Made by a program: the position numbers and the translations under genes | Notes under the pieces: model-generated | What the model was told of the DNA's origin: nothing | Database searches by the model: none | The model's input: the letters and a program-made list of their open reading frames with translations, nothing else | In this document: piece by piece, positions 1 to 64,000 of the stretch | Layout: every line of letters starts with the position of its first letter | Numbering within the stretch: the first letter of the stretch is position 1 | Origin: Cliona cf. orientalis | Lineage: Eukaryota; Porifera; Demospongiae; Clionaida; Clionaidae | Assembly (NCBI GenBank): GCA_963930775.1 | Contig: OZ005703.1 | Location: forward strand, 5,580,001-5,644,000 | Direction: 5' to 3' | Length of the DNA: 64,000 nt

Positions 1-842
1 TTAGACAGAAAATATTCTCTCGTTGGTTGCATGAGCTAATATGCATTGGTTGCAGGCTGTTGCTTGTGGAATGTTAATTGTTGTCCCACTGCGCATGCCT
101 TGCATGCGGATCGATGGATCTGATTGGATAGAATGCTGTAGGCTGTGCAGGATTTAAAGTGATTGGCGCAGACAGTTTGGCACTCTCGGCAGCAACTGGC
201 AAGCTTAAGTACCCTTTATGGATGAATGCTTCCAATTCCTGTTTTGTGCAATGTATTATTCCTGATTATTTGTGAGCAAAATTTATCTCAGTCTGATGGG
301 CGCTGTGAACCAATATGATATCTGGAGTTAATATATGCGTGGGGTGCAATGAAGACCTGGACTGTCTGGAGCTAGACTGGCAACTGGAATAACAAGCTTA
401 ATTATGTCTGGCCCACCCTACCTATTCATAACACTGTGAAAATTTATTTATTTACTGGTAGTACAATGTACTGTTTTATTGATCTTAAGTTTGAGTGGAC
501 TTTGTGTGTGCGTTGGTTAGTGTTTGGACCTGGTAGTTGTTCATTATTGCATAAATCAAATGTAATGATGTAATCCTAAAGTGTGTACTGTACATGAAAG
601 GCCATTCACTCAGCTAACTCTTGGTTTATGTTTCCTGTTCATAGCTAAATCCATTACCAAGTTATTACCAAGTTATGGCTGCTTTTATTGCCAGAGGTCA
701 TCGTCGTCTGGAATCACTACTCATAGGTTATAAACATGTCATAAATGCACAATTATTGCAAATCTGGGATGCTATTAATACCAGTAGTATATAAATAATA
801 GGAGGGGACAAGACTATAATATTATAGTCTATCAAGCTGGAC
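1..842. other. intergenic, no gene seen
   Basis: No exon, splice-site pair or protein similarity was recognised in either strand. The segment is AT-rich and could be the 3' flank or an intron of a gene outside the window, but nothing in the sequence decides this. Confidence 0.4.
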
Positions 843-951
843 CTATCAAGCTAGACCCTTTTTCGCCCGACGACCTTTACCTACTCCCTCCACACGCGCG
901 TGTGGATAGAGTGGGTAAAGGTCGTCAGGAGAAAAAGGTCTAGCTTGATAG
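843..951. repeat. foldback hairpin (MITE-like)
   Basis: Two arms of about 50 bp are near-perfect reverse complements: the left arm starts CTATCAAGCTAGACC and the right arm ends GGTCTAGCTTGATAG, meeting in a CACACGCGCGTGTG centre. A partial copy of the arm start lies just upstream (about 829-842). The arm contains GGTAAAGGTCGTC, which recurs singly near 41277 and in degenerate form near 33458, 52925 and 61357, so this is probably one member of a dispersed family. Confidence 0.8.
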
Positions 952-2012
952 ACTAAACAACACACTATACTACGGATGAATGGATTTCTTCGTATAGTTA
1001 CAAATCTGCAGGATAAAACTTTAGCATGCACATGTTTCAAGTGTAAGAAATGTGAGAAATTATGTTTTGATAAGCAGGACATGTAGGAAATTGGCCATGG
1101 TGTAGCTAGTGAATAAGAAACAATCATTATACGGTCCAGGACCTGCTTATTACATGTATCAGCTCTTATTGTGGGTCATGGTCCCTTATTCATGATCAAT
1201 TGAATTTGCTGACTATCAGATTTAGGTGGCCACGACGAAAACAACTAACAAGTAATGTGACACGTCGACGTCATGATATTGCCACGTGACTACAATAATT
1301 AGCTATACTGAACAGTTAGCTACTATAGCTATAGCAGCAAACTTGGTAAGATTTTAGCTGCATGAGTATTAAAGACATCGCCAAATTAAACAGTCATCAA
1401 TTTAGGGGGCTTGTCCAAAATCCTTGTGGAAAATTAACGTCATTATGACGTTAATTGACATTAAGTTTTACCCCCTCCCCCCTCTTACGTCACAGAATTC
1501 ATAGATTCAATACTGAAACCCTGATTCTGCTCCATTTAGCCTATACATTCGCTATTCACTTGTATTTCTACAGTGCTAGCTATGTCTTCGTGGATTCATC
1601 ACATATACCTGTGCTTCCGAGTTTGACAGTTTCTTGTTTGCCTGTAGCTACGTGTACACTTTTAAATTTTAGCTAGCTACATGTACGTAGTGCTTGACAC
1701 AGCTGTCACTAAAATGCATATTTTGACACTGCTGGCCCCAACGTCATAATGACGTTAATTTAGTCTAGTTGGCCTTGGGTGGCATGTCGGAATTCTGATC
1801 TGCAAAGCATCATTTACCATACTACGGTCATGGTGATTCTGTGCATGCCATGATGATCATGTGATTAATCATGTTTGCTCCACATGCATGCCATAGTACT
1901 GTAGTAAATCAGATGGCTGGTATGGTCTATCATCGGACCATGAAGTCTAAAAAATTAACTTACTCACTCCGTCTGACATTACTCTTTTCTCTTCCTTGTC
2001 TTTCTCTTGTAG
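952..2012. other. noncoding, with an inverted pair of near-palindromes
   Basis: No coding exon recognised. At 1433-1455 lies a near-palindrome (ATTAACGTCATTATGACGTT...) and its inverted copy lies at 1740-1759, so they bound a 327-bp segment like terminal repeats of a small element. The upstream WD40 exon expected for the COP1 fragment that starts at 2013 was looked for here and not found. Confidence 0.5.
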
Positions 2013-3014
2013 TTAAGATATGGTGTACCTCTCAACCTCACAGCATCTTGAAGATTGATGCCAAAGCCAAAGTTTGCTCTGTCCGATTTCACCCGGTGGA
2101 GCATCATCACCTTGCCTATGGCTCTGCTGGTCGCTACACAACATCTCTCTACCAAATACCCTCAATATTAATTAATTTTTCTTTGTAGATCATGCGATAC
2201 ACTACATTGATCTTCGTAGTCCTGGGCAGCAGCTGTTTGAGCTGAAGGGACATCAAAAGGCTGTCTCATATGTACGCTTCATAAGCACATCTGAGGTGAT
2301 ATCAGCGTAAGTCAAACCTACGCTAGCTATTAGCATAAAGTGAGTGTTGTCCCCTATGGTTCATAGGTCAACGGACAGCGAGCTGAAGCTGTGGAATGTC
2401 AAGGAGTGTCAGGTCCTGCGTACGTACAGAGGACACACCAACCACAACAATTTTGTGGGACTAACTGTTTCCAACGATTTTATATCATGTGGTAGCTAGG
2501 TGGTGATACAGTGGTTGTATAATATTATTATGGCTACTAAAGATGTGGACTCATTTCATGCAGGCAGTGAGGATAACTCGGTATTCGTGTACTCCAAGCA
2601 CGTCTCCAAGCCAATATTAAAGTACAAATTCAAGACACCCTCAGACTTACTGGTAAAATCTCAGTATAATGAAGTAACTCATGTGCATGTCACCCATCTG
2701 TTTCAGATGAGTGGGGAGCTTGAGAGCCAGCCTCATGCAGTTGCATCTGCACTCCCGCCACAGCAGCACCATACCCCCTCTCAGCCACACTCACAGGCTT
2801 CTCAGCAGCAGCCCATCCAACAGACTCAAGATGCAGCTACTGATTTTGTCAGCTCTGTCTGCTGGAAGAAGGTAAGGCCACACTGGAGTAGCTGTGTAAT
2901 ACATTGTCTGCTCATATATTATACAATCAATTATATATTATAATTATACAGAATTCGGACGTAGTTCTGGCTGCTAATAGCCAAGGGCACGTCAAACTCC
3001 TTCAGATGTGCTAG
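2013..3014 (+). CDS. COP1-like E3 ligase, C-terminal WD40 part (partial, six exons)
   Basis: Six exons join in frame: 2013-2129, 2189-2306, 2367-2491, 2564-2652, 2707-2871 and 2952-3014 (stop TAG), all with GT-AG introns of roughly 50-80 bp. The product matches the end of the COP1/RFWD2 WD40 propeller: IDAKAKVCSVRFHP, DHAIHYIDLRSPGQQLFEL, SASTDSELKLWNV, FVSSVCWKK and a final AANSQGHVKLLQM. COP1 is a RING-coiled-coil-WD40 ubiquitin ligase; the propeller binds substrates and Trib/DET1-type partners. Between blades there is a Q/H/S-rich insertion (exon 5). No upstream exon encoding the RING, coiled coil or preceding blade is visible in the 2 kb before it, so either a long intron crosses the window edge or this is a truncated duplicate. 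Family assignment is from remembered motifs; start not in window. Confidence 0.8.
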
Positions 3015-4322
3015 TGGTCCGTGATGAAGACAAAGTGAACACACAGTTTGGAACTGACAGTGTTATCTACAGATAAAATATAATGGCTGTACTTATCTAA
3101 TCATTGATTGTAAAAAATTACAAGTTATTATGATTATTAAAAATGAAAGAATTTCATTGTGGTCTTGCTGGGTGTGAGCCTGACTGTCTTCTAGTTCTCC
3201 TCCTGACCTGTGGCGGTTGACTTGCTATGCCTACTATTCCTGCTAAAATAGCTTTGTTGTGTGGCACAATCAAGCTGCTAGCCACTATAAATGAGAATGA
3301 GAAAACAACACTGGAACTGGTACATTCATCCACTGTAAAAAAATTAATATTTCACCTGCATCTGCTACTTGAGAAAATTAAGGGATCTCCTTTTGAAAGA
3401 GTGTTGCCAAGTTCAGCTCAGTTGTTTTGAAGTTAATGCCATGATAACACTGTGCTTATTAGGTATTTACAATGGCATCACATAGCAGACATAATTATTA
3501 ATAACCTCATTTTAGCATAGTGATTGATGTTCAATGCATATGCCAAAGCGCAGACCTCTCTTTTGTCCTGGCCCCTACTCTGATACTTGGGTCTACTAAA
3601 CGTCATACAAGTCTCCTCAAATTCTGCAGACTATTCCCCCCCCCCTTATATTATTAATGGTACCCCCTACTGAAGAACAGATTTATGGTCCCAAGCCTTC
3701 TGACAATAACTGGAAATTTGCCTTTCAGCTCCCCTAAGATCCAATTATTTCTAAAATTCACCCACTAAACACAATTAAAACATGATCCATACCCCCCTAA
3801 GACTTTATTAATAATTTTGCTATTTTTAAGTGACCCCTCCAGAATTAATCAGTTTTGGTCAAACTCCCCCTAAGACACAATTATGTTCCTGGGGGGTACC
3901 GGCCATTAATATCTGGAATAGCCCAACTGTATTAAAAGTGAAGCAGTTATAGCTCTACTCTCACTAATTCCTTTGAATATCTGGTATACGTGTGATAGCT
4001 GTGACAACAATTAGGCTACATGCCGATAGCCCACCTAGGGGTTCTGGGGGCATGCTCCCCAAGAAAATTTTGGAAATTTCAATTCTCTGAGAGCATTTCT
4101 GATGCATTCTGACCGTAATTTAGGGACTGATTTAGTAGCAATTTTTACTCGAGTACTCTTTTGCAAATGAACTACATGTATGTTGTTGTAATTTTGTAGT
4201 ATGGGCATGTGATATATAAAAGCTCAGCCCCCCTTGTTTCCAAAGGGGGGGGGGGAGGGCTGAAGCCCCCTCCGCCCCTGTAATAATATCTTTTTTGGTG
4301 CTGTTGTAACATCCTATTTTAG
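3015..4322 (+). other. 3' flank of COP1 fragment and degenerate C-rich repeats
   Basis: The first 350 bp after the stop (with an ATTAAA-type polyadenylation candidate near 3138) is duplicated after the second COP1 copy at about 4767-5025. From about 3640 to 3905 there is a degenerate repeat of the type CCCCTAAGA-x-AATTA; similar repeats in the opposite orientation occur at 52200-52520. A C tract lies near 3641-3650 and a G tract near 4246-4254. No exon recognised. Confidence 0.5.
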
Positions 4323-5025
4323 GCCGTGTCTGCATCTGGGATGTCAGTACAGGGGCATAGATAGTCAACCACCAGGAACACAGCAAGAGGGTCTGGAGTG
4401 TCGTCTACAACCCAGTAGAGCCGACGATGTACGACTCAGGCTCCGATGACTGCACAGGTAAGTCTCAACTTACTCACTCTGTCTGACATCACTATTTTTC
4501 TCTTCCTTGTCTCTCTTCTGTAGTTAAGCTATGGTGTACATCTCAACCTCACAGCATCTTTAAAATAGATGCCAAAGCCAATGTTGCTCTGTCCAGTTTC
4601 ACCCGGTGGAGCGTCACTACCTTGCCTATGGTTCTGCTGGTCACTACACAACATCTCTCTACCAATTACCATCACTATCAACTTTAACATTAAATTTTTC
4701 TTTATAGATCATGCGATCCACTACATTGATCTTCGCAATCCTGCTCAGCAGCTATTTGAGCTGTAAAATGTAGCTGTACTTATCATTGATTGTAAAATTA
4801 ATATCTTAATACTATACTCAAGTTATTATGATTATTAAAAACAAAAAGGATTTCACTAGGAGTGCTGAGTCTGATTGTCTTCTAGTTCTCCTAACCTTTA
4901 TGTGGTGGTCAACTTGCTCTGCCCACTAGAATAGCCTTGATGTGCCGCACAATCAAGTTGAGAGCCACTAGAAATGAGAATGAGGAAATTAATACAACAC
5001 TGGAACTGGTGCATTCACCCACTTA
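4323..5025 (+). pseudogene. COP1-like WD40 duplicate, broken
   Basis: Homologous exons lie at 4323-4457, 4524-4639 and 4708-4766, with introns still present, so this is a segmental rather than a processed copy. The first exon encodes a WD40 blade (VCIWDVSTG, then SKRVWSVVYNPVEPT and SGSDDCT) but has an in-frame TAG after the first blade strand. The second exon has a one-base deletion relative to the copy at 2013-2129 (GCCAATGTTGCTC against GCCAAAGTTTGCTC), which shifts the frame. The third exon ends in TAA after QQLFEL, so all later exons are missing. The 3' flank of the first copy follows directly (to about 5025), showing an internal deletion. It carries the blade exon that the first copy lacks. 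Confidence 0.75.
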
Positions 5026-5522
5026 GCTAGGGCCAAGTGCATCCCCTCCCTTCATGGCTGACCTTCCCTCCCCAAAGTTTGTATGCTGCAAAATTATAAT
5101 TATGTGTATATACATGATTGTATCAAGTGGCCACATGGCAATTCTGACATAATTGCGAGGCATAGAGCACGTTTATCGATCAAATACAAGATGTGAGACA
5201 TTGCATACATTGCCATACCTACTAGTAACATAAAAATACTTACACAATGGTGTACACACAGTGCTGCATTTAGATCTGGGAGGAAGTGGAATCCTGCTAT
5301 ACAGTAAGAAATGAACATTATTGTAGCTCGCTTAGTATCAGAAAATATTAAATACGCATGAACTGGCCAGTCAAGAGGTGTATAGAAAATAGCAGACTAA
5401 GTTACATAATGTATCCATATAGAATGAGTTGTAGGGATGGTCCGGATATGCCATACATTATAACATAATATTTTATTATGTGCTAATTTTCATCTGGAGA
5501 AAATTTTCACCAATTTTACTAC
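5026..5522. other. intergenic, no gene seen
   Basis: AT-rich DNA between the COP1 pseudogene and the first minisatellite array. No exon or repeat recognised. Confidence 0.4.
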
Positions 5523-6235
5523 TTCCACTGGGATAAGTAGCATGTATATAGGTCTGTGCCTTAAGTCTGTGGCTGTTGTGGACCGACAAGCCACTTTTAC
5601 AAATACTTCCAAGAGAAGAAGTAGCATGATGATGAATCTGTGGCTGCAGTCTGTAACTGTCGTTGACCGACAAGCCACTTTCACAGATACTTCCACCAGG
5701 ATGAGTAGCATGAAGATGGCTCTGTGGCTGCAGTCTGTGACTGTCATGGACCAGCAAGCTATTCACACAGATACTTCCACTGAAATAAGTAACATGGAGA
5801 TAGCTCTGTGCCTTCAGTCTGTGACTGTCGTGGACCGACAAGCCACTTTCACAAGTACTTCGACCACAATATGTTGTAAGTGATGGTTATGTGGCTGCGG
5901 TCTGTGACTGTCGTGGACCGACAAGCCATTTTCTCAGGTACTTCCACGGAGATAAGTAGCATGGAAGTAGCTCTGTTCCTTCAGTCTGTGACTGTCATGG
6001 ACCAACAAGCCACTTTCACAGGTGCTTCCACCAGAATAGGTAGCATGGTGATGGCTCTGTGGTTGCACTCTGTAACTGTGTGGACCGACAAGCCACTTAC
6101 ACAGATACTTCCACTGGAATAAGTAGCATGGAGGTAACTCTGTGCCTTCAGTCTGTGGGTGTCATGGACCTACAAGCCACTTTCACAGATACTTCCACCA
6201 GAATAAGTAGCTCTATGCTGCATACAACATGAGTA
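5523..6235 (+). repeat. 84-bp minisatellite, forward block 1
   Basis: Successive copies of GACCGACAAGCCACTTTC-type sequence occur at 5581, 5665, 5749, 5833 and 5916, giving a period of 84 bp (one 83). Each unit carries GTGGACCGACAAGCCACTT, then ACTTCCACC, then AAGTAGCATGG. Because 84 is a multiple of three, several frames on both strands stay open as 28-residue repeats, but stops and indels break every frame. Confidence 0.9.
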
Positions 6236-6312
6236 TAATGTGCAGGATGAATATTATTGGGGGTGTGGGTGACTCATAGGGTAGGCCAGTGATGAAAGGG
6301 GACCAACAAAAT

Positions 6313-6380
6313 AGTGGCAAGACCTAAATTGGGGTGCATTCGACCATGCATCTCATGCACCCCAATTAAGGTCTTGCAAC
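6313..6380. repeat. short hairpin
   Basis: GCAAGACCTAAATTGGGGTG and its near-complement CACCCCAATTAAGGTCTTGC lie about 25 bp apart, forming a stem of roughly 22 bp. It sits in the unique interlude between two minisatellite blocks. Confidence 0.7.
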
Positions 6381-6641
6381 TATTTCATAAAAAATATCAT
6401 ACAACATGAGTAGTAGCTATAATGTGCAGGATGAGTATATTTGGTTTCTGTATGATACATTTATACAACTACATAAGCAACCAGGAAGATACACTGTATT
6501 GATACGGTGTGTCTTTTCGTCCTCTATGTTTAGAGTGGGAGGACTCATCAGCTGGTCCCACTTACTATTTTTTATCTCGAAGTAAGACTTTATATGTTGT
6601 GGAATAAATGATAGATCACATTCTTACATGTACTCTTTTAG

Positions 6642-6824
6642 GTAAGGCTGGAGGAAACAATAAAACATATATATGAGGAGGCTGAGCAGGCAGCACAGGG
6701 TGGAGATACGGTGCACGGTACAGATGAGGAGACTGAGGCTACAACGAAGGGTGGAGATACGGCGAGGTCTGAAATCAAGGGCACTGAAGAAGAAAAAACA
6801 GTGCAGATACTTCCACCAGGATAA
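6642..6824 (+). CDS. candidate orphan exon, charged repeat protein
   Basis: After a pyrimidine-rich acceptor (TACTCTTTTAG) an open frame runs to TAA at 6822-6824. It encodes an acidic, glutamate-rich stretch with the tetrapeptide GGDT twice (EEAEQAAQGGDTVHG and ATTKGGDTARSEIKG). The composition is unlike the flanking minisatellite frames and looks like real coding sequence, but the last codons already belong to the 84-bp repeat. No Met start and no upstream exon were found, so it may be a stranded exon of a gene destroyed by array expansion. No family recognised. Confidence 0.3.
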   Translation, partial: VRLEETIKHIYEEAEQAAQGGDTVHGTDEETEATTKGGDTARSEIKGTEEEKTVQILPPG

Positions 6825-8125
6825 GTTGCATGGAGATAGCTCTGTGCCTTCAGTCTGTGACAGTTGTGGACTGACAAACCACATTCACAGATACTTCCAC
6901 CAGGATAAATAGCATGTATAGATAGCTCTGTGCCTTCAGTCTGTGGCTGTCGTGGACCAACAATCCACTTTTACAGATACTTCCACTAAGATAAGTAGCA
7001 TGAAGTTAGCTATGTGCCTTCAGTATGTGGCTGTTGTGGACCAACAAGCCACATTAACAGATACTTCTACCAGGATAAGTAGCATGGAGATAGCTCTGTG
7101 CCTTTAGTCTGTGACTGTTGTGGACTGACAAGCCACATTCTCAGATACTTCCACTGGGATAAGTAGCATGTAGAGAGCTCTGTACCTTCAGTCTGTGGCT
7201 GTTGTGCACCGACAAGCCACTTTTACAAATACTTCCAAAAGAAGAAGTAGCATGGTGATGGCTCTGTGGCTGCAGTCTGTGACTGTTGTTGACCGACAAG
7301 CCACTTTCACAGGTACTTCCACCAAGATGAGTAGCATGGTTATGGCTCTGTGGCTGCAGTCTGTAACTGTGTGGACCGACAAGCCACTTACACAAATACT
7401 TCACCAGAATAAGTAGCTCTGTACCTTCAGTCTGTGGCTGTCGTGGATTGACAAGCCACTATTATAGATACTTCCATTGATATAAGTAGCATGGAGGTAG
7501 CTCTGTTCCTTCAGTCTGTGGCTGTCGTGGAACGACAAGCCACTTTTATCGATACTTCCACTGATATAAGTAGCATGGAGGTAGCTCTGTGCCTTCAGTC
7601 TGTGACTGTCGTGGATATATTCACAAATACTTCCACCATGATAAGTAGCATGGAGATAGCTCTGTGTCTTCAGTCTGTAACTGTCGTGGACTGACAAGCC
7701 ACTTTCACAAGTACTTCCACCAAAATAAGTTGCATAGTGATAGCTTTGTGGCTGCAGTCTGTGACTGTCGTGGACCAACAAACCTTTTTCACAGGTACTT
7801 CCACCAGGAAAAGTAGCATGGTGATGGCTCAGTGGCTGGAGTCTGTGGCTGTCGTGGACCAACAAGCCATTTTTACGGATAAGTCCACTGAGATAGCTAA
7901 GTAGCATGGAATTAGCTCTGTGCCTTCAGTCTGTGGCTGTCGTGGACAGACAAGCCACATTCACCAATACTTCTACCAGGATAAGTAGCATGAAGATAGC
8001 TCTGTGCCTTCAGTTTGTGACTGTCGTGGACTGACAAGCCACTTTCACAAGTAGCTACTTCCACCAAAATAAGTTGCATGGTGATGGCTTTGTGGCTGCA
8101 GTCTGTGCCACATTCCACATTCATA
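6800..8125 (+). repeat. 84-bp minisatellite, forward block 2
   Basis: About 15 units in the same orientation as block 1 (CCGACAAGCCACTTTCAC, ACTTCCACCAG, TAGCATGGAGATAGCTCTGT). Units are diverged and include some truncated ones, for example near 7615 and 7405. Confidence 0.9.
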
Positions 8126-9155
8126 GATACACCACGCTACTTATCCTGGTGGAAGTACCCGTGAAAGTGGCTTGTCTGTCATTAACAGTCACAGACTACA
8201 GCCACAGAGCCATCACCATGCCATTTATTGTGGTGGAAGTACTTGTGAAAGTGTCAGTCCACGACAGTCACAGACTGAAGATACAGAGCTATCTCCATGC
8301 TACTTATCCTGGTGAAAGTATGTGTGAATGTGGCTTGTCGGTCTACGACAGCCACAGACTGAAGGCACAGAGCTACATCCATGCTAATTATCTTAGTGGA
8401 AGTCACATGATCTGTAAAAGTGGCTTGTCGGTCCTCGAGAGCCACAGACTGAAGGCACAGAGCTACCTCCATGCTACTTGTTCTGGTAGAAGTATCTGTG
8501 TAAGTGGCTTGTCGGTCCACACATTTACAGACTGCAGCCACAGAGCCATCACCATGCTACTTATCCTGGTGAAAGTACCTGTGAAAGTAGCTTGTCGGTC
8601 CACGACAGGTACAGACTGTAGCCCCAGAGCCATTATTTTATTCTGGTGAAAGTATTTATGAAAGTGCCTTGTCGGTCCACAACAGTCACAGATTGAAGGT
8701 ACAGAGCTATCTACATGCTATTTATCTCAGTGGAAGTATCTGTAAAAGTGGCTTGTCGGTCCACGACAGCCACAGACTGCAGCACTGAGCTATTTATTCT
8801 GATGGAAGTATCTGTGAAAGTGGCTTGTAGGTCCATGACAGCCACACACTGAAGGCACAGAGTTACCTTCATGCTACTTATTCCAGTGGAAGTATCAGTG
8901 TTAGTGGTTTGTCGGTCCACACAGTTACAGACTACAGCCACAGAGCCATCACCATGCTACTTATCCTGGTAAAAGTACCTGTGAAAGTGGCTTCTTGGTC
9001 CACGACAGTCACAGACTGAAGGAACAGAGCTACTTCCATGCTACTTATCTCAGTGGAAGTACCTGTGAAAATGGCTTGTCGGTCCACGACAGTCACAGAC
9101 CGCAGCCACATAACCATCACTTGCAACTTATTGTGGTGAAAGTACTGACAAGCCA
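8126..9155 (-). repeat. 84-bp minisatellite, inverted block
   Basis: The same unit in reverse orientation (GTGGAAGTATCTGTGAAAGT, GGCTTGTCGGTCCACGACAG, CACAGACTGAAGGCACAGAG), about 12 copies. The orientation switch is near 8125, so this and block 2 form a large inverted repeat that could fold back. Confidence 0.9.
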
Positions 9156-9934
9156 TTTTCACAAGTACTTCCACCAGAATAAGTTGTATGGTGATGACTC
9201 TGTGGCTGCAGTCTGTGACTGTCACGGACCGACAAGCCACTTGCATAGATACTTCCACCAGAATAAGTGGCATTAAGATAGCTCTGTACCTTCAGTCTAT
9301 GGCTGTTGTGGACCGACAAGCCACTTTTACAGATACTTAAACTGAGATAAGTAGCATGGAGGTAGCTCTGTGCCTTCAGTCTGTGGCTATCGTGGACCAA
9401 TAAGCCACTTACACAAACAGAGAGCTCTATGCCTTCAGTCTGTGACTGTTGTGAACTGACAAGCCACTTTCACAAGTACTTCCATCACAATAAGTTGCAT
9501 GGTGATTGCTCTGTAGCTGCAGTCTGTGACTGTCGCGGACCGACAAGCCACTTTCACAGGTACTTCCACTTGGATAAGTAACATAGTGATGGCTCTGTGG
9601 CTGTAGTCTGTAACTGTGTGGACCGACAAGCCACTTTCACAGATATATACTTCCACCAGAATAAGTAGCTCTGTGCTGTAGTCTGTGTCTTCCTGAATTG
9701 ACAAACCACTTACACAGATACTTCAACCAGAATTAGTTGCAAGGTGATGGCTCTGTGGCTGCAGTCTGTGACTGTCATAGACCGACAAGCCAATTTCACA
9801 GGTACTTCCACTAGGATAAGTAGCATGGTGATGGCTCTGTGGCTGCAGTTCGTACCTGTGTGGACCAACACGCCACTTACACAGATACTTCCACCAGAAT
9901 ATAAGGATAACTCTGTGCCTTCAGTCTACGGCTT
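9156..9934 (+). repeat. 84-bp minisatellite, forward block 3
   Basis: The orientation switches back near 9156. About nine diverged units follow, some shortened (for example near 9410 and 9670). Confidence 0.88.
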
Positions 9935-10268
9935 CTGGTGGAAGTATCTGCGAAAGTCGCTTGTCAGTCCACAACAGCCACAGATTGCAGGCACAGAGCT
10001 ATCACCATGCTACTTATTCTGGTGGAAGTATCTGTGAAAGTGGCTTATCGGTCCACGACAGCAACAGACTGCAGGCACAGAGGTATCACCATGCTACTTA
10101 TTCCAGTGGAAGTATCTCTTAAAGTGGCTTGTCGATTCACAATAGCCACAGACTGCAGCCACAGACCTACCTCCATATCACGTATTCTGATGGAAGTATC
10201 TGTGAACGTGGCTGTCAGTCCACTACAGCCACAGACTGCAGTAACAGAGTTAACACCATGCTACTTAT
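9935..10268 (-). repeat. 84-bp minisatellite, inverted block 2
   Basis: About four reverse-oriented units (GGTGGAAGTATCTG, GTCCACAACAGCCACAGA) end where the GATAC-type satellite begins. Confidence 0.88.
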
Positions 10269-11935
10269 CTGTATCATCACTGGGATTAAACCTGCAGTAT
10301 GATACATATATCATACAGCATGAGTATCATGGACATAATCCCAATTAGATTTGTAGCATACAGCATGAGTATCATTGCAATAAAGTCCATTGTTTGATAT
10401 TTGTATCATACAATATGAGTATCGCAAAATGTTAATGTGATAGATTTAATTGGAGTATATTGTTGAATTTTTAAAATGCGTCAAGGATTAGTAATAATAT
10501 ATATCCCTATGCCATCGATATCTGTAATATGTAACATGTATCATACACATTTGTAATTATCTGTATCGTAATATTATGTTTCGTAGTGAATATCAGGCTC
10601 CATATCTAGCATGCCCTTGTATCATAGCAGTTAATATATATATATATATTAGCATTTGATATGAGTATCATGCCCCGTATCATGCCTTGTATTGAGTATC
10701 ATCATATGAGTATCATTCCAAAAATATTTATTCCGTATGATGCAAATATTGACAGCATAGGAATTTACATAAATAGGGATTACAGGACAATGATACCAAT
10801 CTGATACCAATCTGATACCAAGGTGCTGATGAGTATCATGATCTTGTATCATAGCATAGGATATCATGTGATATCGCTGGCTTTTTTGTATGATACTCAC
10901 ATATCTGTATGATATTCATATTAAATGCAATGGAACAAATCAGTATGATACCAATATTTAATACGGAGCATGATGTGATACAAGATGATACTCATCAATA
11001 ACTTTAACTATATCTATGTAATCCCTATAGTCTGTCGATATCTGTATCATGCAGCATGTATATCATACAGCATGTGTATTGTAGATATTGACGGCTCCAT
11101 ATTGATACAGATATCAATGTCTTTATTGCCATGATACTCTGCTATGATACAAGGACATGCTAGATATGGAGCATGATATTCACTACGAAACATAATTATA
11201 TTACGATACAGATAATTACAAATGTGTATGATACATGTTGCATGATAGCTACAGATATTGACGGCATAGGGATGTATTGATATAATAATATATAATATAT
11301 AATCCTTGACACATTTTAAAATTCAACAATATATACTCCAATTGATATTTATCACATTGACGTTTTGCAATACTCATGTTGTATGATACAAATATCAATC
11401 AATGGCTTTATTGCCATGATACTCATGCTGTATGCTACAAATATCATTGGGATATGTCCATGATACTCATACCATGATAAGCACACATGCATGTGTATCA
11501 TAAATATTGACGGCATAGGGATGTAGGCTTAATTGCTATGATACTTACAAACTATGATACTCATGTTGTATGATACAGATATAGTGTCAGGCTGCATGAG
11601 ATCATAGCAGTATTCTTAAAGATATCCGTATCATACAGCATGATTGGTATGATAATCATGATTGCTATGATACTCATGTTGTATGATACAGATATAGTGT
11701 CAGGCTGCATGAGATCATAGCAGTATTCTTAAAGATATCTGTATCATACAGCATGATTGGTATGATAATCATGATTGCTATGATACTCATGTTGTATGAT
11801 ACAGATTTATTAAGTATCATAGCAATAAAGCAAGTATCATAGCAATCGTGCTGTATGATACAGATATCTTTGAGAATACTGCTATGATGTCATATGATCG
11901 TCAGTATCATGGTCAATACCACATGTACACTATGT
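10269..11935. repeat. GATAC-type satellite with a large inverted repeat
   Basis: The segment is composed of diverged, interspersed copies of TGATACTCATGCTGTATGAT and its complement, with spacers. An extended inverted repeat is visible. The left arm, about 10300-10640, contains GATTTAATTGGAGTATATTG, GTATCGTAATATTATGTTTC and CATATCTAGCATGCCCTTGT. These return as complements in the right arm, about 11147-11490. The spacer is about 500 bp. The segment 10900-11130 is repeated almost unchanged at 14067-14285. No coding sequence recognised. Confidence 0.85.
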
Positions 11936-11939
11936 ACAC

Positions 11940-12047
11940 AGTCTACTTCTAGTAATCTTGCTAGTGCTTCTAGTCTACTTCTAGTAATTTTCTAGTTTAC
12001 TTCTAGCCAACTTCTAGTAATCTTCTAGTGCTTCTAGTCTACACCTT
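11940..12047. repeat. CTTCTAGT short tandem repeat
   Basis: Irregular repeats of CTTCTAGTctaCTTCTAGTAAT-like units, about ten copies of TTCTAG in 110 bp. It lies about 300 bp upstream of the orphan gene start at 12350 and may form part of its promoter region. Confidence 0.7.
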
Positions 12048-12349
12048 GTCAACTTGCATGGTCTGGGAGCAGAGTACTGAAATCCGTAAATGTACTCCGC
12101 GTCATAGACAACATCTATGGTCACGTGAACAAATTATTGACGCTGGCGCCCTGATCGGTTTTAGTTGAGCTGCCCTGGCCTCCGCATCGTCACCTGCTCT
12201 CCTGGCCTCCTTGTCGTTAGCTCCCTCGTTGTCACCTCCCTCTCTTCAGATCGTCTTCAGCTCTCTCTTAATTTTCAAGTTCTTCGTGTTGACAACATCT
12301 AGCTACAAGCTTTTCTCCTAGAGTGGCGGTGAAATTGAAAAGTCTGAAA

Positions 12350-13918
12350 ATGTCGAGTGAGGTAAGTAGAAGGAATGACAGAAAAAGGGCACTTAAATTG
12401 CCCATAGAAATTGGCAATAGTAGCTAGTTTCATTTACCATAATTAAAATAATTTCCGAACAGGGTGGACCATCCCCCAAGAAGTCCAAGACAATAGAGGA
12501 GAAACTTGGATTATCCCAAGAAGATAAATGTTACTTCGGGGAACAACCAACTGCTGCACCTGGACTCTTTAGAATATTACGCAGGAAAGATATTCACGAA
12601 ACAATTAATGAACTTGGTAATATTAAAATTGTTCCAGTCACTCTTAATCCAAAGATTGTGAGCGGAGCCTCTACCTCTCACCGAGCCCTATCTACCGCAC
12701 TCTCTGGTCCAACAGCAAACTTGGCATTTAGTAGTATTAGTAAGGAAGCAAGTTCGGTTGTATCAATCAAGAGTTTCCAATAATGATAACTATTATCCTT
12801 ACAGGTTCCTGTGTCTCAGCATCTATCGTTGAAAAGGCTTTTCCTCTAGACTTCCTTCTACCCAGCTTACAAGAAAGCTTACAAGGAGATTCCACAGGTT
12901 TTGTTAAGATTTACAGCTTGATAAGCCATATATCTGACATTTACTATGGAGAAGAGAAAGGTTGGAAGGAGTCATATAGTGGTGCTTTGGTATGTAAATG
13001 TGTTTCGTATGTGATTGTATCTTATCTGTTTGTGTTTTTTAAAGGAGATTAACGACCAACAGTTGTGGTCAAAACTTTGTGGTGCAGTTATTGAAGGCGG
13101 TAGTGCTGTGTTTAAGGAATGCACGATTGATGCTGAGACTAATGAAGTTGCGAGCTCTGGGAGTCTGCCTCATGGTGATGTAGATGTAGTCGCTGGCCAG
13201 CTTGATAACAGTGGTGAGATTAATTGGACTTTTGGTGTTCAACTCCTTGATGTGGATGAAGTCTATGAACTTTACTCTCCCGTTGGTGTTTCAAACAAAA
13301 CACGAAAAACATTGGCAACTGACCCACCTAGTAAGTCCTTTTGCTTAACCATTGTAAGGGTGAGTGTACATACCACTACAAATTTCTGTTCTACAGATAC
13401 TCAAGTAGTAGTCGAAACTCTAGCATTCACCGAGGTACTAAATTTGAAGGATACTGAAAAACCTGTTATCTTTTTTGCAGGTTTGTGAAATAAAATCTTG
13501 GTTTTATGAGGACATAATGTTATATTATACAGGCACCTGGGAGGCATTCCGACCCTTCATTAGAATAAAAAAACTAGACCTACTGCTAACTACTGGACAG
13601 AGTATAGTATGGTGGGATTCTAAGAAAAACGTGCCAAACTTAACTGGTATTACTTTGCTTATCATCCTAATGTTGGGAGTGTCTTCACCGGGATATAATT
13701 TGGAGATTGTGACTGATCGCGTGCGCAAATTGAATTTGCCAGTGACAGGCTGGAATCAATATTATGCAGAGCATCAAAGAAAGTATGCACGTACACTTGT
13801 TGTAAAGAAAAAGGTGGAAACTCCCTCCAATCCAGTCAAGCCTAGAGAAAATGACAGGGAAAAGATTTTCCTTTCCGCCAGTGAAAGGGAGCAGCTGCGA
13901 AAGACAGTCAAAAAATAA
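12350..13918 (+). CDS. orphan six-exon gene, 409-residue protein of unknown function
   Basis: Exons 12350-12361, 12463-12739, 12805-12989, 13045-13330, 13397-13480 and 13533-13918 have GT-AG borders and sum to 1230 nt, an intact frame from ATG to TAA. The start has a short pyrimidine-rich leader (CCTCCCTCTCTTCAG). The first coding exon holds four codons and the second begins with a basic, possible nuclear-localisation stretch (GGPSPKKSKTIEEKLG). The middle has an acidic, soluble region (HGDVDVVAGQL, FGVQLLDVDEVYELY). The last exon has EAFRPFIRIKKLDLLLTTGQ, a hydrophobic run (ITLLIILMLG) and a lysine-rich C end. I recognise no family. It sits alone inside satellite DNA, with a shared 220-bp segment on both sides (10900-11130 and 14067-14285). 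The intact frame across five introns argues that it is, or was until recently, under selection. Confidence 0.7.
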
Positions 13919-13959
13919 ATTATAAAAATTAATATAATGTTTGAGTGTGAACTGTGTGT

Positions 13960-14699
13960 GCTGATGTCATACTCATGCTGTATCATAGCCATACACTTGG
14001 AAATTAAACATCTGATTCAGTAATTCACCCTAAATGAGTGAACTAATTGTAATGGAACAATGTATAATATCTGTATGATATTCATATTAAATGCAATGGA
14101 ACAAATCAGTATGATACCAATATTTAATACGGAGCATGATGTGATACAAGATGATACTCATCAATAACTTTAACTATATCTATGTAATCCCTAGTCTGTC
14201 GATATCTGTATCATGCAGCATGTATCATACAGCATGTGTATTGTAGATATTGACGGCTCCATATTGATACAGATATCAATGGCTTTATTGCCATGATACT
14301 CTGCTAGTCTGTCGATATCTGTATCATGCAGCATATAATATCATACAGCATGTGTATTGTAGATATTGACGGCTCCATATTGATAGGGATATCAATGGCT
14401 TTATTGCCATGATACTCTGCTATGATACAAGGACATGCAGCATACAGCAGGAGCATCATAGTTTATTTTATTGCAAACATGTATGATACATGTTGCATGA
14501 TACAGATATCGACGGCATAGTGATGTATTGATATGCAGGACTCATCAGCAGGTCATGCTGCATGATACAGATATGATAGCATGATACAGCATGAGTATCA
14601 TAGTTTATTTCATTATGATACTCATGCTGTATGGTACAGCTATCGATGGCTTTATTGCCATAATGCTCATGTGATATAGATGACTTAAAATCTCATCCC
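13960..14699. repeat. GATAC-type satellite, second block
   Basis: Same family as 10269-11935. 14067-14285 is a close direct copy of 10900-11130, and an internal duplication of about 125 bp (TCTGTCGATATCTGTATCAT) occurs near 14195 and 14309. Confidence 0.85.
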
Positions 14700-15318
14700 T
14701 ATACGATAGCCACAGACTGAAGGCACAGAGCTATCTCCATGCTACTTATCCTGGTGGAAGTATCTGTAAAAGTGGCTTGTCTGTCCACGACAGCCACAGA
14801 CTGAAGGCACAGAGCTATCTCCATGCTACTTATTCTGGTGGAAGTATCTGTGAAAGTGGCTTGCCAGTCCACAACAACCACAGACTGAAGGAACAGAGTT
14901 ACCTCCAAGCTACTTATTTTGGTGGAAGTATCTGTGTAAGTGGCTTGTCGGTCCATACAGTTACAGACTGCAGCATCACCATGCAACTTATTGTGGTGGA
15001 AGTGCTTGTGAAAGTGGCTTGTCAGTCCACGACAGTCACAGACTGAAGGTACAGAGCTATGTCCATGCTACTTATCCTGGTGGAAGTATCTATGAATGTA
15101 GCTTGTCAGTTCACGACAGCCACAGACTGAAGGCACAGAGCTATAATATCTCTATGCTACTTATTCTGGTGGAAGTATCTGTGTAAGTGGTTTGTCGGTC
15201 CATACAGTTACAGACTGCAGCCACAGAGCCATCACCATGTAAATTATTGTGGTGGAAGTGCTTGTGAAAGTGGCTTGTCAGTCCACGACAGTCACAGACT
15301 GAAGGTACAGAGCTATAC
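14700..15318 (-). repeat. 84-bp minisatellite, distal block
   Basis: About seven reverse-oriented units of the 84-bp family, bounded on both sides by GATAC-type satellite. One segment (about 14930-15060) is repeated at 15170-15310, showing a higher-order duplication of about 240 bp. Confidence 0.88.
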
Positions 15319-16090
15319 TACTAATCCATGACACGTTTCAACAATATACTCCAATTAAATCCATTGATATCTATCACATTAACATTTTGCGATACTCATG
15401 TTGTATGATACAAATATCAATCAATGGCAATGATACTCATGCTGTATGCTACAAATATCGTTGGGATTATGTCGATGATACTCATGCTGTATGATATATG
15501 TATCATACTGCAGGTTTAATCCCAATAATGATACAGATATCTCTGGGTTTATTGCTACTCTAGAATACTACTATGATACTCATGCAGATGATAGATATCG
15601 ATTGCTATCATACATTGTGAGTATCACGTGACTTTATTGCTATGATACTCATGCTCTATGATATCAGTATCATGGCAATAATCCCAATGATGTCTGTATC
15701 ATACAACTTGAGTATCATAGCTATGCAGATAAAATTGGAATGATACTCGTGCTGTATGATGGAATATCTGTGGCATCGTTGCCTTGATACCCATGCTGTG
15801 TGATATGGATATCACGCATGCTGTGATACAAATATTGATTCCAAAGAACATCGTTATTGTCATAACACTCATACTGTGATACAGAAATAGATTATGATAT
15901 CGATGAACATTTTTGCCATCGTGCTCATGCTTAATTGCCCTGATACTCGAGCTGTGTGATACAGATATCATCGGTATTATTCATGCTGTATCATAATGAT
16001 GCAAAATTATGATACGGATATCCTAGCGTCACGCAACGATCACATGATACAACCGTGACACACGTGTACCATGTATCACATGATACTTAA
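15319..16090. repeat. GATAC-type satellite, third block
   Basis: Diverged copies of the GATACTCATGCTGTATGAT motif. 15322-15540 is the reverse complement of about 10275-10500 (shared GCAGGTTTAATCCCA and AACAATATACTCCAATTAAA), tying the blocks either side of the orphan gene into a larger inverted arrangement. Confidence 0.85.
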
Positions 16091-16099
16091 TTTCGAATA

Positions 16100-16424
16100 A
16101 TGGCCGAAATGTCGAGCACTGTCTACGGGTTCGCACAGTGGAGAGGCCTCGGCTACTATCCATCGAAGGTACCCATTGAAGGATATTAGTATTGTCCGAC
16201 TAATCTTTTCACTTATACTATAGGGCCAAATAACTGACGACCCAGATGTAATTCAAGTGTCAAAATTGCTCTCCCGTGATGGTGTTTGGAAGACCATACC
16301 TCGGAATGTGCATCAATACATACATACTACATATATACGACAAACATATGTAACACACAACATAGAGGCGAACAGGGTGCATCAGTACGTACATACTACA
16401 TATATACGACAAACACATATGTAA
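16100..16424 (+). CDS. two-exon gene start reading into a minisatellite (probably truncated gene)
   Basis: ATG at 16100 opens a 23-codon exon (16100-16168) with a good donor (AAG/GTACCC). A 55-bp intron ends CTATAG, and a second exon starts at 16224. The frame is natural-looking at first (STVYGFAQWRGLGYYPSK, then ITDDPDVIQVSKLLSRDGVW), then enters the 71-bp minisatellite near 16320 and reads satellite codons to TAA at 16422-16424. The FAQWRGLGYYPSK segment faintly resembles the first strands of Tudor-like domains, but this is weak. The likely reading is a gene whose 3' part was replaced or separated by array expansion; alternatively a large intron starts inside the array. Confidence 0.4.
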
Positions 16425-16755
16425 CACACAATAGAGGCGAACAGTGTGCATCAGTGCATACATACTACGTATATACGACAAACACATATGTACATAGAGT
16501 TGAATAAAGTGCAGTGCATACAAACTCGACTTATTATATACGACAAACACATACATGGTATATTATTATTATATAACACAACATAGAGGCAAACAGTGTG
16601 CATGAGCGCATACATACTACATATATGACAAACACATATGTTACACACAACATAGAGGCAAACAGTGTGCATCAGTGCATACATACTACGTATATACGAC
16701 AAACACATGTAACACACAACATAGAGGCGAACAGTGTGCATCAGTACATACATAC
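16325..16755 (+). repeat. 71-bp minisatellite, block 1
   Basis: Units carry CATACATACTACGTATATAC, ACAAACACATATGTAACACA and GAGGCGAACAGTGTGCATCA. Copies here are more diverged and include length variants (for example 16500-16600). Confidence 0.88.
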
Positions 16756-16757
16756 TA

Positions 16758-17247
16758 CCGTACTCGCTCTAATTATCCGAACGGCCAAAAATAATTATTA
16801 ATATCGCCGTTCAGTGTTAAATAGAAAGTAAATAAATTCGGGCAATGGTTTGTTCGAGTGTAAATAGAACGGATCCGGTGCAAATGGAGAAAGCACTATT
16901 ATAGCGACGAAGAAACAGCAGTCGATGTCCAACTATAGGTTTATCGTTGTCAGCTCTAGAATTCTCAGTATCACTGTGCTCTCAGGAGCGATCGCAAAAT
17001 GATCGCCGTCTGTGTCTGTTACCTTTCCGCTCTTATATGCTGTCCAAAATGTGGTAGCCAGACTCTTCGATGAACGTGGAAGAGTTGTCTCGAGCTCCTG
17101 CCATGCCGTACCGCGTGGCCGTTCGGTTGATTTAGAGCGGGTGAGAAAACTTGAAATTCAAGACGTTCGACGAATTAGGAAGGAAATAAATTACTTAAAC
17201 TTGCCGTTCGGGCTATTAGAATGTTCGAATAATTAGAGCGAGTACGG
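16758..17247. mobile_element. non-autonomous Tc1/mariner-type element (MITE) in the minisatellite
   Basis: Terminal inverted repeats of about 25 bp (CCGTACTCGCTCTAATTATC at the left, complement at the right, one mismatch) are flanked by TA on both sides (16756-16757 and 17248-17249), the target duplication of Tc1/mariner elements. It interrupts a 71-bp repeat unit. The interior has an open frame of 74 codons (17012-17236) with no recognised similarity. Further inverted pieces near the ends (CCGAACGGCC and GCCGTTCGGG) extend the terminal pairing. Confidence 0.85.
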
Positions 17248-17249
17248 TA

Positions 17250-17463
17250 CATATATACGACAAACACATATGTAACACACAACATAGAGGCGAACAGTGT
17301 GCATCAGTACATACATACTACGTATATACGACAAACACATATGTAACACACAACATAGAGGCGAACAGTGTGCATCAGTACATACATACTACGTATATAC
17401 GACAAACACATATGTAACACACAACATAGAGGCGAACAGTGTGCATCAGTACATACATACTAC
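17250..17463 (+). repeat. 71-bp minisatellite, block 2
   Basis: Three nearly identical copies; GAGGCGAACAGTGTGCATCA begins at 17287, 17358 and 17429, giving an exact period of 71 bp. The homogeneity contrasts with block 1. Confidence 0.92.
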
Positions 17464-17826
17464 CAGGAGCATATGAGCCGCCCGAAGGGCGGGGAAGGAG
17501 CGTCCGACTACCGTAGGATTGGCTGTACTATGTGTTAGGCGAAGTCCTTAAGGCTACACTTCCTTATTTGGAACGTGCAGCTGGTGCGGTGCATAGCAGA
17601 TTACTTTTGTACAAGCCACACTGTACTAGCTAATTGACTTAGTCTGTAGTGTGGTTGTAGACTGTGTACTACGGGTGGTGCTATCACTATGGAGCTTAAC
17701 CAATGGAAATACCCTGCAGCTGGCCACTCCATATAAGGTCAAGCATTGCTAATGAACTTCGCCTAACACATCTGATACGCAGTCGGACGCTCCTTCGCCG
17801 CCCTTCGGGCGGCTCATATGCTCCTG
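17464..17826. mobile_element. non-autonomous TIR element (hAT-like MITE) in the minisatellite
   Basis: The ends CAGGAGCATATGAGCCGCCC and its complement form inverted repeats of about 46 bp with one mismatch. The target duplication ATACTAC is seen at 17457-17463 and 17827-17833 (7 bp, or 8 with one mismatch), which fits hAT better than mariner. Inside, ATGTGTTAGGCGAAGT and its complement form a second inverted pair. No transposase frame. Confidence 0.85.
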
Positions 17827-18060
17827 ATACTACGTATATACGACAAACACATATGTAACACACAACATAGAGGCGAACAGTGTGCATCAGTACATACATA
17901 CTACGTATATACGACAAACACATATGTAACACACAACATAGAGGCGAACAGTGTGCATCAGTGCATACATACTACGTATATACGACAAACACATATGTAA
18001 CACACAACATAGAGGTGAATAGTGAGCATCAGTGCATACTTACATAGACAAGCACATACA
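17827..18060 (+). repeat. 71-bp minisatellite, block 3
   Basis: Three further copies, continuous in phase with block 2 once the inserted element is removed, then a degenerate end near 18060. Confidence 0.9.
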
Positions 18061-18106
18061 CAATAAAACGTTTACATCACTAGTGCATATGTAGATAAGT
18101 GATGGA

Positions 18107-18242
18107 CAGTGGCGGAGGAAGACGGCTGTGACTGGGGGGGCACAGTGGGTGTGTCACATGTCTACCCCAATAGAAATGTATTGAAGGACTGTCAAGCAAG
18201 GGGGGGCACGTGCCCCTGGTGCCCCCCTGGTTCCGCCACCTA
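18107..18242. mobile_element. short hAT-type MITE
   Basis: Begins CAGTGGCGGA and ends TCCGCCACCTA, typical hAT-like termini, with flanking TGATGGA on both sides (8 bp with one mismatch). The interior is G/C-rich (GGGGGGCACG, CTGGTGCCCCCCTGG). No coding capacity. Confidence 0.75.
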
Positions 18243-18322
18243 TGATGGATACTAACAGTTTTTATTACTAGACAGAGGTGTGATCGTATATGCCTCTTGG
18301 CAATGCTAAACAACAAGGTCCA

Positions 18323-20593
18323 TCATGACTGTTTCAAACAGGGCACAACCCGATCATAGTGGTCAGCAGATACTGTGTGATAAATGTAAATTTTAGTGTC
18401 ACTAGGAGCTAAGCAGTGTTTATTCCTAAATACAGGATTGTGTGTCTGCCAAACTCGACCAGTACTGCCAAAATAAGAAAATATATGAATCCTACACTGG
18501 AACAAAGTTGCAGCCACAAAAATTTCAAACTCTGTCGCCCAAGCACACTTATTCATTTTGCTCCTTTTAACATACCCAGTCATTACTTCAACAGGATTAT
18601 AACTGGTATCTCTGTAGTCAGCAGACAGATGGTAGACTAGTCTACTGGCACATTCCTCATGCATCATGAAGTTCACTATTGCTAATCTGACAGCTTTGTA
18701 ATTTTTCTCAGTCCCAGTGATTTCCTTGGATAGAGACCTAAAGAAACAGTGCCCATCACCAGAAACACAATCCCGTTTATGTGGTGCAATTTCAGCACAT
18801 GGGATAATGTTAAGCTTGGGATTTAATTCAACACTGACATTACATTTAGACCATGACTTAATGGTTGCCACAGCACCTGCCTTCCACTCTTGTGTAGGTA
18901 TAGGACCAGAAACTATGACAGGAGTTTCATCACGACCAATAATTTGGACATCTGGGGAAGCTACTGGGTTGGGTTTTGCCAGCTCTTCCTTACCTTTGTG
19001 GCTAGGATTAAGGGGACAGCCTCGCTTGTGTGCACGAATGTTGGAACCACATGAACAAATCACTTCTTCAAACTTTGCTACCTTTCTTGCCTCCTGTGTT
19101 CTGGTAGTCTTTCGCTTACGTGCACTATCTTGTAGACTTTGCTTGGAGGCACAGCTATCGCAATACCACTTTCCCTTCGGTTCCTCAGTGATGCCTACAC
19201 AACTGAAATGAAATCATTCAATAGGACACCCTGGACTATCACAAGCAATCATTGGCTCTTTTTCTATACCTCTACAACTGCAAAACAAGGGAGACTTTGA
19301 TTCAGTGACAACTACTGGGGACTTTTTTTGGCTTGTTTCAGTTGATGATCCACTAGTCATTTTCATTATTGTAGGCTCGATGTCTTTGGCCCCTCCACTA
19401 TCAGGTACACTACCAATGTTCCCTCCTCGCAAATGTTGGTCACCTAGCAGTTCCTCTGCACCTATGGACATGGCTGCCTTACTTTGTATCAAATTCCTAG
19501 GATTCATTGGACAGTTTGGGTGGTGAGCTCGACGTCCACTATCAATTGCACCACAAGTACACATGTCCTCCTCATTTTCTGATTCAGAAAAGGGCTCATC
19601 GATATCAGAATCACTATCAGGCAGGGAACTGTTACTTTTTGAGGTGTTTCTTAGGGGGCACTGGGAGTGGGTGATGCGAAAGTGGGTGAGTGAGCCACAC
19701 TTGCATGCCTTTGCTTTGGTGCTGGTGAACACATTTTGGTCAAAATCTGAACTCTCAACTCTCTTGCTACTGGTTTTGTCATCCTCCTCCTCATCATCGG
19801 ACCCATAGGTAATACTATGACTAATCGATTGTTGCTTCACCCATCTTTTTCTATTATCCAAATCACTAGCACGCTTTGCTTTGTAAGCTATTCGCTTTTT
19901 CTTTGCTTCTTCGGTTTTCTGTTTAAGGAGCGCTTGCATCCGGCTCTCATTTTCACGCTGCAGGTACTCCTGCATATGCTCAAAAACTGGTAATCCTAAT
20001 CGCTTGTATAGGTCTAGTATCCAGTGATACTGGGGTCCTCTTTTGGAATACATATAGGTCATGTTGGCTTGTAACAGGCCAATATTTGTTGATGTTGTGT
20101 AATGGAGCCGTTGCAAATTCAGATCTTTACATCGGAATTTTGTCAAAACATGATGTGAAGCTTCAACTATATTTGTATTTCCCCTTCCTAATTCAGGATG
20201 AATTAAGTCATGTGCTTGGCGGGCTCTCCTTTCACACTCTATCTCAAAAGCTAAGGCATGCATGGGGCAAGTCAAGGGGTTTCGAGTGTGATACTCCTTT
20301 CCCTCACAGACTATCTCATCCACACACTTTTTGCATGTGCACTTCTTTGCTTCATGAAAAATACATTCACCACCTTCCCACCGATGGATATCTTTTGAAT
20401 GGTATTTACCTAGATTTTTCATTCCAGTGGCAAATGCTTCCGGATCATTTTCTGCCTGCACTAAGCAACAATAGAGGTTTATTCTAGCTTGTTTGATGAA
20501 GCTATCACTGAGGCAACCACACCCTGCTTTGTAGCTATGCCTGTTTTTGCAATGGCACTCTACCTTCTCAACTTCAGGAAAATCGGTCTTATA
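18323..20593 (-). pseudogene. Mutator-like transposase gene, 3' half with PHD and OTU domains
   Basis: This is the C-terminal half of a transposon protein whose N-terminal half lies at 26722-28264; a retrotransposon sits between them, and the frame continues across the junction. From 20593 downwards it encodes cysteine/histidine motifs (CHCKNRH, KAGCGC), the conserved block HQWEGGEC-like (HRWEGGECIFHEAKKC), LHYTTSTNIGLLQANMTYMY, and repeated zinc-knuckle-like units (CKCGSLTHFRITHSQCPL, CTCGAIDSGRRAHHPNCPMN). A PHD finger follows (FCSCRG to WYCDSC) and is interrupted by TGA at 19214-19216 exactly where the conserved Trp of PHD fingers is expected. After another CxCG unit comes an OTU cysteine-protease domain (SGDGHCFFRSLS, with catalytic Cys near 18748, and His in SADHYD). 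The OTU active site looks complete. The stop makes the copy a pseudogene. Confidence 0.8.
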
Positions 20594-20863
20594 TGTAACG
20601 CTTCACCACCTTCAACGCCGCTTCACAGGGTTTAGATATTAATAGTATTATTCAAATAGCAGCATTATACACATACGATACATAGAGAGAGAGAGAGATG
20701 GATGATGGTAGAGAGAGATGACACCACAACGGACGAACACTCAACACAACTCAACTGCACACTCAACTGACTGACTAGAGTCCAGTGGTTTTATATGCAT
20801 GCATACAGGATATGATGTCAGATGACAACTAGTTGGAAAAGGGTCGTTACACTTGACCTTACA
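20594..20863 (-). repeat. 3' LTR
   Basis: 270 bp. Compared with the other LTR it has CTTCACC for CTTCGCC and CAGATGAC for CAGACGAC, and one fewer GACT unit. Both copies carry an (AG)7 tract. Confidence 0.93.
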
Positions 20864-20880
20864 AATCCCCCCTCTGAGGA
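20864..20880 (-). promoter_or_regulatory. polypurine tract
   Basis: Read on the minus strand, CAGAGGGGGGATT directly precedes the 3' LTR, the position and composition of the plus-strand primer of LTR retrotransposons. Confidence 0.8.
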
Positions 20881-21006
20881 CAGGCACTTGCCCTCAAGTG
20901 ATTTGCACAAACAAAAGAAAACAAATGATTTTGCACAACCATGCAACAAAAGAAAAGAATATCATGACACAAAAATCACAAAAATTATATTACTTCTGTT
21001 TATAGT

Positions 21007-24000
21007 TCAACTTTTCTGAGTCATGGAACGGGTAACTGGACCAGTTGTTCTCTGAGCAGGCTCACCAGAAGGCAAAGTCACGGTCTGGCGCTTAGATCGG
21101 CGTTTTCGTGACTGCTTCCGACCAGTCCAGCAACGATCAGGTAATTCAGGATAACACCTTCTCAGTCTATCAATAGCAACGAAAATAGATGGCTCACTAG
21201 CTCGCTCAATCAACTTGACTTCGGCATTGGTGGGGGTGACTGCTACGATACGGTACGGTCCGTGGTAGGGTCTAGCTAACTTGCGATTCTTGCCTGTCAC
21301 TTCACTCGGCATATATACCATCACCCGGTCACCAACACGATAGGTAGATTCAGGATCTTTCGATTTGCGATCATAGTACAACTTTTGCTTCTTCTGGGAT
21401 TGCTGTATTTGTTGTCTTGCACATTCTCGAGCATTGGCCAAACTGGTAGTTAGCTCAGTCTTATAGTCGTCCAAGTCAACTGTATAAGCAGGACGGGGAA
21501 GGGCCAAGTCACTTGCTGTTGGCAGACGGGGATCTCTACCGTAGAGAAGAAAGAAGGGTGACTCCCTGGTAGAGTCCTGCACAGCAGAACGATAGGCAAA
21601 AAGCAGCATAGGTAGTTGTTTGTCCCACTCGACAGCAGTTCCTTCGATACTCTTTGAAATCATATTCGTGATAGTACAGTTAAACTTTTCGACAAGTCCA
21701 TCCGTCTGTGGGTGATACCCTGACGTATTTACTTTCTTCATACCTAAAAGAGAACACATTTGCAAAATTAGATCCGACAAGAAATTAGCACCACGATCAG
21801 GTAATAGTTCCTCGGGCACACCGTGCCTACAGACAATATTCTCCACCAGAAGACGAGCTATAGTCTCTGTTCGCTGGTCAGGTACTGGATACGCTTCAAC
21901 CCATTTTGTGAGGTAGTCGAGAAACACCACGAGATATTGATTTCCACTGGAAGTGAGGGGAAGCTTAAGAATATCAACCCCAACACGATGAAACGGTCCA
22001 CGAACGGGTATGGGTTGGAGAAGAGGACGGATTCCGTGTCCTGGTCCCTTACGACTTGCACAGTTCAGACATCCACGACAAAATCTTCGAACATCAGCTC
22101 TCATACCAGACCACCAGTACAACCTACGTAAACGATCATAAACTTTTCTCTCTGAAAGATGGCCAGCATATATGGTAGAATGATTTTCGGTCAACAACTC
22201 CTGTCTCCAAGGCTCCGGAACTACGATACACCATCGGCCACAATTCGACACATCCTCACGATACAGTACACCATCGATAATCTCCATTCGTCGGCTCTCC
22301 AGAACTATTCTTTTGGCAACACGATTGTCATCGGGTAAGGAATGGCACTCCAAGTAAGCGATATATAGAGCAAGGTCAGGATCCTTTAATTGCATTTCAC
22401 GAACTTCTTTGAGGCTCTCTTTGTCAGCTACAGATTCACCAGCCGTCACGTCACTGTCGTCGGGTACTGCCAAACTGGCAAACACAGAACACACAGAACA
22501 ATCAAAACAAACAGGGCACACACTATCACAACACTTATATGACACTTCAGAAGTAACAGAAAGAACATTTTCAGATTCTTCACAGACAGACACACAACCA
22601 TTTTCTTCACATACAGACACACAATTTGGTGGGGACACAGAACTAACACTAGACGCGGGGTTGCGTGAAAGGGCATCAGCATTCACATTTTGTCATCCAG
22701 AATGATGCTTCAGAGTAAGATTCATTTCCTGGATTGTTAAAGCCCAGCGTGCCAGCTTTCCAGAAGGACGGGGAGTATTCAGCAAAGATAGACAAGCAGA
22801 GTGATCGGTGTACACGATGGTATGGTGACCCAAGAGGTAAGGACGAAAGTATCGAACAGCCCAAACAAGACCAAGAGTTTCAAGCTCTGAGATACCGTAG
22901 TTCTTTTCGTGCGCGTTAAGCGATCGCGAAGCATACGCTATCGGATGTACGTGTCCATCATCTTGTTTCTGGGATAACACTGCACCAAGTCCAATTCCAC
23001 TAGCATCAGTCTCAAGAATGAATTCTCGATCATGTCCAAAGCGCGGGTAAGACAACACGGGAGCAGTTACCAGTAGTTCTTTCAACTTGCAAAAGGCAGT
23101 TTCACACTCGGAAGTCCACTCGAAGGGAACATCTTTCTTAGTCAAAGCATGCAAGGGTGCTGCATTCTTAGCAAAACTGGGTACAAACCTACGATAATAG
23201 GAAGCTAAGCCTACAAACTGTCGAACAGTAGTCACATCACGAGGCGTCGGGAACAACTTTACTTTTTCTATTTTGGAAGGATCAGGGCGAATACCCTGGG
23301 TAGAGATGACATGTCCAAGGTAGGGAACTTCATTACGGAGAATAAGACACTTCTTTGGTTTAAGACGGAGTCCAGCTTCACGGAGACGTCCAAAGACTTC
23401 ACGAAGGTGACGGAGATGGTCGTCGAAGGTACGGGAAGCAATGAGAATATCATCAAGGTACGCGAAGCAGCTGCGCCATTCTAAGCCAGAGAGGACTGCT
23501 TGCATCAGTCGCTGAAACGTGGCAGGCGCGTTACAGAGCCCGAATGGCATCCGTACGAACTCAAACAGGCCATGATGAGTCGTAAAAGCTGATTTAGCGC
23601 GTGCATCTTGATCAAGCTCAACTTGCCAATATCCGGAGGCAAGATCTAGGGATGTGAAATACTTGGCTTCTCCTAGGGTGTCTAATATATCCTCCACACG
23701 TGGTAACGGGTAAACATCTTTCCTAGTGATGGCGTTCAAACGTCTGAAATCAACACAGAAACGAAGGCTGCCGTCCTTCTTGGGCACAAGCACAATGGGA
23801 CTTGCCCAAGGACTGTTCGAAGGCTTCACTACTCCTTGCTCCCGCATATCACCAACCACCCCTTCAACCTCTTCCCTATAAACTACAGGGGTGCGATAAG
23901 GCTGCCGCTCTACAGGGAAAAGATTGAAAAAATGGTTAATGATCTGTAGGGGAATCAACACGCTACCATCTGGATGCACAGTAACTAATGACTCTTGAGT

Positions 24001-24654
24001 ACAAAGTCCTAAAGGCTCCAAAGTTTCATGCTTTGGCTCAAACAACAAATGCTCCACTTTACTAGGGTTGCCTTCTACATGACCTCTAACAAAACGACCT
24101 TTTTGACCTGGAATAATAACCGATTGAACTAGATTCACATGAGCAGGCTCAACTCCATTCTCTACTGACACAGTCAGTTTTCGGCCATTAGCTCTAACAA
24201 CAGAGATACCTAAGGCGGGGAGTACGTTGGATCCCAACAGACACTCCTGCTCACTGTCGGGTTGCACGAAAACAGGCACAGCTGTGGACTTACCATCGAC
24301 AGCTAGGGTAAACAAGACTTGGGCAGTTACACCTATAGCGTGCCCTCCCTTACCTTTAAACTTGGTACAAGGGTGCTCTAGTGTGGGCAAAGCTTTGCCA
24401 TTCTCCTTTAAATGCTTAAACACCTTATGCAGCAAGGAACGGGAGATTATGGTCGACTGCGACCCAGTGTCAACAAGGGCAGACACAGGCAATCCTTCAA
24501 CTGTTACCTGCAACCAATAGGAAGGTCCTACTGCAGCCGTAACAACATTGACACTACTCTCTGCAGACGCACTGGCCAGCTGTTGCTCCTTCTCCAGCCT
24601 ACGCTTGGACAGTTCCTGCTCTAGTTCTCTATCGCTCAATTCATCCACACTCAC
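21007..24654 (-). pseudogene. gypsy pol polyprotein with one premature stop
   Basis: In order: aspartic protease (ALVDTGSQSTIIS), reverse transcriptase (YPLPRVEDILD, FRMPFGL-type FVRMPFGLCNAPATFQRLM, catalytic YLDDILIAS), RNase H (ETDASGIGLGAVLSQ, YTDHSACLSLL), integrase zinc finger (HLSERK...CLNCASRKG) with the DDE core (VGVDILKLP, PDRGANFL, Glu in TDGLVEKFN), and a C-terminal GPY/F module (RPYHGPYRIV). It lies in the -1 frame relative to gag and overlaps its end, so expression by -1 frameshifting is likely. A TGA at 22693-22695 splits it between RNase H and integrase, in the segment HHSG-stop-QNVNADALSR. Related elements often have Arg there, so CGA to TGA is a plausible origin. Everything else is open. 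Confidence 0.9.
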
Positions 24655-26363
24655 TAGACGAGTCTTGCTATGCTTCTGTTTTCCAGGGGCTTCCGCTCCT
24701 CTCTTTGCTTATCCCAACAAAACTTGGCTATATGCCCAAACCGGTGACAATTATGACATTGAGGGCCTTGACCCTGCTTGTTACTACTCTGACTACTGTC
24801 ACGCTTCTTCTCACTATCAGCAGAAGCTTTCGCTGCCTGCTCTTTACGGGGCTGAGTGGGGGCTTTCTCCACTTTCTTGCTTTTCTGTTGGCTATCCTTA
24901 CGCTCCTCAGCAGCCTCACAGTACTGCTGTTCACGTCGCTCCGTTGTACGTGCACGGTTAAAAAGCTCATCAAAGCTTTCATCCACCTTAGGAGCACCAA
25001 GCTTTCTCTGCCATCGCGGCAGCAACGCGTGAAAGAATCTGCCCTTCACTAACCTATCGAAATCTTTGCCTTTTAGGGTAGGAAATGCTCTCTTTGCTAG
25101 CCTTTGCAACTCCAAGCCCAGTGCTTCTATAGACTGATCTGTCTGTATCAACTGGTGAAATTCTGCACCCCTCAACTCCTCAATATCAACAGGCTTAAAT
25201 CTGGACTTGAGTGCACTAACCGTCTTGCTATAGTTAGCTTTTACCTCATCAGACAACAATCTATAAGTCTGATAAGCTGAACCATGCAGGGACATTTTGA
25301 GATTATACCTCTTAAGATCCTCAGACCACCCAATCAACTTGGCTCTTTCTTCAAATTGCTCAATCCACCTATCAAATCCCTCCTCACTGGACTGTATACC
25401 CTCACCACTGTAATCTTTTAGTGGGGGTAGGCTTTGAGCAGACATAGCTTTGGTCTGGGCTACTACCATGGCTGTTTGTGTTTGCACCAACTGAATAAGC
25501 TGTTGCACAAGTACCTCAGCACTGCTGGGGCCACCACCTGTGGGGTCACTACTAGTAGAGGCTGGGCTAGTGGTCTCACTATCACTAGCTCCCTCACAAC
25601 CTTTCTCACCACTAGTCACAACACTGTGGGTACGATCACTAGGACTCTCTGTCTGACCTCTCTCACTCTTCCCATGAGCAAAGGTGACATGCTTCTCACT
25701 GCTACCTGTAGGCTCAGGACTACCACTACCTCCATAACTATCACTATCCCCTTCCTTAGAGCCACTCTCTTTCACACCATGCACCTCACTTGTAGCTCCA
25801 GGGGCACTGGGAGGAACAGAACTCTCCAAGGTAGATAGCTTTTCTTTAAGCTCCACTATCAAGGTAGCATCTCGATCCCGCTCCTCTCGGTGTCGCTCAC
25901 GCTCCTTGTCAAACTGCTTTCGTACCTCCTCCAGTTGCTTCAATCCGTCCAGTTCTAGTTTCATCCTCATGGTCTCCATGTCAGCATCCCACTTATCACC
26001 CGCAGCACTCCAACCGTCAATCGTTTCTGACAGTTTCTTCTCTACTCCTTTTCTCCTTTTAGTCTCGTCCTCCAGCTCCTGTTCCAACTCCTGAACTTTA
26101 CGACACTGGTCTTCACCGTACTCCTTTGCATTTTCAGCCGTTTCTCTCACTTGCTGAAGCTGCTGCTCGTAGTCAGCTTGCACCGATCGCAACTCCTCTG
26201 CTGCCTCTGCCAGCTGCTGCTGCAGATCTTGTGATCCAACGGTCTCCTTTTCCATCGTTATGACAGTGTCTTGCGGTAACTGGGAACTCCCTCCACTCCG
26301 CAATCTACTCGATGTTGTCGAAGTTCCTTCACGGGTCAAGCTCTTGAGCTCCCTCGTCGACAT
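24654..26363 (-). CDS. gypsy gag, 569 residues
   Basis: An intact frame from ATG at 26361-26363 to TAG at 24654-24656. The N-terminal half is a long charged coiled coil (QQQLAEAAEELRSVQADYEQ onward, about residues 45-200), followed by a Ser/Thr/Gly-rich linker, a gag capsid-like helical region (about residues 310-480, FDRWIEQFEERAKLIGWSED), a basic segment and one CCHC zinc knuckle (CHNCHRFGHIAKFC) near the C end. It packages element RNA. The long N-terminal coiled coil is more than the minimal gypsy gag. The stop codon overlaps the start of the pol frame. Confidence 0.9.
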   Translation of the reverse strand: MSTRELKSLTREGTSTTSSRLRSGGSSQLPQDTVITMEKETVGSQDLQQQLAEAAEELRSVQADYEQQLQQVRETAENAKEYGEDQCRKVQELEQELEDETKRRKGVEKKLSETIDGWSAAGDKWDADMETMRMKLELDGLKQLEEVRKQFDKERERHREERDRDATLIVELKEKLSTLESSVPPSAPGATSEVHGVKESGSKEGDSDSYGGSGSPEPTGSSEKHVTFAHGKSERGQTESPSDRTHSVVTSGEKGCEGASDSETTSPASTSSDPTGGGPSSAEVLVQQLIQLVQTQTAMVVAQTKAMSAQSLPPLKDYSGEGIQSSEEGFDRWIEQFEERAKLIGWSEDLKRYNLKMSLHGSAYQTYRLLSDEVKANYSKTVSALKSRFKPVDIEELRGAEFHQLIQTDQSIEALGLELQRLAKRAFPTLKGKDFDRLVKGRFFHALLPRWQRKLGAPKVDESFDELFNRARTTERREQQYCEAAEERKDSQQKSKKVEKAPTQPRKEQAAKASADSEKKRDSSQSSNKQGQGPQCHNCHRFGHIAKFCWDKQREERKPLENRSIARLV

Positions 26364-26424
26364 TCACGGTTGCGTACAGGTCGGTTGCCAACACAACGGA
26401 TCTGTCGTACAAGTCCACCAAGCC

Positions 26425-26447
26425 GAGATCCTGGCAGGGTCGCCAAA
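26425..26447 (-). promoter_or_regulatory. primer-binding site
   Basis: Directly after the 5' LTR on the minus strand comes TT then TGGCGACCCTGCCAGGATC. It starts with TGG, the complement of tRNA CCA ends. The tRNA was not identified. Confidence 0.75.
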
Positions 26448-26721
26448 TGTAACGCTTCGCCACCTTCAACGCCGCTTCACAGGGTTTAGATATTAATAGT
26501 ATTATTCAAATAGCAGCATTATACACATACGATACATAGAGAGAGAGAGAGATGGATGATGGTAGAGAGAGATGACACCACAACGGACGAACACTCAACA
26601 CAACTCAACTGCACACTCAACTGACTGACTGACTAGAGTCCAGTGGTTTTATATGCATGCATACAGGATATGATGTCAGACGACAACTAGTTGGAAAAGG
26701 GTCGTTACACTTGACCTTACA
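26448..26721 (-). repeat. 5' LTR
   Basis: 274 bp, the partner of 20594-20863. It contains a TATATGCATGC stretch that could serve as TATA region when read towards gag (GCATGCATATAAAACC on the minus strand). Confidence 0.93.
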
Positions 26722-28264
26722 TATACAATCTGATGTAACTTTCACTAAATTTTTTCTTTCCCTTCAACTCTTTTAGATTCTTCTCAAAGGCACGAGCTAC
26801 ATGGCCACCACACAGAAATACTTTAGATGCAATTTCATCGGGATAAAACTTTCGAAAAGCATTGGCAGTTGATGAGTCACCATCCTGCCAATGTACTTCA
26901 ATGTGAAGGTTGTCATTTTTGGCCATCTCAAAAGCAAGCTCAGCTCCATAGCCCTCCGCTGCTTTGCTGGTACCAAGATATAGCTCACCTGGGACTAATT
27001 TATCCTTGCCTTTCATGCACAGGTGGACATAGTACAATAAGGCATTTGTCAAATAGTTACGCAGCGTAAAAGTGTGATTTTTTTGAAAACTTCCGCTGCA
27101 ACCACGTGCCATCTCCTGCAGTCACTGCTCGCTTAGAGGAGCCAATCTGTTTTGGATCCATTATTTTCATTTCCTCCAATGCCGCACTAGCCTGTTCTTT
27201 AAGCATATCTTCAATAGGTTTATATACCAGTTCAATAACATGGTTGAAAATGTGTCAGGAACTACTGCTGGCATTCCTAAGGCTAGTTTGACAATTTTGT
27301 AATACTGTCTATAACTAGATCCAAAAACAAAATGAGCCACCTGAAGAGCTAGGCTTGCTATGGTACGTACAGATGTCAACTGTTGGCCTTGCCTTGAAAC
27401 TACATGTTTAGATGAGCTACAAAATGAAAGAGTTCTATCACAGCAACCATTGCATATGTATTTTATTTCTAGGGCTCCACCCAACCCAGCAGATTTCAAC
27501 TCATATGGGACCAACTGACCTGAACAACCTGTTGTCTTACACAGACAAGTGCTATTGATCTGAGATATGAGGTCGGTGATTTGGGTTGATTCACCCAAAT
27601 ACAAGAACCTGTTTACTGTTAGTGGATTGCCATGTAATTTTGTCCTGATATCCTGGCGAGAACCAGGGGCAAATACACTACATACAGAAGAAAAGGAGGT
27701 ATCCAACTCCTCTGCATCAAAGCTATCATCAATTGCAATGTGACTGGACATGTCCACACTGGTACTGGGGCTGGTTGTCATAGCACCATGCAATAGAGCT
27801 GTCCTTGATCGTCCCACGGGTGTACTTGAAAGTGTTACAGGCAACCCACCCGCACTACTGCGATTACGTACTGGCAATTCATTATTTGGACTATGAGTAC
27901 TATCAATGAATGGCAACCCCGAACCGTCAACGGAGAGGCTCTGCTGTGGGGCTACGCGCACAGTGACATTCTGCACCGAAAGTGCCGCAAGTTCAGCTTC
28001 GGGGGTTTCCATAGAAACCATAGGCTCAGTATCACACACGGTAGATGGCGACCCCAAACTGGGCACTGCGAGGCTCTGCTGTGATGAGCTTACTGTGTCG
28101 GGGACATTCTGAGCTGACGGTGCCTCAGGTTCGTCAATGGTTGCCATTTCGATACCTGTTGCTTCTTCGGATTTGTTCCATCGAGCGTTAGCCGCCTTTG
28201 ATGCAGCTCTTCTCCTTTTGGAGGAATATTTTATTCGTCGTCTTCTTGTAAATTTGGATTCCAT
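26722..28264 (-). pseudogene. Mutator-like transposase gene, 5' half
   Basis: From ATG at 28262-28264 the protein opens with a basic segment (MESKFTRRRRIKYSSKRRRA), a long Ser/Thr-rich region, a C4-like zinc site (CLCKTTGCSGQLV, YICNGCCDRTLSF) and the transposase core, including GDGTW and the DGDSSTANAF block followed by CGGHVARAFEKNLKEL. I associate this core with the Mutator-like transposases of sponges and cnidarians. The frame is broken twice: a one-base loss near 27240 (after DTFSTM) and an indel near 27100 (after GDGTW). It continues in frame at 20593 once the LTR element and one target duplication are removed. No terminal inverted repeat of the host transposon was identified at either end. 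Confidence 0.78.
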
Positions 28265-29165
28265 CTTTTCGTCAGGATTAGGAGAACAGCTTTATCCCTT
28301 GCTGCGCATGCGCACGCGGGGAAGGAGCGCTCGCGGCGTAAGAGCTAATTAGCGCAATACGCATAAAATTACTATGGCTACTAGAAATCAGCACAAGGTA
28401 CACAAACTTATTGCACAATACAGCTTATACTACCAAGCTTGACACTACAGTTGTAACCGGCTGTTATATAGTACATATGCACACTAGCTATATGTCATCA
28501 CTACCGTTGTCAAACTTCATGACTACTAATAGCTATAGCACTAGTGTGACACTATGGAGTGGCTAAAAGCTAACTAGATCACTCCTGAAATCATCACACC
28601 AAGTCTTCAAGTTGGTGTGATTCAATAATTATTGTGAATCATGTAGCTAGAGCTCTGGCGTCATCCCAAGGCACACTGCTTGCACGTACACACATCACAA
28701 TAATTTCAAAGTGACTGTATAATTTTTGAAGAACAGTATCCAGTACAGCATATTATACACATTAGACATACATGCAATATAAGTTAGTGTGCAATCGGAA
28801 CATAAATTTGAAGGAGGGATCATTAGACATAAAGTATACTTCTGGTGAGGACAATAAATTAAATATCACAGAGAACAGACAATTAACTTTCTGTAGATCA
28901 CGACAGCCTGAATAAAAGGTGGTTAAATGTCCAAGTACAATAATTCACACCATCATATCTACGTGCAGGACTAAAACTGACAGGACTGACACACACAAAT
29001 AGTGATGTTTTGTGAAGTGGTGAAGAGATTGAGAGCAACATTATAGCGACTAAAATGGATACAATAACTATAAATATTATTTATAAAGGCAATAAGTCTG
29101 AGCGAGAGTGAAAAATAATAATAATAATATTAATAATAACAACAGTACCCATAAAATTAATGTAA
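28265..29165. other. intergenic, no gene seen
   Basis: The first 80 bp after the transposase start is CpG-rich (GCGCATGCGCACGCGG), possibly the promoter or end of the transposon. The rest is AT-rich with an (ATA)n stretch near 29120. No exon seen. Confidence 0.4.
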
Positions 29166-30045
29166 GGCAGAGGACCTTTTCGCTGACGATATTCTTTTGT
29201 ATCATCTTATCTTGAATCCTGATGATTACATCTTGCTACAGCGGGCAGTGTTGTTGATTGAACAATGGTCTGTAGCTAACTTTCTGTCATTTAATGCAGG
29301 AAAATGCAAGTACATGACTGTTTCTAGGAAGCAATCCCCATTGGTTCCATCCAATCCTCTGAAGTTATTTGGAACTCCATTGCAGAAAGTTGACTGTTAC
29401 AAGTATTTGGGGCTGTTATTGACAACGAACTTGAGCTGGTCTGCTATGGCATTCCAACACTGACAAAATTGGCAAGCTCAAATATATGGTCAAACTTGAG
29501 TCAGATATATGGTCAAACTCAAATATGTGGTCAAATTGTTACCTATATATGGTCAAAGCCAAATATATGGTCAAATTTTATATGATCAAACTCAAATACA
29601 TGGTCAAACGAAAGTTATGGTCATTTTTCCCATATATGGTCAAACATGCAGCAAATATATGGTCAAAATTTAAGAAAATCCCCTTACATAATAGTCACGG
29701 ATATGACGTATCTATTAGTTAATTGGACCGACGTGACGTCAACAGAATCCGCGTTCGAGTTCGCGAATGAAATTCGCGATCGCGCGCACAAACGTACACT
29801 CACGATCCTTACCTTATGTAGTCTCGTTCACGGACCGGCCCCTTTAGGGCGGAGTCTGGGGACTTGATCATTTCGCTCCGCTCCTACGTGGGAGGGCTGG
29901 TGCGCGAGACTAGGTAATGTCCGATTGTACGTACCAATTTGTATTGTATGTATGGTATTAAAGCAGTATGGTAAGCATGAATGAAACTACTAGGTAGCTA
30001 TTCATGTACTATAATATATCCTTCTGCACCTGGTGTGTCTTACCT

Positions 30046-30163
30046 TAGTCTCGAAACCAGACCGCTCCCACCGCAGCGTTCAGTTCTTTCAGGATGAACG
30101 CGCGTTCATCCAGAAAGAACTGAACGCTGCCGCAGCGGTGGGAGCGGTCTGGTTTCGAGACTA
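30046..30163. repeat. near-perfect palindrome nested in the foldback element
   Basis: TAGTCTCGAAACCAGACCGC on the left pairs with its exact complement on the right; the stem is about 55 bp with a single mismatch region (CCGCAGCG), centred at GAACGCGCGTTC. Its end CCAGACC resembles the ends of the element at 49930-50422. Confidence 0.88.
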
Positions 30164-30177
30164 GTCTTACCTCAGTG

Positions 30178-30261
30178 GGCTAGCTTTATCCCCAGGCCCT
30201 CTCTCGATCTCCCAGTATTTATTATGAAAGAGAGAGAGAGGGCCTGGGGACACGGCTAGCT
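30178..30261. repeat. second nested hairpin
   Basis: GGCTAGCTTTATCCCCAGGC pairs imperfectly with GCCTGGGGACACGGCTAGC across a loop containing GAGAGAGAGAG. Confidence 0.75.
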
Positions 30262-31324
30262 CAGCTGAATTTCATTCATACTTACCTTACAATGTCCGAT
30301 TGTACCTAGCTAGTCCCGCGCGCCAGCCCCTACGTAGGAGGGATTGTAGCGCGAGCAAGATGGCCAAGTCCCCAGACTCCGCCCCAGAGGGGGCGGGTCC
30401 GTGAACGAGACTACATAGCGGGTAAAGGATCGTTTGTGCGCGCGATCGCTCATTTTATTCGCGAACGCGGATTCTGTTGACGTCACGTCGGTCCAATTAA
30501 CTAATAGATACGTCATATCCGTGACTATTATGTAAGGGGATTTTCTTAAATTTTGACCATATATTTGCTGCATGTTTGACCATATATGGGAAAAATGACC
30601 ATAACTTTCGTTTGACCATGTATTTGAGTTTGATCATATAAAATTTGACCATATATTTGGCTTTGAGCATATATAGGCAACAATTTGACCACATATTTGA
30701 GTTTGACCACATATCTGACTCAGGTTTGACCATACATTTGAGCTTGCCAATTTTGTCAGTGTTGGAATGCCATAGTCTGCTCATATCACTTCTATTTGTT
30801 CTAAAGCCAAGAAAATTCTGGGTCTAATCTATAGGAGATTCTATGGCTCAGCAGACCAGACCACTCTCAAGCAACTTTACCTCTCATTAGTCCGTCCACA
30901 CCTAGAATATGCCTGCCAGATCTGGGACCCCCATCTTGTCAAGGACCAGAAAATGCTGGAGAATGTTGAAAAATTTGGTTGCAGACTTGCTGCCCATCAT
31001 TGGGATGCAAGCTATCAAGAATTACTCGAGTTATTTGAACTCCAGCCCCTTGAGCAGCGACGACTTCACCTCAAACTGGGATTGATGTTTAAGATCATTC
31101 ATAAACTCTGTTATTTCCCAAATGTTCCACCAATCCGTGACGATCTACCAAGCTTAAGAGGTGTTCGCTCGCTCCCTTTGGATCCGCCATTTGCTCACAC
31201 CAATGCATATAAGTACTCCTTCTTTCCCCACACTATGTCGGCTTGGAACTCCCTAACTAATGAATGTGTCACTTCAACATCATACTCCTCATTTATGAGG
31301 CAGCTAAGACTAAGTTATACTTAA

Positions 31325-33974
31325 TAATTTTATGTATTCATTTTAACTATAGTTACTTTAGGGTGCACACGAGATTAGTATGCAATTACTATTGTGCATC
31401 CATTGCATATTAAGATGCATAAAGTGTTATAGAGAAAAAAAAACAACAAAAAAACAAAAAAAAAAAAACTGCACATAGTTTCAGGGGAGGGAGGAACAAC
31501 AAATACAACTCTGCACTGCAGCTGCACACATGGCGACCTCTGGAGAGTAGCTGGACTATAGCCTGTAGCAAGAGCTGGGAGGGAGAGAGGACAGATCAAG
31601 GGAGCGAGGGAGGGAGGGAGAGAGAAAAAGAGAAAGAGAGAGAATGACAGGTTTGTGGACCAAGTTTCATGTTTTCGAAGCCGGCTATGCAAGTGGACAC
31701 AGAATCTGATTTGACCCGTAATATTAATTTACAATAGTTAGATGTTGGTTTTGCATAATATTCTACGAAGCGTCAAAGCAACTAGAATTGCGAAACCAAT
31801 GTCTTACTATTTTGGTAGCAGTCACTACAGATCCGTTAACTCACTAATGACCCTCTATCACCAAGAGTATATCTATCACCTCTAAGTGTCCCGCAATTTG
31901 GAGTTGAAAATTATGTAACTGGTACCAAGTTATCATAGGAGAAAGGTGTGACATAAACCCAATAAAATACAACTCCACACTACTGCAGCACCCATACTGA
32001 GATCCGGCACATCTGCAACACCTCATGGTGTGCATGCATAATATTGCCTACTTCATCTCTGACATCATTTCAATCTGAAAGGAACTCTCTAGTTGATGGA
32101 CTAAGCATGCATTCCTGGATGTATAAAAACATTTGGCCTTAGAATCTTACTATTTGCTTTGCAAATCAATTGTCCAGTAGAAAGGCAGTGGCTCTGTGCT
32201 AATTCAGTTAATTATGGTACAAACCACAGAGACTGTCAGTTTATACAGTGACAGAGACTGGTACCATGCCCTAGACAACTGACCTGCAATATCAGCATCC
32301 TACATCACTTTGGCCCAACTATTATACACTCTGTTCAGCATTATACTGTTCCAATATCTCATCTACTAAGTCCAACATTCAGTTCTTAGGCTATGGGGGC
32401 AGATTCTCTCAGGTTATCATCAGTTACCAAACCTAGTGGACTTCTTGAGTGCATGTCCTGCCTAAGGAGATCAAGCGTACGTCAATGGACATCACTGCCC
32501 ATCTATAGAGGTACTCCATTGCAGGAATCCAGCAGACAAAAAAATGTTCAAGAGGCACCACACACCCTTTTGTAAATTTTTAGTCTGGAGCACCTTTTCT
32601 TCCCCCATAATTTTCGACCAGAGGAGGTATGAAAATTTCACGTGCCCAAGACAAACTGCTGAGTTGTCACTTTTATTCCCATAGACCTTTACATAGTAAA
32701 CTTCAATAATGATTTTCAAGGATGAATCCCTGGAGTTCCCGCTCCAATCCAATATGAATGGGATAAGCGATCAAAACTACAACGGTTGAACTAGTGAACC
32801 CTCGAGGATCCTGCTGTTTTAGTTTATTATTGGGACACACCCACAATGACACAGATTGGTATGCACAAGTTATGTGGAGTAGCTATTAATGATTTCATAT
32901 CTCCTCTGATTTTCGACGGCAAGGTAAATTTTTCAGCCTTCTCTGTAACATCTTCATGGTTGTAGCTAGGGGCTTTCTGATATGTTGCATCCAGGCTTCT
33001 CATCACAGCTCACTTGTTTTCTCCTATCTAGACATGAATCTACTACAAAAATGAGGTGTCCCTATTAAAGCAACTATGGCTTGCCTCAATCATCAGCACT
33101 ACTCTTCAAAAAATCTAACCTAGCATTGCAAGCTTGATCCAATTGCTTTTGGACAATCGGCGCCACTAGCTAGGCGATTTCTTGATTTTATGCATGTGAT
33201 AATACTAGCTTAATTTATAAGAGGGGGCAAGGGGGGAGAGAGCTTATCAAGAGGGGGGCATACTGTCATATTATTTTCTTTGAATTGTTGCTTCATTTTT
33301 CCCTGTAGGACATAGTGACGAATGTCTCCTCCCGCATCATCCGTGGGACTCAGTACCTTAATATGCAATTGTAGTAGCTAGTAGGCAGTAATGTATTATA
33401 CTACTATGAACCCTTGACCATCTCCCCAGTAGCTGCACAGTGTAATGGTGCATGTGGTAAAAGGTCGTCAATAGAATGCGTACACATCGATCGATGCTGG
33501 CCCCAGAAATCATGGAGATGGCGTCTAAGATCGACTCTCAACCTTGATAGCGACAAGTTTCGATGCTTCAATCACAGAGACGAACTTGACAACACAGTAT
33601 TCCTTCCGAAGTTCAGGTTGGTCACGCTGCTGCAGTCGCGCGCGGGCCAGCCCCTTGTGACAGTGATGCGTGCTATATATAGCGCAAGGCTAGCTTTATT
33701 TATCCATGGCATTACGTAAGCCAAGAAAACACGTGAAGTTCAACCAACAGTACTTTTCAGAGAAAGTAGCGCTCAGCTTATAATCTATTCGCTGGATACA
33801 CGCGTAAGATACTCTACATAATTTTACTGATTTTCAAGTCTCAGAAAGGCTCCAGCGAGGCCCTGAATTTTCTCATAATTACCTCATAGATTACACCATA
33901 GGTTTCATCATAATTACACTATAATTACCTCATAACCACAGAAAAGTAAATTGCTACTGGGGAGATAATGAACG
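31325..33974. other. noncoding; simple and dispersed repeats
   Basis: An A-rich run (31433-31470) and a GA/GGGA-rich run (31570-31650) follow the LINE. The segment 31765-31930 (TACTATTTTGGTAGCAGTCA, TAATGACCCTCTATCACC) is shared with 38893-38990, so it is a dispersed repeat. 32000-33400 shows nothing recognisable. From 33440 to 33720 an open, charged frame exists but has no family signal. The last 140 bp carries short TCATAATTACC repeats. Confidence 0.45.
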
Positions 33975-35362
33975 ACTCAGAGACTACGTCCAGAGTCCCT
34001 CATGGATACGCCGCCATAAATTCGAACTGGGACACATCGACAAACTGCGCATGCTCCGTATACGCGTACAATATTGGGGCGCGCGGCTTGAGCCGGTTGA
34101 CCTTCATGCTCGACTGAATAGGGAAATCCCCCCGAGTGCGAGCTCGCCAAAGAAAGCGAACCGAGAAAATCGCCATATCTCATCGATAGTCCACGATGTC
34201 TTCTACGCTAGGTTTGAATTCTGGGTCCCAACACCCTGTCATGTGAGCTAAACTTTTTGAAACAGTTTCACAGCAATTACATCATAGGTTTCATCATAAA
34301 TTTCATCATAGATTTCATCATCATTTCATCATAATTTCATCATAGCGAGAGCCGAATTCTTAGTTTCTAATTGGGACTCTGGACGTAATGAACAACTTAG
34401 AGACTACGTCCAGAGTCCCTCATGAATACGCCGCCACAAATTCGAACTAGGACACATTGACAAACTGCGCATGCTCCGTATACGCGTACAATATTGGGGC
34501 GCGCGGCTTGAGCCGGTTGACCTTTACCTGCCACGTGCTCGACTGAATAGGGAAATTCCCCCGAGTGCGAGCTCGCCAAAGAAAGCGAACCGAGAAAATC
34601 GCCATATCTCATCGATAGTCCACGATGTCTTCTACGCTAGGTTCGAATTCTGGGTCCCAACAACCTTTCATGCGCGCTAAACATTTTGAAACAGTTTCAC
34701 AGGAATTACATCATAAGTTTCATCATAGGTTTCATCATCATTTCATCACCATTTCATCATAATTTCATCATAGCGAGAGCCGAATTCTTTGTTTCTAAAT
34801 TGGGACTCTGGACGTAACGTAATAATGAACAACCTAGAGACTACGTCCAGAGTCCCTCACGAATACGCCGCCATAAATTCGAACTAGGACACATCGACAA
34901 ACTGCGCATGCTCCGTATACGCGTATAATATTGGGGGCGCGGCTTGAGCCGGTTGACCTTCACCTGCCATGTGCTCGACTGAATAGGGAAATCCCCCTGC
35001 CCTGAAAGCGAGCTCGCTAGAGAAAGCGAACTGAGAGAAACGCCATAAGGATATCATCGGATAGTCCACGATCTCTTCTACGCTAGGTTCGAATTCTGGG
35101 TCCCAACAACCTTTCATGCGCGCTAAACATTTTGAAACAGTTTCACAGCAATTACATCATAGGTTTCATCATAGGTTTCATCATCATTTTTTCATCGTAA
35201 TTTCATCATAATTACCTCATCGCGAGGCCGAATTCTTTTTTGCGAATTGGGACTCTGGACGTAATAATGAACAATTTAGAGACTACATCCCGAGTCCCTC
35301 CTGAAAATTAGCCGCCATAAATTCGAACTAGTTTCTAAATTGGGACTCTGGACGTAACGTAA
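33975..35362. repeat. tandem array of about 430-bp units with inverted ends
   Basis: AGACTACGTCCAGAGTCCC occurs at 33981, 34401, 34837 and (AGACTACATCCCGAGTCCC) 35280, giving unit lengths of 420, 436 and 443 bp. Each unit ends with the complement GGGACTCTGGACGTA, so each looks like a small element with 15-bp inverted ends, repeated head to tail. Shared internal blocks include CTGCGCATGCTCCGTATACG, GCGCGGCTTGAGCCGGTTGA and a run of TTTCATCATA repeats. The fourth unit is truncated. It stops about 200 bp before the first receptor gene. Confidence 0.88.
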
Positions 35363-35572
35363 TAACTACTATAATTTATAGTAGTAGTAGTAGTATACAG
35401 CTAACAGATTATAGACTAATATGCGGGTACACTGCAGTCATGCATACGGACCGCCCCCCGCGGCCGGAATTCCCGCGAACTAGTAACAGTCGATGAAGGT
35501 CACCAGCAGATTTAATAATAGTCAGCACGACTATTAAATTTGCTCGCATATCTCAGCTCAGATTGTCCGACA

Positions 35573-37990
35573 ATGAGCGTACTGGAATCATCGAATCGGC
35601 GCGGCCCTGAGTCGACAATAGCCAGCACTGTATTAACGTCAGTGCTCATTCTAGGTTACCTTTCTTCACAAGGTACACAAGCTGTAGCTCAAGGCCATCA
35701 TGGACCAGAGTCAGAGTGTCCCACCCTCTATCTACTGAATGTACAGCCTTATCCAGTCAGTGTAAAGGAGTCAACTGCTCTATTCATATGGGACAAAGCG
35801 TTTGAATTGATCCCTGCTGGTCACCTTGCTGCTGAACAAATCAATAACAGCCCCGACATTTTGCCAGGACGTCAACTGAAACTAATCAATATTGACTCAG
35901 AGGCCTGTGGAGTAAACTCCATCAGTAAAGGTTTCACTAATGTGTACAGAGAACTCGTTAATCTTAATCGTTCATGCATTGTGGGTGTCATTGGACTTTT
36001 TTGTTCCGCAATGACAAGTGCCATATCTCCCATCATCAGTCATCCAAACATTGGAGGGTACGTCCATATAGCAGCCTCCACCTCACCAGTGCATCGACAT
36101 ACATGTAGCGGAAATCATTCTCAGAATAACTCTAAGCTGTTCCACATCATAGAGTCTTCTAGTATATTCAATGAAGCCACACTGGCACTGATGCGTACCT
36201 ACAATTGGCACAGAATCACATCCATTCATACTGATTCAGAGTTCCACTCTTTGAGCACTTCTGTGGATTTTGTATGTAGGATTTCATCCACGCCTGAACT
36301 CAAGTTGGCAGCAAGCATACATATTGCAGAAAATTCACTGGCACATACTATGGAGAGGTTTGACGTTCTTAGACAGGAAAAAGCTCGGATCAGCTATTGG
36401 TCGGTGACCTATGATCAGGCAGCTTTTCTTTTGTGTACAGCTTATCAAAGAAATTTCACCTGGCCAGACTACGTCTACATAATTCAAGAACATGACATCA
36501 GCCGAATAGTTGAAATAGAAACATCATGCACTAAAGAGGAAGTAGTGACAGCAATGGAGGGAGTGTTTATCCTGAAATACAGGCTGTATGTTGAAAATGA
36601 CACTGAATTGGTCTCGGGAGTGAACTATAGTGAGTACGAACAACTCTATTCAGACAGGCTAAAGGAGTTTGCAAATACTACAAATGAAACTCTTCGAAAG
36701 AATGTGTATGCCAATTCTATGTATGATCAGGTATGGTCATTTGCTCTTGCAGTTAACAATTCTCTGTCGTTAATTGAATCACAGAACTTGTCCTTTGAAG
36801 ACTATGGGCTTGGAAAGAGTGTGCCAACCATACCAAATATCTTCAAAGGTGAACTCAAACATGTCACATTCCAAGGTGCTTCTGGACGAATAGATTTCAG
36901 TAAAAACCAGGGGAGTCCCACCGATGTCGACATATTCCAGATTCAGAAAGGAAAGCCTAAACTCATAGGAATTTATAATCCATATGATCGCAATATCACA
37001 TTAACAGAAGCAGCCCCACGTGTAAGGGATATCCCGAAGGACACATTTGATACTATTTATCAGCTACTCCCACCTTGGCTTGGAGCATGCATACTTGTGG
37101 CACAAGTAACACTGTTTTGTCTGATAACAACAAATTTGGTTCTGATTATCTTGTGGAGGAAGGAAAGAGAGGTAAAAGCAATCAGTCCTCTCTTAAGCAT
37201 ATTCATGATGATTGGGTGCTACTTCCTCTGTACTGCACCGCTGTTCACGACTATGTACAGGATGCTCATTATACATAATTCAAGCCTAGTTACATCCTTG
37301 TGTCATTTAAAGATATGGGCATCATCGATTGGAATGGAACTAATCTTATCAATTCTGTTTTTGAAACTACTACGGATTTACCACATATTTCATACTAAAC
37401 GTATGATAATGATGAGCGATTACTGGGAAGATAAGTACCTCGTCATCTATGCACTTCTGATATGTGCAGGAAAAGTTGTCGTTTTGATTCTTTGGAATAC
37501 TATCACCCCAATATCCTCCCACAACTCCGAAGAATATATATTATTAGACAACAGATCACCGTACTACTGGGTCACCACTCATTGCATTACGTCAGCAGAG
37601 TGGTCAGCAGCCATACTGCTCTACTCAGGAGTGCTGTTGTTCATGGTTGTGGTGTTGGCTATTGAGACTCGGCACATTAAGAATGACCCATACAAGGATA
37701 CAAAGAAGGTCAATATATTCATATTTTTTATCGTAACTGTCCTGATGATCTCTATTCCCCTATGGATCATCTTTGAGGAGATTGAGATTGAACTTGCAGC
37801 CAACATGTTTGAGTGGTTGACCTACATTTCTGTACCACTGCTCTGTCAAGTTTGTCTGTTTGTTCCAAAAACATTGCCACTAGCGATAATGAAATTGCTA
37901 TCAAAAAAAGAAATTAGACCACGAAAATTTCCCTCCATCACTTCAAAACGCTCCTCTCTATGGAAGGTATTGCAAGACAACGTAACATGA
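35573..37990 (+). CDS. class C GPCR, GABA-B-like receptor 1 of cluster
   Basis: 805 residues in one exon. I chose ATG 35573 (context GACAATGAG); an in-frame ATG 11 codons earlier adds no signal sequence. Order: hydrophobic signal segment (about 20-45), Venus-flytrap ligand-binding domain (about 55-485: CPTLYLLNVQPYPV, LIPAGHLAAEQINN, GLFCSAMTSAISPI, AASTSPVHR, YDQVWSFALAVNNSL, FQGASGRIDF), then seven membrane helices (about 500-765) with the TM3 CHLKIW site, the third-loop KDTKKVN and TM7 CLFVPKTLPLA. There is no cysteine-rich linker, which separates GABA-B-type receptors from mGlu and CaSR types. The C tail is about 30 residues, with no coiled coil. Many NxS/T sites lie in the ectodomain. 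Closest in the cluster to the gene at 43399-45795. Confidence 0.9.
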   Translation: MSVLESSNRRGPESTIASTVLTSVLILGYLSSQGTQAVAQGHHGPESECPTLYLLNVQPYPVSVKESTALFIWDKAFELIPAGHLAAEQINNSPDILPGRQLKLINIDSEACGVNSISKGFTNVYRELVNLNRSCIVGVIGLFCSAMTSAISPIISHPNIGGYVHIAASTSPVHRHTCSGNHSQNNSKLFHIIESSSIFNEATLALMRTYNWHRITSIHTDSEFHSLSTSVDFVCRISSTPELKLAASIHIAENSLAHTMERFDVLRQEKARISYWSVTYDQAAFLLCTAYQRNFTWPDYVYIIQEHDISRIVEIETSCTKEEVVTAMEGVFILKYRLYVENDTELVSGVNYSEYEQLYSDRLKEFANTTNETLRKNVYANSMYDQVWSFALAVNNSLSLIESQNLSFEDYGLGKSVPTIPNIFKGELKHVTFQGASGRIDFSKNQGSPTDVDIFQIQKGKPKLIGIYNPYDRNITLTEAAPRVRDIPKDTFDTIYQLLPPWLGACILVAQVTLFCLITTNLVLIILWRKEREVKAISPLLSIFMMIGCYFLCTAPLFTTMYRMLIIHNSSLVTSLCHLKIWASSIGMELILSILFLKLLRIYHIFHTKRMIMMSDYWEDKYLVIYALLICAGKVVVLILWNTITPISSHNSEEYILLDNRSPYYWVTTHCITSAEWSAAILLYSGVLLFMVVVLAIETRHIKNDPYKDTKKVNIFIFFIVTVLMISIPLWIIFEEIEIELAANMFEWLTYISVPLLCQVCLFVPKTLPLAIMKLLSKKEIRPRKFPSITSKRSSLWKVLQDNVT

Positions 37991-38870
37991 TCAAGGCTGA
38001 ATATGTTTCAATAGTGAGTTAGTCGTGTGTGTGATACATGTAGGCTATACAAATTGTGTGTCTCAGCTCTAACTAACTACTACCACAATAATAGTATTAT
38101 GCACAGTGCAATACTATAATAGACAATAATTATCGTACTGATCAGATCATGTTAAGGCGATATAATATGTATCATATATTATAATACAACATTTCGTTAT
38201 GAACATACTCGGTGGCATTAATTTCATGCATATTAATAATATAATGCCCATAGACGCTGAGATGACTTGCTTAAGGCCAGTTCATCTATGCAAATAATTT
38301 GAATTATGTGCACATAACATAAGTTAAATTAAGGGAGACTTTTAACATTGGAGTTAGGTTAATTGAGTTGTACAGGTTGCCATGTACGTGCATACCACCT
38401 CCTCCACATAATACTGATACACAAGACAAGATGATTCCCCAAAGGATCATAGGTATTCGAATTTTGATACCTTCTACCACAGTTCACTTAATACGTAATA
38501 ATAGCCCACACATAATACTATAGTCAGTATATCTCATGTAGTAGCAATGTTAACCATTATACTGTCTATAATTATTACGCCCTGATATTGTTGATTAAGC
38601 AATAATATTCATAATTATCCGCACAATTAGCTGTATGTGAAATTACGTAAAGCATCTGGGGACCCACTAGTGTAGTTCATATTCTAGCTATTTTATGCAG
38701 CGCAGTTAGAGCTTGTTGGAAATCATCTAAGGTACTTGGTATTGTTACTATAATAGTATACCTGATTAAGTTATTGTGGGCAAGGGTAGCTCTGTTTTGT
38801 TAGTTTTTGAACATGACTTGACTATGGATGTTCTACTGGAGAATGATCTTAGTGACATTAGATGTTGTTA
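37991..38870. other. intergenic, no gene seen
   Basis: AT-rich 3' flank of the receptor gene. No exon or clear repeat recognised. Confidence 0.4.
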
Positions 38871-38879
38871 CCATAGTAA

Positions 38880-39523
38880 CATATACCAACATCTAACTAT
38901 TTTGGTAGCAGTCACTACTGACCCGTTAACATACTAATGACCCTCTATCACCTCTAACTATCCCACAATTTGGGGTTGAAGATTATGTTGCTATGGTAAC
39001 TGCTACCAAATAATAGTTATCTGTCAGGGCTCATATTGCTCACTCACTGACAGATAACTATTTTGTTGTATCTAGCACTGTTGGTAATGTAGGATTATGT
39101 AATCCTGCACACCTAATTGGATTGTGGCTAGAGTGTATGGCATGTACTCTGGGTGACTGCTCAACAACCAGTTCTATAAAATTCTTGAACACTACTCTAC
39201 TGTACTTGGTTGCTTGGTAACTTACAACAAATATTTATACAAACACAAATAATAGTTATCTGTCAGTGAGTGAGCAATATGAGCCCTGCAGTGAGTGAGC
39301 AATATGAGCCCTGCAAGGGCTCATATTGCTCACTCACTGACAGATAACTATTTTGTTGTATCTAGCACTGTTGGTAATGTAGGATTATGTAATCCTGCAC
39401 ACCTAATTGGATTGTGGCTAGAGTGTATGGCATGTACTCTGGGTGACTGCTCAACAACCAGTTCTATAAAACTCATGAACACTACTCTACTGTACTTGGT
39501 TGCTTAGTAACTTACAACAAGTT
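38880..39523. repeat. dispersed repeat and duplicated 205-bp block with hairpins
   Basis: 38893-38990 matches 31765-31930. A block starting GGGCTCATATTGCTCACTCA at 39027 is repeated at 39317 (offset 290) and both copies run through CTTACAACAA (39236 and 39522). Ahead of each lies its inverted partner (GTGAGTGAGCAATATGAGCC), forming stems with AATAGTTATCTGTCAGTGAG; the second has that inverted piece twice. Confidence 0.82.
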
Positions 39524-39758
39524 CCTGTGGAAGCATGCACGCATGGCTGATGTATGACAATTGGGCCATAGATTACCACAATTACGTAATACCATGCATG
39601 ACGTCCACCGAAACAGGAAGTGATATCATGCATCACGCGAAGTGAGTGCATGCACATTCTAACAAGGTAATATGTCATAGCTGCTATATACACAAATCAG
39701 CTACATTATTTGGTGACCCTTATATACACATGTAATATAGTTCAAGAAACAGCAGCTA

Positions 39759-40337
39759 GGCCACACCAAACGAGACTTTAGTTTCCCATCCACCCAGGCG
39801 GGCGGTGTATTATGTATTATGTATTACTATGAATCTCATTATAATTCTTCTGAATCTCATTAATAATTCATGAATCTCATTGACCTTATTGACCTTTCCG
39901 GGCCGAATTAAAGAAGCTTGCCGAACTTCATCGATCATCGTCGGACTTCAGGATTGTTCAGTGCAACGATCAGTATCATATTACAGTATTATTGTACACT
40001 ATCGTTAGTCAGTAGCATAGCTTTTGTTGATAAATAATGCAATAAATGTGACCAGCTCTGAGAAAAGGGACCATTCGGAATTTCGTGTTTGTCGTATGTA
40101 GCTTGTAATTGTGTGTAGGGAATAATAATGTATAGTAGGTGTATCCGTTGTATGTTGGCATCAATACGCTGATACAACTATATTTACTATACTTCATTTA
40201 TAGAAAGCAAGTTGGTCATTGTCATGGTTTCATACTCAGTCTACTACCACGAACGGTCCGTTTTCTCATAGCAGGTCACAAATTATACAATAAAAACAGG
40301 CGGTGGACGGGAAACTAAAGTCTCATTTGGTGTGGCC
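39759..40337. mobile_element. PIF/Harbinger-like MITE
   Basis: Inverted ends of about 40 bp (GGCCACACCAAACGAGACTT, then TAGTTTCCCATCCACC) flanked by CTA and TTA, close to the TWA-type 3-bp duplication of Harbinger elements. A related element with exact TTA flanks lies at 46161-46406. A second MITE is nested inside (40047-40280). Confidence 0.75.
40047..40280. mobile_element. nested MITE, TGTGACC family
   Basis: Ends TGTGACCAGCTCTGAGAAAA and TTTTCTCATAGCAGGTCACA are inverted copies. Another full copy is at 58897-59131, and one-ended copies are at 57082 and near 51734, so the family has at least four members in the window. Confidence 0.8.
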
Positions 40338-40378
40338 TTAGATAGCTAGATACTCTTTTCTGACTCCTCCGCAGTATA

Positions 40379-40558
40379 CCGTAGGTCGGGTTTTAATTGT
40401 GAGTATCTATTAATTGCGAATTGCGAGTTTTTGTATATTTCGCAATTAAAAGATTCGCAAACATAAACGTGCATGTATACTACAGTACGGTACGGGGTCG
40501 TCTATCGCAATTATTGGAACGCAATTATTAAACTACGCAATTAAAACCCGTCCTACGG
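40379..40558. mobile_element. MITE, CCGTAGG family copy 1 (TA flanks)
   Basis: Ends CCGTAGGTCGGGTTTTAATT and its complement, flanked by TA. The interior has repeated GCAATTA and GCGAATTGCGAG pieces. Close to the copy at 60296-60491. Confidence 0.82.
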
Positions 40559-40905
40559 TATAGGCTATAAAGTACTGCTAGATTGAGTGCTATGCTTGTG
40601 GCTATCTCTGTTTGATGGCTTCATTAAGTAGCTACATTCTGTTTGTAACACCTTTGTCACACCCTGCATCAAATTTATGATAGAAACAGATGCACATGTA
40701 ATTATTGCAGTCATCAAAAGGGCCTTCAGATACTGTATTGCCTCACTTTAGTGGTAGCAAGCTAGGTGTGTATATTGCATACCATTGTGATAATTATTAT
40801 TATCTTCAGTACCAGTATAATACGTATAGGATATACATTTGCTTGTCATGGGAATATAAAGCTCTGTTACACGTGCTGATCCAGATTAAACTGAACTGGT
40901 TTAAA

Positions 40906-41115
40906 ACTGCGTTTACACACTAGTGCTTGATCCAGATTAACATTTTCATGGCCCATTACTTTACATGTAATCCACTTTTAATCCACATCAAGATGTGGAT
41001 TCTAATCCGGATTAACTAATCTGGATTAAAAGTGGATTAAGGTGTTTATACAGAGACTGGATTTCTTTAATCCGGATTCTAATCTGGATTAAGGACCTAG
41101 TGTAAACGGGGCTTA
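40906..41115. mobile_element. MITE rich in TTAATCC/GGATTAA
   Basis: Ends GCGTTTACACACTAGTGCTT and AGTGTAAACGGGGCTT are imperfect inverted copies. The interior has about ten palindromic copies of AATCCGGATT-like or AGTGGATTAA sequence that can form alternative stems. Confidence 0.72.
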
Positions 41116-41444
41116 AGCCACGGATGGAGGCACCAGTAACTGTAGCTGCAAGTACACTTTTAGGATTAAATCATTGTAATCAATTAATCATAAACAATAA
41201 TATAGGTAGTAATGCTGATTGCTAGTAGACCAATACCATCCTCAATAATATTTCTTAGAATACTGAGGTAAGTATGGTAAAGGTCGTCAATCGCTCCACA
41301 TGTACACGTTATGAGAATTCGTAAAAATTTAATGCTAATTTCTTACGTTAGATTGGATCATATGTTGTATTTGATTAACTATGGTAAATGAATTTTATAC
41401 ACCACTAGTTCCACAGGATTTGACTTCTATCGAAATTGGAATAG

Positions 41445-42134
41445 CTAGTAGTGATCCATAGGGTGCCTTTAGTCCTAGACATTGATGCATGGAGAGTGGG
41501 TGGACCTGCACAGTTTAGTTTTCTTTATAGCCAGTGGCACAAATTTTGGAGAAAAAAGGCACAGTTGGCAAAGCATAGCCACCGAAAAATAGGCCAATCA
41601 CTCACATAGATACGTGTGCTCCAATCAAGTTTCTATACAAATGGCACCAAAAAGTACCCAAAGAGGAGGTAGCTAAGAGCTGTTGCGAGAACAACTGTGA
41701 TGAGGAATATAAAAAGGGGCACCTTTATTGTGTCCTTGAAGTGAGGTTTCTTGATGCGGCGAGTCTGAGTAGCCATGAACATGACAAAGATGATCAGAAT
41801 TCCTGAGTACAAGGATGTGGCTAATAGCCAAAGTACCCGGTTTTGGCTATTGCATTCGATGCTGAATTGATAGTGTGGTGGTGTTGCTGAAGGAATGTAC
41901 TCTCGACTGATTTTATGATGTAAGGTGTCTAAGTAAATCCAAAGGAATAGGACAAATACTTTCACTGAGCATACATGTATCGTCTGGATATGGCACCACA
42001 TTTAGTAGGTACAAAGTTGAGCAGTTTGTCTGCATGTTCTCACTGCTTGCTGTAGATCCTCCAAAGATCAGACTGAATTCGAAGATTACTAACAGGATGA
42101 AGCTTGGTATTTTATATATGAATGAACTACGCAT
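41445..42134 (-). pseudogene. GABA-B-like receptor pseudogene with internal deletion
   Basis: The first 50 codons (from ATG 42132-42134) encode a signal peptide and the start of the flytrap domain (NCSTLYLLNVVPYPDD). They are joined near 41975 directly to the TM4 region (SVKVFVLFLWIYLDTLHHK), so about 1.7 kb encoding almost all of the flytrap and TM1-TM3 is missing, compared with the receptors at 47011 and 54374. The frame also shifts at the junction. TM5-TM6 remain readable (LLATSLYSGILIIFVMFMAT), then the frame shifts again near 41640, and C-terminal homology continues to about 41445. It belongs to the same subgroup as those two genes. Confidence 0.88.
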
Positions 42135-43398
42135 AATAATATGGGTGTATCAGCCACGTTGCCTATGACCAAGAGTAATGGATATGATACTATGACCACG
42201 AAGTGGTTTAGTGATCTGGATTTATAGACTGATCCGAGGTCTGTTATCCACTGAATTAGAGGGGGAGTAGTACAATCAATTTGTACCAACTCTTGAGTGT
42301 AGCTACAATGGAGATACTGAATGTGGGTCCATGTTCACCTCATGAATAAAACATGAGGAAGATATGAGTGTGGCTGCCAGTACGATACCTGAGATTGAGT
42401 TAAATGAGGCGAGTAACAAATTTTTTCACCTGGCGGCGCCTTTGATTTCTATGACGTGGTACAAGGGTTGTGCCGGAGATTTGTCGTCATAAACTAGAAG
42501 TACGTACTACGTATATACAAGGTGAAGTTGCACATTACCAACAACGTAGTTCACAAATTTGTAACTATAGCTAGTTGCAGTTGTAGTGGGCCGGTTGTTA
42601 TGACTCATGCACAACCGTTATGCAATTAATTAAAATACTGCTCATCTACAGTACAGTACTTATGGTACGTGACTCCCCGCAACGTCATAATTCATACGTT
42701 TCAAGTAGATAGACTTCACTGATATCTAGCTATACTCATACAAGTAGCTATCGAAATCTTACAAAGAGCCATCACCATGGACGTAATCAAGCTACTGTGA
42801 TGAATTATGTCAAGATTGAAAAATCAGGTGATACACTATGATGAAACCGATCTTTCTCTCCAAAGAATCAGTGCACATGGCACTGCTAATTTAAAGTAAA
42901 ATTAATGATCAAAATTTCATTATTATACACTACACACAATAGTGATCCTAGATTCTCTTGACATTCTTTTTGTTGATTTCAAGTGTTGGGATTGCACTTT
43001 ACACACAGGTTTCAACTGGTATTTAATCATCATTCTCAGTCACTATGTTATAGTGAAACCAAGGGCCTCACCCTCCTTATTAAACATGTAGAAGATATCA
43101 TCAACATGTCTAGAATGGTCACGCCCATCCTAGGGAAAAAGACCAGACTGAGTGGCTTTAAAGGTGTGTCTAGTATAAAATTATATTACGAAATTTGCTA
43201 CTTAGAGCTTGCCACAATGTCATGAAGGTTCGACTGTACCTAATTGTTTGTGTTAAAACATTCTGAGATGTGTTTTATCTGGGAGTATGCCACTTCTAAG
43301 TTTCATAACTAATTATGCACCTGTACCACTGCTAAAGAAAATTTAATGATCAAATTAAAATTAATGCACTACACACACATAATAAAATTAATGTAATC
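42135..43398. other. intergenic; partial duplication of a receptor 3' flank
   Basis: 42880-42962 (AAATTAATGATCAAAATTTC, ATCCTAGATTCTCTTGA) resembles 43330-43420, i.e. the 3' end and flank of the next receptor gene, so a 3' fragment was duplicated. No complete gene seen. Confidence 0.5.
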
Positions 43399-45795
43399 CT
43401 AGATTCTCTTGATGCATCTTCCATGACCAAGATTGTTTTTGTATCTTTTTGATATGAATTTCACTGCAAGAGGCAATGTTTTTGGAACAAAAAGACAAAT
43501 TTGACACAGCAGGGAGAGGAAGAAGTAGCCCAACCACTCAACCACGTTGGCTCCAATTTCAATCTGGATCTCATCAAAGATATGTCTGAGAGGAACGGAG
43601 ATTGCCAGGACAATCACAACCAAAAATATGAATGCGTTAACTTTCTTTGTGTCCTTGTATGGGTCATTCTTAATGTGCCGAGTCTCAATAGCCAACACTA
43701 CTACCATGAATAATAGCACTCCTGAGTAGAGCAGCGTGATAGAAGACCACACTACTGATGTAACACAGTGAGTGGTAGTCTGATAATATGGTAAGCCAGT
43801 GCATGCTGGCACGTATTCTAGGTAGTTTTCTGAGTATATTGGGTCAATGCTGTTCCAAAGAATCAAAAGAAGAACTTTTCCGAAGCATATCAGAAGAGCG
43901 TAGACGACAAGGTACTTATCTTCCCAGTATTTGCTCATCTCTGTCATCTGCTTTTCATGAAATATGTGATAAATCCGTAGTAGTTTCAAAAACAGTGTTG
44001 ATAAGATAAGTTCCATTCCAATCAACGATGGCCATATTTTCAAATTACACAAGGCTGTAACTAAAACCATGTCGTCAGTAATAACAAGCATTCGATACAT
44101 AGTCATGAACAGCGGTGCAGCACAGAGGAAGTAGCACCCAATCATCATGAATATGCTTAAGAGAGGACTGATTGCTTTTACCTCTCTTTCCTTCCTCCAT
44201 AAGATAATCAAAACCAGATTTGTGGTTATTAAACCAAACAGTGTTACTTGTGCCACAAGTATGCATGCTCCAAGCCAAGGTGGGAGTAGCTGAAAAACAG
44301 TGTCAAATGTATCTGGTGGTATATCATTGTTATGGGGAGCTGCTTCTGTTAGTGTAACGTTATGACTATAGGGATTGTAAACTCCTATGAGTTGTGGCTT
44401 TCCTCTCTGAACTTGGAAAATGTTCACATGGGTGGGACTTCCCTGGTTTTCACTGAAATCGATCCGACCAGAAGCACCTTGGAATGTGACATGTTTGAGT
44501 TCACCTTTAATGATATTTGATAAAATTGACATTCTTTTCCCAAGCCTGTAGTCTTTCAAGGATAAATTTTGTGATTTAATCGACATTAGAGAATTATTAA
44601 TTGCTAGAGCAAATGCCCATACTTGATCGTACAGAGTGTTGGCATACACATTCTTCTGAAGACTATCATTTGCTGAGTTTGCAAACTCTTTTAGCCTATC
44701 TGTATAGAGCCTGTGGTACTCACTATAGTTCACTCCAGAAACCAACTCAGTGTCATTTTCAACATACAGTCTATAGTCTAGGATAAAAACTCCCTCCATT
44801 GCTGTCAGTGTTTCCTCTTTAGTACACGACGTTTCAATTGTAAGTATTCGACCAACAGTTTGTTGCTGGATTATGTAGACATATCCAGGCCAAGTAAAAT
44901 TTCTTTGATAAGCCATGCACAAAAGATAAGCTGCCTGATCATGGGTGACTGACCAATAGCTGATCCGAGCACCTATATTTCTGATAATATCAAACTTTTC
45001 CATGATTTGCATATGTGCTGCATCTACAATGGGTATGCGCGTCACTAACTCAAATTCAGGGTTGGATGAAATCCTTTTTTTAAAATCAATGGATGTACTC
45101 ATGAAGTAGAACTCTGAATCAGTATGGATGGATGTGATTCTTTGCCAATTGTAGGTGCGCATCAGTGCCAGTGCGGCTTCATTGAATGCACTGGAAGACT
45201 CTATGATGTGGAACAACCCAGAGGCTTTGCAGTCACTAGCACGATGAACTGGTGAGGTAGAGGCTGCTATATGGACGTACCCTCCAATGTTTGGATGACC
45301 GATGATGGGAGATATGGCACTTGTCATTGCAGAACAAAAAAGTCCAATGACACCCACAATACATGTTTGATTAAGATTCACGAGTTCTCTGTAGACATTA
45401 GTGATACCTTTACTGATGACATTAAATCCGCAAGCTTCTGCATCGATGTCGATAATCTTCAGTTCATGTCCGAACAAAATATCCGAGCGATTGTTGATTT
45501 GTTCAGCAGCAAGGTGGCCAGCAGGGATCAATTCAAACGCTACATCCCAAATACCTTGCCTAACAGTGCCTAACCCATTCGCACTGACTGGATATGGCTG
45601 TACATTCAGCAGATAGAGAGTGGGACAATCAGGTCCCTGACTTTCTTGAGACGGAGCATCTGGCGTAATACTTACAGATAGGTGACATGGCAGTAGCAGC
45701 ACTACTAAAGTTGGTAGTGTCCAGGACGCTAACTGATTCCACCAACTTGAACCTAATACTCCCATGCCTACAGTACAGTGACAATGAAGCTGCAT
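43399..45795 (-). CDS. class C GPCR, GABA-B-like receptor 2 of cluster
   Basis: 798 residues, one exon. Met1 at 45795 or Met11 (better context GGCATGG) could start; both precede a signal segment (WTLPTLVVLLLPCHLS). Flytrap domain about 50-480 (LLNVQPYPVSANG, FELIPAGHLAAEQINN, CSAMTSAISPIIGHPNIGG, YDQVWAFALAINNSL, FQGASGRIDF). Seven membrane helices about 495-760 with TM3 CNLKIW, third-loop KDTKKVN and TM7 CLFVPKTLPLA. Short basic C tail. It is most like the plus-strand receptor at 35573, suggesting an inverted duplication, and lies in the same orientation as the next two receptors. Coupling to Gi/o, as in animal GABA-B receptors, is possible but not shown. Confidence 0.9.
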   Translation of the reverse strand: MQLHCHCTVGMGVLGSSWWNQLASWTLPTLVVLLLPCHLSVSITPDAPSQESQGPDCPTLYLLNVQPYPVSANGLGTVRQGIWDVAFELIPAGHLAAEQINNRSDILFGHELKIIDIDAEACGFNVISKGITNVYRELVNLNQTCIVGVIGLFCSAMTSAISPIIGHPNIGGYVHIAASTSPVHRASDCKASGLFHIIESSSAFNEAALALMRTYNWQRITSIHTDSEFYFMSTSIDFKKRISSNPEFELVTRIPIVDAAHMQIMEKFDIIRNIGARISYWSVTHDQAAYLLCMAYQRNFTWPGYVYIIQQQTVGRILTIETSCTKEETLTAMEGVFILDYRLYVENDTELVSGVNYSEYHRLYTDRLKEFANSANDSLQKNVYANTLYDQVWAFALAINNSLMSIKSQNLSLKDYRLGKRMSILSNIIKGELKHVTFQGASGRIDFSENQGSPTHVNIFQVQRGKPQLIGVYNPYSHNVTLTEAAPHNNDIPPDTFDTVFQLLPPWLGACILVAQVTLFGLITTNLVLIILWRKEREVKAISPLLSIFMMIGCYFLCAAPLFMTMYRMLVITDDMVLVTALCNLKIWPSLIGMELILSTLFLKLLRIYHIFHEKQMTEMSKYWEDKYLVVYALLICFGKVLLLILWNSIDPIYSENYLEYVPACTGLPYYQTTTHCVTSVVWSSITLLYSGVLLFMVVVLAIETRHIKNDPYKDTKKVNAFIFLVVIVLAISVPLRHIFDEIQIEIGANVVEWLGYFFLSLLCQICLFVPKTLPLAVKFISKRYKNNLGHGRCIKRI

Positions 45796-45835
45796 GCCAA
45801 GTAACTAGTGATCTATTGTTGGAAGGGCCGACGAG

Positions 45836-45850
45836 TTCCTATATAAATAG
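45836..45850 (-). promoter_or_regulatory. TATA-like box of receptor 2
   Basis: Read on the minus strand, GCTATTTATATAGGAACTC lies about 45 bp before Met1. The position would give a very short leader, or favours Met11 as start. Confidence 0.45.
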
Positions 45851-45879
45851 CAACCTGTCAACTGTTAATGTTTTACCAA

Positions 45880-46160
45880 CAGTACATTGATGATTAAGCG
45901 CTTATCATGTTATGCCACCCATGGGGGACAGGTGGGGATTTATGTAATTAATTAATGTGCAAAATTTCCCATAAATATGTGTGAGGCATATTATACTATG
46001 ACCAAAATTAGATCTGACTATTATTGGATCAACAAGTTTAATTAATTAACATGCACTTAGCTAACCACTAACCTCAAGGAGGGTTTGATTTAACACTGGC
46101 TAGTAAATGTGTGCAAAAACACTCTTGTTGCTGGATGTCCCCTATAATATACTGACTTTA
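45880..46160. other. receptor 2 upstream region
   Basis: AT-rich DNA with no exon recognised. Confidence 0.35.
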
Positions 46161-46406
46161 GGCCACACAAACTTGAATGTTAGTTTCTCGTCACCTCCCG
46201 CGTCTGTTTCTACCTACAGCACCTGCCTTCATTATTGCCTTGAAACACCAGCCACATTTCTTTTTTGCTAATTATTTGGGCAGTTCCAGGAAACCACACC
46301 TTCAAAATGCCATAATATTGAATAATAAAATTTAATAATGACCGCCCGCTTGCATAGAAATATAAAAACGGGTGAACGAGATACTAATAATGTAGTTTGA
46401 TTGGCC
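46161..46406. mobile_element. PIF/Harbinger-like MITE, degenerate
   Basis: GGCCACACAAACTTGAATGT at the left and the complement of GGCCAATCAAACTACATTAT at the right, flanked by TTA on both sides. The ends resemble those of 39759-40337 (GGCCACACCAAA, TAGTTTC). Confidence 0.65.
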
Positions 46407-47010
46407 TTATAGGCTGCATGCAGCTAGTATATGTGCTTTAGGATTACATCATTGTAATTGCTAAATTTACTAGCAATACAGATAAATTAGTAGTTTCAAC
46501 CACTACCTGCATTTCAAACATGCCATCTTGTCAATAATGAATAGCATCTTTGACAAGGTGCATGTAGAGTGTATGCAGTTTCTATTATCATCAGAACTCT
46601 CATGAAATACCGTAAGTAATTCGTGCAAATATTCCAATTTGTTACTCACGGACTGGTATATTTGACCGTACCACATGACATACTAATAGTACCACAGTGT
46701 GTCCCTGGCAGGCAAGTATCCTCTCCCAGGTACTGCAGGTCAATGTAGCAGCTTCTATAATATACAAACGTATGCAACTTATATTCTGGGAAAGCACTCA
46801 TGCTGGCCAAAATCGCAAGTTATGTTCTCAAGGAACATACCCGGGACATTACAGTAGCTATAACTGGATTATGATAACTATGATGGGACAGACAACTGAG
46901 GCAACCCGCATTAGGAGCAAAGTGATCCACTCATTCTTTCTGCATGATTGCTAGTAAATGGATATCGTCCTCAACAAGATTAAATGACAAGCTTTTATAC
47001 AGCAATAAGT
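46407..47010. other. intergenic, no gene seen
   Basis: AT-rich DNA between a MITE and the 3' end of receptor 3. No exon recognised. Confidence 0.35.
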
Positions 47011-49371
47011 TTAGTACTGGTATTTGACTAGTTTCTTAGTATACCGTAAAGTGCCTTTATTCCTAGATATTGATGGAGAGTGGGTGGACCTGCACAAAAT
47101 TGTTTTCTTTATAGCCAGCGGAAGCAGTTTTGGAGAAAACAGGCACAGTTGACACAGCATGGCCACAGAAACATAGGCCAACCACTCACTTATGTGTTCT
47201 CCAATTTCTATATGCACAGCACTGAAGAGGACCCGAAGAAGTAGAGTTATTGAGAGAATAATCGTGATGAGAAAAACAAAAATGTTCACCTTTTTTGTGT
47301 CTTTAAAGTAGGCCTTTTTGATGTGGCGAGTCTGGGTAGCCATGAACAGCACAAAAACGATAAGAATTCCCGAGTATAAGTATGTAGCTAGTAGCCAAAG
47401 TGCCCGGTTTTGGCCATTGCATTCAATGCTGACTTGATAATACGGTGGGGTTGCTGAAGGAACATACTCTGGACTGATTTTAGGGTGTAAAGTGTCCAAG
47501 TAAGCCCAAAGAAATAGGAGAATTATTTTAACTGAACATATCAAAAGTAAGTACAGAAATAAGTATTTATCCGACCAGAATTTTCCCGTTTTATGAAAGG
47601 ACCGAAAGACGTGAAAAAGTCTCAGCAATCTCAATGAAAGAGTTGCAAATATCAAGTCAACTCCTATGGACAGTGACCATTGCTTTAAATTACACAAAAA
47701 AGTAAGCAGAGTGACATTGTGTATCAAAACCATTTCCTTCACTGCAAGAACAATTGAAGCTGCACACAGAAAGTAGCAACCAATCATGATTGGTATGCTC
47801 AAGATTGGACCGCTTGCCTTGATTTCGCTTTCCTTTCTCCACCAAAGAAGTAGCACTGTATTTGTGGTGATCAAGCACAAAAGTGTGAACTGAATCACTA
47901 ATATACAGCCTCCTAGCCATAGTGGAAGCAGGATGTAGACTGTCTGAAAAGTGTCCTCGGGAATGCTGTCAGGAAAATTTTTGTGAGTGATATTCTTATG
48001 AAATGGATCATATACACCGATAAGAATTTCTTCCCCGTTCTTGATTTGCTTAATATCAACAAATGAAGGAATACTTCGATTTTGATCGAACATTATTCTT
48101 CCAGTCGCACCCTGAAAGTCCACTTTACTCAGTTTTTCTTTGATGATATCAGATAGTGATTTTGTATTTCCAATTCTGTAATCATCAAAAGATAGATTCC
48201 GTGCCTTAATATCTGGAAGGGAACTATTTAGAGCAAGTGCAAAAGCCCACACTTGATCATACAATGTGTTAGCATAAATATTTTCATTCACCTTATCTGT
48301 TCTGTTCACTGCCTCTTCCCATAGTTTATCTGTATACCTCTGTTGGAATTCTTCATAGGTCCATCCAGAATAGAGTTCGACATCATTTTCAACATAGATT
48401 CTGTACTGCAGCAAGAACACTCCCTCCATTGCTTGTATCATCTGTTCACGGGTGCACGATGTTTCAGGTTTGAGTATATCACTCACAGAGCGTTCTTGAA
48501 GGATGTATACATGTCCAGGCCAAAGGTAGTTTCTTTTGAATGCTTCACAGAGGAGAAAGGAACTCTCATCAACAGTAACGAGCCAGTAGCTAATGCGGAC
48601 CTCCTGGTTGTTGATTATGTTAAAAGTATCAGTAATGCCATGATTAATAATATGAGTACTTTGCTGTGATGTCTCAATTGGAGTTCCTACAATCAGCTCA
48701 ATATCTGAAAGTGAAGCAGCACGACGCGCAAAATCATTGGATAAAGTCATGAAGTAGAAGCCCAGAGCATTGTGCATCAAACCAATTCTTCTCCAGTTAA
48801 AGGTCATCATCATCTTGATGACAGCTTCATTGAACACACTTGATGATGCAATGGTATGAAATACATCCCTAAAGATAGGATCTTGACGATGTTCAGGTGA
48901 GGTAGAAGCAGCCAACTTTACATAATCGACCCCAGCTGCAGGACGGCTGATAATGGGAGCTAGGGCATTTGTTACCATGGAGCAGTACAGTCCAATGATA
49001 CCAACGACACAAGAGCTTCTGTTATTGAGAATAGGGAACACCAGTTCCATGTGCAAATTCACAACCGCTTTAGTTATAGTACTCCTTCCACAAGACTCTG
49101 AATCAATGTCAATAACTTCTAGTTTATATCCTGGTAACAGTTCAGAGTGATTGTTTATTTGCTCTGCAGCAAGGTGGCCTGCTGGGACTAGGTCCAGGCC
49201 CCGATCCCAACCTGCATTCTCTCCATTATCTGGAAAGGGCACCACGTTTAGTAGGTACAAAGTTGAGCAGTTGGTCTGAGTTTTCTCACTGCTTGCTGTG
49301 GACCCTCCAAGGATCAGACAGAACATTACTACTGACAGGCTGAAGGTAGTCGAACTTGGCATCTTGTACAT
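47011..49371 (-). CDS. class C GPCR, GABA-B-like receptor 3 of cluster
   Basis: 786 residues, one exon. Signal peptide (TTFSLSVVMFCLILGG), then the flytrap domain about 30-470 (CSTLYLLNVVPFPDNGENAG, LVPAGHLAAEQINN, CSMVTNALAPIISRP, YDQVWAFALALNSSL, FQGATGRIMF). Seven membrane helices about 485-750 with CNLKQW at TM3, KDTKKVN in the third loop and CLFSPKLLPLA at TM7. C tail of about 30 residues, no coiled coil. It differs from receptors 1-2 in the loop after LLNV (DNGENAGWDRGLDL). Very similar by eye to receptor 4 and to the pseudogene at 41445-42134. Confidence 0.9.
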   Translation of the reverse strand: MYKMPSSTTFSLSVVMFCLILGGSTASSEKTQTNCSTLYLLNVVPFPDNGENAGWDRGLDLVPAGHLAAEQINNHSELLPGYKLEVIDIDSESCGRSTITKAVVNLHMELVFPILNNRSSCVVGIIGLYCSMVTNALAPIISRPAAGVDYVKLAASTSPEHRQDPIFRDVFHTIASSSVFNEAVIKMMMTFNWRRIGLMHNALGFYFMTLSNDFARRAASLSDIELIVGTPIETSQQSTHIINHGITDTFNIINNQEVRISYWLVTVDESSFLLCEAFKRNYLWPGHVYILQERSVSDILKPETSCTREQMIQAMEGVFLLQYRIYVENDVELYSGWTYEEFQQRYTDKLWEEAVNRTDKVNENIYANTLYDQVWAFALALNSSLPDIKARNLSFDDYRIGNTKSLSDIIKEKLSKVDFQGATGRIMFDQNRSIPSFVDIKQIKNGEEILIGVYDPFHKNITHKNFPDSIPEDTFQTVYILLPLWLGGCILVIQFTLLCLITTNTVLLLWWRKESEIKASGPILSIPIMIGCYFLCAASIVLAVKEMVLIHNVTLLTFLCNLKQWSLSIGVDLIFATLSLRLLRLFHVFRSFHKTGKFWSDKYLFLYLLLICSVKIILLFLWAYLDTLHPKISPEYVPSATPPYYQVSIECNGQNRALWLLATYLYSGILIVFVLFMATQTRHIKKAYFKDTKKVNIFVFLITIILSITLLLRVLFSAVHIEIGEHISEWLAYVSVAMLCQLCLFSPKLLPLAIKKTILCRSTHSPSISRNKGTLRYTKKLVKYQY

Positions 49372-49929
49372 GCTACAAATATGTCAGCCACTATGTCTGA
49401 ACTAAATCGTAGCTAGCTACTCAAACAACCTTTGAAGACTGGCTGACTACGCACGAACAGTTAAAGAACGTAAAGTAAGTAGTCTTGTATTTCCTGTTGG
49501 TCTTGTACTACAATTTGTAATGGCATAAACTAGTAGTGATTCAGAATAGAATAGGATTGTGGATCAAGTTACTCAAACGTGGTTCCGAGAATCACCCTAC
49601 CAACGTTACCACTGTTACAGTATTGCTGTTGGTTGTCAGCATGGGATATATCATCACAGCCACCAAGAATCCCCCCAATATCATAATAGTATTATGTTAC
49701 CACGACATGCATGTATGAATTATTGTACCATAATAATTATTAATCCGCTCTGTGTTTGTGTTTATGCAAGTATAGCTAATCATAGGATCTGTAGACTCTA
49801 TGATTACTATGTGATACATTACGGTACTATCTGATACATTACTAAAACGTTAATAACTCAACTTTAAGATTTCATACGTATCTATCAAGCCCTACATAAC
49901 ACATCCATGGAAATATTTAATCTTGTGTA
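49372..49929. other. receptor 3 upstream region
   Basis: No exon seen. It contains the likely promoter of receptor 3 but no clear TATA box. Confidence 0.35.
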
Positions 49930-50422
49930 CCAGACCACTCCCTCCCCAGCTCTGGATTTATTGCATCACTAGCGTGGGAAAGAGAGGGTCTGGCCACTGT
50001 TGCACGGTTTCCGTGGTACAGAGGAATGCATGTGGCTCACAGCAGCTTGTAGTGTGGTCACCAATGTTATTAATTACTCCAGACATAATATGTAAAAGTG
50101 GTCACTAACTACACTTTGATCTTTACTCCAGATTCTAGTTAGATGGACATATTCATATTCCTACCTGCGCCACAGAAACCATACAACGTGGCTATTCCCT
50201 GTACTTGTGATGCAATACCGTATAGCAGGAAACTTTTGACAGACGTGGATCCGCTAGGAAGGGAGCATTTTGCGGAATATTAAACTAATTGCATAGATTG
50301 GTGTAGCACACCTAAAGTTTCTTGGAGAAAACTTTCATGGGTGGCTGTAAAATTGTGAAATTAGTGAAGGTTTTTCCTTCGAGCTATACGGTACATCCGG
50401 AGCTGGGGAGGGAGTGGTCTGG
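49930..50422. mobile_element. MITE with TA flanks, CCAGACC ends
   Basis: CCAGACCACTCCCTCCCCAG at the left has an exact inverted copy at the right (AGCTGGGGAGGGAGTGGTCTGG, 22 bp) with TA on both sides. The interior has no coding signal. Confidence 0.85.
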
Positions 50423-52118
50423 TACATAAGACTGGGCAGTGGAAAACACCTGAATCAGCTTTGTAAAAGTAGCATATTCTATATAACGCTAACGCACACA
50501 CTGCCCTGGGCTACGATCCGGTGTCAATTTCTAATTTTGATGTATTTTAAAATTTAATTTCCTATTTCCAAACTTCTGTATTGTTAACCTTGTCACAAAT
50601 TCTGGACTCCTAGTATGTGCAAGGCATCCCTCCCTCCGTGGATACCTCAAGTGACTAGCACTCTCGTGGAGCTAAACAGGTGCATAGGAACGTGAGCCTG
50701 TGTGTATACAAGTTCCATCCCTATCTGTGAGGCACACCTTCGTAGACAGACTAATGCAATGGTACAAAATTAATGTGATAATCAGAGCGCGAACATGTAG
50801 TCCAATGAAAAATGGGAGGGGCTGGCGAGGGTGTATATTATAATAAAAAATTATAAGGAATGTATCAAGCCAGGCCATTTCCAGGCCACTCCCACTTTCA
50901 AATACAACTTTAGAAGCTGGAAATCAAAATTTTAGAAATAGATAGGATTTGAATTCAGAAACAGAAATCGAGAAGTGTTGACAGTCAAACATGGCGTCTT
51001 GTATGTAACTACTATTAGTAGCTAAATCAGCCACTTTGACTGTACTAAATTCAGAGCTACTCAGTAAATTAAAAGCATAGATAATCAAGACTGCGTACGC
51101 AGTGTAGCAGGTAAGGATTTCGATTGTTTCATGAAGGCCGCTGGCAGCCGCCGGATCTGCCGGACCTGTTCCTACGCCCCTGACAATGCACATGTAACAA
51201 GCCACATAGTTTTAATAGTCTCTTTTATCACAGCAGCCTGGTCACATACTGTGAAATGAGGACGTGCACTAGGGATATTGGGGGATTCTTGGTGGCTGGG
51301 ATGACGTTTGAGTAACTTGACCTCATTACATACAATCCTATTGAATCACTGCTAATAAGAGATTTTGCAAGTTATACTGAGTACAAGACAACCAGGGTTT
51401 GTGAGGCCATAATAAGTATATGTCGTGTAACTGTTCATGCACAGTCAGCCAGTTTAATAATACAAGCACAGTGTAACGGGAATGAACTTTGACCTATTAC
51501 CTGGAACCGCTACACAGGCAAGGAATTCCCTTGTAAGTGGATGCTGCTTGGGGGGGGGGGGGGGGGGGACACACACATCGATCATGCCTGACCAACCAAA
51601 ATTTGCTTCCTATACTCCTGATTGTACCGTAATCCGTTCTGTGTTTGTGTTTGTACGGGTATATACTCTACATTTGTAGAGAAAGTATGTTGCCACATTT
51701 AACATATAATATACCATCTTCCGCAGATGGTTCTTTTCTCATAGCAGGCCACATAAATTATGCACTGAGGCAGAGTTGAAAGTTACTCGAGACATGCCTA
51801 CATCATTGATTGCAACACCTTACAGCACAGTGACTGTAGACTAAGTCTGTACATTATGTACAACGTTAATGTTATAGTTACCAACTAGTCCCTCAGTCTA
51901 CCTGCATATAGCTAGTATAAGTATATACCCCACACACTGGCATGTGCAAGGGGTATAATAATTATTGGTCTATCTGTTTAAACTATCACTGCAAGTCCCT
52001 TTCATCATTGCATCGCACTGTGGCCTATATATTTAATATCATAGTCTCTTGTTATTTCCCAGACCTGCCACACAAGTTTCCACAGCACTGGATGTATAAG
52101 TTTAACTAGTCAGAAGTA
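50423..52118. other. intergenic; G tract and MITE remnant
   Basis: An uninterrupted run of about 20 G lies at 51549-51568. A one-ended copy of the TGTGACC MITE (TTTTCTCATAGCAGGCCACA) ends near 51753. No exon recognised. Confidence 0.4.
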
Positions 52119-52587
52119 CCCTCGTCCCCAGGCCACTCCCACGTTTTCAACATTGGGCTCTTCCATTTAATAGGCATACACCCCCCCCCCCCCCCCCCCC
52201 CATTGAGGAGTGATAATTACATCCTGAAGGGGCTTTTTTGGCGAGTTTCTTGAGGGTCGTTTTAGTACTTTAATTGGTTCTTATGGGCCTCTTTTGGTGA
52301 TTTTAATTAATCTTGTGGGGTATTTCTACCAAACAGCAGATTCCGGAGGGGTCAAGCAACCACTTATTAATTTCCAGAGGGTATTTCAGATAAATTTAAT
52401 TGATCCTAGGGGGTTTAACTGTCCAAATTAATTATTCTTGGGGGGGGGGGCAAAATGAATTAATTAGTTCCTGAAGGGTCATTTCACAATTTGCTCCTCA
52501 TTAGGGGGTGTTTGCTTATAAAATGGAAAAGCCCATTGAAAACGTGGGAGTCACTCTCACGTTTTCAATAGCCTTGGGACAAGGCTA
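52119..52587. mobile_element. MITE with internal G-rich repeats
   Basis: CCCAGGCCACTCCCACGTTT and the following ATTGGGCTCTTCCATTTA pair with AATGGAAAAGCCCATTGAAA and CGTGGGAGT at the right end. The interior starts with a run of about 21 C (52181-52201) and holds degenerate units of GGGG-TTTT-AATTAATT type, related to 3640-3905. Confidence 0.7.
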
Positions 52588-53298
52588 AGTCAGAAGATTG
52601 ATCATCAAGAAGAGACCATGACCTGTAGACATGACAGTGTGCATGGTGATGGTATTTCATCATACCCAGATTTGCAATTGCATAATATAATAATGTGCAT
52701 GGCCAAGAGCTAGCTATCATGCTGGCCACAGTCGCTACTGCAGCTAACTATAATAAATATTATTATAAATGGGTAATGCTATTAATACTAATTTCCCTAT
52801 AGAAAATAGTTGTATACATCAAATAGCGTGCAGTTGAGCTGAGTTCATTGTGATTGTCAAGGGAGCAATTAACCCTCGCCGCAAAGCGTAGGCGGAGGGT
52901 TACCGCACGATTTGTGATAAATGGTAAGGGTCGTCTGAGAGAAAGTACGCATTCGAGGTATACTTGGCATAATTATGGTCATGTCTGTGTTTACATGGCA
53001 CCTACTTCAGCTACATGACTGATTGCCATTCTGTGCTTCGCTGGTCAGTTGTCAATGCAGTGACAGTGTAAACAGGCAGTGGCAGAGTCTGACTGAGTGC
53101 ATAATTCATGTCACAGAGGCTTTCAGTTGGTATATAGTGACCGTCATAGCCAGGTGCCTCCTCCAAGTCTTAGATCAGAACAGTACCAGAACCCTGTTTA
53201 GGTGCAGGGTATATAGTCAATAGCACCAGTACCCTGTTCATGCAGGTGCAGGATACGTAGTTCAATACTCCTGATATTGAACATGCCGCACAGTATTA
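52588..53298. other. intergenic, small hairpin
   Basis: AACCCTCGCC and GGCGGAGGGTT form a short stem at 52871-52901. A GGTAAGGGTCGTC piece near 52925 recalls the hairpin family at 843-951. No exon recognised. Confidence 0.4.
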
Positions 53299-53861
53299 CA
53301 GTGGAACTTCTCATAACGGACCCTCCCAGGAGCGACCACCCACTATATAACGGACAGCCACTATGGAACGGATTGAATTTGCCATAGACTTAGTACATTA
53401 CGAACCTCCGAGGAGCGGACTATTGTTCGGACCCGATTGAACATCTCAGTATAATTAATTTTTACTTCTAAATTAAATAGCGGACGGCCAGGAAGCCACA
53501 CCCCTTTTCGCGGCCAGTGACGTAATCATGATAGCCTAGCCAGGCCCTTCCCCCTTTGTAGGAGGGGTGCTATCTTGAAGGTGGGTCTGGGGCAAGACTA
53601 ATGCATCAATGCATGATACAATTCAAGTGTATACACAGTACTTAAATTGAAGTAGACTCAAATCCAGCTCATATCCTGCTTTCCTATTGATTCTTTCTCC
53701 AGTCACCTCTGCAAACTCTAACTAGCTATATAGCTAGCTATCATAATGTGTAGACTATATTATATTATTATGTAAATTGTCTCCGCTTCTGTAAAGGGAC
53801 AACCTCCATATAAAGGACAAAAGGCCTGCTCCCAATGTGTCCGTTATTCAGAAGTTCTACT
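53299..53861. mobile_element. pogo/Tigger-type MITE
   Basis: CAGTGGAACTTCTCATAACG at the left and the complement of CAGTAGAACTTCTGAATAAC at the right, flanked by TA. Such CAGT-GAAC ends and TA target are typical of the pogo branch of Tc1/mariner. The interior (AACGGACAGCCAC, GCGGACGGCC) repeats parts of the end. No transposase. Confidence 0.8.
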
Positions 53862-54029
53862 GTATACACAGCCCGGTGAGCCATGCTATATCCATGCATG
53901 TAGCAGTGAGGGTTCTGCACTACTAGTACTATGCATTCATTAATGATGTAATTGCTACTAGCAATAATTATTATTATAATTACAATTACTGTCCAACCTG
54001 CCAGTTTGTGAATAACAAAATAGTGTGTC

Positions 54030-54165
54030 TGCACGTACTACTTGTCCCAAGATGCATGCCGATGATTGTATGCATGGTATTCCATGACAATTTGTAATAC
54101 TGTGCATGACATTGTAGAGTGCATGTAGCTGCTGTAATCTGTCATGGAACAAGTAGTACGTGCAA
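54030..54165. repeat. small foldback
   Basis: GCACGTACTACTTGTCCC and GAACAAGTAGTACGTGC are inverted copies about 100 bp apart, flanked by diverged copies of GCCAGTTTGTGAAT. Confidence 0.7.
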
Positions 54166-54373
54166 ATATGCCAGTTTGCTATTCATGAACTGGCATGTTT
54201 GAATTAGTATACCTGTTACTGGATTAAGCATGAGAATTATGATGAGATAGGTAGCTAGTGCAAGTGCGTAACTGACGCAACCCACGTTATAGATTAATGA
54301 TCCACTTATTTTTTCTGTGTCATGATTATTAGCAAATCAATAGCAAGATTACAGCTCTAGTAATACCTAAGTA

Positions 54374-56746
54374 CTAGAAATTGATTTGTTTTCCAGCTGG
54401 ATTGGTATTATTATTAGTGAACCATAGAGTTCTGTTATTCCTAGACATTGATGGAGATTGGGTGGACATGCATACTGGTAGTTTGGTTTTCCTTATAGCC
54501 AGTGGAAACAGTTTTGGAGAAACTATGCACAGCTGACACAGCAAGGCCACAGAAAAATAGGCCAACCACTCACATACGTGTGCTCCAATTTCTATATGAA
54601 TGGCACTGAGAAGTACCCAAAGAGGTAGAGCTGTTGTGAGAATAATCGTAACAAGGAATATAAAAAAATTCACCTTTTTTGTGTCTTTAAAGTTAGCCTT
54701 TTTGATGTGGCGAGTCTGGATAGCCATGAACAGCACAAAGACAATCAGAATTCCCGAGTACAGATATGTAGCTAGTAGCCAAAATTCTCCGTTTTGGCTG
54801 TGGCATTCGATGCTGACTTGATAGTGTGGTGGGGTTGCTGAAGGAACATATTCTTTACTGATTTTAGCATGCAAGGTGTCCAAGTAAGTCCAAAGAAGTA
54901 GGAGAATTGCTTTCACTGAGCATATCAAAAGTAAGCACAGAAATAAGTATTTATCCGACCAGAATTTCCCCGTTTTACGAAAGGACCGAAAGACGTGAAA
55001 AAGTCTCAGCAATCTCAATGAAAGAGTTGCAAATATCAAGTCAATCCCTATGGATAGTGACCATTGCTTTAAATTACACAAAAAAGTAAGCAGAGTGATG
55101 TTGTGTATCAAAACCATTTCTTTCACTGCAAGAACGATTGGAGCTGCACACAGAAGGTAGCAACCGATCATGATTGGTATGCTCAAGATTGGACCGCTTG
55201 CCTTGATTTCGCTTTCCTTTCTCCACCAAAGATGCAGCACAGTGTTTGTAGTGATCAAGCACAGAAGTGTGAACTGAGTCACTAATATACAGCCTCCAAG
55301 CCACAGTGGAAGCAGGATGTAGATAGTCTTAAAAGTGTCCTTGGGTAAGCTATCAGGAAAGTTTTGGTGAGTGATATTCTTATGAAATGGATCATATACA
55401 CCAACAAGGATTTCTTTCCCATTCTTGATTTGTATAACATCAACAAATGAAGGAACACTTCGATTTCTGTCGAATATTATTCTTCCAGTAGCACCCAGAA
55501 AGTTCACTTTACTCAATTCACCTTTGATGATATCAGATATCGCTTTTGCATTTCCAATTCTGTAATCATTGAAGGATAGATTCTGTGCCTTAATATCTAG
55601 AAGAGAACTATTTAGAGCAAGTGCAAAAGCCCAGACTTGATCATATAGAGAGTTAGCATAAATATTTTCTTTCACCTTATCTGCTCTGTTCACTGCCTCT
55701 TCCCATAGTTTATCTGTATACCTCTGTTGGAATTCTTCATAGGTCCATCCAGAAGAGAGTTCTACATCATTATCAACATACAATCTGTACTGCAGTAAGA
55801 ACACTCCCTCCATTGCTTGTATCATCTGCTCACGAGTGCATGATGTTTCAGTTTCTAGTATACCATTTACGGAGCATTCTTGAAATATGTACACATGTCC
55901 AGGCCAAAGATGGTGTCTTTTAAATGCTTCACAGAGGAGAAAGGAGCTCTCATCAACAGTAACGGACCAGTAGCTAATGCGGACCTCCTGGTTGTGTATT
56001 ATGTTAAAAATATCAGTAATACCGTCATTGATAATCCTGAATCGCCCATGATCGCTATTTTGCAGTGATATCTCAACTGGAGCTTGAATAATCAGCTCAA
56101 TATCTGAAAGTGAAGCAGCATGACGTGCAAAATCATTGGATATGGTCTTGTGGTAGAAGCCCAGAGCATCATATATCAAACCAATTCTTCTCCAGTTAAA
56201 GGTCATCATCATCTTGATGACAGCTTCATTGAACACATTTGAAGATACAATGGTATGAAATACATCCTTGAAGGTAGGATCATAACGATGTTCAGGAGAG
56301 GTAGAAGCAGCCAATGTGACGTAATCAAACCCAGGGCGACTGACAATGGGAGCTAGGGCGTTTGTCACCATGGAGCAATACAGTCCAATGATACCAATGA
56401 CACACGAGCTTCTATTATTGAGAAAAGGAGTCATCAGTTCCGTGTGTAGATTCACAATTGCTTTAGTTATGGTAGTTCTTCCACAAGACTCTGAATCAAA
56501 GTCAATAAGCTCTAGTTTGTATCCTGATAACAGTTCAGAGTGATTGTTTATTTGCTCTGCAGCAAGGTGGCCTGCTGGGACTAGGTCCAGGCCCCGATCC
56601 CAACCTGCATTCTCTCCATCGTCTGGATAGGGCACCACATTGAGTAGATACAAAGTTGAGCAGCTTGTCTGAGTGTTCTCACTGCTTGCTATGGACCCTC
56701 CAAGGATTATTACTATTGACAGGCTGAACATAGTCAAACTTGACAT
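54374..56746 (-). CDS. class C GPCR, GABA-B-like receptor 4 of cluster
   Basis: 790 residues, one exon. Signal peptide (MFSLSIVIILGGSIASS), flytrap domain about 28-470 (CSTLYLLNVVPYPDDGENAG, LVPAGHLAAEQINN, CSMVTNALAPIVSRP, YDQVWAFALALNSSL, FLGATGRIIF), seven membrane helices about 485-750 (CNLKQW at TM3, KDTKKVN third loop, CIVSPKLFPLA at TM7) and a C tail of about 40 residues rich in Asn. In the TM7 motif it has Val-Ser where receptors 1 and 2 have Phe-Val. Close tandem relative of receptor 3, same orientation, about 5 kb apart, which suggests local duplication. Confidence 0.9.
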   Translation of the reverse strand: MSSLTMFSLSIVIILGGSIASSENTQTSCSTLYLLNVVPYPDDGENAGWDRGLDLVPAGHLAAEQINNHSELLSGYKLELIDFDSESCGRTTITKAIVNLHTELMTPFLNNRSSCVIGIIGLYCSMVTNALAPIVSRPGFDYVTLAASTSPEHRYDPTFKDVFHTIVSSNVFNEAVIKMMMTFNWRRIGLIYDALGFYHKTISNDFARHAASLSDIELIIQAPVEISLQNSDHGRFRIINDGITDIFNIIHNQEVRISYWSVTVDESSFLLCEAFKRHHLWPGHVYIFQECSVNGILETETSCTREQMIQAMEGVFLLQYRLYVDNDVELSSGWTYEEFQQRYTDKLWEEAVNRADKVKENIYANSLYDQVWAFALALNSSLLDIKAQNLSFNDYRIGNAKAISDIIKGELSKVNFLGATGRIIFDRNRSVPSFVDVIQIKNGKEILVGVYDPFHKNITHQNFPDSLPKDTFKTIYILLPLWLGGCILVTQFTLLCLITTNTVLHLWWRKESEIKASGPILSIPIMIGCYLLCAAPIVLAVKEMVLIHNITLLTFLCNLKQWSLSIGIDLIFATLSLRLLRLFHVFRSFRKTGKFWSDKYLFLCLLLICSVKAILLLLWTYLDTLHAKISKEYVPSATPPHYQVSIECHSQNGEFWLLATYLYSGILIVFVLFMAIQTRHIKKANFKDTKKVNFFIFLVTIILTTALPLWVLLSAIHIEIGAHVCEWLAYFSVALLCQLCIVSPKLFPLAIRKTKLPVCMSTQSPSMSRNNRTLWFTNNNTNPAGKQINF

Positions 56747-57794
56747 CTTGTATATACTATAAGTATATCATGCAGTCACTTCTGAATATGGATAGTAATT
56801 ATGTAGATGAGCTACTCTAAAACCTCACTGACTGTATGAACGGTTACACAACATACAATATTATATTATAGCCTAAAATTCCCTGGTTGTTTTGTGCTAC
56901 GTAATTTGTAGAATCACAAATTAGCAGTGATTTACTAGCATTGTATGCAATGGGTCCTCTGTGGATATTACCACTGTCTTGCTTGGCAATTATTATCAGT
57001 ATGGGATATGTCGGCCCAGCCACCAAAAATCTCCGAATAACTCTGAAAGCATTTCCTTCTTTCACAATAATAATATAACTATGTGACCAGCCTTGAGAAA
57101 AGGGATCGACTATTTAGCATTTTTGTTGTAGATGTTGCACGTATGAAGTATATTATAATTGCTTTTCTCTGTGTTTTTTATACACTGATACATTCACTGG
57201 AGATTGCATTATGCTATGTTTCATACTGCCATCTTCCGCACACAGCAAAAAAAAGGGAGGAAATTTCACACCAAAAGTAGTGGATTCAGCTCGTCTCATA
57301 TAGCACCTGGTTTTTGGTGGTTACTGCTCTCCAGTATTAGTGGGAAAATTAGCTTAATTTAGTGGTTCCCATCCCCCCCCCCCCCCCCCCCAAAAGCGTT
57401 TGATTCACACCAAATAGTGGTTTTCACCTCCACAAAAGGTGTATTTATTGCACATCAAAATGGGTATAATAAAATACAAATGACATAGTAACACATAAAA
57501 ATAAGCATGAAATAAGTGCAATATCAGAATGCAATGATGATGGATCCAGGAATGTGATGTTGCTCAGTCAGTTGCTGATCTTAAGTCATCTCTCCATGTT
57601 CCGTTTTGGATTCAAGCGGATTGATATACCCTATATAATATGTTAGTAGAAGTACCAATGTACGATCATACGTCTCTCTCACCAAACATTGTTGTCTCCC
57701 CCACCCCCACCCCCCCACTCCCCCCCCCCCCGAAATAAATAACTATAAGAAATCCTACATGACATTGTGTAGCCCATAGATAAAGTTAAGTTAA
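56747..57794. other. receptor 4 upstream region; MITE remnant and C tracts
   Basis: A one-ended TGTGACC MITE copy starts at 57082. C runs lie at about 57366-57391 and 57700-57732. No exon recognised. Confidence 0.4.
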
Positions 57795-58359
57795 TAGCCT
57801 CGTTCCCAGGCTCCCTTGTATTCTCAATATTGCACGCAGAGAAAGGAGGGAGCTTGGTAAAATTTATCATGTGCATGATGTAGGGATAGAAGCAATTTGG
57901 AGTGCAGCGTGTGCTAACCATGACTCAGCACTTTTTGGTGGCAATCATGCAACAGTGAACGATCGACAATCTGAGTGTATCAATGATTGCCCTGCAAATA
58001 AATCATCTTTGCTGAATGTTGAACTACATTTGGACGGATGTTGGTCCTTGGAATGATTTACCCGAGTTCCCGGAACGATTCGTCAATCAAAGGTGAGGCA
58101 TATTAGTTCTACGTTTAGCAAAATTAATTTTAATGATGGCTCCAGGTGATCTAATCACAAAAGCGATTGTTGGCACGCTCAGATCATCGATCGTTCACGA
58201 TTCCTTCAACTGCCATCAAAAAGTACTGAGTCACAGTTAGCACGCGCTTTACTCCAAGTTGCTTCTACCCTTACATCACACACATGATAAATTTTACCAG
58301 ACTCTCTTCTTTCTCTGCGTGCAACACTGAGAACATAAGGGAGCCTGGGGACGAGGCTA
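57795..58359. mobile_element. foldback element with long inverted arms
   Basis: Begins TAGCCTCGTTCCCAGGCTCC and ends with the complement. Arms of about 240 bp pair almost throughout (TTGCACGCAGAGAAAG, GGTAAAATTTATCATGTG, GATAGAAGCAA, TGATTGCC/GGCA). The end is related to the element at 52119-52587 (CTCGTCCCCAGG). No coding capacity. Confidence 0.85.
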
Positions 58360-58896
58360 CCAAGTTAAAAGAAGTCGATAAGGAAGTGTATGTGTGCATG
58401 CGAAAATCTTCCAAGCTTTTACACTTGCATGGACATACTTAACAACTTTTATTTTAGGTTACCAACTTACATTGTGTTTATTGTTGTCCATTGAGGTCAG
58501 GTAACCATGGCGCCCCTCATATTCTCTGACAATGGTGGAAACTGTAGCAAAATTATGTTATGGTATTAATTATTGTGATCAAGCTTTGCTGTATACAAAT
58601 GTGAATGTATCAAATAAAAAGGAAACTTAAAGCATAAATCAATAGTTATTGTTAAAGAACCATTTCTGCTTATTACCTCAATATCCAACTTGCATGCATG
58701 CTTTCTACAAATTGTGAGTATACTTGTACCAAAGTAGCTATTAGAGTAAATCCACTACACATGGAGTACATTGCATGGTACATAATAATGTTTGAAGCTA
58801 CATGTACATACAACCAACTACTACTTTTATACGATAATGTAGTTATGAGTGTACTATTTGTGTAGCTTTAGCCATAAACACATGTATAATAAATTA
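58360..58896. other. intergenic, no gene seen
   Basis: AT-rich; no exon or repeat recognised. Confidence 0.35.
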
Positions 58897-59131
58897 TGTG
58901 ACCAACTGTGAGAAAAGGGACCATTTGGGACTTCATGTTTGTCGTATGTAGCTTGTACTAGTAGAGTATAATGTATATTTTGTAGGTGTATCTGCTGTAT
59001 GTTGATGTCAATACGCTGATACAAGTATACTCACTACTACATTTGTAGAAAGCAAGTTGGACATCGCCATGATAAAAATTGATCTTGTTTCTTACTAACA
59101 TGAATGGTCCCTTTTCTCATAGCAGGTCACA
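58897..59131. mobile_element. MITE, TGTGACC family, full copy
   Basis: Ends TGTGACCAACTGTGAGAAAA and TTTTCTCATAGCAGGTCACA, with TA on both sides. Very similar along its length to 40047-40280 (shared TTTGTCGTATGTAGCTTGTA). Confidence 0.82.
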
Positions 59132-60295
59132 TATAGAGGCATACTGCAGCTGCACTGACAATTGATCCCACCCCCCCAAAAAAAAAACTTCACATGAAAC
59201 ATTGCTTATTTTTATGGGGACTGGCAAACTACTCAGGATGATTATTAGCTATCCCTTCTGATTGAGAAAAGAGCATACTTGATAAGATGTCCTTGACCCT
59301 AGCTTGTACGTATTATAAATACTAAGCAAACAAAGAGCTGACTCTCCTGTCCAAAGAGATAAAGGACAAAAATTAATGGCTAAAACGATTGATATAAACT
59401 AAATGTTATATAATATGTTTTGTATTTAGCTATTATTTCCAATACCCTGGACTACCAGCAGTGACATACATATATACCATAATGTGAGCAAAAAATGACT
59501 GTTACTGTGGTATTAAATAATAATTATTATTTGTGAAAAGCAGGATCATCAGTGAGAATTCTAGCTAACCGTCTTTGCCAGGCTATTATTATGGGTACAT
59601 ATTTTTTGTGTATTACATTGAGAGCTTACCTAGATCAGAAAATTAAGTATAGTCCTTCCATTAGACATGTCAAATACAGGTACCAAGTTCTGAACCTGGT
59701 AGAAAGGTCATGAAAGATAATATCCATGTGGTAACATACAGTATATAGCTCGAACTAGGGGCATAAACTTACTTATTTTGCAAAAATAAATGCTTAGAAG
59801 CTCCATTTGTCACTTTTGCATCCCATAGCTTGACCAAGGACCTTCCTTTTGACCGCTTTCAAACAGAAGCTCACTCAAAAAAAGCGCAGCTGCTTTGCTC
59901 CACTTTTAAATTGAAGTCACATGCTTATCACATGCCTACTTAAGATCATGGTTATCAGAGCTGACCACCAAGTACTGGTGGTCACTACACACTCAAATTG
60001 GTGTAAAACTCAAACACACGCGAATCCACCATGGTGGAAATGGTATAAAGTGTGATTTTTCCACCAGTGAGGTGGAACTTTCCACCTCTTTTTTTGCAGT
60101 GCAGACATCAATGGTCTCTTTCTGATACCGTAGCACGTCACGAGTTACAAAATTTAAAAGCAACATACTTCCGGACAGAACACCTCTCAGAACATTAATT
60201 TTATTACAGACTAAGATAGTGGGTGCATGTGACTAGCTATGCAACTTTAAATTTGTATGTAATTTTATGGAGTTATAGATAAATAGCAGTAGTTA
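59132..60295. other. intergenic, no gene seen
   Basis: Noncoding. Around 59965-60090 there is a cluster of GGTGG/CCACC palindromic pieces (CCACCATGGTGG, CCACCAGTGAGGTGG) that can form stems. No exon recognised. Confidence 0.4.
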
Positions 60296-60491
60296 CCGTA
60301 GGTTGGGTTTTAATTGCGAGTATCTATTAAATGTGAATTGCGAGTTTTTCTACGTTTCGCAATTAATAGATTCGCAAACATAAACGTTCACGCATACTAC
60401 AGTACGGTACGGGGTCGTCCATCGCAATTATTGGAGCCTGACTTGACTAGAACGCAATTATTAAACTACGCAATTAAAACCCGTCCTACGG
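60296..60491. mobile_element. MITE, CCGTAGG family copy 2 (TA flanks)
   Basis: Ends CCGTAGGTTGGGTTTTAATT and complement, TA flanks. Relative to copy 1 it has an extra GAGCCTGACTTGACTAG near the right end, close to 60440. Confidence 0.82.
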
Positions 60492-61930
60492 TATCTGCTT
60501 CCGATACAGAATTCTATAATGTTATACACGAACAGAGCACGGTTGCTATGGTGTAACTATACTACTTTGCAAGTATCTGAACTATAGTGTAGACGATATA
60601 GTTGCTATAGAATAAGTATTGTTCTATTTCTCTCAGACACTAATTATTGTCAAATGGGTGTAATTCTATTACTATGGCATACCGGTACCATGACAATGTG
60701 CTAATAATTTTCAAATTATACCTACAATTGGAAGCCTGTATAACTTTATGTTATCTACTAATCCCATTTACCCTAGGGCCTACACACATGCATAAGTGGT
60801 CACGTAGCTAAAACAATAATTAGTTTTGCTTTTTGTTATTGTTATCATCATTGCCAACACATGCACACAAAAAAAAAATGTCAAGGTCTAGCTAAGCGTC
60901 ATCGGCGATGAGTACAAGAGTCAGTGAAAAGTAGGGGCAGGAAAGGACTCCATGCACTAAACACCATAAACTGAGTCGTGTTTTTTTGTTGGCCACGCCT
61001 ATCATTTACACCCAATAAAATTATATACTATTCATGTAGAATTTAAGGTAGGTATTGTATGGGTACCGAACTTATTCTAATCATCAATTAGCATCTAATA
61101 ATTTTATATAATACTAACTATTGTAATATAATTGACCTTTACCAGAAAAACGCACATTTTTTTTCCACAGAATAAGTACGGTACTATTAGTACCTGGTAT
61201 TTGTGGCTTGCAAAAGTTGTCCAGTGCATGCGGGGTGCCATAGCTATGTGCTTGAGAGAGCTCACCAAAGCAGGAAGTGACATCATTAATGATTGTCAAT
61301 TGCCTTGCTGTACCCAGAAAGGCTAAGCAATGGTACAGCAGCACCTTGATGTAAGGTAAAGGGTCGCTGGCAACTACGACCATTACCACTTATTTGCCCA
61401 GCTCATTGTTTTAGAATTGCTTGACATACGTACCTTTAATACATGACGATAATAGTATTATTGGTGTGGTCGGCCGCGGCCGGGCAGCTCATCATAGTGG
61501 CTCGAATGCAACGGCCTGGACACGTACATTGAGACAACCGCTTCCTGCTCAGCGACGACCATTTCCCAATAGGATGCCTGAATGATTTGCGCATGCGCAA
61601 GCTCCACCTGGCAGTATATACCCATAATATTGCAGTATAGTAAACATTACCGAGAGGTGAGATTCACGCGGCAATTGGATCTCAGTGGAAGTGATGTAGC
61701 GTAATCGAATAGTCTAACGGCATTCCAATGAAGCCTCTCCCTCTAGCTAGCAACAGCGACTAATTACTGAGATACCAGTACACGCGAATCACGATTGAGC
61801 CGCGGATGTTTGTTTATTTTGCTGGCTCAAACATAATATTAGACTCTGCTGATTAAAGGCTTAAATCTAGCTGCCTTGATGAGTTCAAATTGTAGTCTTC
61901 TACTAACACCGGTAGATATTCGCAGCCACA
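60492..61930. other. upstream region of receptor 5
   Basis: No exon recognised. A TATATACCC and CATAATATTGCAGTATAG stretch at 61613-61642 lies about 300 bp before the receptor start and may be its promoter. A GC-rich stretch (CGGCCGCGGCCGGGC) lies near 61472. Confidence 0.4.
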
Positions 61931-64000
61931 ATGCTCTCTCCAATGATGAAGATAGTCTCTGCTATTGTAGGTTTATCTCTAGTCAGTCTGGCTTGGTTAC
62001 AGCCTTCCATCAGTGAGAGTGCAGATGACTTAAACAGTCAAAATTGCACCGTTCTACAGCTGCTAAACGTACAACCTTTCCCTGATCCAGATGGTGGATT
62101 TTCTGGGGGAATGAGTCTAATTCCAGCGGCTCTTCTAGCTGCTAAAGAGATCAACAATCGTTCCGATATCTTGCAAGGATTTGAGTTGGAAATTGTCAAC
62201 ATTGCATCAGAAGGCTGTTCCAGAAGTACGATTTACAAAAAAGGGCTGATCAATTTCTACCGACAGCTGGTGGATCGATCTCGCCATCCCTCTGAGTGCA
62301 TAGTGGGTGTTATGGGATTCCCTTGTTCCAGCGCAACAAACATCCTTGCACCCATCACTGGCCACAGAAACATTGACCTCGTGACACTGGCAAATTCTGC
62401 TACCCCAGAGCACCGAAATACCATGCAATACCCCAATTTATTTCATACCATATCATCCTCGCGTGTACACAGCAAGGTGCTTGTGTCCCTCATGGAAAAG
62501 TTTAATTGGAGGAGGATTGGCGTAGTCTATGATTCAGTCAACATCTTCTTTCGAACCACAGCAAATGATTTTGTGCAGAGAGTAAATAACCTTTCTGATG
62601 CAGAGTTAACTGTTTCTGTCCCCATTATTCCTGCTTCAGCTGTTGCCATTCAGGAAGCTTTCAATATTATTAATGCTGAAGAAGCTAGAATCACCTACTG
62701 GCAAGGAAATGACGATCAGAATGCTCTTTGTTTATGTGAAGCTCATCACAGGCAGTTTCTTTATCCTGGATATGTCTACATCTTGCGATACAACCCAAAA
62801 ATCTTGGAAAACATACTGGCAACAAAAACTGAGTGCAGCAGGGATGAACTGATACGGGCAATGGAAGGAGTGCTTATGTTGGACTATAGACCGGAAGTTA
62901 ATAATGATACAGTATTATTTTCTGGATGGAACTACAGTGAATTCCGTCAAAGATATACTCACGAGCTGGATGAATATGCTAAACTTATCAATACCAGTTT
63001 AGAAACAATCATTTATGGAAATTCATTCTACGATCAGGTATGGGCTTTTGCTCTTGCCCTTAACAATTCACTTCCATCAATTCGTTCAGAGAATCTGTCA
63101 TTTTCAGATTACACTATTGGAAATCCTGGACCTATATCAAGTATAATCAAACATGAGCTTACAAAGCTATCATTTCAAGGTGCCTCTGGGAGGATAGAGT
63201 TTGATGATAACCATGAAATCTTCTCATCCGTTAGCATCCTTCAGATCCAAAATGGGACTGCTAAACAGATTGCTATCTATAATCCATTCACAAGAAATGC
63301 CACCTTTAACGAAAACTTTCGAGGTGATATTCCAAGCGATACCTTTGATACAGTTTACAACCTTCTTCCTCTTTGGCTTGGAGTGTGTATTCTTGTCCTA
63401 CAAGGGCTACAATTTGGTGCAATTACCATAGATGTGATCCTTCTGTTATGGTGGAGGAAGGAACGAGAAGTCAAAGCGACTAGTTTATTGCTCAGTGTGC
63501 TCTTATCTGTCGGGTGTTACCTGCTATGTGCTGGGCCAATCATACGAATAATATATAGAGTGATTGTGATACAGAATTCGACCTTGCATACATTCCTATG
63601 CGGACTCAGTCTCTGGACAACAACCCTAGGACTGGATCTAGTGATAGCAACACTGCTGTTCAGACTATTCAGGGTAGTCCACGTATTTCGATCGTTTCAG
63701 AAGAAAAGCAAGTTTTTGTCTGATGAGTACCTTGTCCTGTATTCGCTTCTGGCATGCACTATTAAAATAGTTTTTCTAATAATCTGGAGCATTGTTGATC
63801 TCTATCGCTCACACACGGACAGTACATACGTTCCTAGAACAAATCCGCCTCAATATAGGGCAGTGATAGCCTGTACATGTGATCAACTAGGCATATGGCT
63901 GGCAATATCATACCTCTACACTTACATCTTACTCTCGCTCGTGCTGTTCTTAGCGATACAGACTCGGCGTATCAAGAAGGCATTCTTCAAAGACACAAAG
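61931..64000 (+). CDS. class C GPCR, GABA-B-like receptor 5 of cluster (runs off the window)
   Basis: From ATG 61931 the frame is open for 690 codons to the window edge. Signal peptide (IVSAIVGLSLVSLAWL), flytrap domain about 30-455 (CTVLQLLNVQPFPD, SLIPAALLAAKEINN, GFPCSSATNILAPI, NSATPEHR, YDQVWAFALALNNSL, FQGASGRIEF), then membrane helices from about 478 through TM5 (YLYTYILLSLVLFLAIQTRR) and the KDTK of the third loop at the very end. It is the most divergent of the cluster: AALLAAKEINN replaces GHLAAEQINN, and CGLSLW replaces CNLKxW at TM3. TM6, TM7 and the C tail lie beyond the window. Confidence 0.88.
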   Translation, partial: MLSPMMKIVSAIVGLSLVSLAWLQPSISESADDLNSQNCTVLQLLNVQPFPDPDGGFSGGMSLIPAALLAAKEINNRSDILQGFELEIVNIASEGCSRSTIYKKGLINFYRQLVDRSRHPSECIVGVMGFPCSSATNILAPITGHRNIDLVTLANSATPEHRNTMQYPNLFHTISSSRVHSKVLVSLMEKFNWRRIGVVYDSVNIFFRTTANDFVQRVNNLSDAELTVSVPIIPASAVAIQEAFNIINAEEARITYWQGNDDQNALCLCEAHHRQFLYPGYVYILRYNPKILENILATKTECSRDELIRAMEGVLMLDYRPEVNNDTVLFSGWNYSEFRQRYTHELDEYAKLINTSLETIIYGNSFYDQVWAFALALNNSLPSIRSENLSFSDYTIGNPGPISSIIKHELTKLSFQGASGRIEFDDNHEIFSSVSILQIQNGTAKQIAIYNPFTRNATFNENFRGDIPSDTFDTVYNLLPLWLGVCILVLQGLQFGAITIDVILLLWWRKEREVKATSLLLSVLLSVGCYLLCAGPIIRIIYRVIVIQNSTLHTFLCGLSLWTTTLGLDLVIATLLFRLFRVVHVFRSFQKKSKFLSDEYLVLYSLLACTIKIVFLIIWSIVDLYRSHTDSTYVPRTNPPQYRAVIACTCDQLGIWLAISYLYTYILLSLVLFLAIQTRRIKKAFFKDTK

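Follow-up and report, generated by a model that had tools for sequence, protein, structure and literature searches.

GABA-B-like receptors in a gene cluster of the sponge Cliona cf. orientalis: a pocket without the GABA-amine glutamate and a possible sense for other small molecules

What do the GABA-B-like receptors of sponges sense, if they lack the residue pairing with the amine of GABA? Sponge papers name such genes metabotropic GABA receptors and cite them in debates on pre-neuronal signalling. If none of those found in a chromosome-level demosponge genome holds GABA in the known way, this name is misleading, and the GABA pharmacology of sponges is left without a known receptor—as is a large set of animal chemoreceptors without a ligand. 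None of the titles and abstract openings listed by literature searches concerned a test of the GABA-amine residue in sponge receptors; the question may be treated by Leys et al. 2019 (Integr. Comp. Biol.), a paper cited in PMC8067216. The expansion of sponge GABA-B-like receptors and the doubt about GABA as their ligand are themselves already known: the published description of Ephydatia muelleri—like Cliona a demosponge with local GABA-B-like duplication—reports more than 120 mGABA receptor genes, 48% of them on three scaffolds, one cluster of more than 50 and heavy local duplication on scaffold 22, and leaves the ligand open between GABA and/or organic acids (Kenny et al. 2020, PMC7385117). 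What Cliona would add is the apparent lack of any GABA-type pocket in the class C receptors surveyed in one chromosome-level sponge genome, plus an acid proposed at the place used by mGlu receptors. As a bioeroding sponge of reefs (PMC12639293), Cliona cf. orientalis might have a chemical sense of ecological interest.

The window, meaning the whole stretch of 64,000 nucleotides analysed here (G000:C15:5580001-5644000), lies on chromosome 15 (8,350,398 bp) of a genome searched as 216.8 Mb in 149 contigs; the published assembly odCliOrie1.1 is described with 217.17 Mb, 307 scaffolds and a BUSCO value of 80.8% (PMC12639293). One copy of a silicatein active-site motif is present in the searched genome, with none in the reversed control. 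Five intact single-ORF class C receptors, R1–R5, are found in the window, each with a venus flytrap fused straight to the 7TM domain, and, as the preliminary description had recognized, they are intron-free, of GABA-B architecture and accompanied by one pseudogene. In Pfam, each of the five hits ANF_receptor and 7tm_3, with no further family at E<=0.001; the cysteine-rich NCD3G domain is absent from 5/5. R5 is cut by the window end and is complete as L015. Pocket codons are named below by their GB1b or mGlu equivalents.

35573..37990, plus strand: R1, 805-aa GABA-B-like receptor; S130 equivalent 36005-36007, Thr at the S153 equivalent 36080-36082, Glu at the mGlu D318 equivalent 36488-36490, Tyr at the GB1b E349 equivalent 36707-36709
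41450..42119, minus strand: pseudogene of an R3/R4-type receptor, middle missing and frame broken
43399..45795, minus strand: R2, 798-aa GABA-B-like receptor; S130 equivalent 45331-45333, Thr at S153 45256-45258, Gln at D318 44863-44865, Tyr at E349 44644-44646
47011..49371, minus strand: R3, 786-aa GABA-B-like receptor; S130 equivalent 48979-48981, Thr at S153 48901-48903, Glu at D318 48493-48495, Tyr at E349 48274-48276
54374..56746, minus strand: R4, 790-aa GABA-B-like receptor; S130 equivalent 56372-56374, Thr at S153 56300-56302, Glu at D318 55877-55879, Tyr at E349 55658-55660
61931..64000, running past the window, plus strand: R5, 793-aa frame (complete in L015); S130 equivalent 62327-62329, Ala at S153 62399-62401, Tyr at E349 63014-63016

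In the pseudogene, the N-terminal 49 residues are fused to residues ~608-778 of an R3/R4-type gene. The strand order is +, − (pseudogene), −, −, −, +; hence, of the tandem cluster described earlier, the clustering stands, but a strict head-to-tail array does not. R1 and R2 are 73% and R3 and R4 82% identical, the remaining pairs 43-50%, and near copies of R1 occur outside the window (L061, 96%; L062, 94%). The cluster extends beyond both sides of 35573..64000: C15:5.41-5.70 Mb bears 18 of the 150 scored 7tm_3 places, which are the best of 413 candidate places in the genome, all above the cut-off and a few being parts of one gene. Alignments across the cluster comprise 16 receptors from these 282 kb. 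For the 13 closest pairs among them, dN/dS is 0.15-0.42 in both domains; by this coarse measure, these are working genes under purifying selection. Another receptor copy, with stop codons (G000:C15:5577814-5579868) ends ~130 bases before the left edge of the window. A 429-bp unit, repeated 3.2 times with 89% match (window 33965-35331), ends ~240 bases before the R1 start codon and may be part of the R1 upstream region; a scan for TATA-like elements gave nothing useful, and no tRNA or Rfam family was found.

Human GB1 uses S247, S270, H287, Y367 and E466 with baclofen (PMC9360005), and the ligand contacts named for GB1 are Ser130, Ser153, Trp65 and His170 in LB1 and Tyr250 and Trp278 in LB2 (PMC7411975). 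By our own arithmetic, GB1b numbering equals human GB1a minus 117, which turns the baclofen set into S130, S153, H170, Y250 and E349. Compared with this pocket, R1–R5 bear a Tyr at the E349 position (5/5), five residues ahead of YD, and not one acidic residue in the seven positions preceding YD in any of the five—in agreement with the preliminary description, whose "Glu465", presumably the rat number, is one off human E466. Its statement that both carboxylate serines are kept holds for the S130 equivalent (5/5); the S153 equivalent is Thr in R1–R4 and Ala in R5. The remaining contacts are replaced as well: His170 by Ile, Tyr250 by Thr or Asn and Trp278 by H/Q/R/C/K across R1–R5 (MAFFT), while the W65 equivalent is kept in R1–R4 and is Phe in R5. 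The reported replacement of the WY contact is borne out, with W278/Y279 reading HD, QT, RS and CS in R1–R4, respectively, and a two-residue insertion there in R5. Over the 16 cluster receptors, the E349 column is Tyr in 15 and His in one, and the S130 column Ser in 15 and Thr in one.

These assignments do not depend on a single program. MAFFT and phmmer (R1 against human GB1) align the Tyr on the GB1 Glu, and hhalign against an mGlu-like set aligns it on the homologous mGlu Lys409 column; phmmer against fly GB1 and hhalign against GB1 leave the Glu opposite a gap. An acid at the GABBR1 Glu is, thus, given by none of the three programs, and the pocket columns are consistent, by eye, among MAFFT and both hhalign alignments. 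For the R4 flytrap (residues 25-465), a structure model with pLDDT 90.8 and pTM 0.91 fits GABA-B flytraps best among PDB entries, reaching a query TM-score of 0.82, against 0.67 for mGlu8. In this model, the E349-equivalent Tyr is residue 339, immediately before helix 340-363, and the D318-equivalent Glu is residue 266, immediately after strand 261-265. R1–R5 hence share with human and fly GABBR1/GABBR2 the architecture, the flytrap fold, the S130 anchor, the YD motif and the 7TM motifs, but are only 22-24% identical to human GB1, lack its Glu349, His170, Tyr250 and Trp278, fall into a separate clade and, judging from its length, bear a C-terminal tail that would not accommodate a long coiled coil.

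The preliminary description regarded the missing glutamate as a peculiarity of a local family, and this does not hold on the genome level. None of the 65 long class C ORFs read (591-935 aa, five of them <700; 57 GABA-B-like and 8 mGlu-like) has Glu or Asp at the E349 column. The GABA-B-like ORFs display Y 32, W 11, H 7, F 2, R 2, Q 2 and L 1 there, and the mGlu-like ones K 3, I 2, Y 1, F 1 and H 1. A local loss of one residue is thereby ruled out. In addition, six fragments (L063–L068) carry Y, Y, I, V, Q and Q when read by eye, again without an acid; ORFs and fragments were picked by score and place, that is non-randomly, against 150 matched 7tm_3 places. As a control within the genome, the mGlu-like L003–L005 keep the glutamate set S-T-D-Y-D-K. 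The alignment is hence able to show a kept pocket, and the missing Glu is not an alignment failure.

The six fragments seem to belong to multi-exon GB1-like genes, as judged from their short separate frames, and lie at G000 C9:4.68-4.72 Mb, C12:1.21-1.22 Mb, C7:4.61 Mb and C9:6.19 Mb. Their lobe 1 is closer to human GB1 than that of the intron-free receptors, the L063 piece being 52.7% identical over 55 residues. These genes could be GB1 orthologues in which the Glu was lost. The ORF closest to whole human GB1, L009, is yet closer to GABBR2 (2e-85 vs 2e-75) and represents a GABBR2-like gene. A hidden canonical GABBR1 was sought with human GB1 as a whole (best 66 of 401 candidates scored), with its two pieces and with a codon pattern, and no Glu was found. 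This pattern, E-x4-YD-x-x-W, is blind to FD/HD variants and to intron-split codons; it gives 67 matches genome-wide vs 52 for a reversed-pattern control, with 43/67 stop-free. No stop-free match lies within 20 kb of the listed multi-exon GB1-like places, and all 67 are more than 20 kb from any of the 150 7tm_3 places, the closest at 20.1 kb. Two pattern matches, L069 and L070, have no receptor-like frame. In Trichoplax, for which 37 GABA-B-like receptors are given, one gene is described as orthologous to GABBR1, whereas the Cliona census yielded none with a GB1 pocket; placozoan and cnidarian GABA-B-like expansions are, like that of Cliona, non-bilaterian and lineage-specific (PMC10133484).

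"Not conserved", the wording of the preliminary description, implies a loss, and the branching does not favour this. A quick maximum-likelihood tree (LG+G4) unites 55 of the 57 GABA-B-like ORFs in a single clade outside {GB1, GB2, L009, L025} with SH-aLRT 98-99, the program flagging L009 and L025 for their long branches. The 16 cluster members are one clade inside it, and GABBR1/GABBR2 orthology of the 55 ORFs is not supported by the branching. Hence, the Glu is best read as a trait of the GB1 branch, unless the multi-exon genes, unplaced in this tree, turn out to be orthologous to GB1. The claim that the ectodomains diverge more than the membrane part is weak: flytrap identity is below 7TM identity in 7/10 pairs of R1–R5 (R5 taken from L015) by 1.4-4.3 points, and in 53/120 pairs of the 16 aligned members, with means of 0.539 and 0.522. 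The Cys pair of TM3 and ECL2, FxPK in TM7 and D6.35 are kept in 16/16. Taken as a set, 13 pocket columns are neither more conserved nor more variable than the remaining flytrap (3643/10000 samples). The W278 column ranks at the 98th percentile for flytrap entropy among the 16 members and varies in 3/4 recent subclades, while 5.6% of flytrap columns vary in at least three. Pairwise dN/dS and column variability revealed no positive selection on the pocket, with dS saturated between subclades.

For the mGlu receptors, we take S165, T188, D208, Y236 and D318 to form the alpha-amino-acid pocket, in which Asp318 presumably holds the alpha-amine of glutamate and D208 is its second contact. An acid missed by the preliminary description stands at this D318 column in 31/57 GABA-B-like ORFs; it is Glu in R1, R3 and R4, Gln in R2, Tyr in R5 and Gly in GB1. 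Over the columns S165-T188-D208-Y236-D318, R3 and R4 read S-T-S-Y-E, R1 S-T-S-H-E, R2 S-T-S-Y-Q and R5 S-A-S-F-Y, and the D208 column is Ser in 16/16 cluster receptors. Glu occupies D318 in 8/16 members, accompanied by Thr at T188 in 8/8 and by Tyr at Y236 in 6/8. Thr at S153 and Glu/Gln at D318 occur together in 9/16 and are both missing in 7/16, the latter being R5, four fellow members of its clade, L029 and L030; each of these two states is found in two separate subclades of the tree. Tested over the 57 receptors with independent pairs on the tree, this coupling of Thr and acid does not reach significance (median p 0.375). Counting Glu/Asp only, 10 have Thr/Ser without the acid and 9 the acid without Thr/Ser (19/57 unpaired). 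For experiments, the 9-vs-7 split within one 282 kb cluster offers a small testable panel.

The mGlu-like receptors of the same genome (L002–L008, L045) share with the window receptors the class C flytrap and the Ser/Thr anchor, and with R1, R3 and R4 the acid at D318; the window receptors differ in bearing no cysteine-rich domain, Ser for D208 and Tyr for Lys409. Five of the mGlu-like receptors are themselves without Lys409 (L002 Phe, L006 His, L007 Ile, L008 Ile, L045 Tyr) and keep S165, T188, D208, Y236 and D318. Judged by these residues, they probably recognize other amino acids than glutamate.

With no acid at the Glu position, the LB2 contacts for GABA gone and one clade formed in the genome, some different ligand is more likely than GABA—here the earlier suggestion of other ligands stands, its restriction to a local trait does not. 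We tentatively propose, with a probability of roughly 40% and on the basis of sequence and a structure model, that these sponge class C receptors of GABA-B architecture sense small molecules other than GABA by the following scheme. Lobe 1 would anchor a carboxylate by the kept Ser at the S130 equivalent and, in R1–R4, by the Thr aligned with mGlu T188. In R1, R3 and R4, the Glu aligned with mGlu D318 would hold the alpha-amine, with help in R2–R4 from the Tyr at the mGlu Y236 column. The Tyr standing where GABA-B has Glu349 and mGlu has Lys409 might face the side chain of the ligand, and the highly variable residue at the W278 position might tune selectivity between paralogues. Lobe closure would then be relayed to the 7TM domain without a cysteine-rich domain. 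R1–R4 are, as the leading reading, most likely chemoreceptors for amino acids and not for GABA. R5-type pockets probably bind something else: for R5, its four clade mates and L029/L030, devoid of Thr and acid, a different ligand is suggested, perhaps an organic acid. Points against the amino-acid reading are the Ser at D208 (16/16), the lack of significance of the Thr/acid coupling over the 57 receptors, the unremarkable conservation of the 13 pocket columns as a set, the Gln instead of an acid in R2 and the His at Y236 in R1. A wider picture, which we consider doubtful, would confine Glu349-based GABA recognition to the GABBR1 branch (or regard it as lost in all of this sponge), with the large sponge GABA-B-like repertoire recognizing amino acids via the acid at the D318 place, and the known sponge responses to GABA running via a receptor with a different GABA site.

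The Ser/Thr anchor could also serve carboxylates that carry no amine—organic acids or other metabolites—so that nothing in the pocket would hold an amine. Such receptors would fit an S130 column kept in 15/16 beside an amine Glu absent from 16/16 and the lack of acid or Gln at D318 in 7/16, and the same idea is published for Ephydatia (PMC7385117). However, the Glu at the mGlu amine-binding column in 8/16, with T188 Thr in 8/8 and Y236 Tyr in 6/8, speaks against it, and this reading appears rather unlikely. Less probable are ligand-free partner subunits that function, GABBR2-like, only in heterodimers. The aromatic residue at the Glu column recalls the Phe of human and fly GABBR2, and position 6.37 is the GABBR2-type Lys in 16/16, where GB1 has Arg; the anchor Ser is nevertheless kept in 15/16, the clade does not correspond to GABBR2, to which L009 is the similar gene, and numerous tandem copies with a variable contact site might be better explained by ligand binding. 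That GABA is still bound, with a different residue holding its amine, for instance the Glu in the D318 column, is quite improbable: sponges do respond to GABA, which prevents contractions in Ephydatia (PMC11883242, PMC10133484), and the genome searches yielded no class C receptor bearing the canonical Glu, but R1–R5 have other residues in place of GB1 Glu349, Tyr250, His170 and Trp278, and, as the D318 position holds an alpha-amine, a gamma-amine may fall short of it.

Apart from the receptors, the window contains mobile and repetitive elements. A 365-codon open frame at 27170-28264 (minus strand) gave no hit in Pfam at E<=0.01. On the minus strand at 18326-26363 lie fragments of a Ty3/Gypsy-like retroelement, with integrase H2C2 and rve at 21010-22395 and reverse transcriptase and RNase H at 22696-23847. 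On the same strand, a PNMA match under the Pfam cut-off lies at 24657-26363, and an OTU-protease match is found in the reading frame 18326-19213, adjoining the retroelement pieces. An 84-bp minisatellite forms long arrays in both orientations at 5520-10268 and 14703-15316, and separate 71-bp arrays with 96-99% match are found at 17248-18043.
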